A stretch of DNA of 64,000 nucleotides from Lenzites betulinus. Its lineage: Eukaryota; Basidiomycota; Agaricomycetes; Polyporales; Polyporaceae. Below, piece after piece: positions 1-64,000 of this stretch. Position numbers and translations under genes: made by a program. The number at the start of each line of letters is the position of its first letter. Position 1 is the first letter of the stretch. Location of the stretch: the NCBI GenBank assembly GCA_022264855.1, contig JABYQU010000052.1, positions 1 through 64,000 of the forward strand. The letters run 5' to 3'. The notes under the pieces were generated by a model. The model had not been told where the DNA came from. It was given only the letters and a program-made list of their open reading frames with translations, and did not search any database.

Positions 1-3000
1 CGAAATGGATCCTGTTGGGGCCGTAGTTGAGGGGCTCTTCGTACTTGAGCCACTTCTTGAGCGATGCTCTGCGTGCGAGTGCAAAGTCGCGATCGATGTG
101 TGTGGGATTGTCAAAGGCCTCTTGTGTCTCCTCAAGTACTGCGACCTTGACAGCAGTCATGACGTCCGCGATGAATGTATCGGCTACGATGGTGGCCATG
201 ATCTTGACGCGATAGGCCACGATGTCCTCGGGAGCTCTTCCTGTGTTGAGTGCACGCGACACTGTTGAATGAATGTGGAACAAGGTGTGATATGTCTGTG
301 CAGGTGTGTAAGCGGACAGAACATGACGCCAGGTGAGGGTGTCTCTCCAACGGCATTGCCGATGGAGAGACAGTATGAACGGTGCTGACAGAGGTGTCTC
401 TCCATCGGCAGTGCCGATGGAGAGACAGTATGAATGACCGTGGTAGGGTGTCCCGCCATCGGCAATGCCGATGGAGAGACAGTAACAATGGTACAGGTGG
501 ATGTGTCCCGCCATCGGCACTGCCGATGGAGAGACACCCTACCACGGTCATTCCTGCTGTCTCTCCATCGGCAGTGCCGATGGCGGGACACACCCACCTG
601 GAGACGGAGGAGTGCATGTCGAAGGGCGTGCGCGATTGGAGGTGTTTACTTACAGTGAAGACATCGCTGCCGTAGGTGATCTCGAGTGCTCGCTTGGAAG
701 CCACGAGTGGATAGCCCGTTATCAGATGCCGTGGCCAGTCGTTCAGGCTGACTGAAGGAAGCAACCCGGTGTCGCCTCCGAGAAACAGAGCAGGGGAGAA
801 GCACGGGAATCCGTGGTCGACCACCGCGCGGCTGGGCCACAGCTTATCCATGACGCCGGTGGCGAGCACCTTCATCGCGCCAGTGTGCGCAAAGTTGATA
901 AGCCGCTCGAGGATCGCGATCATCTCCAGGTCGACGGGATTGGGCGTGGTGGTCACCGCCGGGGTCAGCGAGGGCGACACCTTGCTCCAGAACTGTTCGA
1001 GGAGCACACGCAGGGGATACGTCGTCCAGAGCATGAGATCGGGGAAAACGCCCGGCCTGAAGACCTTGCTCGTCGCCTTGATCGCGTCGAGGACGGTCGG
1101 GTGTGCGCAGGCGGAGGACAGTGGCATCATCACCTTGAGGTACAGCTGTCGCCCAGTGCAGTTGTCAGGATCGAGACGCTGCAGGTGCACAGTGTAGACG
1201 TTTTCGAATCGAAGGAACGTCTGGTCGGCGCGCTCGAGCTGCCCACACAGATCGGTGTGAGGGTTGCTGAGAGAACACGACGCGAAGAGGGCCGTCGCCG
1301 TCGCACGCGCCTTGTTGGTCTTGGCCCAGGCACCTCCAGTCGTCCCAGTGAGCACGCCGCGCTGCGCGATGTGGTGGCGGGCGGAGTGGCGCGTATAGTG
1401 TGCTATATTATTGTAGCACTGACTCTTGATGCCCTCGACCGCGGCGCTCCCTCCCTCGTGCTGCTTGAGAGAGCGCGAGATGGCGGAGATGTGGCGGCGC
1501 AAGGGGTCGATGACGCCGTTCGCCTGCCACTGGCCATGACGGGTGAAGCCCATCGGATAGAGGTGCACGGATGGCGGGTCGATCCCATCCAGCATAGCGT
1601 CGACCTCGCCTTCGTCCTGGTTGGCGGGGCCCCGGTCTCGCACAATGGCGCCGTCCTCGTCGTATGTCCAGATATTGTTGTGGTGGCTGGCTGGCGAACA
1701 GCTGCGAGACCACGCCGAGGTTCTGGAGCACAGCGCAGGGCTCGTATGGGTCGAAGTACGTGACGCTGTGGCGGGGTATGCGGCGGCCGCTGGGGCCGAA
1801 CACTTGTATTTCGCGTTCGTCTCCGTCGTGGAGTGGGTAGTTCGCAAGGTCCTCCACTACCTCGCGTGTCTCTGGATCTGCGGTGGTGTAGATCACAGGG
1901 TGGGCGTTCACGATGGTCTGCGGGTCGATGGGGTTCCAGGACTGGACAGGGACACCCTACAGCGATAGCAGTCAGTCGGCGCACACCAGACAGAGCAGGC
2001 GAAGCGTCCATGGGGGCGTGCTCACCGGTAGTGGGTCGCCAGCGCAAAGGCGACGCGGGCGAGCTTGGAGAAATCGCAGCTGCGATGCCAGAGCTCTGCG
2101 TCGTTCGCCGCTGTGGGGGGGTTGCACACATGCCGGTCCTGGCCGTATTTGAGGACGACAGCCGCAGGGACCCTGCCTTCAAGCAGCGGGTGCTTGTAAG
2201 AGGCCGGAGCCTTCGCCCACCAGGACGGGTACAGCCGCACGATGGTCTCCTGCAACGCACCAAGCTGCTCTGTTGAGAACTCCATGGGGTCGATGTCTCT
2301 GCAGCAGGCGGTGGTTTGAATGAAATGACATGCACAAACAGAGGGGGGACTTACAGGAGATCGCCGACATGCGCTGTAAACGCAGCATTGGAGGAGATGT
2401 CGGGGTAGCGGGTGCGGAGGTAGAAGTTCGTGTAGCCTGATCTGTGCATCATGTACAGCAGACATGCGATGTTGATGCGGGCGAGGAGGGGATCCATGGT
2501 CGACGGACCGGTGTCAGCAGTCATGAGCTCGACTGATGGGTACGGCTCGAGTGCTTGGCGGGGGAAGAGGGTCCACCAGACAGACTCGTTGTCGTGGGAC
2601 TGACCGATGTACAGCATCGCGCCTCGAGGGTTGAAGGCGAGGACCTTGATGTCGCCGGGGTAGGAGATGTAACGCTTCTTGAACGTCATCTTGAATGTCC
2701 AGCCTACTGGATGTTGGACGTCGGGGTCTTGCATGTTGGGAAGGACGGCGTTGAAGCCGATGTCGTTGGGGACTCGACAGTAATAGTCGAGTCGGTGCTG
2801 TGAGCGAGGGGAGATGGCTGGAGTTGAGGGGGCAAGTGAGGGGAGCTGCAATGGAGGGGCGTACCTGATACACCTGCCAGGCGATATTGTTGTCCAGGTG
2901 GGGGTAAACGAACTCGGGGTCGAGGATGAGGGTATTCTTGCGGGTCAAAAGGGCGGCGGCGGCGCGCTTGTCACCGCGGTCATGGAGATGTCGAAGGTGG

Positions 3001-3379
3001 GTGAGGTGGAGATTGTAGGCCGGCGCGTCGTGGTAGGTGTCGATATAGTGTTGGTTGGGCTGGGCTGCCTGGAGGATGGCGAGGTCGAGGATGTCTTGGT
3101 TGCCAGCGTCGTCGGCGTCGAGGGTGTCTGGGATGGCAGCGAGGTCTAGGGCGAAGGAGGGGGCGTTTGTGGCAGGAATGGGATCGTCGTCATTTGAGAA
3201 TGCATGGGAGCCCTGAGGGTGGCTATGGAAGGCATGAGTGCCATCGGAAGGGGAAGCAACGAGAGGGGGGGAGGGCGAGGGATGGAATGGGGAAAGACTT
3301 ACCCAGGATGGTGGGCGACTTGGGCGTTGTCGAGGAGATCTTGGAGGTCGAGATCGTCGTCGATGGAAGACACAGACAT
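1..3379 (-). pseudogene. L-left: large protein of unknown function, partial and frame-broken
   Basis: Reading from an ATG at 3379, exons run 3379-3303, 3222-2865, 2797-2355, 2298-2026, about 1956-654 and 295 to beyond the window edge, with GT-AG introns. It matches the plus-strand gene at 27,313-32,656 along its whole visible length: both have a 273-nt fourth exon, both carry a SARHH-(I/L)-AQ-(R/K)-G-(V/M)-LT segment, and both continue into ALERLLN-like and KWL-rich helical regions. The start is acidic (SSIDDDLDLQDLL), like the other copy. No family is recognised. The frame breaks at the exon 4/5 junction (about 1956, one G apparently missing from a G run) and again near 1690, so it is either decaying or carries sequencing indels. 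It lacks one intron present in the other copy. The last intron (653-296) is enlarged by a palindrome array. Transcription is away from P-left, which lies upstream on the same strand. Confidence 0.7.
340..590. repeat. P1 palindrome array, 5 units, inside an L-left intron
   Basis: Five palindromes of about 33 bp start at 340, 395, 449, 504 and 558. Each has an outer arm TGTCTCTCC or TGTCCCGCC, an inner arm ATCGGCA or AACGGCA, one central base, then the complementary right arm. Start-to-start distances are 54-55 bp. The spacers are about 22 bp and only partly alike. The array lies wholly inside the intron 653-296; the same intron of the paralog (30,772-30,837) is only 66 bp and has no palindrome. 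Confidence 0.9.
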
Positions 3380-4635
3380 GGAAGGAGAGTGTGGGGGGTT
3401 GAAGGAGGGAGAGAAGGAGCGCAGGAGCAAGGGAGAGAAGCAGAGAAGCAGAGAAGTGTGGGGGAGAGAAGCAGAGAAGTGCCGGGGAGAGAGGTGGGCG
3501 AAGTGCGGAAGTGCGGAGGCTGACAGATAGGGAATAAACTTTTAAGGGAATTTGAAATGGGAAGCGAGGAGAAGGCCGGAGGCTGTGTGGTGACGACGAT
3601 CAGGTGTTGGGATTTGAAATGAGACATTGAGATTACGATCTGAGATTGCGGATGGAGATGAGATTGGCTACTGAGATTTGATGGGTGGATGGATTGGGAG
3701 GACGATGATGAAATAAGTGGACTGTATTAGAGTTGGAAGAGGGCGGGGATAGTGGGCGGAGGTGGGGTGAGAAAACGAATAATGCGTACGGAGAGAGCGG
3801 AGAAGAAAGGGTGTGAGAGGGAGGTAATAGAGGGAAGTGTTTTAGTGGATGCAGAATGTGGAGGGATACAAAGTCCGGAGAAGTCCGGAGCGGAAGTCCG
3901 GAGGGGAAGTCCGGAGGGGAGGGGAACACAAACTCCGGAGGCGGAAGAAACTCCGAGTGGAGGGGATACAAAGTGCAGAGCGGAGGGATAAGGTGCGGGG
4001 AGGAGAGGTATGGACAAGGTCATCGGAGATGGGAGAGACGATAATATAATATTATATGTGATAAGAAGGAACGATGAAAGGAAGGAGAGTGGGATAAATG
4101 AGGAATGATATGATATAACATAGAAAGGCGAGAGGGAGTGGGTATAGGTGAGAGGGTGGGGACGGAGCAGGGGGAAGCACAGGAGGGGGCGCAGGGTTAG
4201 GGATAGCTATGGCTTACGATGTTAGTAAAGAGGCAGGGAGGGTGGAGCACGATATGCGGGGGTGGTGGTTAGTCTGCGTTGATGCATGCACTCAGCTTGT
4301 TGATGGGGCGGGGGCTGACGGAGGGCGTCGGTTTGACATTCACTCGCTGTGGGAGGCAATGTGGCCAGATGATGATTGACGATATATTGTTAAAGGGGGA
4401 GGTGGTATGCAAGGATATGGGAAGGCAAGGAGAACGTAAGTGAGGGGCCGAGGCCGCGCGCCCGGAGCCGACGAGGAGAAGGGTAAGTAAACGATGTACT
4501 CTAGGCTGGCTAGAAGCAGTACATGTGGGGGGCGGGGGGTAACAGTACGAGTAGAGGGACTATGCGGTGAGTCTACTGTACGCGAAGTGCGATGCGCGGG
4601 GCGCGATGCGCGGGGGGGATGCTAAGTGCGGCTAC
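3380..4635. other. Purine-rich intergenic region between L-left and P-left
   Basis: No convincing coding sequence is seen. The plus strand is strongly G/A-rich. A short imperfect tandem repeat built on AAGTCCGGAG (about four copies, roughly 3,869-3,935) is the only clear internal structure. It should contain the promoter of L-left (minus strand, start 3379) and the 3' end of P-left. Confidence 0.5.
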
Positions 4636-7600
4636 CTAATCGTAGTCCGTGGGTGCGGGGGGAGGGATACCGGGAGGGGCGGGGTGCGGGTGCGGGGAGC
4701 GGGGTCGTTGTCCTTGTCGACGTCCTTGTCGGGCCTCGCGGCTGCGGCTGCGGAGCGCTGGCGGGTCGAGCGGGAGGAGCTGGCGACGGGCTGCTGCTGG
4801 TGGCGAGCGGGGGGAGCGGGCGTGTTGCGCTTGTGGGGGGGCGAACGCTGCGATGCGGAGGCTGTGGAGTCTGTGAGTGAGTGGGTGAGTGAGTGGTGGG
4901 TGAGTGTGTGGGGGAGCGGAGGGGAAGGGAGAGGGACGTACTGGCGGTGTTGGCGCGGGGACGTTTGCGAGGGGCAGGCGGAGGCTTGGGGGTGCCGGCA
5001 GCTTGCTCCTGCGGCGTAGCGGACGGGCCAACGGAGGGACGGATGTCCTGCATGTCGGGGGCGGTGTCCTCCTCGACGATGGTCTCTGGGACGCGGGTGG
5101 TCGGGGGGAGCTCTGGGTTGGCGTCGATGTTCATGGGGTCCTCGATTGCCTGAGTGTCTGCGAAGGAAATGAGTAACGATGTAGGAAACGAGAGTGTCCC
5201 GCTAACGGCAGTGCCGATAGAGAGACACGCCTGAGGGCCCCGATCGACCTGTCTCTCGAACGGCAGTGCCGATGGAGAGACAGGCCTGCGGGCCATTTCT
5301 TGGGTGTCTCGCCAACGGCGCTGCCGATGGAGAGACAGGCCTGCGGGCCATTTCTTGGGTGTCTCTCGAACGGCAGTGCCGGCGGAGAGACAGCTGTCCT
5401 GTGCCAAAATGATGTGTACTTACCACCGATGCCGCTGCCGTTCTGCGGGGCCCATGCCTCGATATCGCGAAGCTCCTGCGACGAGAGCGGAATCGTCGTC
5501 TGCCCCGCCATTTGGGAGGTTGAGGGGAGGGCGAGCGGGCAGGGGGGCGCTGGGCCGGGGGGTACGGGGGCTGGGAGGGCGCGGGCTGCGAGGGTGCGGG
5601 CTGCGAGGGCGCGGGCTGCGAGGGTGCGGGCTGCGAGGGAGGCTCCATCTCGACGTCCTCGGTGTCGGGCGGGGGTGCGCGAGGGCGCTGGGAGAGATCC
5701 ATGAGCATGCCGCGGCGGGGGGCCGACGGAGCGGGCTCCTCGTCCTCCTCATCGTCGTGCGGAGGCCGTTGCTCGGGCGGGGGGGTCGCCGTCCGTCGGT
5801 GGGAGGAGGTGTCGTCGTCGTCGTCCTCCTCGAGAACCCTAGCGAGGTCCTCGGCGATGTCCTGCGGGTACGCGTACTGGAGGGGGTTCTTGTACCCCTC
5901 CTCCCCGAACTTGTCGACGACGAGGCTGAGATACTTCTGGTACCTGACCTCGTCGTTGTCGCGGAAGTCGGTGAGGTGCGTGTAGTGGTCGGGGTCGTCG
6001 ATGGACTCCTTGAAGGGCCGCGTGAAGTCCTTCTGGAGGTGGTTGTGGCGGAGGACGACGGGGAGGGGGCTCGCGGCGAGCAGACGCGCTTCCTGGCGCG
6101 ACGCGTTCTGGACGAGGGCCTGCAGAAGAGAGGGACAAGGACAAGTGTCAGCGTGTGCGCGAAGAGGGAATGAGAGAGCGCGGCGCGATGGGGGCGTACC
6201 TGGGTGAGGACATCGAGAGCCTCTGCGACCGGGGTGGCCAGCATGAGCCCCTCCTTGTCCGTGTTGCCGGAGATGGCCGCGCCGAAGGGGTCGTGCTGAG
6301 CGACGGAGACGGACATCACCTTGGACACGACGGCCTCGATGTCCTTGGTGTAGTTGACGATGCGGCTTTGCTGCGCGAAGAAGGTGTCGTTCGAGCCGAT
6401 GTCGCGGAAGAGGTCGTACCCGTGCCACTCGCCGTTGCGCTTGAACTCGGCGAAGTGCATTTGATCCCAGTTGGTGAACATCGTGCGCCGCTTGAGCGCG
6501 ACGAGGTCCTCGTTCGGGAACACCTGCGTGGGCGAGAGCGAGCTGTATGTCGTGAAGAACTGCAGGATCTGCTTGTGCAGCTCCTCGCCCGCGTCCGTGC
6601 CGTAGATGGGCCCGTGGACGTCGCGGATGACGTCCCACATCGCGCGCACCTGCATCGCCAGCGCGCGGTTGTTGCGGTACCCCGTGCTCCGGCCGACGTT
6701 GAAGAAGTCGTCGCTGTTCCGCATCACCAACAGCAGGTACTTCATGGTCTTCGCCATCGCCGGCTCCAGCTTGACGGCCTCCAGCGCCTCCGTGGCCTTC
6801 GCCTTGCCCTTGCCCTTGCCCTTGGGCGTCGTGTCCTCCATCGGCTCGTCGCGCTCCGGACGTAGCGGTGGTGCTGCGTCAACATCACGGTCAGCTTCTC
6901 GATGTCCATGTCCTGCGACGTCTCTCGGACCGCCGGCTGGTCCCAGTCGTCCAGGAACGGGTCGACCTCGCTCAGCCAGTCCTCGCGGTTGCGCCGCTTC
7001 TCGTTGATCGTCGCCCACTTCGCGGTCGAGAACCCGAACACATTCCGGTCCCGCCAGTTGAACGACGCCCGCGCAAGATGCCCCTGCACGTCCTGCAGCT
7101 CCGCCATCACGAAGAAGATGAACTGGGGGAGCTGCACCGTGTCGTCATGGTTAGTCCGTGTTCCACACTGCCCAGCCACGACTTACCTCGTACAGCGACA
7201 TCCTCGACGCGCTGCAGATGGACTTGTTCTTGAGCATGAGGAGGAGGCACGTCGAGTGGTCGAGGATGCCGAGATGCGTGATGAAGCGGCGCGCATCGCA
7301 GAGCGGGTCCACAATGCGCACCATCTACAAACAACAATGTGTTAGCACGTGATACTCACAGCATACATGGCATGTTTATGCAGCTGTGGGGGTGTCCCAC
7401 CAACGGCACTGCCGATGGAGAGACACCTTCATATACACTGGTCGGAGTGTCCCACCAACGGCAGTGCCGTTGGAGAGACACCATCATCAACACCAGTGGG
7501 GTGTCCCGCCAACGGCAGTGCCGTTGGTGGGACACTATGATATGGAGCCACCAGCGTGTCCCACCATCGGCAGTGCCGATGGAGAGACACTATGATATGC

Positions 7601-10341
7601 AGTCGCCGGGGTGTCCCACCATCGGCAGTGCCGATGGAGAGACACCCTCACCGACCCATCCCATCCAAAGAAGCATGAAATAGTACTCACAAACCGTACC
7701 GCGTCAGTGACCACCGCAAACGCGGCGATCATGTCCTTGATGAACGTCTGCGTAGGCAGAGGGAACCGCTCGTACGGCCCCTCCGCCCACAACGCGTTCA
7801 GCAGGTCCCACTTCACCCCCGCACCCCGCAGAGCGTCCACCTCCCGCGTATCCCCGTGCACCCCCTGCTCACGCAACTTCTCCACCTCCGCCTTCCAGTG
7901 CGCCTTCACCACGTCACGCACACGCCCCTCGTACCGCAACAGCGCGCGCGACCACTCCGTCTCCTGCCGCTGCCCCGCTGCCACAGCCTGCCCAGGGATC
8001 GCCCGGAAACTCCACGCGTTCGCCACCTCCGCCACGTAGATCTTGTCGATCGCACCCATCACCTCCCCCGTCCACACCAGGTCCACCTCCGGCTCCACCG
8101 TCATCTCCTCCATCAACGCTGACCACTTCTCCATCTGCTCAGTCCGCCACGTCCGCGAACCGAGCCCCGCGCACTCCCTCTCCAGCTCCTTCGCCGCGCC
8201 AGTGTCCCCGTTGATCCGGCAACGCCGCCACTGCAGCAGCAGGCCCATGTCCTTGTACAACGCCTTGAACGTCGCGTTCTTCGTCGCGTCCTCAGGCGTC
8301 GCGATCCACCGCATGTCCTGCAGCTTCGCCTGCACCGCCAGGATCCACAACTGTAAACGTACACACAATCCGTTAGCGTACTCAATCAATACCATGCGTT
8401 CGCGTCACTCACATGTCCAGTCCCGCCCGTCCGCGCGTCGCTGATCGCCTGCAGCTGCGTCGACTTGATCTTCTGCCCGTCCCGCAGGTACTTCACCTTC
8501 GAGATCTCCACGCAGAACTCGTACAGGTACGGGTTGTACAGCACCTTGAAGTCCCGCCCCTGGTTGTGCCGAAGCTCCGCCGCCCACAGCTTCGACATCG
8601 TCGCCTTCAGCCACTCCGTCGTCAGCACACCAGGTCGCCCCTCCCCCTCCTTCAGCAGGTGGCCCTCCAGCTGGATGCACCGCGAGAACAGCCGCTCCAC
8701 CGTCCCCTGGTGCATGTTCGGCTTGTTCTCGTTCCGCGACAGGAACTCGCCCATCACGGGCGTGAACCCCGCTGTACACACACTCTCCTCGTTAGCTCAT
8801 GTACTTTCGCGAATCGCACTCGCACTCACTCTTGATGTACACCTCCACCGCCCAGTACCCAATCACCTTCAGCTTCTCCTCCAGCTCCTTGATGTGGTCC
8901 CGACGCTTGACCTCCCGCTGGTACGCCTTCGACGTCGGCCGCTTCTCCAGGTCCGCCGGCTTCAGCGCAGCCTTCTCCTTCTCCAGCTCCTTCTCGATCT
9001 TCTTCCGGATTCGCTTCAGGGCTTCCACCCGGTGCCCCCCTCCCAGCACCTCGATCGCCGCAGTCAGCACCGCCTGGCGCCACCGCAGAATCTGGATCCG
9101 GTCCCGCGTCGACCCCTCCGGCGCGAGCGAGTCCACATGCACCCAATCCTCGTCAATGAGGATCGCGATCGGGTCCCGCATGTTGTCGATCCCGATCTCG
9201 AAGCTCTTCTCCAGCTCCTTGACGTGCGTCTCGTCGATGCTACGCCCGACGAACGTCCCCCACTTCAGCTTCAGCTGCATTCAGAATATATCATTAGCTC
9301 GTTCCGCGTTCGACAACACTGTTACTCACATGTGGGCTCAGCAGATCGATGAACCCGATCCCCAAGAACTTCTTCTTCACCTCCGCCTTCATCGCCTCCT
9401 CTTGCAGGATCTCCTGCGTCTTGATCTGCGTCACCGGCGGAATGTCCATCTGGACGACGTCGTCGTCGTCCTCTGCCATCGCCTTCGATCCGCCCGCGTC
9501 GTCCTCGTCCTCGTCCTCGTCCTCCTCGCTCTCCTGGCGCGCCTTCGACTTCGACCCGCCGCTCGCCCGCCGCACGACCTTCTTCTTGGTCGGCAGCTTG
9601 GGGATGACGTCCTCGTCCGCGGAGTCTGTCGTTCGGGTGCGTCAGTCCCCTCCTGGCTCGTTCGTCCGGCCGCGCTACCGGTACTCACCCGACGATGACG
9701 GCGGCACCGCGGCGCGCCCTTTCCCCTTCACCTTCGGACGCGGCTTCGGCGCGCCCTTCCCCTTCCCGCCCGTCTTCTCCTTCGGCTTCGGCGTCGGCTC
9801 TCCGTCGTCCTCTGTAGGCCTGGTCAGTTCCGCGGAATGCACCCACAACGACGCCCATGCATACCCTCGTCGATGGCGTCCTCGGGGAAGAGATCGACCT
9901 CCGGAGTTTGTCCGTCCTCCTCGTCGTCCTCCGCCCCATCGTCCTCCGCCCCCCACTCGCTCGCCGACAACTCGTACTCCGAGTTCTCCTCAGGCACGTA
10001 GGCGTCAGACTCACCTGCGGCCGACCCTTCCGCGTCCAGCATCGCAGCCTCCGACTGCTCCCCATCCTCCGGGTCCTCCGGATCCTCCTCCGATTCCGCG
10101 TCCTCCTCATCCTCCACAGCCACAGCTCGCTTCTTCCCCTTCGGCCGCCCGGAAACCTCCACCACCTGTCAACGGAACTTATATCAGTACCACTGCGTTC
10201 TCCGCCCACTCAACGGGTACGTACCACCCGCCCCTTCACTGCACCCACCTTGCTCTTGCTCTTCATCGCCGTCGTCTTCCGCGGACGCTCCTTGTGCGGA
10301 CTCTCCCGCCCCTTTCCCTTCGAACTCGTGGCCTTCGGCAT
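4636..10341 (-). CDS. P-left: giant protein with ParB/sulfiredoxin-like segment
   Basis: ATG at 10341; exons approximately 10341-10225, 10165-9865, 9811-9689, 9625-9330, 9274-8830, 8771-8413, 8350-7691, 7325-7197, 7131-6200, 6119-5424, 5157-4942 and a last exon ending near 4636. Phases agree from exon 1 through exon 8. Residues 1-280 are lysine-rich, then acidic (runs of E/D), suggesting a nuclear protein. From about residue 280 comes a segment resembling ParB N-terminal/sulfiredoxin folds: GRSIDETHVKELEKSF, then RDPIAILIDE, then GGGHRVEALKR, which corresponds to the ParB G-x-R-R-type motif. A long helical region follows. The C-terminal part is repetitive (four S-Q-P-A-P units). A frame change near 6,865 and another in the G-run region near 5,530-5,660 have no intron to explain them and may be homopolymer indels. 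The C-terminal frame is uncertain. Exons 9-10 match the truncated copy at 23,651-26,849. Confidence 0.65.
5194..5392. repeat. P1 palindrome array, 4 units, inside a P-left intron
   Basis: Units start at 5194, 5250, 5305 and 5360 (pitch 55-56 bp). Arms vary between TGTCCCGCT, TGTCTCTCG and TGTCTCGCC, with AACGGCA on the left and TGCCGAT on the right in most units. The array fills the intron between the exons ending at 5424 and starting at 5157. Confidence 0.85.
7393..7644. repeat. P1 palindrome array, 5 units, inside a P-left intron
   Basis: Units start at 7393, 7448, 7502, 7557 and 7612 (pitch 54-55 bp). One unit has the core AACGGCA-G-TGCCGTT and another ATCGGCA-G-TGCCGAT, so both arms have changed together and keep the dyad. 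The array occupies intron 7690-7326 and accounts for its 365-bp length; most other introns of the gene are 45-80 bp. Confidence 0.9.
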
Positions 10342-11220
10342 TGGAACGCTTTGGCGGCACAGAAGAAGGCGATGATAGTGGTGGAAGGAAGAAAGCGACG
10401 TCCGGTTCCCGTCTCGCGTAAGATTCGAAATTTTCATACACGTGTTCACCTCGCCGCCGGCCCTGCCTACTTTTTATCTTATCTATACCTGTTCCGGATC
10501 GGCCGTTTCCTAATCCAGTCTATAGCTTTAATTTACTAACATCTTTATATACCATGTCAATAAATCACGTGCACTTTATTTCGCTTCGGAATATCCAGAA
10601 CAACCTCTATTTTCCTCCGCTACATTGTTGCTTGACACAGCTGATTATTTGTGCATCACATATTTTATCACGACAGAAACACCCAATTTGCACCTCGGAA
10701 GGGTGTCCCGCCATCGGCACTGCCGATGCCGGGACACTACATTATTGGCTTGTTCACCTGTCTCTGCATCGGCACTGCCGATGGCGGGACACCTCCGCCC
10801 CTCCGCCCTGCACATGGCCCGCCCTACACATTGCCCTGCTCATTGCCCGCCCTCCGCCCCTCCGCCCCTCCGCCCTGCGCATTGCCCGCCCTCCACGGTC
10901 ATCCTCAGGACTTCCTCCGCGGCATTCCCTAATTATCCCCGCGGCATTCTCTATTTATCCCCGTCCTCATCTCCTCCCGCAACATCGACCCTGCCTCATA
11001 GAAACCACGCACTCATCTAGCTCGTCGCCCTCGCTTCCTCGCCGTCTCCGTCTCCCCCGCCCTCCCGTACACTCCTTCCGACTGCTCCCAATTCAGCAAT
11101 CCTCTATCCTCTTCATCCTCCTCCCTCGGTCTCCAACGCGTCCCTGCAGCCCTTCCCCCCGCCTTTTAATGCATCGCATCTCCTCTCCCCCGGCTTCTCC
11201 CCATTCTCCACCTCATCATC
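10342..11220. promoter_or_regulatory. Divergent intergenic region between P-left and BAH-PHD1-A, with two P1 palindromes
   Basis: This segment separates divergently transcribed genes (P-left minus from 10341, BAH-PHD1-A plus from 11221), so it should hold both promoters. Two P1 palindromes start at 10704 and 10759, again 55 bp apart. The right part (about 10,795-11,160) is C-rich low-complexity sequence with repeated CCGCCCT-like words; long open frames there reflect composition, not coding. About 10,490-10,680 is comparatively AT-rich. Confidence 0.5.
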
Positions 11221-12549
11221 ATGTCCGCCCACTCATCCCCTTCCCCCACTCTCTCATCCCGCACAGCCTGCCCCCCGGACCCCCTCGCCGCACCACCCGC
11301 CTTTGCCTCCCCGCCCCTCCTCAACTTCCCTCTCTTCAACTTCGCGTCCATCCCGTCCTTCATAAACCCGTACTTCGCTCCAGGAAACCGCCTCGACCCT
11401 CCGCCCCGTACGTCCCCACACTCGCACTCTCCTCTCGCAACTCCACTCTCCTCTCGCCGCACGCCTCATATACTCATCTCCACTCTCCTCCCACAGCTCC
11501 CACCCCACGCGGCTCCTTCGTCCCACAGCTCCTCCGCGGCGCCGTGTACGCACCTCCTCCAGCCTCACCCTGCCCTCATAAACTAACCGTCCCCCTCATT
11601 TATCAGCTTCACCACAGATCTCGCCATCGTCTTCGTCGTCGACTACCAGCAAGACTCCGACTCCAACACCGTATGTCTCCTTCCTCCCTATTCCTATTCC
11701 TCATCTCACATCCCCTACAGGTCCTCGCTTTCGCCTACCCCTGCATCTTCACCCAGGACTTCCTCACCAGCTACACCCCAGAGCAGCTCCCCTCGGACGT
11801 CCACAACCCTCGTCCACAACGAGCTCCTCATCACATACCCGCCCTCCCTCATCCCCGTATCACACTTCACCTCCCAGATCACAGTAAACCTCATGGACGA
11901 CTCCTCCATCTCCCTCCAGCCCACAGACGGCTCCGCGCCCCTCGTCCGTCTCAACCACTTCTACCACCTCAACAAGGCCGGCCTCCACCCCGACCTCCCT
12001 CACAGCCACTGGGGCACCGCCTCCGTACGTCCACTCACATCCGCGCTCCACTTGCCCTTGCCCTTTCTCACCACTCTCACACAGTTCTACACCTCCCCCT
12101 TCTGCAACGAGACTTGCGCACACGAAAACATCTACCACCCCGCCACAGACATCGCCCGCTTCTGCTATTTCTGCAGCCAGTGGTTCCACATCACCTGCCT
12201 CTCCCCCATCCCCGTCTCCGCCGTAAACCGCCTCCTCTGCCACCAGCTCCGTTGGAGGCCCCAAAACTGGCCCAGCCCCTCCCAGGACGACCTCATCTGG
12301 TGGACACTCGTCACCTGCCCCATCCAGCGCGCTCCCCTCATCGACAGCAACGGCCACCGCTACCCCTACTCCTTCGAGGCATACTTATATTTCATCCACT
12401 CCTTCCACTTCTACAACGACTGCTCGCCCCCTCCCGCCATGCACCAGTGGCTCGCCCTCGTCCGCTTCCCCCCCGTACCCGTCCATATCCTCCAGTACGC
12501 CCCCTACGCCGTCCGCTACCGCTGCTCTACGTGCTTCGCATGCATCTGA
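11221..12549 (+). pseudogene. BAH-PHD1-A: BAH plus PHD-like zinc-finger protein, one frame break
   Basis: Exons 11221-11407, 11497-11545, 11607-11670, 11721-12024 and 12085-12549 join by GT-AG introns with matching phases, apart from one 2-nt deficit in exon 4 near 11,812 relative to the other two copies; that deficit breaks the frame. Exons 3-4 resemble a BAH domain (FVVDYQ, then NELLI followed by a leucine/proline-rich strand). Exon 5 holds C-x3-C ... C-x2-C ... WFH-x2-C, a PHD/RING-like zinc-binding pattern, and ends in a second C-x2-C-x2-C cluster (YRCSTCFACI). BAH-PHD proteins read histone marks; that role is inferred from the family. The gene converges on BAH-PHD2-A. The ATG at 11221 is the first that opens the spliced frame. 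Confidence 0.55.
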
Positions 12550-12768
12550 GCTGTCTCGTTCTCGCACACAGACATTGCCTCCACACATAGCTTCCTCGTC
12601 TAGCTATGTCCTTGTTGTATACGCGTCGCTAACGTCTGCGGGTGGGGAGGTCGATGTGGATGGTCACTTACATGTTCCCGAGTACTTACAACGTCGTGTA
12701 GCATGCTCTGACAGCGAATAATGTATTCCTGCCGACATACAAATCGTGTGAATAAGCATGACGTCATT

Positions 12769-13053
12769 CGTCCCGCCATCGGCAGTGCCGTTGGAGAGAC
12801 ACATTGTCACATAAGATGCTGCCACTCAGGGTGTCCCGCCATCGGCAGTGCCGTTGGAGAGACACATTTATACGTCAGATGTTGCTGCTGACGGTGTCCC
12901 GCCATCGGCAGTGCCGATGCAGAGACACATTTGTACTCAATATTGTGCTGCTAACGCTGTCCCGCCATCGGCAGTGCCGTTGGAGAGACACATTTATACT
13001 CAATATCTTGCTGCTCACGCCGTCCCTCCATCGGCATCGCCGTTGGAGAGACA
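12769..13053. repeat. P1 palindrome array, 5 units of exactly 63 bp
   Basis: Units start at 12769, 12832, 12895, 12958 and 13021, each exactly 63 bp apart. Most have left inner arm ATCGGCA and right inner arm TGCCGTT, so the stem is imperfect at one position. Unlike the intron arrays, the 30-bp spacers resemble one another, so this is also a tandem repeat. It lies between the convergent 3' ends of the BAH-PHD genes. Confidence 0.9.
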
Positions 13054-13269
13054 CCTCATACCACGCACACACAGGCTCATGCCAGCAAAGCCCTTGTCAT
13101 TCATCGCACTACATCTACTCCCTATCCTTCCCTTCCCACTTTCAGACGCATATTCTTCCTCACATATCCCGTACTATTGTTGCCGTCCTGTCCTGTCGTT
13201 ACCGTCCTGTACTATCGTTACCGTTAGCTCCAACCTTCCCTTCTCTTCACAAAACCCCTCACTTACCTC

Positions 13270-14641
13270 TCAGATAATCGCCTTGCACTTCGGGCATTCG
13301 TAGCTCAACCACTCCCTCCGGTAGATACTGTCCGAGAACCAGCAGAACCACAGGTTCATCTTGTCCACATCCTGCTCCACATCCTCGTGCCGCACCTTCC
13401 GCACAAGACGCAACATCCGCCGCGCATACCCGTCAACTCCAAACCAAGGGTCCACTCCCTCAGGAAGATTCCGCCCATACCGACGCACCTCCCCCAAAAG
13501 CCCCTCGTACCGCGCCTCCCCCTCTCTGTACCCAGTCCGCTCAAGCGGGTGACGCAGGTACTCCACCACATCTCCGCTCCAAACCCAAACGGCTTCCACC
13601 GAAGCCGCTCGGGGAACCGATCCCCACTGTCCTCCCACGGAACCTCCTTCAGGCAGTCCCGGTGGTACCACCGGCAGCACTCAGCACCATCGCAGTACCG
13701 CATCGTGTGCTCCGACACACGGTACCGCTTCCCGTACTGGCACTTCTCGTGGCAGAACGACCGGCTCGCCGCAATCGACGCCTGTATAGCACTCGTTAGC
13801 ATATTCCTCTCCCTCTCCCACTCCTCGATCACTTACCGCGTCCAGCTCATATCCCCAGAACTCCCCTCGCTTCACCCAGTGGAACACATACTCCCGGTAG
13901 AACTGCTCACAGTCTTGCAGCAGCCGCATGTTCAGCGTACGGTCGTCGCACTCGTGCACCGCCGAGTACCCCTCAATCGAAATCAGCGGCACTACCCGCC
14001 GTCGCGTCGTCCGCATAAGCTCATTCCCCCCGAAGATCTTCAAAAGCTTCCGCGTCTTCCCCGGCTGGCACTGCTGCTTCCTCAGCCGCGAAAGCAGCAT
14101 CTCCACCTCCACAAAGAACTGTGCCCTTCTCTCTCAGTATCTTACTCCGCTCATCCAATACACTCACTTACCTCCTGGCACGGATCCTCCCCTTCGTGGT
14201 ACACAAACCCGAGCCGTGCCACAATCGCAACGTCCACCCCCTCGTCGTCCCGGTCAGGCACCATATTCGCCTCCTGCTCAGGGGTGAGCTCCCAGTCATG
14301 CGGTCGGCGGATAATGCACACACTAGAAAACATTCAGATTCATTAGCCTCGCAGTTCACAACAACGACTCCCTCCACATCCTCCTCCCCTCCACTTACTG
14401 GGTCCCACTCCGGATCGGCATCTCCATCTTCCCTTCCTTGTGTCGCACTACATCACTCCCATTAGTATCCTATATCCACTTTCAATACTCCATTCCACTT
14501 ACTGTACGCCACATCTACAGGCCGCACCTTCCCCCACTCCTCCGCGTACTCCGTCCAGTCTGCGTTCTGCTTTCTCGGGTACCGCGACGATTCCCGCCCA
14601 ATGCACTGCCAGCTGATGTGGTTACATCGAGGGCTTGGCAT
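13270..14641 (-). pseudogene. BAH-PHD2-A: BAH-PHD-like chromatin reader, frameshifted
   Basis: Proposed start at 14641; exons about 14641-14503, 14436-14399, 14329-14172, 14118-13837 and 13781-13270. The middle exons show a BAH-like pattern: VDVAIVARLGFVYH, then FFVEVEML, then NELMRTTRRRVVPL followed by IEGYSAVHE. The last exon has C-x3-C ... C-x3-C ... WYHRDC, a PHD-like finger, and ends in YECPKC. In this copy one G is missing near 13,563 relative to the copies at 21,668 and 39,047, shifting the frame between GAEMWW and YLRHPLE. The 5' splice pattern (exons 1-3) does not phase perfectly and is tentative. It resembles the architecture of fungal BAH-PHD Polycomb-reader proteins; orthology is not claimed. 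Confidence 0.55.
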
Positions 14642-15206
14642 TGTTCGGAGTTGATGGGTGTGTGAACGGAGTGTAAGAATAGATCGTGCACACAATGGTA
14701 CAAAGAGAACCTTGCTCAACAGCCGCAGCTCCATTTTTATACCAACATACACGTGCTTGCACTGCATATCCTTATGTAAAGACTTATGTAAAGACTTATG
14801 TAAAGACATGTCAAAACACAGCAGGTCCATTGCCATATCTGAACACCTGTGACGTCATACCATTCCCGCTCTCCATATCTCCCCTGGGACGCGTCTCTCC
14901 ATCGGCACTGCCGATGCTGGGACACCATCAAGTCCAGGTATAATGCTGTCCCAGCATCGGCAATGCCGTTGGAGAGACTCCATACCCACCCTTAACCGCC
15001 CGTCTCTCTATCGGCAATGCCGATGGAGAGACACCTCCAGCACTTGTTATAACACACATTTCACCATATATCACATCATGTTTTTGGCCCTCTTTTCCCT
15101 GTTTCTATCCTCCCCCTGCCTTAACCTCTGCTTTAACCCCCAGTTTGGCCAAATCCTACCCCGACCCTGCCCTAACCCCCACCAGGGTTACAAAAAGAGA
15201 CATTTA
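14642..15206. repeat. P1 units, 12-bp tandem repeat and shared tail (copy A)
   Basis: It contains about three copies of a 12-bp repeat TTATGTAAAGAC (roughly 14,771-14,806), then three P1 palindromes starting at 14892, 14947 and 15001 (pitch 54-55), then a C-rich tail (about 15,077-15,206) with telomere-like CCCTAAC words ending in gagacattta. The same tail ends copies B (23,604) and C (40,983). No gene is seen here other than the 5' end of BAH-PHD2-A. Confidence 0.8.
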
Positions 15207-15274
15207 ATTGTACCGAAAGCGACCCCGAAGCTGGAGAATTCTACCGCCCCAGCCGCCGCCGCCGCCTGCAATGA
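15207..15274 (+). pseudogene. Remnant of the last exon of L
   Basis: These 68 bp are identical to 32,589-32,656, the final part of L-right exon 8 including its TGA stop (15272-15274). They directly follow the shared tail. The rest of L is absent, so this is a 3' fragment carried at the edge of the duplicated block. Confidence 0.9.
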
Positions 15275-15582
15275 ATTCTTTTGCGCTACATCTCCTATGG
15301 ACGTGTATATAACTTCCTATCCCTAATGCCTCACCCTACGTATTTGCTCTCTTCTCAATTGCCCTGTGTCCCTGTCGTCATCTGCCATTGCTCCCATATA
15401 GTGCTAGAATGTCTGCCGTGATCATAAATACAATAATGAGTGTGTCATTTAACCACCATATATTTCATCCACCCGTTCCTGTGAATGCGTCTTACTAGGG
15501 CCGAGACGGTGTAAGCCGCACACCCCGTGTCCGCGGCGATGCGCAGCCACGGACACGTCTTCCATGTACCCTTGCGCGAGGC

Positions 15583-16083
15583 GGGTCCACGCACCTGCGC
15601 GGCCGTGGACGAGACCCTCCGGCACGTCGCGCGCCCCGCGGCTGCGCATGTGCGCGGCCGCGGCGTGTCCACTCCGATACATCGAGCGACCCGCGGCTGC
15701 GCAGGTGCGCGGCCGCGGCTCGTATCCTCCAGGCTGTCGAGCGTCCCGCGGCCGCGCAGGTGCGCGGCCGCGGGAGAGACCCTCCGGCACATCGCGCGCG
15801 CCGCGGCTGCGCAAGTGCGCAGCCGCGGCGCGTCACCTCAAGTGCATCCGACGCCCCGCGGCCGCGCACCTGCGCGGCCGCGGGCGAGACCCTCCGCCAC
15901 ATTGGACGCCCCGTGGCCGCGCACGAGACCCCACGGCACGTGGCGCGCCCCGCGGCTGCGCAAGTGCGCGGCCGCGGACGAGACCCTCGGGCACGTCGCG
16001 CGCCCCGCCGCGAACCTCGGCGGTCACGGCCCGTTGGCCCGGCACGTCGCGTGACCCGCCCCTCCGCCCCTGCGCGGCCGCGG
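15583..16083. repeat. P2 GC-rich palindrome array
   Basis: Palindromes of 28 bp (arm CCGCGGCCGCGCA, 2-nt centre, reverse-complement arm, with variants) start at 15636, 15691, 15746, 15801, 15856 and 15911, exactly 55 bp apart; the next starts at 15950 because the preceding unit lacks its right half. Centres alternate between CC, GG and NN variants. Spacers are 27 bp and partly similar. The array lies in the 3' flank of the L remnant. ORFs rich in RGRAPARPR-like text here are artefacts of the repeat. Confidence 0.92.
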
Positions 16084-16600
16084 AGGAGATCAGCCGGCAT
16101 CTCGCGCGACCTGCGGCTGCGGCCTGTACCCCCAGCACATCGTACATTCCTGCATGTGTTCAACATATCATGAAATAATCATATCCACATGATGTATCGT
16201 AGGATTCAATCCACACCCGCCCTTGGAATGCTGTAGGAAGTGTAAATGGAACGCAAGAGTAGGTACGCAGCTGGTGTTCAGCAATCTTTGCGCCGCCTTT
16301 GCGCCGTCTGCATCGATCGCTCTGCCCTCACCACTTCAATGTCGTGGGACGGAGCGTTGGCGCATGCACTGAATGATCGTCTACCTCTGCAGCACCCGCT
16401 GGAGGAGGAGTGGCGGCTAGCGCTGTAGTCGGGTCCACACATCCCAAATCTATACTTGGGACAACTTACAGTTCGATCTGCAACCTTAACTTGGCCATGG
16501 GAAAGGGAGGCGATCACTCATCGGACGGTGTCGCTATCGCCAGCGGTCTCTCGTCGACGGCATCGCACCGACACCCTTGTCCGCCTACCTGCTTGCCAGA

Positions 16601-18432
16601 ATGGCCCTCTCCCGCGACGCTGTGCTGAGCATGCAGGCCTCATTTATCTCTCTGTCCAAATTCAGCGACGAATTTGTCAAGTGCACCAACCCGCACCTCA
16701 CGGGCTGGTTCCAGGAGATGCAGCGCATTCTGGTGCGTTAATTTTCACGCACACTCACATAAAGCACAACTAACATGTTTCTTAGAACTTGGTCGGGTAC
16801 ACACCCAATTCCGACGTCGTTTTCGAACGGTTCTTTCGCCGCCACCTCGAGTTCAACGACGACCGAGCGATGGCCAGCCGCTTTATGGAGGAATACGTCC
16901 GCCTCACCCGGCCGAACGGAAAGAAGCTCTATGCGGACGCCCTCGAAGAGGCAAACCGCAAGCACGACGAGGTGGTGATGCGGGCGACCGAGGCGCGTGA
17001 GCTCTTCCAGAGGGAGTTCACGCCGGACAGCCAAGCCCGGCTCGTGCAGGCCGATCGTCGTGTGGTGCTCGCAAAGGACGAAGCCGTTGTCGCCGGCCTC
17101 AACTTCAGGGACTTCACCGCGCAATGTGAGTATACACGATCCCGCAGCTTCACCCGATATTGACACTGTCCCTGTCCGCCAGTCGATCGTCACATCGCCG
17201 CCGGCTCTTACCGCGAGTGGGGGACTCGCCGCGCCATCCCTGCGATGAGCCAGTGGAAGGCGGGCACTGGCGCAATCGCCTTTCTTCACGCTAACTTCGC
17301 GGTAAGCTCCTGTTCTTCATGTACGCGCTCACCATGCTGAGCTCCACAGTGTACGGTGTGCACAAACACGTCCACCATGTCAGCGCGCTGTGTCCTCGAC
17401 GCAGGACGAGGCCGCTGCTCGGAGTGCGGTGCAGCGCACAGGGGCTGCGACTGGCACGGAATTACGCTGTCGGGTCAGGTCTTCGGTAAGTGTACACTCC
17501 TCCGCTCTTGTTCTCTGCTTACACCACTTCAAGACTCCTCCGGCCGCACCGCCGCATGGTACAACGGCCTCGGCTTCACGGTACCCCAACACCAGTACTC
17601 GCAACGGCGCCTCCAGGACATCTTCCGGGCCATCGCGGACGCCACGAAGACGCTGGTGAGCCACCCTTTCATGCTCAACACCGTCCACCTCCACACCCAG
17701 AACGGCGGCATCAAAGGCGAGGCAACGACATGGTCCGCAGAGGCCATCGCCGCCGTGAAGGCGCTCGGGTACGAAGTGCATCAAGAGCTCCTCGCGCTGC
17801 CCACCATCGTCCTCCCCCACAACCACACGTTCGGTCCGGTTACTGGCCCCCCCCTTCCACCAGCGGAGTTGCTGACGAGCCCCACGCCGCAGCGCTCGAC
17901 TGGCTCCATCGAGCCATTTGAGCCGACGGGCCTCCTTGGCCTTGGATCCACAGCATCCCCGCCCGCCGTCGGCCCGTCCTCCTCTACCCGCACCGCTGCT
18001 CTCTCCGGGAGCGTCGCGGCCACCTCCCCTGCCACCCGCTCTGCCGCCGCCCCTGCTGCCCGTTCCGCCGCCCCCGCCCCCGCCCCCGTCGCCGCCGCCG
18101 CCTCCACCTCCACTGACATCGCCCCCGCCGCCGCTGCCATCACTTCGCCGTCCAGAGCGGCGTTGGAGAGCCGCCGCAAGGAGCTGCTCCTGCGGCTCCA
18201 TGGACTGAAAGATGAACTACAAACGACATCCGCTCGTATCACGGCAGCGTTGCTCGGATACGAGCCCGTCCCAGCCCTCATCGCCGCCCAGGAGGCCACC
18301 TTCCGTCGTGTCGCCGACACTGAGAAGGAGATCGATGAGATCCATCGCACTATTGCCATCAGACGTGCTGCTGCCGTCGGTGGCCCTGCCCAACCACGCG
18401 CCGCCCCTACCCCACGCACGTCGGGGAGATAA
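16601..18432 (+). CDS. C (copy 1): cysteine-cluster protein of unknown function
   Basis: Five exons, 16601-16732, 16786-17125, 17183-17301, 17350-17485 and 17534-18432, join in phase to give 541 residues. Residues 1-200 are helical and charged. Exon 4 encodes a cysteine cluster C-x2-C-x9-C-x8-C-x2-C-x6-C followed by DWHG, resembling small zinc-binding clusters of basidiomycete nuclear proteins. Exon 5 has a low-complexity A/P/S/T stretch and then a heptad-like helical segment (ELLLRLHGLKDELQ). Zinc and DNA or chromatin binding are inferences from the cysteine spacing alone. It lies between two P2 arrays and is transcribed toward BAH-PHD1-B. The ATG at 16601 is the first in the spliced frame. 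A second copy at 33,983 has a frameshift. Confidence 0.7.
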
Positions 18433-18978
18433 AGGACGCTTTTGGAGTCAGACATTGTGGGGAGAAGTTATATACGTTGTACTTGTATGCGAACGTGCTC
18501 TGGGCTCCAACTCCGTATGTGTAACCGCGTCGAAATGTATACCTGCATCGATATGTCTTACTACGTTGGACAGTGTACTGGTGTCGGATTGTGTAGCAGC
18601 GTCGATCACGAATATGGAATTGAATACGAATACATATGTTCTCAACACGATTTAAGTGCTAGTAGCATGATCGCCATTACAGCCACATCGCGGGTAGGCA
18701 AGCTGGACTTCGTCGCATCGGCGCGAAGATTGCTATCCCATGATGCGGAAAGCCAGCATGCTCGAACGAACCCGCATTGGCGCAAACTGGCTGACGGATG
18801 GTGGAGCTGCGCTCAGCCCATCGGGTGGGCAGTGCAGCTCCGTCGCCACTGTGCCTGAGGCCGCGCCCATGCTCCTCGGAGGCCACACGCGTGAATGTTG
18901 ACCGCCCTCCCAAGCCCGTGCCCATGAGCCTGGGCTGCCGACTCGGGGTCGCGGACCCGCGTCTGTGCGCGAGATCGT
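18433..18978. other. 3' flank of gene C, no gene seen
   Basis: No spliced or long frame of natural composition is seen. The first 250 bp are comparatively AT-rich and probably contain the gene C 3' UTR. Confidence 0.4.
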
Positions 18979-18980
18979 AC

Positions 18981-19436
18981 CCCGCGGCCGCGGGCACTTA
19001 TCCGCGTGGGAGATGGGACCCCGCGGCCGCGCACCTGCGCGGCCGCGGGACCTTACCCGAGTGTGCGCCGGACACCCGCGGCCGCGCACCTGCGCAACCG
19101 CGGGCACTTATCCGCGTGGGAGATGGGACCCCGCGGTCGCGCACCTGCGCGGCCGCGGGACCTTACCCGGGTGTGCGCCGGACACCCGCGGCCGCGGACC
19201 CGCGCCTGTGCATCACATCGTACCCCGCGGCCGCGCATGTGCGCGACCGCGGGCACTTCTCCGCGTGTCAGATCGGACCCCGCGGCCGCGCACCCCCGTG
19301 TGAGATCGGACCTCGCGGTCGCGCACCTGCGCGGAAGCGGGCACGTTCCTCTGTGTGAGCTGCGCACCAGCGGCCGCGGGAACATGGCCGCGTGTAAGCA
19401 GGCCACCCGCAGCCGCGCAAGTGCGCGACCGCGGCG
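18981..19436. repeat. P2 GC-rich palindrome array
   Basis: CCGCGG starts at 18982 (12-bp half unit), 19021, 19076 and 19131, spaced 39, 55 and 55 bp. A 39-bp step follows each 12-bp half palindrome, so the spacer stays at 27 bp. Later units are more degenerate. The spacers (for example GCACTTATCCGCGTGGGAG) differ from those of the array at 15,583. Confidence 0.9.
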
Positions 19437-20129
19437 AGCGCTTGTGTGTTAAACGCCAAGCCGTTGGCGCGTGCCTGCTTCTCACGTGTGCATCCGAACC
19501 CGCGCGCCTGCCCGGCCCCAGGCGGGTGCGTGTTTGGCAACGGTGTCCGCGTCCGCACAGGTGCACGGTTTCCAGAACATGCAGAGTATAATCACCCATT
19601 CTACTCCCCCTCCGTCCCCTTCCAAGTTTCGACCCACCCATACAGGCTGACCCGAAACATTTTTTCGGTAAGTCACTTGGGCAAAGCCGCACACCAATCC
19701 CTACCCTGCGCCCATTTTACTTATCTGCATGCATCGTCCATCCGTTCTTCATAGGACCTTTGATAGTTATTATACAGTAATATCATTATCTACATGTTCC
19801 GCCGCCCTGCTGTCTACTATAGTAAGCCAAGGCAGCCGACAACACAGGCACTAATAACCCTGCGTGTCACGCTCCTCCTTGGGCAATATGCTACTTATAC
19901 ATTTCTACCCTTTGGATATATCTATAGGGAATGGGCAGGGAGGGTGCTGTGCTTCTAGTGAACAGCGCAGCCTGCAGGCAGGCATCTGAGACATCGCCAT
20001 CACAAAGTGGCTGAACCATCACAAAGTGGCTGCCCATCACGGTTTTGCCGCCCATCCATCAGCGCTTAACCTAGCCCCCCCGCGCTTAGCCTCTCCCTAA
20101 CCCTCACCCACTCGACTTTTGCCCCTGTG
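19437..20129. other. Noncoding stretch upstream of BAH-PHD1-B
   Basis: No gene is recognised. There is a short direct duplication of ATCACAAAGTGGCTG (about 19,998-20,032). The last 90 bp are C-rich with CTTAACC and CCCTAACCC words similar in style to the shared tail. Homology to copy A begins at 20,129, exactly at the 5' splice site that ends exon 3 of BAH-PHD1-A. Confidence 0.5.
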
Positions 20130-21009
20130 TATGTCTCCTTCCTCCCTATTCCTATTCCCAATCTCACATCCCCTACAGGTCCTCGCTTTCGCCTACCCCT
20201 GCATCTTCACCCAGGACTTCCTCACCACCTACACCCCAGAGCAGCTCCCCTCGGACGTCCACAACACCCTCGTCCACAACGAGCTCCTCATCACATACCC
20301 GCCCTCCCTTATCCCCGTATCACACTTCACCTCCCAGATCACAGTAAACCTCATGGACGACTCCTCCATCTCCCTCCAGCCCACAGACGGCTCCGCGCCC
20401 CTCGTCCGTCTCAACCACTTCTACCACCTCAACAAGGCCGGCCTCCACCCCGACCTCCCTCACAGCCACTGGGGCACCGCCTCCGTACGTCCACTCACAT
20501 CCCCGCTCCACTTGCCCTTGCCCTTTCTCACCACTCTCACACAGTTCTACACCTCCCCCTTCTGCAACGAGACTTGCGCACACGAAAACATCTACCACCC
20601 CGCCACAGACATCGCCCGCTTCTGCTATTTCTGCAGCCAGTGGTTCCACATCACCTGCCTCTCCCCCATCCCCGTCTCCGCCGTAAACCGCCTCCTCTGC
20701 CACCAGCTCCGTTGGAGGCCCCAAAACTGGCCCAGCCCCTCACAGGATGACCTCATCTGGTGGACCCTCGTCACCTGCCCCATCCAGCGCGCTCCCCTCA
20801 TCGACAGCAACGGCCACCGCTACCCCTACTCCTTTGAGGCATACTTGTATTTTATACACTCCTTCCACTTCTACAACGACTGCTCGCCCCCTCCCGCCAT
20901 GCACCAGTGGCTCGCCCTCGTCCGCTTCCCCCCCGTACCCGTCCATATCCTCCAGTATGCCCCATACGCCGTCCGCTACCGCTGCTCCACATGCTTCGCC
21001 TGCATCTGA
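20130..21009 (+). pseudogene. BAH-PHD1-B: 5'-truncated copy
   Basis: It retains the intron plus exon 4 (20179-20484) and exon 5 (20545-21009) of BAH-PHD1; exons 1-3 are missing. Unlike copy A, the remaining frame is open throughout, including NTLVHNELLI, the C-x3-C/WFHITC finger and the terminal YRCSTCFACI. Use of a new upstream start would be needed for expression; the donor-like GTATGT at the boundary is kept, so splicing from a new upstream exon is conceivable but unproven. Confidence 0.65.
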
Positions 21010-21229
21010 GCTGTCTCGTTCTCGCACACAGACATTGCCTCCACACATAGCTTCCCTCGTCTAGCTATGTCCTTGTTGTATACGCGTCGCTAACGTCTGC
21101 GGGTGGGGAGGTCAATGTGGATGATCGCTTACATGTTTCCGAGTACTTACAACGTCGTGTAGCATGCTCTGACAGCGAATAATGTATTCCTGCCGACATA
21201 CAACTCGTGTGAATAAGCATGACGTCATT

Positions 21230-21451
21230 CGTCCCGCCATCGGCAGTGCCGTTGGAGAGACACATTGTCACATAAGATGCTGCCACTCAGGGTGTCCCGC
21301 CATCGGCATTGCCGTTGGAGAGACGCGTTTACACGTGAGATGTTGCTCCTGACGGTGTCCCGCCATCGGCATCGCCGTTGGAGAGACACATTTATACTCA
21401 ATATGTTGCTGCTCACGCTGTCCCTCCATCGGCATTGCCGTTGGAGAGACA
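21230..21451. repeat. P1 palindrome array, 4 units of 63 bp
   Basis: Units start at 21230, 21293, 21356 and 21419, exactly 63 bp apart. This is the counterpart of the five-unit array at 12,769, with one unit fewer. It lies between the convergent BAH-PHD1-B and BAH-PHD2-B. Confidence 0.9.
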
Positions 21452-21667
21452 CCTCATACCACGCACACACAGGCTCATGCCAGCAAAGTCCCTTGTCATT
21501 CATCGCACTACATCTACTCCCTATCATTCCCTCCCACTTTCAGACTTTTACTCTTCCACACATATCCCGTACTATTGTTGCCGTCCTGTCCTGTCGTTAC
21601 CGTCCTGTACTATCGTTACCGTTAGCTCCAACCTTCCCTTCTCGTCACAAAACCCCTCACTTACCTC

Positions 21668-23039
21668 TCAGATAATCGCGTTGCACTTCGGGCATTCGTA
21701 GCTCAACCACTCCCTCCGGTAGATACTGTCCGAGAACCAGCAGAACCACAGGTTCATCTTGTCCACATCCTGCTCCACGTCCTCGTGCCGCACCTTCCGC
21801 ACAAGACGCAACATCCGCCGCGCATACCCCTCAACTCCCCACCAAGGGTCCACTCCCTCAGGAAGATTCCGCCCATACCGACGCACCTCCCCCAAAAACC
21901 CCTCGTACCGCGCCTCACCCTCACTGTACCCAGTCCGCTCAAGCGGGTGACGCAGGTACTGCCACCACATCTCCGCTCCAAACCCAAACGGCTTCCACCG
22001 AAGCCGCTCGGGGAACCGATCCCCACTGTCCTCCCACGGAACCTCCTTCAGGCAGTCCCGGTGGTACCACCGGCAGCACTCAGCACCATCGCAGTACCGC
22101 ATCGTGTGCTCCGACACACGGTACCGCTTCCCGTACTGGCACTTCTCGTGGCAGAACGACCGGCTCGCCGCAATCGACGCCTGTATAGCACTCGTTAGCA
22201 TATTCCTCTCCCTCTCCCACTCCTCGATCACTTACCGCGTCCAGCTCATATCCCCAGAACTCCCCTCGCTTCACCCAGTGGAACACATACTCCCGGTAGA
22301 ACTGCTCACAGTCTTGCAGCAGCCGCATGTTCAGCGTACGGTCGTCGCACTCGTGCACCGCCGAGTACCCCTCAATCGAAATCAGCGGCACTACCCGCCG
22401 TCGCGTCGTCCGCATAAGCTCATTCCCCCGAAGATCTTCAAAAGCTTCCGCGTCTTCCCCGGCTGGCACTGCTGCTTCCTCAGCCGCGAAAGCAGCATCT
22501 CCACCTCCACAAAGAACTGTGCCCTTCTCTCTCAGTATCTTACTCCGCTCATCCAATACACTCACTTACCTCCTGGCACGGATCCTCCCCTTCGTGGTAC
22601 ACAAACCCGAGCCGTGCCACAATCGCAACGTCCACCCCCTCGTCGTCCCGGTCAGGCACCATGTTCGCCTCCTGCTCAGGGGTGAGCTCCCAGCCATGCG
22701 GTCGGCGGATAATGCACACACTAGAAAACATTCAGATTCATTAGCATCGCAGTTCACAACAACAACTCCCTCCACATCCTCCTCCCCTCCACTTACTGGG
22801 TCCCACTCCGGATCGGCATCTCCATCTTCCCTTCCTTGTGTCGCACTACATCACTCCCATTAGTATCCTATATCCACTTTCAATACTCCATTCCACTTAC
22901 TGTACGCCACATCTACAGGCCGCACCTTCCCCCACTCCTCCGCGTACTCCGTCCAGTCTGCGTTCTGCTTTCTCGGGTACCGCGACGATTCCCGCCCAAT
23001 GCACTGCCAGCTGATGTGGTTACATCGAGGGCTTGGCAT
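21668..23039 (-). pseudogene. BAH-PHD2-B: second copy, different frameshift
   Basis: It is collinear with BAH-PHD2-A (start 23039, stop at 21668). The last exon, broken in copy A, is open here (GAEMWWQYLRHPLERTG). In its place exon 4 lacks one C of a C run near 22,425, which breaks the frame before the NELM segment. BAH-like and PHD-like features are as in copy A. Confidence 0.6.
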
Positions 23040-23605
23040 TGTTCGGAGTTGATGGGTGTGTGAACAGAGTGTAAGAATAGATCGTGCACACAATGGTACA
23101 AAGAGAACCTTGCTCAACAGCCGCAGCTCCATTTTTATACCAACATACACGTGCTTGCACTGCATATCCTTATGTAAAGACTTATGTAAAGACTTATGTA
23201 AAGACATGTCAAAACACAGCAGGTCCATTGCCATATCTAAACACCTGTGACGTCATACCATTCCCGCTCTCCATCTCTCCCCTGGGACGCGTCTCTCCAT
23301 CGGCATTGCCGATGGTGGGACACCATCACGTCCACGTATGATCCTGTCCCAGCATCGGCAATGCCGTTGGAGAGACTCCATACCCACCCTTAACCGCCCG
23401 TCTCTCCATCGGCAATGCCGATGGAGAGACACCTCCAGCACTTGCTATAACACACATTCCCCCATATATCACATCATGTTTTTGGCCCTCTTTTCCCCGT
23501 TTCTATCCTCCCCCTGCCTTAACCTCTGCTTTAACCCCCAGTTTGGCCAAATCCTACCCCGACCCTGCCCTAACCCCCACCAGGGTTACAAAAAGAGACA
23601 TTTAA
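23040..23605. repeat. P1 units and shared tail (copy B)
   Basis: It contains the 12-bp TTATGTAAAGAC repeat, three P1 palindromes (about 23,290-23,433) and the C-rich tail ending gagacattta at 23,604. The sequence after it is the intron end of gene P, unrelated to what follows the same tail at 15,206 and 40,983. Confidence 0.8.
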
Positions 23606-23650
23606 TGGCCTGTCATATGTACTTACGGGATCCGCTGTGTTGCGCTACAG

Positions 23651-26600
23651 CTCTGGCAGTGGATCTTCGCCCATTTGAACGACCTCCAGGAGGCCGACCT
23701 CGAAATGCAAAGTGTCGTCAAGGTCGAGGACACGCGGTTCTTCAACGTCATGATGAACGGCTTGCGTCCCACGGCCAAGGCTCTCATGATGGACGAAGAC
23801 CTGGATAAGTTCATTGAGCTGTCAAAGTTCTGGCTTGACGCATTCAACGAGAGGGACAACTGGCAGGACTATGATACAGACGACGTCAAGACGATCCACC
23901 GGCACTTCAAGGATTACAAGTACGGACCAGTCAGTCGGCCCACCAACCTCGTAGTCCCGGCGAAAGTCCTGGGCGCAAGGATCAATGGCCGCCGCGCCGA
24001 CCACCAGATGTCCGCCCCGATTCACCAATCCTTCACCGATAACAACAAGGCGACGCGTCTGCTGACGCGCAATGTCGTCGAGTGGCGCGCGGTCGACAGC
24101 CACAACATTGGCCTCGACTTCGCGGTCCTCGCCCTCTGGGTGTATGTGGCGCGGGCGATCTACGATCGTGTTACAAAGCACATGCTCGGTACGCCCGCTG
24201 GCGTGCGGCTCCGGCAGGAGTTCCTCGACTTCCTCCAGCAGCACTGGGCACCTGCCCCCGGACAGAAGACCGACTCCCGCCCCGTGCCGACGCGCCCCCA
24301 ATGGGATACAAAGCATGTCGAGGAGATCATGATGGAGACCCCGCCCCCACCCACTGATCGTCGGGAAGCCCTCGATCTGCAGGCGAAGAAGGACGAGATA
24401 GCGCGTTGGGACCAATACGCCCAGGACGCCAAGAACATTGTCAGCACCGTCAGGAAGAGCACCGCCGCGCGCGCCTTCCCCGCTGAGAAGGACGCGGTGA
24501 ACCCTGCGGTCGCGGCAGCCCTCGACAACTTGCTCTTGGTGCGTTCCATATTTTTTACATCGTTTCATTCGGTCTTGTATACGCACGACTAACTACAGAT
24601 CCCTACAATAACAGGAGATCACTCGCAACGCCAACCGCCTGGAGTATCGCAGGCTCCATCCCGAGGGCGGAGTGTACGTCAACCCAGGCCCATCTCTCCG
24701 CCTTCTCAATTGCAAGCCCCTCGTGTCCGCTCCTGACCCTCTCGCGTTCGCCGACTTGGAGGCGTTCAAGGCGCACGATCCCGCGGCGTACAACGCCTTT
24801 GTCGTCAACCGCAAGGCCCACCACCTCAAGCTGCAGGAGGAGAAGGAGAAGAACCCCAAGCTCAAGATCCTCGAGTTGTCTGCCATCCGGCCCCAGCACA
24901 TCCCACCCTCCAAGTCGGACCCCGACGGCGACATCGAGGAGCAGAAGAAGGAGTCTGAACGCGCGCTGAAGGCGCAGAAGCAGATCTCCTCGGCCTTCTT
25001 CGACGACCTCGACTTCTCTGACGACGAGCCGGACATGAGCAAGGACTCCACGCCCACGTCAGGGACCGCCACGCCGGTCGTCACGCGTTCGAAGACCCAG
25101 GCGAGCGCGCAGCCGGACAAAGGCAAGGGTCAAGCCGACGTCGAGATGCGCGACGCAGACGAGCCTGCGCAGGACGACGGCGACGTGACCATGCGCGAGG
25201 CCGCCGAGGGAGCGCAGGATTCCCGCGCGGACGCCGAGGGCGCGGAGGACGCCGACGAGGAGATGGGCGACAATGTGAAGACCACAGGGGAGTCCGGCGA
25301 CAAGAGCTCCTCCTCCTCCTCCTCCTCCTCCGACGACGACGACGAGGGCGAGGCGGCCGTGAAGGCGCGCGGCGCGGACAAGGCCGCGCAGGAGTCGCAC
25401 CCGGAAGACGAGCCGAATGTAGATGGTGAGGACGGCAAGGGTGCGAGGGAGCCACCCCAAGACACTCAGCAGGACAACGCGGCCCCCGCGAATTCCGCAT
25501 CCGCACCTCCGCAACCGCACTCGACCTCTCCCCCGCCGTCTCCCCCCTCGCCCTCGCACGCCTCCGCTCAGACACCGTCCGCGCCCGAGCAGCCCCCGCC
25601 CGCCACCGACGGCCCTTCGCAGTGGGAGCCGCAGCTCGCCGCATCTCTGTCCAGCGCGGACCCAGATGAAGGCGCCCCCCTCGGCCTTCAGCACATCGTC
25701 CGCACTGAGGAGAGCATCACGCGCTCCCCTGTCGAGTACATCACCGCCGCCGCCGTCCTCATCGCTCGTGGACGGATGGAGAGTCTGATAAATCGGCACC
25801 CCGGGGTCGGCAAGAAGGGCCTGTGTTCCACGAACCCATGGGACGAGGTGTTCGATTACTCCACCGCTGAGCTGTATGGCTTAATCCGGGATGCGGAGAA
25901 GTACGACACCGACGCCGTGGACTATGCCCTTGCGATCGGCGTGTGCCCTCTGGTCAAGAATGAGCGCGACCAGGTCGCCACCCTGCCCCCTGCTGGCCTC
26001 GCACCCAAGTATCATGACGACTATTACCGCGCAATCGCGGACGTCTTCGGCGAGGAGTGGACGCGGCACCGACGGTGGGGGGGGGCCTTAGTGGCCGCCG
26101 CCATGGTGCTCAACAACGCAATCGCCAGACCCGCCTGGTTGCGCAACCTCCCCAGGGTGCTTGACTGCAGCCAGAGCGAGCCTGACCTCACGCCCGCGTG
26201 TACACCTTGCGCAGCGTCGCAGGAGGACTGGGACAGATTCCTCGAGTCGCCTCTGTTCCCCAAGCTGCCGATGGACGTCGACATGGACCTCGAGACCCCG
26301 CGGCCCAGCGCCATCAACTCACCCCAGCGCGGCGCGTCGATTCAGCGGGCGATGGACCCCCCTGAAGGCCGCGTTCTTGTCCCTGAAACCCCCGCCCCGT
26401 CCCAAGACGCGGAGTTGACGCCGGAGGCATCCTCGCAGCCTCCTCCGTCCTCCCAGCCCCAGTCGACGCCGACGCCCTCTCCCCGTAAGTCTGTCATAGT
26501 GTTGTACAACTGCAAACCGCTAACAACATGTATTTATGGTGTAGGAAAGCCAACTCGCGAGACACGGACCTCTGCCAGAGCTGCCGCTGCTGCTGCCTCA

Positions 26601-26849
26601 TCGCCGATGAAGCGCGGCGCCACCGCCGTCGCTCCCGAGGACGCGCCCCCGGCGAAGCGGACCAGGCGCGCGTCGACTGCGTGGGCGGCCGCGAGCACCT
26701 CGACCGCGCGCACCAAGCCCCCCACATCGGGCAAGGGGAAGGGGAAGGCCCCGGCGTCCGCGTCTGCGCTTCCGATACAGACGGAGCACGAGGAGTTGGT
26801 CACCAGCGACCAGGAGTTTGAGGATGCGGCTAACGATTCGGCGGTGTAG
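23651..26849 (+). CDS. P-right: 5'-truncated paralog of P
   Basis: The segment begins in an intron (23,605-23,650, ending in CTACAG) and has three exons, 23651-24538, 24615-26484 and 26545-26849, giving 1,020 residues with no break. Its first exon starts at the place corresponding to P-left exon 9 (LWQWIFAHLNDLQ against LPQFIFFVMAELQ), so everything upstream, including the ParB-like segment, is missing. The protein has a helical N-terminal half, a strongly acidic/serine-rich middle (a run of about ten S then D), a globular stretch around LINRHPGVGKKGL and YDTDAVDYALAIG, and a basic A/K/S/P-rich tail. It sits 463 bp upstream of L-right on the same strand, as in the left cluster. Without its own start it may be silent. 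Confidence 0.65.
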
Positions 26850-27312
26850 ACACGGTCTGGCCCCCGTCCGCGCCCCTCCTCGCGCGCGCTCTCGCACCCC
26901 GCATCCGTATCTTCTGTTTGTATGCTACATGTCTGTCCCCGTTGAGATATTCCCATATGTCGTCCAACGCATCTATGTCTTCCATCTACTAGCTAGTTAA
27001 TAAACGTACACGGTCTTTTCTTGTCTTTACAAGCGCACGCGCTTCCCGAAGGGACGCCAAATGAGGAGCTTGCACCAAGCGCAACCCGCGCTACTCTTCC
27101 CATGCTAGTGTGTTTGATGCGAGTAATTATTGTGCGTCTCCACGGATCCATGGCCGAGGAGGTGCTGGTCCGCACATCCGACAATGTGGGGATGTTTCAG
27201 CGTAATGTCGGAATCGCTTGTGCACCTCGACCCTGGGCACACGACCGCACAGGACCGAAGTCCATAGCCCCTCCCCCAACCACTCCAGCCACGCTTTCTC
27301 CCACTACACACC

Positions 27313-30300
27313 ATGTCCGACCGCTCCTCACCTTTCCAAAGCGACAACGAGTTGTTTGAGTTCGACGGGGATGGCAGGTACGCTAGTTTCGAGTTACTGT
27401 CTGCTACCACGCCCTGCCTCTTATGCGTATGAATAATATTTGCGCGTTGCAGAGACCGCGAGGACGCCGACATCGTCGCGCTCGAGCAGGCGATGGAGCA
27501 AGCGGTGCTCGGCGCAGAGGCGTTCAACGAATTCAGAAACGCCCGCGAGGATGAGCTCGCGCCCGCCGACGCGCTGGTCGAGGATGGCGTGCCGGTGACC
27601 ATGGTCGCCGAGGACGGCGTCGAGCAGGAAGAGATCACGCGCAGCATCGAGGACGACATGCTCCAGCAGTCCCGCAATGCGCGAAAGTACGAGGAGGCCA
27701 AGATGCATACCATCTATCTCTCCGAGTTGGAGGAAGTCCACAGGCGCGGCAAATACAAGAAGGCTATGGAGATCGCTGCCCGAAAGAATCGTCTTGTGAT
27801 CGATGCGAAGTACAAGATCGACCCCTTTGACCCTAATATCATGTGGATGATGCCTGGCGTGAGTCCATGTGTTCGTGTTCGCGCACCACCTCACCCAACT
27901 GCTCCGCGCTGCAGGTGTATTTGGACCACCGGCTCATCATTGCCCGCGAGCTCGGGTTTGACGTCCTCCTGCCCAACAACACCAGGCCCGGCGGCCAGTA
28001 CGACCACACATGGCAGTTCACCATCGACATGAAGAAGCGACACCATCAGTTCGGCGGCGACGTGCGCATGTTTGGGTGCGATATGGCGGGACGCATGTTG
28101 CGTATCGGACACACACAGTCGGACGAGGACGTGTGGTTGTCTCTGGTTCCGAGCGACTGCTTCGACAACCCAGTTCACCCGCACCGTGTCGTGCTCAGCA
28201 AGAAGACCACGGTGATGAAAGCGCAGCTCTCACTTGTGATGATCGCCTCAGTCCTATACGCCCTCCACACGGCGAAGATCAAAGACATACGCCTGACGCA
28301 AAACTATCCGCCGGTGAACTCACCGCAAGACCTCAATAGGGCCTGGGACTGCTCGTAAGTCTCGCCACTATGTTAGGACAGGTATCATGCGCCTGGCCCG
28401 GCATCGCACGTTAGGAAACCCGCGGCCGCGCACCTGCGCGGCCGCGGGGACACGCGTCGGCCTTGGAGAACCACCCGCGGCCGCGCACCTGCGCGGCCGC
28501 GGGGACAAGCGTCGGCCTTGGAGGACCACCCGCGGCCGCGCACCTGCGCGGCCGCGGGGCCTTGCGTCCGTCCTGGAGGACCACCCGCGGCTGCGCAGGT
28601 GCGCGGCCGCGGGACACGCGTTCGTCCTTGGAGGAGCACGCGCGGCCGCGCACCTGCGCAGCCGCGGGGCCTTGCGTCGCTCTTGGAGGAGCACGCGCGG
28701 CTGCGCAGGTGCGCGGCCGCGGGACACGCGTCCGTCCTGGAGGACCATCCGCGGCCGCGGGCAGTCAGTGTCGCATCGATTGATGATCATTCTGTCTGTA
28801 CTGTGTACTTATTCTATTCGTATGCGCAGAGATCGCGGTACATTCAAGTTGTCCATCGCGGAGATGAAGAAGTTTGCAAAGGCGTACAAGGAGAACTTTG
28901 ACACCTGGTACGAGGGCGCTCCCGCCAGCTACCGCTTTCCGGAGCTCGAAGACTCCGTCCCTGTCATTGCCATCCTCAACTATGGCCAGAACCGAGAGGT
29001 CGGCACAGCCCAGACCATCGATCAGGTCGCCGAGTTTTGGGATCGCGAAATCGACTACAAGCCTGTCTGGCGCATGACCATTGCCCTTGCGGCCCACTAT
29101 GCGTAAGCTCCGTCCCTGTCTCTGACCCTCTTCTGCTATATCTGCATCTCACTTTGCACCATGTGTACTGCAGCGCCGTCCCAGTTCAGGATTGGCGTCC
29201 TTACAACGCTCAACGGATCAAGGACGCAAATCCCGAGATCTACGACTCAGACGACCCCAACAGTCGCACCCTCATCGAGGACATTCTTACATATCCTCTC
29301 GTCGATGGGAATGGCCTTGAGAAACGTATTTACGCCCCCGACTGTACACGCATCAAACGCAGGCGTGCTGTCGGTCTTCATTCCTCCGAACGCTGCGGCA
29401 TCATGCAGGATCTCAGTGCCATCCACCGCCTCTTCTGCGCTCCCTCTGGCTTGGACGACGAGCTCATGGAAGTCGATCCCGTCGTTGACCCTGATGCGCA
29501 TAACCCGGGCAACATAAACGACGTCGACCACGAGCTGAACATGCAGTATGCCCGTCGCCTGCCTCCCCTCGAGGACGTCGCCTACACCTCCTATCCCCAT
29601 TTCTTCTCCAAGAACATCGGACAGTGGCAGGCCGACGGCGTGATGCAGCCCATGATGCCGCTCATCCGCTCCCTGTCCAACGAGCTCTCTCGCCCTCACT
29701 CTGGCGGCAAGGCCATCGTCGCACTGAATTCCCAGTGTTACAACACCATCGCCCACAGCACCCGCTTCAGTGCCCGCCATCACCTTGCGCAGAAGGGGAT
29801 GCTCACCGTGACGTCTGCAGGGCCCTGGGCAACCACGCCGAAGGCTCGCAACACCGCCGACAAGCTCTTCGGCAAGGTCAGCTACAGCCTCCCCCACGAA
29901 CGCCTCGTCAACCAGCTCCTTCTCGGCTCCGACAACTGCCTGCGTGTCGAGAACAACTTCCTCATCGACTTCGACCACCTGCGAGGGGAGTTCCACAACG
30001 GCGGCGACATCTATCGCCATTTCATCATGAAGTACGAGGCATTCTGCCGACGCAGCTCTTTGCTCGAGGCCATCAAGAGCGTGTCCGTTCTTCTCACCCA
30101 TGACGTAAGTCCTCCCCCTGCACACGCCTCCCCGTGCCCATCGCTCGTCGTGTCCGTTGCTGATCACCTCGGCGCCTTCCCTCCCTCAGTGCTTCCCCTA
30201 CGCATACGTTTGGTGCGGCCACCCCTTCGCGGTCACCATGAAGATGCTGTGGAAGGCCCACGTCCAGCCATGCATCGAGGCCAACGCAAATCTTACCGCA

Positions 30301-32656
30301 AACAACGCTCCCGCTGCGAGAACGGCTGCTCGAAGCTCTCAGACCAGGTCGTCGAACAGCTCGCAGGCCACCGCCGTCGCAGGCAGCTCGCAGATCACCG
30401 CCGTCGCAGGCAGCTCGCAGGCCACCGCCGTCAACGGGTCCATCCAGAGTGAAGCAGGCGCGTCCACCCCCAGCATGCCCAACCCGATCTACGTCGAGGC
30501 GATCAGCGTACTCGAACGTCTCCTGAACTACAACTACACCGGCGCGGCAAAGGTCCTCCCACGCCGCCTCATGATGGAACTCTGGCCCCTCCGCGGCATC
30601 ATGGATACCGGATTCCCCGTCCTCTGGCCAGGCTTCATCCCCGGCGGCTCATCGTACGGACGTCCTCCATCAATTGACATGCGCATGTGGCCCGTGGATG
30701 AGCTTACTCACCGCCCACTGGTCTCCTCCCGCCGCACACAGGAGATCACGTACGGTCAGCCGCATTTTGTGGTCAGTCCTTTCCCCGCTTCGTCTTAGCA
30801 CCAACTCCATCTTGCTCACACGTGTCCGTCCACACAGGCCTACGAGACCCTGCTCTACATGAAGGTTGCTATCGCTCGCATGCCGAAGACGCGCTGGGCC
30901 GATGCATCCAGCCTTGGACGCGAATTCCGCCTCCTCGCGGACATCGTGATGGGCGCATTCGTCAAGGACGTCCTTCAGCTCGTCTCCTCCCAGGTGCGCG
31001 CAGAAATCGACCCCATCCTCGCCGACCGCGGCCACAACGACTTGCTGGCCGCCCGCACGCGCCGCGTCGCTCTCCGGAAGTGGCTCGATGTCGACCACCC
31101 GTTGGACTGGGGAGTGCAAGCAGACACCCGCATCGTCCTCACTCAGGCGGTGTCTCGCGATCAAATCGAGGCGGCGCGCGGTCTGGCCAAGTCCGCCCGT
31201 GGGCAGATGTCCGTTAAGGACTTGGTCGACATACTCATCCACATCGCCTCCACTTCCGGCCTCCGCAGCGTCCGTCCACCGTTGTGGAACAAGGGCCAGT
31301 GCTGGCCCGCTCTCCGCGCGGCCTTCGGCGACGCAAACCTTCGCGGCACGCGCGCCGGTATGAGTCCCGCCGATACGATGGCTCTCTTCAAAGAGGCATT
31401 CACATATATCGTCGAAGAGCGACGCATTCGCTTCTTCCCGGACGCCCTCACCCCCACCGAGGGCCGCCGCCTCCCCTCGACACAGCCATCCATCCGGTCG
31501 TGGTCTACTCTCGGCGCCCAGGTCCACGCCCCCGTCGCTGGGCGCTCTGCCCCCCTCACCCACGCCGAACGTCTGCAGTATCAGATGTCGCAGAACTCTC
31601 TTGAAGAGATGCGCGCCGACCCCAACAGCTCCTGGGACACGACGGAGATCGTCATCGCCGACTACCCCCAGTACCTCGGTCGGGCATCCCTTCCTGCCAA
31701 CTGGTCCGTTCCCGCCGACACGACCGGCGCGAAAACGATACCTTGGATCACCGAGGCCTATGCATGGGGACAAACACAATTCAAGAGCAAGCGCAGCGAC
31801 TGGATGTGCGATCTCGCCTTCCACCTCGCCTTCCTGTTGTCCAAGATGATGCCCATGGTAGGGTTCAACGACGCCATGAAGGAAGAGCTCAAGGAGCCAA
31901 TCGCGCGCATCGGTCTCAAGGCGCCCCAGGGCAAGGGGAAGGAGTCCGCCGCCAACGTGTTCAAGATTCGCGAGGCCATCGAGCTCATCCGCAGCGTTCC
32001 GTGGATCGTCCGCAAGGGCGTCAAGGGCGTCAAGGACGAGTCGCTGTACCTCGTGCACGCCGCCATCGTCCTGCTCTTGTGGATGAACACTGCATCCCCT
32101 CTCCGCCGCCGACTCGACAGTGGAGAGCCACTTGGCGATGCGTGGAGCCGCAAACATCGTGAGTTGCGCTGTTCAACTTACTGCATTTGCTTGCCTCACA
32201 TCGCTCACCTCTCGCGTAGAACCAAAGTCGCTCACACCGGTCAACTTCATTCGTTTGGGCATCGCATACCCACTCTCCTCGGGGGTCCTCAAGAAGACGC
32301 AGATGAATACGACCTGGGTAATGTTCAGCGAAGCTCAGCTGAAAGAGCGTCATGCAGAAGTCCTCAAGCTGCTCACCAGCTCCGCTGCCGGGCCACTCGC
32401 CCTCGTGCGGTCGATGTTTGGATCCAACGGCACCAACCACCTTGTTCAAATGGGACACTTCCCCGACACGCCCACTGCGACCCGACCCGCGCGCCCGGTG
32501 ACTCGTGCGCCCGCTCAGCGCGCTCCCTCTGGTTCCAGTTCGAAGAGGCTGCTCTCCAGTGATGATGACGATGACGATGGCGATGGGTATTGTACCGAAA
32601 GCGACCCCGAAGCTGGAGAATTCTACCGCCCCAGCCGCCGCCGCCGCCTGCAATGA
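27313..32656 (+). CDS. L-right: intact large protein of unknown function (1,484 aa)
   Basis: Eight exons, 27313-27377, 27453-27858, 27915-28354, 28830-29102, 29174-30104, 30190-30771, 30838-32158 and 32220-32656, all with GT-AG borders and agreeing phases. The N-terminus is acidic (residues 1-120); the middle contains SARHHLAQKGMLT; about residues 745-800 are S/Q/A-rich with three imperfect GSSQATAV repeats; the rest is helical; the C-terminus has a short run of D and a basic end (RRRRLQ). No signal peptide or membrane segment is evident. I do not recognise the family. It is a full-length paralog of the damaged gene at 1-3,379, and in both places P lies immediately upstream. Clean splicing over 5.3 kb suggests it is, or recently was, functional. 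Confidence 0.85.
28419..28762. repeat. P2 palindrome array inside an L-right intron
   Basis: Units start at 28420, 28475, 28530, 28585, 28640, 28695 and 28749/50, a pitch of 55 bp. The 27-bp spacers resemble each other (CGTCGGCCTTGGAG-like) and differ from those of other P2 arrays. The array expands intron 28355-28829 to 475 bp; the other introns of the gene are 56-85 bp, and the paralog has a 56-bp intron at this place. Confidence 0.95.
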
Positions 32657-32964
32657 ATTCTTTTGCGCTACATCTCCTATGGACGTGTATATAACTTCCT
32701 ATCCCTAATGCCTCACCCTACGTATTTGCTCTCTTCTCAATTGCCCTGTGTCCCTGTCGTCATCTGCCATTGCTCCCATATAGTGCTAGAATGTCTGCCG
32801 TGATCATAAATACAATAATGAGTGTGTCATTTAACCACCATATATTTCATCCACCCGTTCCTGTGAATGCGTCTTACTAGGGCCGAGACGGTGTAAGCCG
32901 CACACCCCGTGTCCGCGGCGATGCGCAGCCACGGACACGTCTTCCATGTACCCTTGCGCGAGGC

Positions 32965-33465
32965 GGGTCCACGCACCTGCGCGGCCGTGGACGAGACCCT
33001 CCGGCACGTCGCGCGCCCCGCGGCTGCGCATGTGCGCGGCCGCGGCGTGTCCACTCCGATACATCGAGCGACCCGCGGCTGCGCAGGTGCGCGGCCGCGG
33101 CTCGTATCCTCCAGGCTGTCGAGCGTCCCGCGGCCGCGCAGGTGCGCGGCCGCGGGAGAGACCCTCCGGCACATCGCGCGCGCCGCGGCTGCGCAAGTGC
33201 GCAGCCGCGGCGCGTCACCTCAAGTGCATCCGACGCCCCGCGGCCGCGCACCTGCGCGGCCGCGGGCGAGACCCTCCGCCACATTGGACGCCCCGTGGCC
33301 GCGCACGAGACCCCACGGCACGTGGCGCGCCCCGCGGCTGCGCAAGTGCGCGGCCGCGGACGAGACCCTCGGGCACGTCGCGCGCCCCGCCGCGAACCTC
33401 GGCGGTCACGGCCCGTTGGCCCGGCACGTCGCGTGACCCGCCCCTCCGCCCCTGCGCGGCCGCGG
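32965..33465. repeat. P2 palindrome array (second copy)
   Basis: Same array as 15,583-16,083, shifted by 17,382 bp, with the same 55-bp pitch. It lies in the 3' flank of L-right. Confidence 0.92.
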
Positions 33466-33982
33466 AGGAGATCAGCCGGCATCTCGCGCGACCTGCGGCT
33501 GCGGCCTGTACCCCCAGCACATCGTACATTCCTGCATGTGTTCAACATATCATGAAATAATCATATCCACATGATGTATCGTAGGATTCAATCCACACCC
33601 GCCCTTGGAATGCTGTAGGAAGTGTAAATGGAACGCAAGAGTAGGTACGCAGCTGGTGTTCAGCAATCTTTGCGCCGCCTTTGCGCCGTCTGCATCGATC
33701 GCTCTGCCCTCACCACTTCAATGTCGTGGGACGGAGCGTTGGCGCATGCACTGAATGATCGTCTACCTCTGCAGCACCCGCTGGAGGAGGAGTGGCGGCT
33801 AGCGCTGTAGTCGGGTCCACACATCCCAAATCTATACTTGGGACAACTTACAGTTCGATCTGCAACCTTAACTTGGCCATGGGAAAGGGAGGCGATCACT
33901 CATCGGACGGTGTCGCTATCGCCAGCGGTCTCTCGTCGACGGCATCGCACCGACACCCTTGTCCGCCTACCTGCTTGCCAGA

Positions 33983-35813
33983 ATGGCCCTCTCCCGCGAC
34001 GCTGTGCTGAGCATGCAGGCCTCATTTATCTCTCTGTCCAAATTCAGCGACGAATTTGTCAAGTGCACCAACCCGCACCTCACGGGCTGGTTCCAGGAGA
34101 TGCAGCGCATTCTGGTGCGTTAATTTTCACGCACACTCACATAAAGCACAACTAACATGTTTCTTAGAACTTGGTCGGGTACACACCCAATTCCGACGTC
34201 GTTTTCGAACGGTTCTTTCGCCGCCACCTCGAGTTCAACGACGACCGAGCGATGGCCAGCCGCTTTATGGAGGAATACGTCCGCCTCACCCGGCCGAACG
34301 GAAAGAAGCTCTATGCGGACGCCCTCGAAGAGGCAAACCGCAAGCACGACGAGGTGGTGATGCGGGCGACCGAGGCGCGTGAGCTCTTCCAGAGGGAGTT
34401 CACGCCGGACAGCCAAGCCCGGCTCGTGCAGGCCGATCGTCGTGTGGTGCTCGCAAAGGACGAAGCCGTTGTCGCCGGCCTCAACTTCAGGGACTTCACC
34501 GCGCAATGTGAGTATACACGATCCCGCAGCTTCACCCGATATTGACACTGTCCCTGTCCGCCAGTCGATCGTCACATCGCCGCCGGCTCTTACCGCGAGT
34601 GGGGGACTCGCCGCGCCATCCCTGCGATGAGCCAGTGGAAGGCGGGCACTGGCGCAATCGCCTTTCTTCACGCTAACTTCGCGGTAAGCTCCTGTTCTTC
34701 ATGTACGCGCTCACCATGCTGAGCTCCACAGTGTACGGTGTGCACAAACACGTCCACCATGTCAGCGCGCTGTGTCCTCGACGCAGGACGAGGCCGCTGC
34801 TCGGAGTGCGGTGCAGCGCACAGGGGCTGCGACTGGCACGGAATTACGCTGTCGGGTCAGGTCTTCGGTAAGTGTACACTCCTCCGCTCTTGTTCTCTGC
34901 TTACACCACTTCAAGACTCCTCCGGCCGCACCGCCGCATGGTACAACGGCCTCGGCTTCACGGTACCCCAACACCAGTACTCGCAACGGCGCCTCCAGGA
35001 CATCTTCCGGGCCATCGCGGACGCCACGAAGACGCTGGTGAGCCACCCTTTCATGCTCAACACCGTCCACCTCCACACCCAGAACGGCGGCATCAAAGGC
35101 GAGGCAACGACATGGTCCGCAGAGGCCATCGCCGCCGTGAAGGCGCTCGGGTACGAAGTGCATCAAGAGCTCCTCGCGCTGCCCACCATCGTCCTCCCCC
35201 ACAACCACACGTTCGGTCCGGTTACTGGCCCCCCCCTTCCACCAGCGGAGTTGCTGACGAGCCCCACGCCGCAGCGCTCGACTGGCTCCATCGAGCCATT
35301 TGAGCCGACGGGCCTCCTTGGCCTTGGATCCACAGCATCCCCGCCCGCCGTCGGCCCGTCCTCCTCTACCCGCACCGCTGCTCTCTCCGGGAGCGTCGCG
35401 GCCACCTCCCCTGCCACCCGCTCTGCCGCCGCCCCTGCTGCCCGTTCCGCCGCCCCGCCCCCGCCCCCGTCGCCGCCGCCGCCTCCACCTCCACTGACAT
35501 CGCCCCCGCCGCCGCTGCCATCACTTCGCCGTCCAGAGCGGCGTTGGAGAGCCGCCGCAAGGAGCTGCTCCTGCGGCTCCATGGACTGAAAGATGAACTA
35601 CAAACGACATCCGCTCGTATCACGGCAGCGTTGCTCGGATACGAGCCCGTCCCAGCCCTCATCGCCGCCCAGGAGGCCACCTTCCGTCGTGTCGCCGACA
35701 CTGAGAAGGAGATCGATGAGATCCATCGCACTATTGCCATCAGACGTGCTGCTGCCGTCGGTGGCCCTGCCCAACCACGCGCCGCCCCTACCCCACGCAC
35801 GTCGGGGAGATAA
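33983..35813 (+). pseudogene. C (copy 2): frameshifted copy of the cysteine-cluster gene
   Basis: Identical exon layout to 16,601-18,432. One C is missing from a C run near 35,452, in the A/P-rich region of the last exon, so the frame is lost before the C-terminal helical segment (which reopens in another frame to 35,813). As the change is in a homopolymer it could be a sequencing error. Confidence 0.75.
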
Positions 35814-36360
35814 AGGACGCTTTTGGAGTCAGACATTGTGGGGAGAAGTTATATACGTTGTACTTGTATGCGAACGTGCTCTGGGCTCCAACTCCGTATG
35901 TGTAACCGCGTCGAAATGTATACCTGCATCGATATGTCTTACTACGTTGGACAGTGTACTGGTGTCGGATTGTGTAGCAGCGTCGATCACGAATATGGAA
36001 TTGAATACGAATACATATGTTCTCAACACGATTTAAGTGCTAGTAGCATGATCGCCATTACAGCCACATCGCGGTAGGCAAGCTGGACTTCGTCGCATCG
36101 GCGCGAAGATTGCTATCCCATGATGCGGAAAGCCAGCATGCTCGAACGAACCCGCATTGGCGCAAACTGGCTGACGGATGGTGGAGCTGCGCTCAGCCCA
36201 TCGGGTGGGCAGTGCAGCTCCGTCGCCACTGTGCCTGAGGCCGCGCCCATGCTCCTCGGAGGCCACACGCGTGAATGTTGACCGCCCTCCCAAGCCCGTG
36301 CCCATGAGCCTGGGCTGCCGACTCGGGGTCGCGGACCCGCGTCTGTGCGCGAGATCGTAC

Positions 36361-36816
36361 CCCGCGGCCGCGGGCACTTATCCGCGTGGGAGATGGGACC
36401 CCGCGGCCGCGCACCTGCGCGGCCGCGGGACCTTACCCGAGTGTGCGCCGGACACCCGCGGCCGCGCACCTGCGCAACCGCGGGCACTTATCCGCGTGGG
36501 AGATGGGACCCCGCGGTCGCGCACCTGCGCGGCCGCGGGACCTTACCCGGGTGTGCGCCGGACACCCGCGGCCGCGGACCCGCGCCTGTGCATCACATCG
36601 TACCCCGCGGCCGCGCATGTGCGCGACCGCGGGCACTTCTCCGCGTGTCAGATCGGACCCCGCGGCCGCGCACCCCCGTGTGAGATCGGACCTCGCGGTC
36701 GCGCACCTGCGCGGAAGCGGGCACGTTCCTCTGTGTGAGCTGCGCACCAGCGGCCGCGGGAACATGGCCGCGTGTAAGCAGGCCACCCGCAGCCGCGCAA
36801 GTGCGCGACCGCGGCG
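36361..36816. repeat. P2 palindrome array (second copy)
   Basis: Counterpart of 18,981-19,436 with the same 39/55-bp spacing. Confidence 0.9.
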
Positions 36817-37509
36817 AGCGCTTGTGTGTTAAACGCCAAGCCGTTGGCGCGTGCCTGCTTCTCACGTGTGCATCCGAACCCGCGCGCCTGCCCGGCCCCA
36901 GGCGGGTGCGTGTTTGGCAACGGTGTCCGCGTCCGCACAGGTGCACGGTTTCCAGAACATGCAGAGTATAATCACCCATTCTACTCCCCCTCCGTCCCCT
37001 TCCAAGTTTCGACCCACCCATACAGGCTGACCCGAAACATTTTTTCGGTAAGTCACTTGGGCAAAGCCGCACACCAATCCCTACCCTGCGCCCATTTTAC
37101 TTATCTGCATGCATCGTCCATCCGTTCTTCATAGGACCTTTGATAGTTATTATACAGTAATATCATTATCTACATGTTCCGCCGCCCTGCTGTCTACTAT
37201 AGTAAGCCAAGGCAGCCGACAACACAGGCACTAATAACCCTGCGTGTCACGCTCCTCCTTGGGCAATATGCTACTTATACATTTCTACCCTTTGGATATA
37301 TCTATAGGGAATGGGCAGGGAGGGTGCTGTGCTTCTAGTGAACAGCGCAGCCTGCAGGCAGGCATCTGAGACATCGCCATCACAAAGTGGCTGAACCATC
37401 ACAAAGTGGCTGCCCATCACGGTTTTGCCGCCCATCCATCAGCGCTTAACCTAGCCCCCCCGCGCTTAGCCTCTCCCTAACCCTCACCCACTCGACTTTT
37501 GCCCCTGTG
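36817..37509. other. Noncoding stretch upstream of BAH-PHD1-C
   Basis: Same sequence as 19,437-20,129; nothing further seen. Confidence 0.5.
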
Positions 37510-38443
37510 TATGTCTCCTTCCTCCCTATTCCTATTCCCAATCTCACATCCCCTACAGGTCCTCGCTTTCGCCTACCCCTGCATCTTCACCCAGGACTTC
37601 CTCACCACCTACACCCCAGAGCAGCTCCCCTCGGACGTCCACAACACCCTCGTCCACAACGAGCTCCTCATCACATACCCGCCCTCCCTTATCCCCGTAT
37701 CACACTTCACCTCCCAGATCACAGTAAACCTCATGGACGACTCCTCCATCTCCCTCCAGCCCACAGACGGCTCCGCGCCCCTCGTCCGTCTCAACCACTT
37801 CTACCACCTCAACAAGGCCGGCCTCCACCCCGACCTCCCTCACAGCCACTGGGGCACCGCCTCCGTACGTCCACTCACATCCCCGCTCCACTTGCCCTTG
37901 CCCTTTCTCACCACTCTCACACAGTTCTACACCTCCCCCTTCTGCAACGAGACTTGCGCACACGAAAACATCTACCACCCCGCCACAGACATCGCCCGCT
38001 TCTGCTATTTCTGCAGCCAGTGGTTCCACATCACCTGCCTCTCCCCCATCCCCGTCTCCGCCGTAAACCGCCTCCTCTGCCACCAGCTCCGTTGGAGGCC
38101 CCAAAACTGGCCCAGCCCCTCACAGGATGACCTCATCTGGTGGACCCTCGTCACCTGCCCCATCCAGCGCGCTCCCCTCATCGACAGCAACGGCCACCGC
38201 TACCCCTACTCCTTTGAGGCATACTTGTATTTTATACACTCCTTCCACTTCTACAACGACTGCTCGCCCCCTCCCGCCATGCACCAGTGGCTCGCCCTCG
38301 TCCGCTTCCCCCCGTACCCGTCCATATCCTCCAGTATGCCCCATACGCCGTCCGCTACCGCTGCTCCACATGCTTCGCCTGCATCTGAGCTGTCTCGTTC
38401 TCGCACACAGACATTGCCTCCACACATAGCTTCCCTCGTCTAG
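37510..38443 (+). pseudogene. BAH-PHD1-C: 5'-truncated and frameshifted copy
   Basis: It keeps exon 4 (37559-37864) and exon 5 (from 37925). One C is missing from a C run near 38,308, so the terminal VHILQYAP...YRCSTCFACI segment is replaced by a different tail reading to 38,443. The finger WFHITC is intact. Confidence 0.65.
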
Positions 38444-38607
38444 CTATGTCCTTGTTGTATACGCGTCGCTAACGTCTGCGGGTGGGGAGGTCAATGTGGA
38501 TGATCGCTTACATGTTTCCGAGTACTTACAACGTCGTGTAGCATGCTCTGACAGCGAATAATGTATTCCTGCCGACATACAACTCGTGTGAATAAGCATG
38601 ACGTCAT

Positions 38608-38830
38608 TCGTCCCGCCATCGGCAGTGCCGTTGGAGAGACACATTGTCACATAAGATGCTGCCACTCAGGGTGTCCCGCCATCGGCATTGCCGTTGGAGA
38701 GACGCGTTTACACGTGAGATGTTGCTCCTGACGGTGTCCCGCCATCGGCATCGCCGTTGGAGAGACACATTTATACTCAATATGTTGCTGCTCACGCTGT
38801 CCCTCCATCGGCATTGCCGTTGGAGAGACA
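38608..38830. repeat. P1 palindrome array, 4 units of 63 bp
   Basis: Same array as at 21,230-21,451. Confidence 0.9.
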
Positions 38831-39046
38831 CCTCATACCACGCACACACAGGCTCATGCCAGCAAAGTCCCTTGTCATTCATCGCACTACATCTACTCCC
38901 TATCATTCCCTCCCACTTTCAGACTTTTACTCTTCCACACATATCCCGTACTATTGTTGCCGTCCTGTCCTGTCGTTACCGTCCTGTACTATCGTTACCG
39001 TTAGCTCCAACCTTCCCTTCTCGTCACAAAACCCCTCACTTACCTC

Positions 39047-40418
39047 TCAGATAATCGCGTTGCACTTCGGGCATTCGTAGCTCAACCACTCCCTCCGGTA
39101 GATACTGTCCGAGAACCAGCAGAACCACAGGTTCATCTTGTCCACATCCTGCTCCACATCCTCGTGCCGCACCTTCCGCACAAGACGCAACATCCGCCGC
39201 GCATACCCCTCAACTCCCCACCAAGGGTCCACTCCCTCAGGAAGATTCCGCCCATACCGACGCACCTCCCCCAAAACCCCTCGTACCGCGCCTCACCCTC
39301 ACTGTACCCAGTCCGCTCAAGCGGGTGACGCAGGTACTGCCACCACATCTCCGCTCCAAACCCAAACGGCTTCCACCGAAGCCGCTCGGGGAACCGATCC
39401 CCACTGTCCTCCCACGGAACCTCCTTCAGGCAGTCCCGGTGGTACCACCGGCAGCACTCAGCACCATCGCAGTACCGCATCGTGTGCTCCGACACACGGT
39501 ACCGCTTCCCGTACTGGCACTTCTCGTGGCAGAACGACCGGCTCGCCGCAATCGACGCCTGTATAGCACTCGTTAGCATATTCCTCTCCCTCTCCCACTC
39601 CTCGATCACTTACCGCGTCCAGCTCATATCCCCAGAACTCCCCTCGCTTCACCCAGTGGAACACATACTCCCGGTAGAACTGCTCACAGTCTTGCAGCAG
39701 CCGCATGTTCAGCGTACGGTCGTCGCACTCGTGCACCGCCGAGTACCCCTCAATCGAAATCAGCGGCACTACCCGCCGTCGCGTCGTCCGCATAAGCTCA
39801 TTCCCCCCGAAGATCTTCAAAAGCTTCCGCGTCTTCCCCGGCTGGCACTGCTGCTTCCTCAGCCGCGAAAGCAGCATCTCCACCTCCACAAAGAACTGTG
39901 CCCTTCTCTCTCAGTATCTTACTCCGCTCATCCAATACACTCACTTACCTCCTGGCACGGATCCTCCCCTTCGTGGTACACAAACCCGAGCCGTGCCACA
40001 ATCGCAACGTCCACCCCCTCGTCGTCCCGGTCAGGCACCATGTTCGCCTCCTGCTCAGGGGTGAGCTCCCAGCCATGCGGTCGGCGGATAATGCACACAC
40101 TAGAAAACATTCAGATTCATTAGCATCGCAGTTCACAACAACAACTCCCTCCACATCCTCCTCCCCTCCACTTACTGGGTCCCACTCCGGATCGGCATCT
40201 CCATCTTCCCTTCCTTGTGTCGCACTACATCACTCCCATTAGTATCCTATATCCACTTTCAATACTCCATTCCACTTACTGTACGCCACATCTACAGGCC
40301 GCACCTTCCCCCACTCCTCCGCGTACTCCGTCCAGTCTGCGTTCTGCTTTCTCGGGTACCGCGACGATTCCCGCCCAATGCACTGCCAGCTGATGTGGTT
40401 ACATCGAGGGCTTGGCAT
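39047..40418 (-). pseudogene. BAH-PHD2-C: third copy, third distinct frameshift
   Basis: Exon 4 is open here (unlike B) and GAEMWWQYLRHPLE is intact (unlike A), but one A is missing from an A run near 39,275 within the last exon, breaking the frame before RRYGRNLPEG. The frame then reopens to the common stop at 39,047. Confidence 0.6.
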
Positions 40419-40984
40419 TGTTCGGAGTTGATGGGTGTGTGAACAGAGTGTAAGAATAGATCGTGCACACAATGGTACAAAGAGAACCTTGCTCAACAGC
40501 CGCAGCTCCATTTTTATACCAACATACACGTGCTTGCACTGCATATCCTTATGTAAAGACTTATGTAAAGACTTATGTAAAGACATGTCAAAACACAGCA
40601 GGTCCATTGCCATATCTAAACACCTGTGACGTCATACCATTCCCGCTCTCCATCTCTCCCCTGGGACGCGTCTCTCCATCGGCATTGCCGATGGTGGGAC
40701 ACCATCACGTCCACGTATGATCCTGTCCCAGCATCGGCAATGCCGTTGGAGAGACTCCATACCCACCCTTAACCGCCCGTCTCTCCATCGGCAATGCCGA
40801 TGGAGAGACACCCCCAGCACTTGCTATAACATACATTTCCCCATATATCACATCATGTTTTTGGCCCTCTTTTCCCCGTTTCTATCCTCCCCCTGCCTTA
40901 ACCTCTGCTTTAACCCCCAGTTTGGCCAAATCCTACCCCGACCCTGCCCTAACCCCCACCAGGGTTACAAAAAGAGACATTTAA
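40419..40984. repeat. P1 units and shared tail (copy C)
   Basis: 12-bp repeat, P1 palindromes (about 40,670-40,813), then the C-rich tail ending gagacattta at 40,983, where it abuts the 3' end of the gypsy-like pol. Confidence 0.8.
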
Positions 40985-43156
40985 TTATCTGTGTCGCTGT
41001 CCAGATCTTCCTCAATGGTTGTCCGTTGGTGTCCCTGTCTTTGCAATGCTCCTTCACCAATCATGCTGATCGGGTCCGTTTGTATCTCTGCAAGGTGTCT
41101 TCCAGATGGGTCATAGGCCAAGAGTCTGAAGGCTGCCACGCTCTCACGAGAGACATCCCCATTGAGTTCTTTGATGACATATGCCCCATTTCGTGTCTGT
41201 CGGACCACTTGGTATGGGCCCAGGTACCGAGGTTTGTGCTTTCGGTTCATCTCCCGTTCTATGGCAGTATTCCGTACAAGTACCAGATCTCCAGCTGTGA
41301 ATGATGTTCGTTGCAGACGGTAGGCAAATCGGGCTTCGAAGTGTTCCTTAGATGCTAGGCGGGTCTTCTGGAGGACCTTTGCGGCTCGTGAGATGTCCTC
41401 TGGTCGACGCTCTAGCTGTTGTATGCGCAGCGCTAGGAGTTGGGTGTGGGATATGCCAGGCTCAAAGCCTTGCACCATGAAAGTGGATTCACGGAGGTCC
41501 ATCGGCAGTGCTGGGTGAACTCCATGGAGCAGAAAGTAGGGGCTAAACCCAGTGGAGCGCCGAATGGTGATCCGGTCAGCAAACTGTGCATGCGGCAGAA
41601 GTTCGGGCCATCAGGAGATCTCTCCTTTGCAGGATTTGATAAGTGCTTCACGAAGGGTGAAGTGTCCCCTTTCCACCACACCATTGGCTTTAGAGTTGTA
41701 TGCCGAGATCCGAATGTGGTGTATGTTGTATTTTGTTACAAGAATCTCAAAGGCTCCTTTTGTCTCGGACCCATTGTCTGTGACAACCTGGTGGACAGCT
41801 CCGTATCGGCAGATAATCTGCTCCCAGAAAAACTTGGCAACTTCCTTGGAACTTGCCCGTCGTAGAGCCCTGGTCTCTGTAACACCCGAAAGATCGTCCC
41901 GACAAGCAACAATACAGGTGTACCCTTGCGCCTTGGGCATGAACATGATGTCCATATAGACTTTGTGGAAAAGGTCGACCGGTGTGGAGATGGTGAGAGG
42001 GACTTCTACTTTGCGTGTGCTCCGAACTTGACATTCCCGGCATGAGCTTACATGCTGTCGAACATCTGAGTAGTAGAAAGGCCAGAAGAAGCGCATGCGG
42101 ATTGTTTCAAAGGTCGCTTTTGCTCCTTTATGTCCAAGCTGATCATGGGCTTCCTCTAGTATTCTGAGTCTTTCCTCGGCTGCTAGGATAACACGGGTGG
42201 GTATGCGGTGTCGATGCCTTCGGTAGAGTCGTCCATCCTTAACAAAGTATTGTTGGCATTTGCGGAGGAATTTGGCACGTGATGAGGCCGTGGGGAAATC
42301 TGGAACTTCTAGAGTGTATAGAAAGTGGAATATATGTTGGAGGGTGGCATCCTGTGTGGTGTTCGTGGTGACATATGTAGCCGGGCTTTGTGTCATTGGG
42401 GTAGGTTGTCTGCCTCCATACTGTCTTTGTACCTCCTCATAGTTGAGTCCTGCATATAGTGCAATGTTCTCCAGCCAGTCTTCCCCATTGTCGTCCTCTA
42501 TCTCTTCTCCTTCTCCCAGCGGGCGTCGCGACAGTGCATCTGGTCCTTTATGCTGAGTGGCAGGGACATGTATAAGCTTGAAGTCAAAGAGCAAGATCCC
42601 CTGAATCCAGCGATTGAGGGTGGCATTGGGCTGCAGGTCTGGCTCATTAAGCATCCCCTTGATGTACTTGGCGTCAACTTCCACGTGCAAGGTTTTGACT
42701 CCTACAAGGTACAGTCTCCACCGTCGAAGTGCTCGGTAGAGTCCATACAGTTCCAACTTCGGCTGGCTGTAGTTTGCTTCTGTGGCATTCATTGGTAAGG
42801 ACCCATACCGGGCCGGACACCTCCGACCTTCATCGTCAATTTGGGAGAGGATGAACCCTACGGCATATTTGCTTGAGTCTACCGAGAGAATTACTGGGTT
42901 GGTAGAGGTGTAGTCGATGGGACGGAGTGCTGGGGCTGAGGTTACAAGATCTTTCAGTTCCTCGAATGCATGCTGTCTTCGATCGTCCCAGACAAATTCA
43001 GCCCCTTTCAGAGTGAGCTCCCTCAGAGGGCGGACACGCTCCGAGAAGTCCTGAATCCAGATCCGGACAGTCCCGCAGAGTCCTATGAACCCTCGAACTT
43101 CTTTCACATTCTGTGGGGGTGGCCAGTTGGTGACCTTCTGCACTTTGTCGTCTTCC
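40981..43156 (-). CDS. pol: Gypsy pol, 3' part: RNase H and integrase
   Basis: Two overlapping stretches, 43,156-41,611 and 41,502-40,981, carry the end of RT (KVQKVTNWPPP), RNase H (SVDSSKYAVG, the E of LELYG, DALSRRP), an integrase zinc finger (HDQLGH ... CREC), the integrase core (MDIMFMP, VVTDNGSE, NGVVERGH supplying D, D, E) and a C-terminal PRYLGPYQVV segment of the GPY/F type. The frame shifts once between the two stretches near 41,500-41,610. The stop TAA at 40,983-40,981 lies in the shared tail, so the true C-terminus may be lost. Confidence 0.9.
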
Positions 43157-43164
43157 GGCTTGCG

Positions 43165-45559
43165 CAGCAGCTGTTGTACCATTAATGTGTCACGAACCGT
43201 TTAGCTTCCGTAACCGTTTTACATTACGAACCGTCAGGGCCCGTAATGTGTTACGAAGCTCCGGAGAGCGCCCCGGGACCTTCCTAATTAGGTAGGCAGC
43301 CCGGGGGAGGCCTGTTATCTCCCCAGAGATAACAGATTGGCCCATATCTAACTGATCACTTTCTTATCTTTCTAGATTAAGTCTTTATCTCATCTCTCTG
43401 GCCTCTCCCCTGCCTCAATAGCCTCGCTACACGGGCGCTTATTTTCGTTTTTGGTGCGTACCTCCTACCCTTCTCTGGCTCATAGCTCATTCAGTTTCCA
43501 CTCAATCAGGCTCTATCCAGGCTTGTTTGAAAGGCAATACAAATGCGAAAAATCGTATACAGGTTTCGCTAGACACAGGTGAGTACTCACACAATGATCA
43601 TAGGTGCTACTGGGCGCTTCAAGCAACACAAACCGAGCGATAACTCGCCCGTTTCGCGTCGCGCAAGCACGCGCAAGGGCTCCCTAGAACCGTGCGTTCA
43701 GTGCGGTTCTAAAGAGCCCTTGCGCGTGAGAAACGACCCAGCCGTTCCCAAGGTATGTGTGCTTCTCCCCAGGAGCAATCCACCTTGGAGCAGTTCGCTC
43801 TTTCCTCCCCCAGAACATGTCACAGTGCCCTGAAAGTTGATCTATAGGTACTCTATGACCCCTCAAGTAAAGAACAGCATTCAGAACACTCAAACAAGAG
43901 CATAAGAAGACGTTCCAGCCCAAGCTATAGCACACCCCCCTAACCCCCCTCCCTGCTCTTTCCTTCTCCCCCCTGACGCCCCACCCCGGCGCTGTTAATT
44001 TCAGACTATGTATCTATTACCTATACATGTATCTACGACGTTTCAGGACACCTAGATGTGAAATGAAGAATATATTTAAGTTCTTCCTCTGACATCATCT
44101 GCCCTGTGGGCGTTCAGTATGCTACCCAATATCCATTATAATACATGGGTCATGTAGACGTCGTATGTAGCTAACCAATGCAAAAGAAACGATGTAAAAC
44201 GACAAAGAAATGAATGAGTTATGAGCTTTACAGTGTGAACATACATATATTGTGCTTACCACTGCTCCGGGACTGTAAGACCCGTCTTACAGCGTCTTAC
44301 AGTACACAGCTATGCACTAGCACAAACTAGACACCTTAGATACTTTCCTCATAGCTCCGCGACTTCTGCACCAAATATTATGATTCAAAATGTGTTATGT
44401 TCGTCCTTCCAATGTCTATTCAATGGTACAGTTTGTTTTACTATCGCATGCCTGGATCAGGTACTATCAAGCACTATAGTTGACAACTGATAAGGGTGCC
44501 AAAGAACCAGTTCCTCGCCGATTAGGGCGCAAAGACCACGGGTCTGTTCACACATGCAAGACAGACCAGCTGAAAAAAACAGGATATTGATACGACTCTT
44601 TTTCACTGAGATATCGAGGTTTTGAGGGAGGAAGAAGTATTTCTCGCTTTTTTTAAGTTGCAGACACTGTAACACACTGTAAGAGGCAATGAAGGGGTTT
44701 AAAATATATTGAAGACTAGTAGTAGCATACATAGGGTGTATGGAGAGGTCACAAGGGGTCTATCAACAAAGGGAGAGAGTGTGGAGGGTGTCCTATGATC
44801 ACCCATATTACACCAGATCTAGATAGGTTGGCGGGTTCTGTGTGTGTAGAATCCATTTTAGCACACCATTATAGTGTAAATACAAAAGATGGGACATGTG
44901 CGATACAAAATGGAAGAGAAACAGCCCAGATATTCCCAAGGGTGCTGCTCCTGGGGAAGGGTGCACCTAACTTGGGAACGGCTGGGCCTTTTTGCGCGCA
45001 AAAGGGCGCGTTAGAACCGCACTGAAAGCACGGTTCTAACGCGTCCTTTTGCGTGGTTTGACAACGCAAAACGGGCGAGCTATCGCCCGTTTTGTGTCGC
45101 TTAAAGCGCCCTAGTAGCACTTGTGATCTTTATGTGAGTACTTACCTGTGTCTAACGAAACCTGTATACGATTTTTTGCATTTAAATCGCCTTTCAAACA
45201 AGCCTAGATATAGCCTGATAGAGTAGAAACTGAGTGAGCTAGCAGGAGAAGAAGCAGGAGGAGGAGCGCACCAAAACGCGAAATAAGCGCCCGTGTGGCG
45301 AGGCTATTGAGGCAGGGGAGGGACCCGGGAGATGAGATAACAAGTTAATCTAAAGAGATAAGGGCACAATCAGTAAGATCTGGGCATATCTGCTATCTCT
45401 GGGGAGATAACAGGCCTCCCCCGGGCTGCCTGCCTAATTAGGAAGGTCCCGGGGCGCTCTCCGGAGCTTCGTAACACATTACGGGCCCTGACGGTTCGTA
45501 ATGTAAAACGGTTACGGAAGCTAAACGGTTCGTGACACATTATGGGTACAACATATGGT
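43165..45559. mobile_element. Non-autonomous inverted-repeat DNA transposon inserted in gypsy pol
   Basis: The segment is flanked by GGCTTGCG at 43157-43164 and again at 45560-45567. Terminal parts are inverted copies of each other: about 43,172-43,333 matches the reverse complement of about 45,395-45,553 closely, with weaker inverted similarity extending to roughly 43,800 and 44,930. Removing the segment and one 8-bp copy rejoins the gypsy RT frame exactly (GRK-P then EDDKVQ), which confirms insertion and the 8-bp duplication. An 8-bp duplication fits hAT or KDZ-type transposases. No transposase ORF is present. The central 1 kb is AT-richer with no gene seen. Confidence 0.9.
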
Positions 45560-45567
45560 GGCTTGCG

Positions 45568-46713
45568 TCCAGTTGGTGTGCATTTCTGGCCTACGATAAC
45601 TACTTCGGGCCTACAGATTTGTGCCTTGAGACCTGAAAAGGTGATTCCTGCCTGCCCTACTCGATGCAGAATCTGGTGAACATCATTTGCATGTTCCCAA
45701 ATGAAGCGGCGAATTCCTGGATTCTGTTTGATGGTTTCTGGATGTCCTGTGTCATCAAGATACTGTGTTGCAGGTCCTTTGATTGGGAGGTCATCAATAA
45801 AAACATTGGCCACATCTGGAATTTCATCTTGTAAAACAAATGTCATGCACGCTTGGAACTCTGCCGGAGAGTTGGTGAAGCCCATGGGCATTGAAGTCAG
45901 GCGGAGCAGGCCTAGCGGAGACTGGAAGGCGGTCAGGTCTCGGCTGACTGGATCGAGCTTGCGTGCGTCAAAGGCCCAGAATAAGTCTAGAACTGTGTAG
46001 CATTGTCGTCCAGCAAATGGTTCTACGAAGTCGTCTAGGCTTGGAGGGAGGCCTGCATCGCGGATTGTGATGGCATTGAGTGGCTGTAGGTCATGTACGA
46101 GTCGAAGCTTCCCGTTCTTCTTGAGTACGCAGAACCACTTGGATCGGTATGATGACTGGCATCGTTCGTAGACTCCAGCATCTAGTTTCCCCTTCATGAG
46201 CTCAATGACTTGTTCACGGATGCCTGGAGGAATGGGTATGTTCTTCTCGACCCAGGGTACGTGTGGGATAGTAGGAATAATGTAAGGGGAGAAGTAGTCT
46301 TCGCGGAAGGTGCCACGGTCCGATTCTTCAAATGCGAGAACCCGCTCGTTAAGTTGAAAAATATGTTTGAAAAGTTTCTCTTCTTCTGGCCATAGGTAGC
46401 CATTGTCATTGATTTTCATTTCTTCAATCCGTTCAGCCGTGAGTTTCAAAGAGGGTTGAAAGTCTGGTGGTTGCGGCGGGAGTGGGGGTAGTGTCTTTAG
46501 AGGGTCTTTGGGAATCTGTCGTATGACACGTGCTTCCTCTGGGAAGACACCGGGAATGGGCTTGATACGTCGGTCTACTGGTTTATAGGCCCCAAGAACT
46601 TCTGCCGGACTTCCGCCTGCGGAGTTGACTTCAGGATGGAGTGGGTCCTCTGCCAGGTCGCTCATGTCTTCAATTATTAGAAAGACCAATGGTCGCCTCT
46701 CTGGCGGATGCAT
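45568..46713 (-). CDS. pol: Gypsy pol, 5' part: reverse transcriptase
   Basis: The ORF from 46713 has a proline-rich start and then RT motifs: SKWFCVLKKNGKLRLVHD, LDLFWAFDAR, MPMGFTNSPA and the catalytic FIDDLP (about residue 304), then the palm/thumb end GQKCTPTGRKP where the inverted-repeat transposon interrupts it. A TATA-like sequence (ATATATCTCC on this strand) lies shortly upstream. Confidence 0.9.
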
Positions 46714-46779
46714 TATGCTGCTATGTGGTGTGTACGTGGGGAGATATATGGTGGGTTGGTAGGCGGGCAGGTTGCTAGT

Positions 46780-47376
46780 TTAACGTCGTGGCAGGACGAG
46801 ACTTCTCATGCAAGGGATTCGATATACGCGGGGGATACATGCATAACTACTTCCGTCGTCTGGAGGTGTCTTCAGTGGGCAGGCATGTTTGTGACTGGCG
46901 GTGACGTACGACGTTCCAACCCATAGCATGGGCATTGTGGACGGGAGCTCCACGAACCAACGGCTCTGCAGCGCCAGACTTAATGGGGGTAGCGGGTCTT
47001 CAATCGGAATCGCGCGCGTGTTGTTTGGGTGGAGGTACCCGGCCACGCCACGGAGTTTGGCAACGATTGTGGCCAGGTATCCGGATATGCCCCCCAATTT
47101 GCGGTAGCGGACAGCGAGGAGGACCTGCTGTCCCGGGCAGTGTTGCGGGAGAACAGCGAGAACGGCGAAGTCCTGCTGGTACTGGACAATGCGGTCGACA
47201 TACCCCACAAAGCCAATTGCTTGCTCTGCGGGGAAGGGTTTGAAGAGGCGGATGTGAGAGCGGAGGTACACGTCGCAGTCGTCAGGCCCTCCGTCGTACA
47301 GGAGCATGCTGTACTCCTCCAGCGCAAGGACAATGCAGGCGGGGAGCTCGGCGGAGGCAGTAGTCGGGGAGGTCAT
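46780..47376 (-). CDS. Unknown 198-aa ORF within the retroelement
   Basis: ATG at 47376. The product is hydrophobic-rich (CIVLALEEYSMLLYDG; RYRKLGGISGYLATIVAKL) with no motif I recognise. A TATATAT sequence lies about 50 bp upstream of the ATG on the minus strand. It lies between the small basic ORF and RT on the same strand, so it is probably an accessory protein of the element; function unknown. Confidence 0.45.
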   Translation of the reverse strand: MTSPTTASAELPACIVLALEEYSMLLYDGGPDDCDVYLRSHIRLFKPFPAEQAIGFVGYVDRIVQYQQDFAVLAVLPQHCPGQQVLLAVRYRKLGGISGYLATIVAKLRGVAGYLHPNNTRAIPIEDPLPPLSLALQSRWFVELPSTMPMLWVGTSYVTASHKHACPLKTPPDDGSSYACIPRVYRIPCMRSLVLPRR

Positions 47377-47764
47377 GCGGGGCGGTGATCTGATGTCGGG
47401 GAGGAAGCATGAGGTCTTGATATATACATTGCTAGCCAGCGCTTCTTGCTAGTAGGATCGACAATCAGAGATCTCTTGGAGCCTCGGCTATTGTCGAGAA
47501 TCTCCGCTGATCTCGCATCATTTGTGGTGCGCGCTTATAGGTGTTTGTGTATGACCGTCGTGTCTTTCGCCACTCCTTGTCGCTCTCCATGGTGTGTCCC
47601 TCCATCGTAATGGATGGCCCCGGTACATGTCTGAGTGTGGGCACCATGCGGAGGTCTCCCATTGCGGCGGATGTACACTACTTGGTGTCTGATAGGGCGT
47701 GTGAACATAGTTAGGCTAGCCGCCCCACAGTCATAGATACGATCTGTCTCGGTTATCGCATATG

Positions 47765-48001
47765 CTAGTTGCTCCATCTCCCTCGTTTGCGGCCCGTCGA
47801 GGTCCCAAAGGTCGGGCGGCGTGCTTCTCGATCCTGTGCATAGACTGCGGACTTTGCGTTTCTGATCATTCGCTGGATGATTTCTTGACGGGTGTTCTTC
47901 GTCTTTCTCTGTTTGCTTAGTACTCCAGCGACCTGCCGGCGGCGCTGTCTTTCTGCTCGTTCTATGTCTTGTAATTTGCTTTCCAATACAGCGTTCTTCA
48001 T
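47765..48001 (-). CDS. Unknown small basic ORF (78 aa) within the retroelement
   Basis: ATG at 48001. The sequence is strongly basic and helical (KLQDIERAERQRRRQVAG; TSTGRKRGRWSN), as in a nucleic-acid-binding peptide. TATATATAAG lies about 125 bp upstream on this strand. An overlapping 211-residue frame (48,170-47,535) exists in another phase and is less convincing. Confidence 0.35.
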   Translation of the reverse strand: MKNAVLESKLQDIERAERQRRRQVAGVLSKQRKTKNTRQEIIQRMIRNAKSAVYAQDREARRPTFGTSTGRKRGRWSN

Positions 48002-50007
48002 GATGAGTGATAGATAAGGCCACGGGTTGGTAGATGGGATGGATGTGATGATAAGTGATGGCAATGGCTGGGTAAATGGTGGAATCGATGGGTCTGAAGG
48101 TCTGTGCTGAGGTGCTGGTCCTTATATATATCTTGCTACAAGGCTGTACTGAGACTGTTTGGCTATGCACACTGCTATTTTGATGGTCGTTAGGAGCACT
48201 GTATTTTCCTGTGCTTGTCTGTGATTTTCTGTGATTTTCTGTGATTTTCTGCGATTTTTCTGTGATTTCCCGTGATTTTGGGAGCTTCCTGACGGTCCGA
48301 ATATTTTTCGTTTAATTGTTCTGAGGTTTCACCGGTCTTGCAGTTGTTTTATCTGTGCCAGGGGCCCATTACTGAGTTATTCCTATTTATCGTTGATTTC
48401 TTAGGCATTTGTTTTCGGAGTATACGTGGGCTTGCGCATTCGTTCGTGTATGCTTGCCCGATTTGGTAATATGAGGTAAGCAGTGTGGGCGGTCGCGTGC
48501 GTGGGCCGGGGCTGGAGCGGTGACGTCAGCGTCATACGTCATCTAGCCGTATATAGCAGTCGGTGTGTGCTTGTGTAAGCTTTCCCCGTTTGGTGCTGAC
48601 ATAAGCGCGTTAGTCAGCGCGCCCAATCGGGCCTGCTCGCGCGCGCGCGCGCACTTCCTAATCGGGGTTGTGCGTGCGCGTGGCGGTAGGCACCCGCGTC
48701 CAAATCTGCTGCGGTAGGCGGCGCGTCGCGTTTTGCTCTACCACGATCCTCGCGCCCTTCCTCGTCGTGCTCGTCCTCGTCGTCCTCGTCGCTCTTGTTC
48801 TCGCTCGGCCTCGTCGTTCTCGCTCTCGCTCATCGCTCCCGCCCTCGCTCTCGCTGGTCGTCCTCCCCGTCCTCGTCGCCCTCGTTCTCTCATTCTCGCT
48901 CGCCCTCGCTTTCGTGCGTCGCCCTCGTCGGCCCCGTCGCTCTCGTTCTCGCTCGGCCTCGTCTTCACTGCCTCGTCGTCGGTCGCTTTCGCCCTCGCTC
49001 GTCCTCATCGCCCCCGGCTCGTTCTCGCCCTTCTCTCTCCGCCTTCGTCCTCGTTCTCGCTCGCCCTCGTCGTCCTCGTCGCCCCCGGCTCCCCAAGCTC
49101 GACGTTTCGTGTAGTGGGCCTGTTGGGTGGGAATTGGGGTCGCTGCGGGGTGCCGCACGTATCCGGTAAGTACTAACTCTCCTCTTCTCGTTTTCGTACA
49201 GCGGCGCCGGCGGCGGACAAGCCCGGCCGCGTCGCTCGTCGTCCTTCGCCCCGCGTCACGCTTTGCTGCCTTCGGGCGTGAAGTTGTTGACGCGTTGGCG
49301 GAGGCGTTCGCTCGTGCGCGCTGGTGCCGCCGGCCATCGCGTTTACTGATAGTTTTTACTCGTTTTTTTTTTTGCCAGGTCTTTGCAGTCCAACGACTCG
49401 GGTTTCGCCACTTCCGTAGTCCTGAGGTTTCGCGGACGCGCCAGAGGTGACGCGCGTCCGTCGTCTGTTAATCATTGCTCGCCTTCGTTTGTGTCCCGTC
49501 CTTCCTCCTCTGCCGTCCTTTTCGGCCCCAATGGGCGTGTTTCGTCGTTCCTCAGGAGGTATATTTGGGCTCCATCCCGTTCTCGCTCGGCGGCGTGCAC
49601 GCGCACGCCGCCCAAGGTACGTCTCCTTTTCTTTTCTTATTTTCTTGCTTCTTCGGCCTGCGCGCGTGCATGCGTCGGGCGGGGGAGCGTGTGCGTGGTT
49701 CCGGCTCGGGCCCGTTGGCTCGAGTCTGCCCGTATGCGCTCGCCTGTCCATTCGGATGCACGTGCAAGGTATTTTATAAAAGTCCTTGGGTATCGGAATG
49801 GAAAAGGGGAGGCGTCCGGCGCTGTACAAGAGGTCCGAAGGGATGTGGCATAGGGGGAAGCGCATAAGTACGAGGGAGGATCTTAGATACGAACGGGGCG
49901 AATATATATGAGTTTGGAGTGCATAGGTGGGCTCGGAGAATAGATAGTGCAGTCATAAATACGGTTCTGGCCAGTGAGAGACTCGGGTAAGCAGGTTATG
50001 GTGGGGT
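48002..50007. other. Noncoding, low-complexity part of the retroelement
   Basis: Contents: a microsatellite-like run of TGTGATTTTC units (about 48,219-48,268), a CG dinucleotide run (about 48,640-48,652), and a long pyrimidine/CTCGTC-rich low-complexity stretch (about 48,740-49,110) in which long ORFs appear in several frames. No gene is supported. Confidence 0.5.
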
Positions 50008-51039
50008 TCAAAGCAGGGTAGCGGAGTCAGTAAGTATGTCGGACATGCTAAGGTCCGAGTCGTAGGTGGTGGCCGCCTCTCCGTGTCCGAGGCCACCGGT
50101 AGCTGCGCGGCGGAGGGACCGAGTGGTAGTACGAATGAAGTGGCGCTCTGTGCGGCTCCAGAGGCGGGCTGGCACCTCGAGCAGACCGACGAGCGCCTTG
50201 AGCTCGATCTCATGGAGGGCGAGGTCCGCCTTATGGGCACGGGGAAGTGGGGTAGGGAGGCGCGTCATGGGCCGGCCACGAGTGGTCTTCCTCGAGTAGA
50301 AGGGCACAGGGGCACGAACGGGGCGAGGGCGGAGGTTGTAGGGACGGGGTATGTAAGTGTCTGAGTCCGTCTCGAAGTCTGCAAGGTCACTGCCCGAGCT
50401 GTTGATGGAGGAGACTACAGGGGATGTGGTACCTGGGGTTGATGGGCTCCTCTGGGGCGCTTGTGTATGGGTCTGAGGTAGGGGTGGTGGAACAGGCCCT
50501 GGGGTGGGTGGACGCTGGTTCTGAAGGGCAGCCTGGTTGAGGGCTGCGGCCAGTTCTTCGGCATAGTCCGAGGCGAGCTCCGGTTGGGTCTGGGCCAGTT
50601 CCGCGAGAAGGTCCCTGGGGGTGGAAGGGGGTGTGGGCGCTGCCAGGGAGGGAGATCTGGAGATGACAAACTGGTATGAGGTAGGTCCAGGGAAGAAGTT
50701 GGGGGACTGGCTGGGGGGCTGGTCAGAAGGGTGGTCAGGCTGGACTGGGCGCAGCTCAGGGCAGGGGTCTGGCTCAAACAGAAGGGCTGTGATGCCATGC
50801 TGGGCTGGCCCGCCTTCCTGGGTGACCTGTGTGTCCCTGAAGAGGAAGAAGTCCACTGTGGTGCTGGGGTCCCAGGGAGCAGGGACCTTGGTGACACAGA
50901 TTGTGCCTGAGGGGAGGGTAGAGCCTGGGGGATAGTGGGGGAATACGCGGTCCCGACTAATATGAGTATAAAAAGAGTAGATGTGAGCAAACCTGTCAGA
51001 ATGACCAGGTTCAGGGATGGGAGTGGAGTGAGAAGGCAT
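50008..51039 (-). CDS. Unknown 343-aa proline-rich ORF within the retroelement
   Basis: ATG at 51039. The protein is P/S/T-rich, with an acidic S/D segment followed by RPYNLRPRP, a short basic motif of a kind often seen near the ends of retroelement polyproteins. The C-terminal 90 residues are helical and basic. A TATA-like CATATAAAAG lies about 80 bp upstream. It sits between gag-pro and pol on the same strand; function unknown. Confidence 0.5.
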   Translation of the reverse strand: MPSHSTPIPEPGHSDRFAHIYSFYTHISRDRVFPHYPPGSTLPSGTICVTKVPAPWDPSTTVDFFLFRDTQVTQEGGPAQHGITALLFEPDPCPELRPVQPDHPSDQPPSQSPNFFPGPTSYQFVISRSPSLAAPTPPSTPRDLLAELAQTQPELASDYAEELAAALNQAALQNQRPPTPGPVPPPLPQTHTQAPQRSPSTPGTTSPVVSSINSSGSDLADFETDSDTYIPRPYNLRPRPVRAPVPFYSRKTTRGRPMTRLPTPLPRAHKADLALHEIELKALVGLLEVPARLWSRTERHFIRTTTRSLRRAATGGLGHGEAATTYDSDLSMSDILTDSATLL

Positions 51040-52388
51040 GGTGGTGGTAGAGGAGTTTCCGTGGTGGGCAGAGGAGTTGGTGATGCTGACTGGGGGTTGT
51101 ATGGGTCCCTTTTATATGTTTTCTGGCCCCCTTGTGAGTGAACTTCGCATTTTTTTGCTCCATCTCCAGGTCTCCAGGCTGTGTGAGTCCTTCGTATGTT
51201 TGCTTGGATGATATTTTACGATGCCGAGTATTTCCATAATTTGTCGGATTGATTTCCCATAATTTGTTGGATTGATTTTCCTTGGCAAATCGATAGTGAT
51301 TTGTATCAATTCGTACATCATAGATGGACCTTGCGCTGGTTTGTAGTGTGCCGTATGGTTTTTCAAGACAGTCTTGATCCTAGTACGCAGCCTGGTTTCC
51401 TGGTACGCAGCCCAGTCACCTGACTTATTTGTTCAAAATCCTGTGCTTTATCAGGTGACCTTGGAATGTCCTGGAATGTCCCAGAATGTTCCCTGAAGGC
51501 TTCCCATTATGGTTTGATGGCTGTGTTCGCTTTTGGTGTACCAAGTAAATTCTCCCTAGCGTGCATTAGGACTTCTAAAATTCTGATTTCTTCTGCGTAC
51601 GGTGCATTGAGGTCTTCTTTCTACTACCTGGATGTTTTCCGAAATTTTTTAATGTTTGTAATAGGCCATAAATCATGATTGAAGACTGCAATGTCATGCA
51701 TAGGGTGTTTCTTTCGTATCCCGGGTATGTCCGAGGTTCTGACGCTGGTGGGCCTGGTGTCATCTGATCTTATCTGCGGCCGGGGATATCTGCCCGTGTG
51801 GGAGGCCGCTGACGTCTAGCGCTGGGCTTTTCCATAAGTATCCGATGCGGACTGGTGTCTATTCTTTGCCCGTCTTCATCTTCTCCGGGTCCTTGCCCTG
51901 CTACGTGGACGACACCCTTAGCTTTGTCCTGGGGTGGAGTATCCATGGCCGTGGCTAATCTCGTGAGTGTCCCCGTGCCCGTTCATGTGCTCATAGCTCT
52001 TATACTCCTAATTTCTTAGATGGCGGCCCGTGACGCCAATGCGTTTCGAATGATTAGTCGGGGTGGGGATATTTATTGGGTTTACTGGGTATGTTTCCGT
52101 GTCTTCGAGTCGTGCGTGCATTCAACTGGTTGTGCCTCTAGGGCCTCCTTCATTGTTCCCGAGCGAGAGTTGTCTCGACTGGCCGGTCCATTGTGCTGCC
52201 CCTCGGGTGCCCTTTTACTTTCGCTATGTCATTGCTGTCGGGTACGTCACCACCTGACCGCTGTGTGCCTGGATTGACTGTTCCTGCAGTGATCCTATAC
52301 GTATTTTTGCTTAATCAATGGGCTATCGTGTATTTCTAGCTGGCGAATGGATTCTGGTTTGCGACTACGTCTGTGCGAGTGATGAGAT
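51040..52388 (+). other. Gap in the retroelement with a possible small spliced plus-strand ORF
   Basis: On the plus strand ATG at 51945 opens MAVANL, then a GTGAGT...TTCTTAG intron, then MAARDANAFRMISRGGDIYW (from 52020), a second GTATGT...CTCTAG intron and a third exon ending at a GTACGT donor, with a further acceptor (CTGCAG) near 52,290. Phases give a roughly 78-residue product, but the third exon reads more naturally in another frame, so this is uncertain. GGAATGTCC/GAATGTTCC words near 51,462-51,493 are noted. Nothing else is seen. Confidence 0.25.
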
Positions 52389-55300
52389 TCATATGCTGCG
52401 GGATCTGCTTGCGTTTCTGTCTGATGTTGAGGTGTTCCCTGATGAGTTGCCTTCCATGCTATAGTCCTGGTCACAGCCATTACTATTGCATGTGTGCTCG
52501 AAGGGTCGCGCTTGATCGGAGTGGTTGGCCATGTCCGACTGGTTCGACTCTTGTCCCCAGCTGAGTCGCCATCTCTGGGCGTGTGCCCCGGTCTCGTAGT
52601 CTTCTAGCTCCTCCATGAAGTCCTCAATGTCGGCCTGAGTCCAGCGTGGGAATACTGGGTGCGCCCGTGGTGCGTGGAGTGGTGACTCCTCATCACTACT
52701 GAGTACCAGAGTTTCCGTAGATTTCTGCGCTGCGGCTTCCTCGTTCCGAGCCGCCTCTATTACTCGGTCAGTGGTGTGCGGAAAGTACTGGATGTGCATT
52801 GCAGCATGTCCTTCTCGGTATTGTCCGTCAACTTTCACAAGAATGTTCTTCAAGAGCAGTAGGTCCTCATTGCCGGCCGGGTTGACCTTCCATGCGTCCG
52901 TGAGTGCAAATCGATCCGCCCCCAGGACCTCCGGTAGCTCGACACGGGTGTTCTCTTCTTGATGATCTAGTTTATGATCTACCAGATATTTGAGGAGTAG
53001 ATTCCTATACATGCGACTCTGTATCAGTCCTGGGCCGGGTCCATCTTCATGTCGGCTTTCAAAGTCCACATCCCACGGATCCTGTGATGGAATATATAGC
53101 TCCAGATTGGTTCCCATGGTTTGTGTTGACATAGTTCCTGTACCCAAGGTCTCGTCTGGTAAAGTTTCCTCGACTTCTGGACTCTCATCTCCTGATAGCT
53201 CCACAATTTCCCCGTCTTTGACTTCTCGTGTTGCCGTCTCAAGCTGTCCGATGTGTCCCCACGCCGCTCGTCTGGCCTCTGGTGCGGTGATGAGGAGCTC
53301 ATACGTTCGGCAGCCATCCTGTGACTGAACACCTATCAAGGTTCCATCACTGAAGTGCCGGAGCCACATGCAGTTAGCCCGCTGCCAGGGTTGCCCAAGG
53401 ATACCGTTGGCAGTGAGGTTATCGATAACATGGAGGTCGACGGTTGAAGTAATATTTCCAAACATTACTGTTGTTCGCCAGATCCCTCGGCATGCAAGTG
53501 GATGTCCGTTGGCATTGTAGAGCTTTGCGCGGTAGGGAAGGGTAAGGAGAGTTCCCCCAAGAGCTTGGAACACATCTGTTCTTATGCAGTCTGCCTGAGC
53601 TCCGGTGTCAAGTAGGAAAGGTATGTGAAGACGTCCAATGAGAACTCGTAGCGAGATTAAGGGTGGCGGACGTGGTCGCAAAGCGTAAGGGCTAGACACA
53701 GGTCCCATTGGAAGTTTCCTCATGTTGATCATATTTACGTGTACCTGTGGGTATGACTCCAGCTGGCTTGGAAGGATATTGACCAGGGCATTCCCCTGAT
53801 AGGTGCCTCCTTCATAAGTTAATAATGCATTGGGGAGCAGGAAGGCGGGAGTTTGCATAGTCATGCTGTGTTGTAAAACGAGGCAATTCTGACTTGAGAT
53901 CGTGGTAGGTCCTGCCCAGGTGGTATGGCCATGGTGAGGCGTAATCGGGACCCCAAGTAAGCTCCCAGCTTGGGTTAACAGGCTATTCAGCTCAGTGGGT
54001 AACATTTGTGTTCTGCGTCGATCCCATCCATAAACTCGAGTACTTGGGGTTAGATCCTCAGGAAGGTCCAGGTCAGCGGCCTTGAGGGGCTCCTCCTCGT
54101 CTTCAGAGGATTGGCTGGGTTGGCTCTCTGAGTCTGATGGCGGTGTTCCTACCGGTGACGATGGTTCAGGGGTGTAGTCGGAGGCGGCCCTGTGATTACA
54201 AAGGCTTTCAAGATCACTTTGCCTAGTTGAATCCTCTGCCTTTATCGCATGCTCGGCTGTTACATCTGAGGTTGCTGGAGCTTTGGGTCCCGTGGTAGGT
54301 GTCCATTCTGTCACGACAGCGGTGTAGACCCCGGGAGGTATCTCTGGTGCTGACTGAGCTGTGACCATCATCTCGGACTTGGGGTATCCTCGTGTAGCAG
54401 GGAACAGTAAGTAGGTTCCGTCCTCGCGTTCTTCAATTCCTATCTTGTGAGCCTGTTGCCAGGGTCTCCCTAGTAGTCCATCAAATGGCGGGTTTTCTGC
54501 AACATAAGCACTGATAGGTGTGGTGATATGCCCAAGTTTGAGTGGGATATCTTCTACGAGTCCTAGGAGACGGCCAGTTCCTCCATTTGCGTCATTCATA
54601 GTGATTGCCTCACCGGTGTTGATGGGTTTACGAACAATGTTCTTGCAGACCTTCTCACTGATAATGTTGAGCTGTGAGCCTGTGTCCACAATAAATGTGA
54701 CCGGCTTGAAGTTGCACTCCATCTGAAGGCGAATGAGGGATCCCGTGCGAGAGGTGATCAGATGTGCAGCCGGCCCTAGTGCTGTAGCGGGAATAATGTC
54801 GGCTTTCTTCAGCTTGAGCATGTCTATCAGGCTGCTCGCAATTTCCCGAGAGCTTCCTGCAATGTCACGGACTTGTAGGGTTACTGGGAGGTCTAGGAGT
54901 TTCTCTGCAATCTTGGCTGGGTCCACTGTTTTGCTGACGTCTGATGCTCGTGCTACCCACTTGCCCTTCTCCGTGGCTGATGGTTCAGATGTTGTGCGTT
55001 TCTTTGGTCCCTGGGTCTGGGTGCGGTCGTCAATCATGTCGATATCCTTGTTTGGGTCGAAGGTAACAGGCTGTGTCTCAACTGGGACTAGGCGCTGCAT
55101 AGGGAATTGGTGACCTGAGTTTGCGCGGGTTGGGGTATCGGCCTTCTTCTGCTTGTCTTTGTCCTTCTCCCTAGATGGAATCCCAACACCATCGAAAGCC
55201 TGCTTACGATATGGGCGTACGTTCTTCTGGGAGCGCTCAACTGGATAGACCATAACATCTGCCTCCTCGACTTCCAGCTCTTCATCATTGTCTTCTTCTT

Positions 55301-56780
55301 CCAATGGTCCGCCGTACGCAATGAAGTTGACCTTGGGCAGAACACGCTCAATTGCCTGGACAATGGTCTCACCATCGTTACGTCTGATGAGCTGGCCATC
55401 TTTGTTGGTTATGCGACCGCGGTAGTCTCGGAGGACTTGTCCCTTGGATATGAACTTCTGTAACTCTGGGCAGTTGCTGATCATGTGTCCCGGCTGTCCA
55501 CACCCGTAACAGCCTTGGTTGCCGGTTGGTGGTAGAGGTGGGCGAGCAGGTGGGCGTCCCATTTGGTTCATGCCTGGTCTCTGCATATGTGGTGGGAGAT
55601 CCCGGGGAACATTCTGGTTGAAGCGAGGAGGTGGACAAAGTATTGGTTGGTAGAAGCATTGCTGTACATTTGGGTCGATGCGGCAGGCTTTCAGGTATGC
55701 TGCTCCATATTGTGGGTCGTCCAACTGTAATGTGTGCAGCTGCTTGATTAGGGCATCTAGCTCAATGTCCTCGGCCTTGCGTTGTGGTGCTCCTGTTTGT
55801 GATGCCTCCTGCAATGGTCCTTCTTTGACCTTCTCGTGTTGCTCCTTTGTGTACTTCTGGAGTCGCTTCTTGCGGGTCTCTTGCTCCTCTTCTCCCTCGG
55901 AGTCGTTCTCGTCTTCATCTTCTTCATCAAACCTACTTACCTTACGGCCTGGGATGGGTGTGTCCCTCCCATCTCTCCTCCGGGTCGGTCCCGTGTCTTC
56001 TTGGTCTGAGTCTTCATCATCTGACTGTTCTTCATGAAAGCGTCGAGAGCCCAAGCGTTCTGTATCGAACCGGTCGACACTGAGGAGCGCCTTTGCTGCC
56101 TTGTCAATAGCATCTGGGTCGAATGGTGTCGCCATATTATGCCTCGGATCCTCGAGGAGGATCCTTGCTTCCAACCGCTTCCGAAATGCCTTGTGAATCC
56201 CGATCCACATGTAGTATGCATAGTCGGTGTTGGAGATCTTCTGCCTGCCTTGTAGCCACCCTGCGATGCGTACGAAGCTGCGGAGATAGTGTCGCCAGTC
56301 CCGTAGTTCAATAATTGGTTCTTCCTTAGATTTCCCAGTGAAACGTTGGAGATCCTTGATGCGGAAGCGCTTTGACTCCAGGTCTGCGTTCCAGTGAATA
56401 CGAATGTCCTCTTTCAGCTGCGTCCATGCGCCTCGCTGATATGATGGGAAGCCTTCAATTGTCTCCCGAATTATGCGACCACAGTAGTCTGTAATAGTCT
56501 CGCACTTCTCCTGCTCTGTGAGGTGATAAGAAAGAGCCAGCCTTTCATATTTGCGCAAGAAGGGTTCCACATCTGCTGCTTCTCCACGGAAGCACTTTGG
56601 GGCACGGCGGGATCCTTCTACTGGCATGTCAAGCACAGAGCGGGATGTTGCAAGGCTGAAGTCTGATCCTATGGTAGGACTTGGGGCGGGGTGCGCCTCC
56701 TCCATGAGAATCTGTGGGAACTGGTAGATGTGGGTGGGTGTTGTTGGTGTGTAGTGGTCCAGGATAGTCTGAGGAATCAA
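52389..56780 (-). CDS. gag-pro: Gag-protease polyprotein with two retropepsin-like domains (1,463 aa)
   Basis: One uninterrupted ORF. The N-terminal third is a Ty3-type gag (KCFRGEAADVEPFLRKYERL). A CCHC zinc knuckle, CYGCGQPGHMISNC, lies at about residues 421-435. A first retropepsin is centred on FIVDTGSQLN (about residue 697) with GLLGRPWQQAHKIG downstream; a second on FLLDTGAQADC (about residue 1054) with GILGQPWQRANCMW downstream. The repeated layout (DTG, then G-(L/I)-L-G-(R/Q)-PW) shows a duplicated protease unit. The C-terminal 150 residues are acidic and unrecognised. It is the first ORF of the retroelement, just downstream of the possible primer-binding site. Confidence 0.88.
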   Translation of the reverse strand: MIPQTILDHYTPTTPTHIYQFPQILMEEAHPAPSPTIGSDFSLATSRSVLDMPVEGSRRAPKCFRGEAADVEPFLRKYERLALSYHLTEQEKCETITDYCGRIIRETIEGFPSYQRGAWTQLKEDIRIHWNADLESKRFRIKDLQRFTGKSKEEPIIELRDWRHYLRSFVRIAGWLQGRQKISNTDYAYYMWIGIHKAFRKRLEARILLEDPRHNMATPFDPDAIDKAAKALLSVDRFDTERLGSRRFHEEQSDDEDSDQEDTGPTRRRDGRDTPIPGRKVSRFDEEDEDENDSEGEEEQETRKKRLQKYTKEQHEKVKEGPLQEASQTGAPQRKAEDIELDALIKQLHTLQLDDPQYGAAYLKACRIDPNVQQCFYQPILCPPPRFNQNVPRDLPPHMQRPGMNQMGRPPARPPLPPTGNQGCYGCGQPGHMISNCPELQKFISKGQVLRDYRGRITNKDGQLIRRNDGETIVQAIERVLPKVNFIAYGGPLEEEDNDEELEVEEADVMVYPVERSQKNVRPYRKQAFDGVGIPSREKDKDKQKKADTPTRANSGHQFPMQRLVPVETQPVTFDPNKDIDMIDDRTQTQGPKKRTTSEPSATEKGKWVARASDVSKTVDPAKIAEKLLDLPVTLQVRDIAGSSREIASSLIDMLKLKKADIIPATALGPAAHLITSRTGSLIRLQMECNFKPVTFIVDTGSQLNIISEKVCKNIVRKPINTGEAITMNDANGGTGRLLGLVEDIPLKLGHITTPISAYVAENPPFDGLLGRPWQQAHKIGIEEREDGTYLLFPATRGYPKSEMMVTAQSAPEIPPGVYTAVVTEWTPTTGPKAPATSDVTAEHAIKAEDSTRQSDLESLCNHRAASDYTPEPSSPVGTPPSDSESQPSQSSEDEEEPLKAADLDLPEDLTPSTRVYGWDRRRTQMLPTELNSLLTQAGSLLGVPITPHHGHTTWAGPTTISSQNCLVLQHSMTMQTPAFLLPNALLTYEGGTYQGNALVNILPSQLESYPQVHVNMINMRKLPMGPVSSPYALRPRPPPLISLRVLIGRLHIPFLLDTGAQADCIRTDVFQALGGTLLTLPYRAKLYNANGHPLACRGIWRTTVMFGNITSTVDLHVIDNLTANGILGQPWQRANCMWLRHFSDGTLIGVQSQDGCRTYELLITAPEARRAAWGHIGQLETATREVKDGEIVELSGDESPEVEETLPDETLGTGTMSTQTMGTNLELYIPSQDPWDVDFESRHEDGPGPGLIQSRMYRNLLLKYLVDHKLDHQEENTRVELPEVLGADRFALTDAWKVNPAGNEDLLLLKNILVKVDGQYREGHAAMHIQYFPHTTDRVIEAARNEEAAAQKSTETLVLSSDEESPLHAPRAHPVFPRWTQADIEDFMEELEDYETGAHAQRWRLSWGQESNQSDMANHSDQARPFEHTCNSNGCDQDYSMEGNSSGNTSTSDRNASRSRSI

Positions 56781-56792
56781 TCACGTTTTTCC

Positions 56793-56810
56793 CCCTCGCG
56801 GTGGGCTCCA
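56793..56810 (-). other. Possible primer-binding site
   Basis: On the minus strand TGGAGCCCACCGCGAGGG begins with the TGG expected for pairing to a tRNA 3' CCA end and lies 13 bp before the gag start codon. The matching tRNA is not identified. Confidence 0.35.
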
Positions 56811-56814
56811 GTGA

Positions 56815-57587
56815 TGTCGGATGAATATCCGGGAATCGATTGATTGATGTAAAATTTGAGGGGTGAGTGGTGAAGAGGTGATTCCCGATTCTACCGCAAA
56901 GCGTGTGGGGTTTCCTGTCTTTCCAACAGAGGCTTCGCCGAGTTCGTGACTAGGCCGGGCTGGCCGGTATCCTTGGACAACTGATATTGTATTAAGATTG
57001 GGTGTGATAGAAGCCAGTGGTCAGGCTTCAGAGTGTAAGGCCCTGAAAGTCGAAGCAGAGGTTCCCCTCTCTGCGTTGGTAGGGCTGAGTACGGGGCTGT
57101 ATGTCGTCGTGCGTGGGCGTATTCCTGATACTGCGGTGGTCGGTGTTCGTGCGGCTACGGGTGCCTCTCTCTCTCTGTCTTCTGGTACTGCGGGCTATTG
57201 TAAGGTTCCGGGCGGGTCTAGTCAGTGTCTGCGGTGTGTCGTGTTGCGTGCCAAGGTCGTCCTGTGGGCTAGTAGCTGTCGTCGAAAGGTTCACGGTGAA
57301 CCCCAACTATTCTAGTCAAATTCTATCTGGTGGAGCTTCGAATGGACCAATATATGTATGTAAGGCTGTGGTGATGGAAAGTGTGTAGGTGAGGGTAAGG
57401 GGTGGTGAGCTGCCTTTGGTTTGCAAGCTTGTGAACTAGCTGGCAAGGGAGAGATTGAGAAGAAGAAGCTGTCATTCTGGCCTGCCTCAGCCTGGTATTT
57501 ATACCCAAGGCTGAAGGCAGTGAAATAGGTGTGTAATACATGAGTGGGCAGGCTATGTAGTGATGAATCCTGTGTCCTGCACAGGCT
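56815..57587 (-). repeat. Possible 5' LTR of the gypsy-like element
   Basis: It lies just upstream of the possible primer-binding site, could start with TGTGCAGG near 57,587 and end with a CA near 56,815, and holds a TATA box (GGTATAAATACC on the minus strand, about 57,494-57,505). No second copy exists in the window, so the borders are guesses. Confidence 0.35.
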
Positions 57588-57744
57588 CCCTCCCTCTGCG
57601 TGATTATCAGCCCTATCGCTATGGCCTTTCGCTGCCCAATTCCTGTGAGGGGCTGTGGTGGGCAACCTCAGCTGTGCTTGACTATGATGCTGAGTGCAAT
57701 GGCAGCAGTATGCTGGCTGCTGAGTGGTTACGGGCTGTGCGGGG

Positions 57745-57860
57745 CTATGCGAGGCTATGTTGACCTGTGCGAGGCTACGTTGACCTGTGCGAGGCTATGT
57801 TGACCTGTGCGAGGCTATGTTGACCTGTGCGAGGCTACGTTGACCTGTGCGAGGCTACAC
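57745..57860. repeat. 20-bp tandem repeat, about six copies
   Basis: Unit GCGAGGCTAYGTTGACCTGT repeated head to tail with a C/T difference at one position. It lies just outside the presumed LTR, at the border with host-type sequence. The 380 bp after it (to about 58,240) hold no gene I can support. Confidence 0.9.
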
Positions 57861-58239
57861 TGTGCTGCATGTGCTGAGGGTAACAGGCTGTGCTGAGCTG
57901 CATGCACTGTTCTTGTACCAAACAGGTTTGGTGCATGACACTGCGCAGCAAGGGCGCGGGTGGTTTTTGTGCGGATCGGGCGGAGACTCAGAGGTCGTTG
58001 GCGGGGGAGGGCAGACGGGGCGCGGTGGGGAGCGCAGTGCAGCGGCGGCGGAGGACAGAGCGAGCGTGGCCGGTCGGTGGCGGCGGGCGCAGGCAGAGTG
58101 CCCAAGGCCGAGCTGGACGGGCGCAGGCGAGAGGGCAGACGCGGGCGTGTGGCGTAAGCGCGGGGGGCGATTGGGCTGCTCTCTGCCAAAACGGAGGTCG
58201 ACGCGGGGGGCCGCGAGGCACGATGAGGACGCACTGTGG

Positions 58240-60066
58240 CAGCAGACACGAGGTTGGGCCAAGTGCGCTTGACGAGCTCTGCGTAGATTTTGCCAAAGTC
58301 CATGAGGGAGGTCGTGTTCGGGGGCTGGACGAAGCCAAGCTTGAGCTGGATGCTGCCCGTCGCGGGGGTGGAGTTGCGTATGGACTGGAGGCTGCGCGAG
58401 ACCATCTGCGCGGAGCGCACACAATCAGTTTCGCCGCGCCTTGTCAGACGGCGCAGGGGAGGCTCACCCTGTTGTTCTCGTCCTCGAATGCGAACGCGCT
58501 GCCGTCCCTGAACCAGTCCTCGAGCGGGAAGGCAACCTCGCCGAGGTAGTCCTTCTTGAGCATGTCCTTGTCCCAGACGACGAGCTCGGCGACGCCGAGG
58601 CGGTCGGCGAGGGAGAGGTAGATGGGGAAGTCGAAGGTGGCATCCATGGGGTTGAAGGTCGGGTTCACCGTGCGCTTCGCGACGGGGGTCTGGTGGCGAT
58701 TGCCGAGGACAGAGACGACGACAAAGCTGGGGGCAGCGCGTTAGGACGGAGACGGGTGGGATGGGGGTAGACTGACGGACCACTGAAACCGTTGCGATCC
58801 TTGGAGAGGAGGCCGACCCAACTCAACGCCCACCAGCGCCTTCTACGTGCGCTGCATCGGGACGCCGCCTGCCAGCACAGGACACATCCTGCTCGCCCCC
58901 GAGCTCGAGCCCGAGGCCGCTCGCAAACGCGACGGGGACGGGGACGGAGACAGAGACGCACTGTCCCGATCCTCCACCGCGTCCGCCGGAGCCAGGCGAG
59001 GGCGCGCTGACAATGCGGAGCTTGGGGCGGGTCGGGGAGTGTTGTTCCATTTCGGTTGGTGCGGGAGCGAGGCTGGGATGCAGCCATGCAGGCGACACAG
59101 AGAGGCCTGCGATCCACACGCGTCGCCCGTTCGTGTTCGCTCCGGACGTGGAGGGCCAGCCGAGGCGGGGGAGGTGGATGGTGCGAGACCCCATGGGCGC
59201 GCGGAGAGTGAGGCGGGGCGTGTTGGGGCGTGCACGACGGACGGGACGGCTGAGAGAGAGTTGCTGCGTACAGGGATGCGGCTGGGGCGGCTGCGCGCGG
59301 GCGTGCCCATTGGTCGCGTCCGCGAAGGGGTCCGCTCGAAGGTGGGCGAGATGCGGGGCTGAAAGGGACTTGGGGAGGGCGGGGCGCGTGTTCTCCTGTC
59401 CGTCGGCATCGGCCTCACTTGAGAGATGAGCGGGGAGGGGTGTGCGCGCGTCATTGCGATTGGGGACGATGGTGGCGGCGGAGCTGCGGCGGGAGTCCAT
59501 TGAGAGCGGGCGGGTGATCGTGTGCTCGTCGTTGTCTTCGTCGACGGGTGAGGGCATGGGCATGAGGTCGGGCGAGCTCGCGCTCACGTGGGCGAAGGAG
59601 AGGGAGAGCGGCGCGGGCGGGAAGACGCAGGCAGAGCTTGATCGATGGAGGGAGGCAGGGTTAAGGTGGCTGGACGAGCCGGGCTGCTCAGCATGCTGCA
59701 GGACATTAGCAGGGAACTAGTACAATAAAATGACAACGTACCCATTGCGCAAGCTCCTCGCGAGCCCCTGGCGTATCCCACGAGAGCCCGTCAAGGTCCG
59801 CGAACTCAGTCTTGACGGAGTGGACGGATTCCTGCAATATGCGCACTGCAGCGTGAACGAGAGAGAGACCGTACGGCTGTGATGCGGAAGGCGTCGCGCT
59901 CCTGGGCCTCAAGCTCGACCTTGGCGATGGCCTGGCGGATGAGGCGCTGCTAGGCCTTGTCGCTGAGGGCCTGCACAAACGGGGATGGGCGCGTGGGGCT
60001 GGTGCAGACGGCGACGGAGCGGGAGGCAAGGGCGATGGCGAGCGGAACGGGGAGCGAGTCGGCCAT
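58240..60066 (-). pseudogene. Decayed C2-domain gene, resembling the C2 part of fungal phosphatidylserine decarboxylase 2
   Basis: From ATG 60066 the frame meets an in-frame TAG at 59,950-59,952 and then reopens (QRLIRQAIAKVELEAQERD, VKTEFADLDGLSWDTPG). A serine/proline-rich middle follows and then a C2 domain: LLSKDRNGFSG, FVVVSVLGNR, NPTFNPMDATFDFPIYLSL, VVWDKDMLKKDYLGEV. The next exon (after a GTGAGC...GCGCAG intron) has GSIQLKLGFVQPP and FGKIYAELVKRTWPNLVSA, after which similarity stops at about 58,240; no catalytic domain follows. Frames disagree across the C2 start (about 58,810-58,860). The PSD2 link rests on remembered family resemblance of the C2 and its tail and is tentative; a decayed C2 gene is well supported. 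Confidence 0.55.
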
Positions 60067-60172
60067 GGCGAGCAGTAGAGTGTGTGGAGGAGTGTAGCAG
60101 CAGCAAGCGCGGAGACGGTAGTAGCAGATCGAGAGAGAGCGCATGCAGTCAGCCACAGTACGGCGCGTGACA

Positions 60173-60259
60173 ACGCGTGAGGACGTGTCTGTGTCACGGA
60201 CGCGTTAAGTCCGCGCGAGTGTCTACACGCGTCTCTCTCGCCCTCCGAGATCGACGCGT
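60173..60259 (+). promoter_or_regulatory. Four MluI cell-cycle box motifs at exact 27-bp spacing
   Basis: ACGCGT occurs at 60173, 60200, 60227 and 60254, each 27 bp from the next, in the 248-bp gap between the divergent C2 gene and the PCNA exon. ACGCGT is the site of the MBF (Mbp1-Swi6) G1/S regulator, which in yeasts controls the PCNA gene among others, so the position fits. Cell-cycle control here is an inference. Confidence 0.75.
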
Positions 60260-60313
60260 CTCTCTCTGCCTCTCTCCCGCCCTCTCTCTCCCGCTCTCTG
60301 TGAGATATCTGCA

Positions 60314-60427
60314 ATGCTTGAAGCAAAACGTCCTCCCAAGCTAACCCTGCACGCCGCTGCTGACCTGTCCACAGCGGTGAAGGAGCTCGTCACGGACGCC
60401 AACCTTGACTGCAACAAAGAAGGCATC
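60314..60427 (+). pseudogene. PCNA: PCNA first exon, orphaned
   Basis: ATG at 60314 opens 38 residues beginning MLEAK and ending ELVTDANLDCNKEGI, matching the N-terminus of PCNA (the conserved DLVTDANFDC-x2-GI segment), and stops at a perfect GTAAGT donor. The middle (RPPKLTLHAAADLSTAV) is more divergent than usual for PCNA. The next PCNA exon (expected to start with LQAMD-like sequence) is not found before the P2 array or in the rest of the window, so the gene is a fragment. Its MluI-box promoter is still present. Confidence 0.75.
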
Positions 60428-60538
60428 GTAAGTCGTCCTTCCCTGCCGCGGTCGCCGCAGCCGTCGAGCAGATCACTCCCATATCGAGTGCCGAGGAGGT
60501 GAGCTGACCACACCTCCGAGGCCGCACAGGTGAGTGGC

Positions 60539-60897
60539 CGAGGCTGCGCACCTGAGTGTTAAGCAGCCGCCCGCGGCCGCGGCTACTCATCTGAGTATTA
60601 AACAGGCACCCGCGGCCGCGCACCTGCGCGGCCGCGGGCACCTGCCTGTGTGTGAGCCAGCCACCCGCGGTTGCGCAGGTGCGCGGCCGCGGCCATGCAC
60701 CTGCTTGTGAACCAGCCACCCGCGGCCGCGCACCTGCGCGGCCGCGGGCACCTGCCGGAGTGTTAAACAGCCGCCCGCGGCCGCGGCTACTCATCTGAGT
60801 ATTAAACAGGCACCCGCGGCCGCGCAGGTGCGCGGCCGCGGGTCATGGATGGCTGTATGACGGATGGCCCGCGGCCGCGCAGGTGCGCGGCCGCGGG
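60539..60897. repeat. P2 palindrome array downstream of the PCNA exon
   Basis: CCGCGG unit starts at 60571, 60610, 60665, 60720, 60775, 60814 and 60869: steps 39, 55, 55, 55, 39, 55. The 39-bp steps follow 12-bp half units, so the spacer is always 27 bp. Spacers (such as GCTACTCATCTGAGTATT) are unrelated to those of arrays elsewhere in the window. Confidence 0.95.
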
Positions 60898-61080
60898 TCA
60901 CATATGGCTGTATCAGCAGGATCGAGCACCATCTGCGCGTACAGTGATCACGCGTCATAGGAGGAGGCAGGGAGATGCCGGATCAGGCAGGACGCGGTGC
61001 AGCGATGCTCATCTACTTTCTGCAGCACTCACTCACTCGCCCTCCCGCATCGATCCCTCCTCTCCCCGCCATCGCTCACC

Positions 61081-63889
61081 CACCTGTGGCTTCCACTGTT
61101 GTATTACAATAGCCCACCAAGGTGGTACCAGCAGTGTGTATTCTGTGGCCACCATAGTTTATTGTTAATCTGGCCCCCAGGTGTTGTACAAACCCATTAA
61201 TGGTTGTTAATCTGTACAGTGTTGTTATTGATTGTAAAATAGAGCGCATTTATACAATGGACCCTAGCATTGTCAAATGATGTTAATCATTGTTAAAAGC
61301 TGCTTTAGATGTTGTTAATGGTTGTAAAATAAGCCCTGAGGTTGTTTAACATTGTTAAAAGCTGCTTGGGATGTTGTTAATGATTGTAAAATCAGTGCCT
61401 GCTTGTAGGTCCCTGTTTACCGCTTAATGGGCGCTTTTTTGGCTTCCCAATAGGGTAGGTATACCAAATGACCGCATTTGGGCGCTTTTTTGGCTTCCAA
61501 ATGGGGCAGTGGCCTACCACCACCCCCTGGGGGCTCCCTTTTGGCCCCCCTGGGCGCATTATTGCCCTATTTTGTGCCCTATGTATATGTGGTGATCATG
61601 ATACATATCAGGGTATTCTGTGGGGGCCAAAAACAGACCAAAAGCGGTCAAAAAAGCGAACCCAGGGCAGGGGTCAGCAGGTCCTGGTAGGTGCATGCAG
61701 CATATAATTGGTTCCTCTGGGCCCATTACATTGATCAATATATCATTTGAAAGCTATAGTTCAGGGCTTTCTGGGACATCTATTTGCATAGCCCACGGTG
61801 CTATATTGATGAAGATATGGCCTTTCGCATTTTCGCAAAAAGCAGCCATTTTGTTTGCTCCATAGCTCCTGATCCAGGGCACATATAAATTCACCCTATA
61901 CATCGTTAGAATTGTATTTAGCATACCTTTAAAACGGGCCTACTCTCAGGATATTCCATCCACATGTATTCTGCCCCTCCTCCTGCCTCCCTGCTAATAG
62001 ATCGCCCTCCAGGGCCCTCAGTTCCTGATAGATTCCCTTGAAAGTCTTTGCAGTTTGTACTGGCAATATATCCAAACATATTTCCAGCTTTGCATGATTT
62101 AAAATGGCCTACCCCTTACGTGCCCTCTTGCTGTACATTTTGTGCACTCCCAGCTTGTTTGCTCCATAATTTTATACCCTGTACAGATATGGTCCTGCTC
62201 TATTTTGCATGCTGTCTGTGTATACTATAGCTACCAATAGATTTGCTCAAAAGTGTTATCGGACATCTGGATCTCTTATAGGCTCCTTATCAGTAGCCCA
62301 CAGAGTAGCCCAATCTGTCGCTTTCTGGGGGAATATTATATAGATCAGACAGCATAGCTGTACTGGCATAGTGCTCAGAATCATGTTGCAAAAAACATCA
62401 TGAGATTTGGTGGAGAAGTGACGGAGGTATGGAGGAAACACCTCAGAATGACCCTTTGATGCAGTTGGTGAAGAATACATGAATGCACTGCTGTAAGCTG
62501 TGTTTGAGCATGTAGACCACCATTTGGGATATTCTGCCCATACCTCCGTCACTTCTCCACCAAATCTCATGATGTTTTTTGCAACATGATTCTGAGCACT
62601 ATGCCAGTACAGCTATGCTGTCTGATCTATATAATATTCCCCCAGAAAGCGACAGATTGGGCTACTCTGTGGGCTACTGATAAGGAGCCTATAAGAGATC
62701 CAGATGTCCGATAACACTTTTGAGCAAATCTATTGGTAGCTATAGTATACACAGACAGCATGCAAAATAGAGCAGGACCATATCTGTACAGGGTATAAAA
62801 TTATGGAGCAAACAAGCTGGGAGTGCACAAAATGTACAGCAAGAGGGCACGTAAGGGGTAGGCCATTTTAAATCATGCAAAGCTGGAAATATGTTTGGAT
62901 ATATTGCCAGTACAAACTGCAAAGACTTTCAAGGGAATCTATCAGGAACTGAGGGCCCTGGAGGGCGATCTATTAGCAGGGAGGCAGGAGGAGGGGCAGA
63001 ATACATGTGGATGGAATATCCTGAGAGTAGGCCCGTTTTAAAGGTATGCTAAATACAATTCTAACGATGTATAGGGTGAATTTATATGTGCCCTGGATCA
63101 GGAGCTATGGAGCAAACAAAATGGCTGCTTTTTGCGAAAATGCGAAAGGCCATATCTTCATCAATATAGCACCGTGGGCTATGCAAATAGATGTCCCAGA
63201 AAGCCCTGAACTATAGCTTTCAAATGATATATTGATCAATGTAATGGGCCCAGAGGAACCAATTATATGCTGCATGCACCTACCAGGACCTGCTGACCCC
63301 TGCCCTGGGTTCGCTTTTTTGACCGCTTTTGGTCTGTTTTTGGCCCCCACAGAATACCCTGATATGTATCATGATCACCACATATACATAGGGCACAAAA
63401 TAGGGCAATAATGCGCCCAGGGGGGCCAAAAGGGAGCCCCCAGGGGGTGGTGGTAGGCCACTGCCCCATTTGGAAGCCAAAAAAGCGCCCAAATGCGGTC
63501 ATTTGGTATACCTACCCTATTGGGAAGCCAAAAAAGCGCCCATTAAGCGGTAAACAGGGACCTACAAGCAGGCACTGATTTTACAATCATTAACAACATC
63601 CCAAGCAGCTTTTAACAATGTTAAACAACCTCAGGGCTTATTTTACAACCATTAACAACATCTAAAGCAGCTTTTAACAATGATTAACATCATTTGACAA
63701 TGCTAGGGTCCATTGTATAAATGCGCTCTATTTTACAATCAATAACAACACTGTACAGATTAACAACCATTAATGGGTTTGTACAACACCTGGGGGCCAG
63801 ATTAACAATAAACTATGGTGGCCACAGAATACACACTGCTGGTACCACCTTGGTGGGCTATTGTAATACAACAGTGGAAGCCACAGGTG
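61081..63889. mobile_element. 2.8-kb palindromic (foldback-type) transposon, non-autonomous
   Basis: Arms 61,081-62,432 and 62,538-63,889 are reverse complements with no length difference (paired coordinates always sum to 124,970), separated by a 105-bp unpaired centre. GCTCACC occurs directly on both sides (61074-61080 and 63890-63896), a 7-bp, or with the next C an 8-bp, target duplication. Subterminal sequence holds repeated GTTGTTAATG/TTGTAAAAT and ATTGTTAAAAGCTGCTT words, as in transposase-binding regions. No transposase is encoded. It lies about 60 bp upstream of the ATG at 63,954. Confidence 0.92.
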
Positions 63890-63953
63890 GCTCACCCCCG
63901 CCCGCCCCGCCGATCTAGACACACCCAGCCAAAAGCCACACCTGCACACAAAC

Positions 63954-64000
63954 ATGGCGCCCTCCCAGTCGAAACAAAAGCGCCTCGCCGAAAAGGCCGA
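63954..64000 (+). CDS. Start of a probable ABC-F ATPase (ARB1/ABCF2-like), cut by the window edge
   Basis: ATG at 63954 opens MAPSQSKQKRLAEKA, in the style of the lysine-rich N-terminus of fungal ARB1-type ABC-F proteins, which act in ribosome biogenesis. Only 15 residues are visible, so the assignment is a guess from the N-terminal pattern. The palindromic transposon sits in its promoter region. Confidence 0.35.
   Translation, partial: MAPSQSKQKRLAEKA

Follow-up and report, generated by a model that had tools for sequence, protein, structure and literature searches.

Dyad arrays with a nearly constant step near contig ends of Lenzites betulinus: whole-unit change and predicted dimer sites

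The 64,000-nucleotide stretch of Lenzites betulinus DNA analysed here (the window) contains arrays of two dyads, P1 and P2, which differ in sequence and length and recur at a similar start-to-start distance of about 55 bp. A sequence-only reading of the window had drawn attention to these arrays, which were found where it had placed them, and had proposed a spacing-sensitive protein, a fixed-ruler insertion mechanism or the capture of local DNA in pieces of set length. The question raised by the locus is how a step can be kept while the spacers change, and whether the dyads serve as binding sites. Our tentative first choice, to which we give slightly less than an even chance, is that the arrays change by whole units and that the dyads are predicted two-half-site sites for a dimeric protein.

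Dyad families, step lengths and genomic position

Each unit consists of a dyad of 28-33 bp, composed of two inverted half-sites, and a short spacer. Exact-pattern searches of the genome returned 88 copies of P1, all of them listed, and 113 copies of P2, 100 of which were among the matches listed; the reversed control patterns of both dyads had no genome match. A third family, P3, is related to P1 and has in common with it the outer motif TGTC(T/C)C/G(A/G)GACA and the inner motif CGG. For the 112 of the 188 listed P1 and P2 copies that are located on contigs of known size (P1, 49 of 88; P2, 63 of 100), the distance to a contig end was at most 26 kb in every case. The search listings and opening parts of abstracts used for the literature search contained no description of these arrays.

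When distances below 300 bp between listed copies were tallied across the genome, P1 gave steps of 54 (11 times), 55 (19), 63 (7), 109 (10), 126 (5) and 189 bp (3), and P2 gave steps of 55 (60), 56 (1), 57 (2), 94 (5) and 110 bp (2) as well as rarer steps of 88, 127, 148 (2) and 149 bp. In a per-family survey of 35 non-identical arrays, in which steps of up to 75 bp were counted, 29 of 40 P1 steps were 54-55 bp and the other 11 were 63 bp; 54 of 60 P2 steps were 55 bp, with 54, 56, 57, 61 and 65 bp in the remaining six. The P3 steps were 51 (1), 52 (7), 53 (3), 61 (1) and 73 bp (2). Spacers of P1 are 21-22 bp long except in the left array of repeat X, which is treated below. The 94-bp step of P2 is the sum of 55 and 39 bp, with a 12-bp half unit between two 27-bp spacers, which confirms the 39-bp half step reported previously; these half units interrupt the phase of the array. 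The fixed pitch of about 55 bp claimed for the window thus describes most steps of P1 and P2, and does not extend to the P1 units with longer steps in X, to most of P3 or to a few P2 steps. Little weight can be placed on the 55 bp common to the two dyads, since P3, which is related to P1, is mostly spaced by 52 bp and P1 elsewhere by 63 bp. The differences in pitch between families (52, 54-55, 63 and 73 bp) and the loss of phase at half units count against the preferred reading. Helical phasing was considered and rejected: 52, 63 and 73 bp correspond to about 5, 6 and 7 turns, 55 bp does not, and the estimate, made by hand, was not significant. The features of the window are compiled in Table 1.

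Table 1. Dyad arrays and array-bearing introns in the window
Feature	Positions	Strand	Details
Intron of telomere-side gene A	296..653	-	358 bp, GTAAGT...CACAG; contains P1 array I; both flanking exons align with C3 paralogue
P1 array I	340..590	.	5 dyads, steps 55/54/55/54; some spacers present in both orientations
Intron with P1 array II	5158..5423	-	266 bp, GTAAGT...CGCAG
P1 array II	5195..5392	.	4 dyads, step 55; counterpart is P3 array C3:3557-3796
Intron with P1 array III	7325..7690	-	366 bp, GTGAGT...TGTAG
P1 array III	7393..7644	.	5 dyads, steps 55/54/55/55; counterpart is P3 array C3:1311-1447
P1 pair	10704..10791	.	Step 55
P1 array, left side of repeat X	12769..13053	.	5 units, step 63; 4 units in copies at 21230 and 38609
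P1 array, right side of repeat X	14892..15033	.	3 units, steps 55/54; copies at 23290 and 40669
P2 array with half units	15525..16083	.	Copy at 32907
P2 array with half units	18983..19434	.	Copy at 36363; right flank common to C17:6193 and P2 locus at about C2:17.3 kb
Intron of paralogous gene B	28355..28829	+	475 bp, GTAAGT...GCAG; contains P2 array
P2 array in gene B intron	28420..28759	.	6 dyads and half unit, step 55
P2 array with half units	60516..60896	.	3' of GTAAGT donor at 60428, PCNA-like gene piece

Whole-unit change and arrays at corresponding introns

Units are gained, lost and inverted within the arrays. Repeat X has P1 arrays on both sides, about 1.8 kb apart, and the number of units in its left array is 4, 5 or 6 across six copies, in which each of the 23 spacers measures 30 bp. 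The array of gene B has 5 dyads (C48) and 3 dyads (C75) in near-identical gene copies, compared with 6 in the window, and both the number and the orientation of units vary among the copies of a single intron array.

Four arrays of the window are located in introns with canonical ends. A paralogous cluster on contig C3 carries arrays at the same three introns as the telomere-side cluster, all of them P3, while the corresponding arrays in C57, C6 and C10 are P1. The coding sequence aligns on both sides of these introns, and a blastn comparison of the clusters found no match in the rest of the intron sequence. At the position of the gene B intron, the gap between the aligned gene A exons measures about 50 bp and is free of an array. 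No array was present in a decayed gene A piece in C34 or in a gene-B-like piece on C52, both too decayed or too partial to count as empty sites, and the 554-bp intron of the true PCNA gene on C88, where homology ends just inside the intron, contained no P1, P2 or P3; the gene piece beside the array at 60516 is PCNA-like, judging by its translation. The reading frames of the host genes, scanned as separate pieces, had no Pfam match and no transposon domain, and profile searches against the PDB gave weak matches only (5h3c_A, E 0.066; SRCAP 6igm_H, E 0.0076; 3d19_A, E 0.68). No candidate DNA-binding domain was found in the scanned pieces of the telomere-side cluster.

No relatedness was detectable among the P1 spacers from the three introns at 340, 5195 and 7393 (p 0.63, 0.89, 0.99). 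The P2 spacers at 19021, 60516 and C17:2765 are clearly related in register, with differing immediate flanks, and those at 28420 show a marginal relationship to those at 60516 (36%, with 27% expected; uncorrected p 0.021). The proposal that spacers are unrelated between loci is therefore upheld for the three P1 introns and has to be withdrawn for these related P2 loci. Within one array the spacers are for the most part related. A single ancestral unit including its spacer is largely consistent with the P2 arrays, and a common origin of the P1 arrays was not detectable. The argument against tandem duplication from one ancestor applies to P1 as far as can be detected and fails for three or more groups of P2 loci. 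A spacer common to two C3 arrays (p 0.003) indicates that exchange between arrays occurs, and exchange alone could spread a dyad through the cluster. Near-identical dyads next to unrelated P1 spacers in the three introns would, however, require the exchange tracts to end within about 33 bp.

According to the preferred reading, subtelomeric tandem arrays of dyad-plus-spacer units gain, lose and invert whole units, presumably by pairing of dyads in both orientations, which holds the step nearly fixed within an array while the spacer sequence changes. The roughly constant spacing may let neighbouring dimers touch. The dyad sites would probably act on telomere-side genes in control, as insulators or as a chromatin mark, and the switch from P1 to P3 at all three introns may represent sites that follow a changed protein. 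The spacing-sensitive protein of the earlier proposal remains the best functional reading, its binding being a prediction. It appears rather unlikely that the three introns of the cluster carry ruler-spaced predicted dyad operators which are lineage-specific (P1 or P3; P2 in gene B) and of which all arrays change together with a cognate dimeric protein, perhaps encoded in the cluster.

Sequence constraint and alternative explanations

Nine of the 16 positions of the P1 arm have at most one exception among 106 arms, and positions 5, 7 and 11 vary within a few bases, the search pattern having favoured these degenerate positions. The half-sites are conserved against unrelated spacers, yet in X they evolve no more slowly than their flanks: in eight copies, 3 of 72 columns of the arm cores were variable compared with 20 of 432 in the flanks, and the spacers were more variable (7 of 43 columns, p 0.007). 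Among neighbouring P2 spacers, the 36 pairs of equal length differ on average at 9 of 27 positions. Six pairs were of unequal length, compared with 16.3-18.5 expected from nearby DNA, a deficit that favours the preferred reading but shrinks to p 0.05 once the control ratio is halved; in addition, one segment is represented by several copies in the control alignments. As the X arm cores are no more conserved than the flanks and the spacers are more variable, rapid point mutation of the spacers could look like a constraint on their length. The deficit is absent in P1 (13 of 27 neighbouring pairs unequal, 11.5 expected) and in P3 (6 of 10, 4.5 expected), which lowers the operator-site reading together with its lineage-specific version and raises its neutral rival. 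The 13 length differences in P1 are all of 1 bp, a point in favour of the preferred reading.

This close rival, which we consider quite possible, regards the arrays as a neutral subtelomeric palindromic minisatellite, in which the palindrome breaks or stalls replication forks, growth and shrinkage occur by whole units, and the pitch is inherited. Segmental duplications between chromosome ends would spread the arrays, which would be tolerated in introns and intergenic DNA. The closeness of the listed copies to contig ends, the varying unit number of near-identical copies, the P2 spacers related across loci with flanks common to several of them, the behaviour of the X arm cores and the missing indel deficit in P1 and P3 all agree with neutrality. 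It is less easily reconciled with three corresponding introns that keep their arrays and whose other sequence has no blastn match, with a single dyad accompanied by unrelated spacers across these introns, and with a dyad that differs between the clusters at all three of them.

That the P1 arrays beside X and in the cluster serve one transposase or recombinase is improbable. Such mobile-element sites would fit the P1 borders of X, the whole or partial X copies on six contigs beyond C57 (C13, C56, C27, C29, C42 and C2) and the inversion of inter-dyad spacers within arrays. However, the reading-frame pieces scanned in X and in the cluster contained no transposase or recombinase domain, six X copies are located near contig ends, one passing directly into telomere repeats, and the intron arrays are not at element ends.

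Selection for RNA hairpins that draw together the splice sites of long introns is very improbable. The four canonical introns of the window and the ability of the arms to pair are in line with it, as are 22 G-U against 9 A-C pairs in sense orientation when repeated copies are included; without these copies the counts are small (13 and 8, summed by hand). The arms of P1 units showed no covariation (141 mismatches, where re-pairing of arms predicted 118; perfect arms in 3 of 53 units), matching arms were not in significant excess in P1, P2 or P3, the closest being perfect P3 units (p 0.052), and several P2 arrays have no known intron setting.

Flanks were compared with the spacers of their own array in 17 of 48 arrays, with shuffled spacers and spacers of other loci as controls. 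None of the 18 P1 and P3 flanks (nine arrays) matched (lowest p 0.066 against shuffles, 0.053 against other loci), which gives no support to the capture of local DNA. Seven of 16 P2 flanks (eight arrays) did match (p 0.007 against shuffles), of which six represent the array continuing as half or decayed units and the seventh is the last spacer-like stretch of the array C19:8552. Fixed-ruler insertion or fixed-length capture is the least probable explanation: the locus-specific P1 spacers of 21-22 bp outside the left X array speak for it, but gain, loss and inversion of whole units suffice, and P2 spacers are common to several loci.

Meaning and comparison with known systems

If the dyads are operators, chromosome ends would offer a naturally occurring set of host-gene lineages with matching sites, in which intron binding arrays are kept while the motif turns over, and a way to test control of telomere-side genes by a spaced array against a single site. 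Should they instead form a palindromic minisatellite that is neutral, they would provide a clean example of step-preserving array growth and inversion and a warning against taking regular spacing as function.

CRISPR arrays have palindromic repeats and spacers of uniform length, and the present arrays resemble them in this; a CRISPR array was rejected because the host is a eukaryote and the spacers of any one array are for the most part related. Fungal introner elements and internally symmetrical stwintrons likewise are described as repeated intron-borne sequences with internal symmetry, whereas the present arrays lie inside ordinary introns and P2 units have no excess of donor motifs. Tandem mini-introns were rejected as well: some P2 spacers read CAG/GTGAGT on one strand, not above shuffles, and in a test covering the donor motif in P2 spacers, GTRAGK occurred in 4 of 49 unique spacers in reversed and 2 of 49 in forward orientation (1.1 and 0.7 in shuffles), within the shuffle range. 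The var genes of Plasmodium falciparum also form a telomere-side multigene family, and their conserved intron is reported to be implicated in gene control; here, in contrast, three introns of one cluster have arrays. The term 'pairing element' is used for the var introns.

Minisatellites and subtelomeric tandem repeats have head-to-tail units, change copy number by whole units and cluster near telomeres. The present arrays match them in all three respects and differ by a unit of dyad and changing spacer, by occupying the same introns in diverged paralogues and by a dyad that differs at three sites. Dyad operator and iteron arrays combine conserved half-sites, regular spacing and free spacer sequence, a combination that the present arrays resemble; they differ in occupying introns of fungal genes on the telomere side, and the cognate protein is putative.

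Palindrome families and their location in the genome

Two palindromic dyads that form tandem arrays with spacers, P1 (about 33 bp) and P2 (28 bp), were searched for with exact patterns in the assembly of 37.4 Mb and 108 contigs, in which the window makes up the first 64 kb of contig C57. Arrays of both dyads were found at the coordinates given by the sequence-only reading. Genome-wide, 88 copies of P1 and 113 of P2 were counted; the reversed control patterns of P1 and P2 gave no matches in the same whole-genome search. A third dyad, P3 (TGTCTCGCTGGCGGACGTCCGCCAGCGAGACA), had 20 forward matches, located on C3 (14), on C57 beyond the window (4) and on C89 (2). Because the outer TGTC(T/C)C and the inner CGG are common to P1 and P3, these two are taken, from their sequences, as related dyads.

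All 49 listed P1 matches and all 63 listed P2 matches on contigs of known length were located less than 26 kb from a contig end, a count based on 100 of the 113 P2 matches, which leaves out C57, C73 and C106 (39 P1 and 37 P2 listed matches) and includes two contigs, C6 and C10, that are themselves only 10-13 kb long. TTAGGG repeats terminate C3, C6, C10, C13 and C48 (among the 100 of 219 matches listed) and likewise C56, where they begin at about 4880 of segment L040, at the point where a copy of repeat X (a repeat with P1 arrays on its left and right) stops, as if a broken end had been healed by telomere addition.

P2 arrays other than that of gene B adjoin or sit inside pieces of ordinary genes, for example the piece at 60.2 kb, which we take to be PCNA-like; the C88 gene that is 73% identical to it has a 554-bp intron without P1, P2 or P3. 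Subtelomeric pieces resembling the PCNA neighbourhood are terminated by P2 arrays at window 60.2-60.5 kb and at about 7.6-8.6 kb of C19 (segment L034), as if P2 marked duplication breakpoints. The window piece is 73% identical to the C88 PCNA neighbourhood and 83% identical to the C19 piece; the likeness of the C19 piece to C88 was judged by eye. The window also holds an exact inverted repeat of 1,353 bp near its end (61080-62432 and 62538-63890, with a 105-bp centre) and retrotransposon coding parts at 41611-43182, 45370-46713 and 52389-56780, comprising RNase H and integrase, reverse transcriptase, and an aspartic protease polyprotein.

Intron positions common to P1 and P3 clusters

The reading-frame pieces of gene A, the telomere-side gene with P1 array I, gave no Pfam matches. 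Window 8.9-0 kb has a collinear paralogue cluster on C3, the DNA identity reaching 72.6% across the best-matching 2.4 kb, and arrays occupy the same three introns in both clusters (Table), with P3 dyads making up all three C3 arrays and P1 their window counterparts. The window array introns have canonical donor and acceptor sites and are bordered on both sides by coding matches to the C3 cluster; for the 5195 intron, the downstream match starts about 140 bp past the acceptor. A decayed, contig-interior gene A piece on C34 (144001-146500, segment L048) carries no palindrome array.

At the position of array I, gene B has a gap of at most about 60 bp. A 567-residue frame of gene B recurs with 100% identity in its copies on C48 and C75 (with one stop in C75), but the array comprises 6 dyads in the window, 5 in C48 and 3 in C75. 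Gene B is flanked on both sides by a direct repeat of 8.4 kb (15207-23606 and 32589-40985; 99.9% identity).

Array-bearing genes and introns in the window and their counterparts on C3
Feature	Window position	Strand	C3 counterpart	Remark
Array I intron of gene A	296-653	minus		holds array 340-590
Array pair at same intron	340		10623	
Array pair at same intron	5195		3557	
Array pair at same intron	7393		1311	
Gene B	~27.4-32.6 kb			distant paralogue of gene A
Gene B intron with P2 array	28355-28829			differs from array I intron of gene A

Steps, spacers and whole-unit change

Start-to-start steps were counted in 35 arrays, which remained after 13 of the 48 found in the contig sequences examined were removed for having spacers identical to another array, near-identical copies being kept. 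Steps up to 75 bp were 54 (10), 55 (19) and 63 bp (11) for P1; 54 (1), 55 (54), 56 (2), 57, 61 and 65 bp (1 each) for P2; and 51 (1), 52 (7), 53 (3), 61 (1) and 73 bp (2) for P3. The proposed common pitch of about 55 bp describes most P2 and many P1 steps, but not the 63 bp of P1 or the 52 and 73 bp of P3; given these other values, it counts for little that P1 and P2 coincide at 55 bp. P3 copies at C57:66776-68491, beyond the window, and C3:13168 have irregular or 70-73 bp steps. Longer P2 steps (e.g. 88, 94, 106) coincide with halved or decayed units. The 39-bp P2 half step was present where the dyad is reduced to CCGCGGCCGCGG, with 27-bp spacers retained; this shrinkage would be expected from slippage between two CGCGGCCGCG copies.

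The array I copy on C10 shows an exact inversion, its spacers being ordered A B C' B' A', and the left arrays of repeat X have 4, 5 or 6 units among six copies, with all 23 spacers 30 bp long. Units are thus gained, lost and inverted whole, so that the step is preserved.

Neighbouring P2 spacers formed 36 pairs of equal length (mean 9.0 mismatches) and 6 of unequal length, versus 18.5 or 16.3 unequal pairs expected from the indel ratio of nearby non-array DNA (18 gap openings per 265 mismatches in nine alignments, in which one segment is represented by several copies, or 6 per 106 in one alignment); halving the control ratio gave 10.9 (p 0.05). Unequal lengths showed no deficit among neighbouring P1 spacers (13 of 27 pairs, 11.5 expected; all 13 differences being 1 bp) or P3 spacers (6 of 10, 4.5 expected). 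In eight copies of the right X array, 7 of 43 spacer columns varied versus 20 of 432 flank columns (p 0.007); at the left end, where L001 departs from the repeat, 138 columns of the flank had been removed by hand, 5 of which vary among the other seven copies; arm cores varied like flanks (3/72) and degenerate positions lay between (3/27). That these spacers vary more than their flanks is a further point against a length constraint, since fast substitution in them could mimic one.

Spacers of different loci had been described as unrelated. This holds, as far as detectable, for the P1 spacers of the three window introns (p 0.63, 0.89 and 0.99; 300 shuffles). The C3 arrays 3557 and 10623 have a spacer in common (p 0.003), and one 5195 spacer is similar to one of C3:10623 (p 0.010; both from 36 pairs, uncorrected). 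For P2 the description does not always hold. Chosen spacers of nine loci were compared (p uncorrected), the flanks defining three groups by common segments (19021, C17:6193 and a locus at about C2:17.3 kb; 60516 and C19:14147; C17:2765 and C19:8552) with only short matches at unequal distances between them. Spacers are clearly related across these groups (19021-60516, 19021-C17:2765 and 60516-C17:2765, p ≤0.001). The C2 spacers are related to those of 60516 (p 0.003), and show no relation to those of 19021 or C17:6193. Spacers of 28420 are weakly related to other loci (best p 0.0045), and those of 15525 gave a single p below 0.05 (0.0165).

Dyad arms as putative half-sites

The dyads are putative sites for a dimeric protein; that they form a neutral palindromic minisatellite is a reading close behind. 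In 106 P1 arms (53 units), nine positions had at most one exception; variation occurred at positions 5 (C/T), 7 (A/G/T) and 11 (mostly A/T), exactly those favoured by the P1 search pattern, and the centre was free. Arms were no better matched within than between units for P1 (141 mismatches, 118 expected), P2 (80, 84.6 expected) or P3 (22, 25.3 expected), a result that counts against RNA hairpins being under selection and against one arm being repaired from its partner, and that fits independent half-sites.
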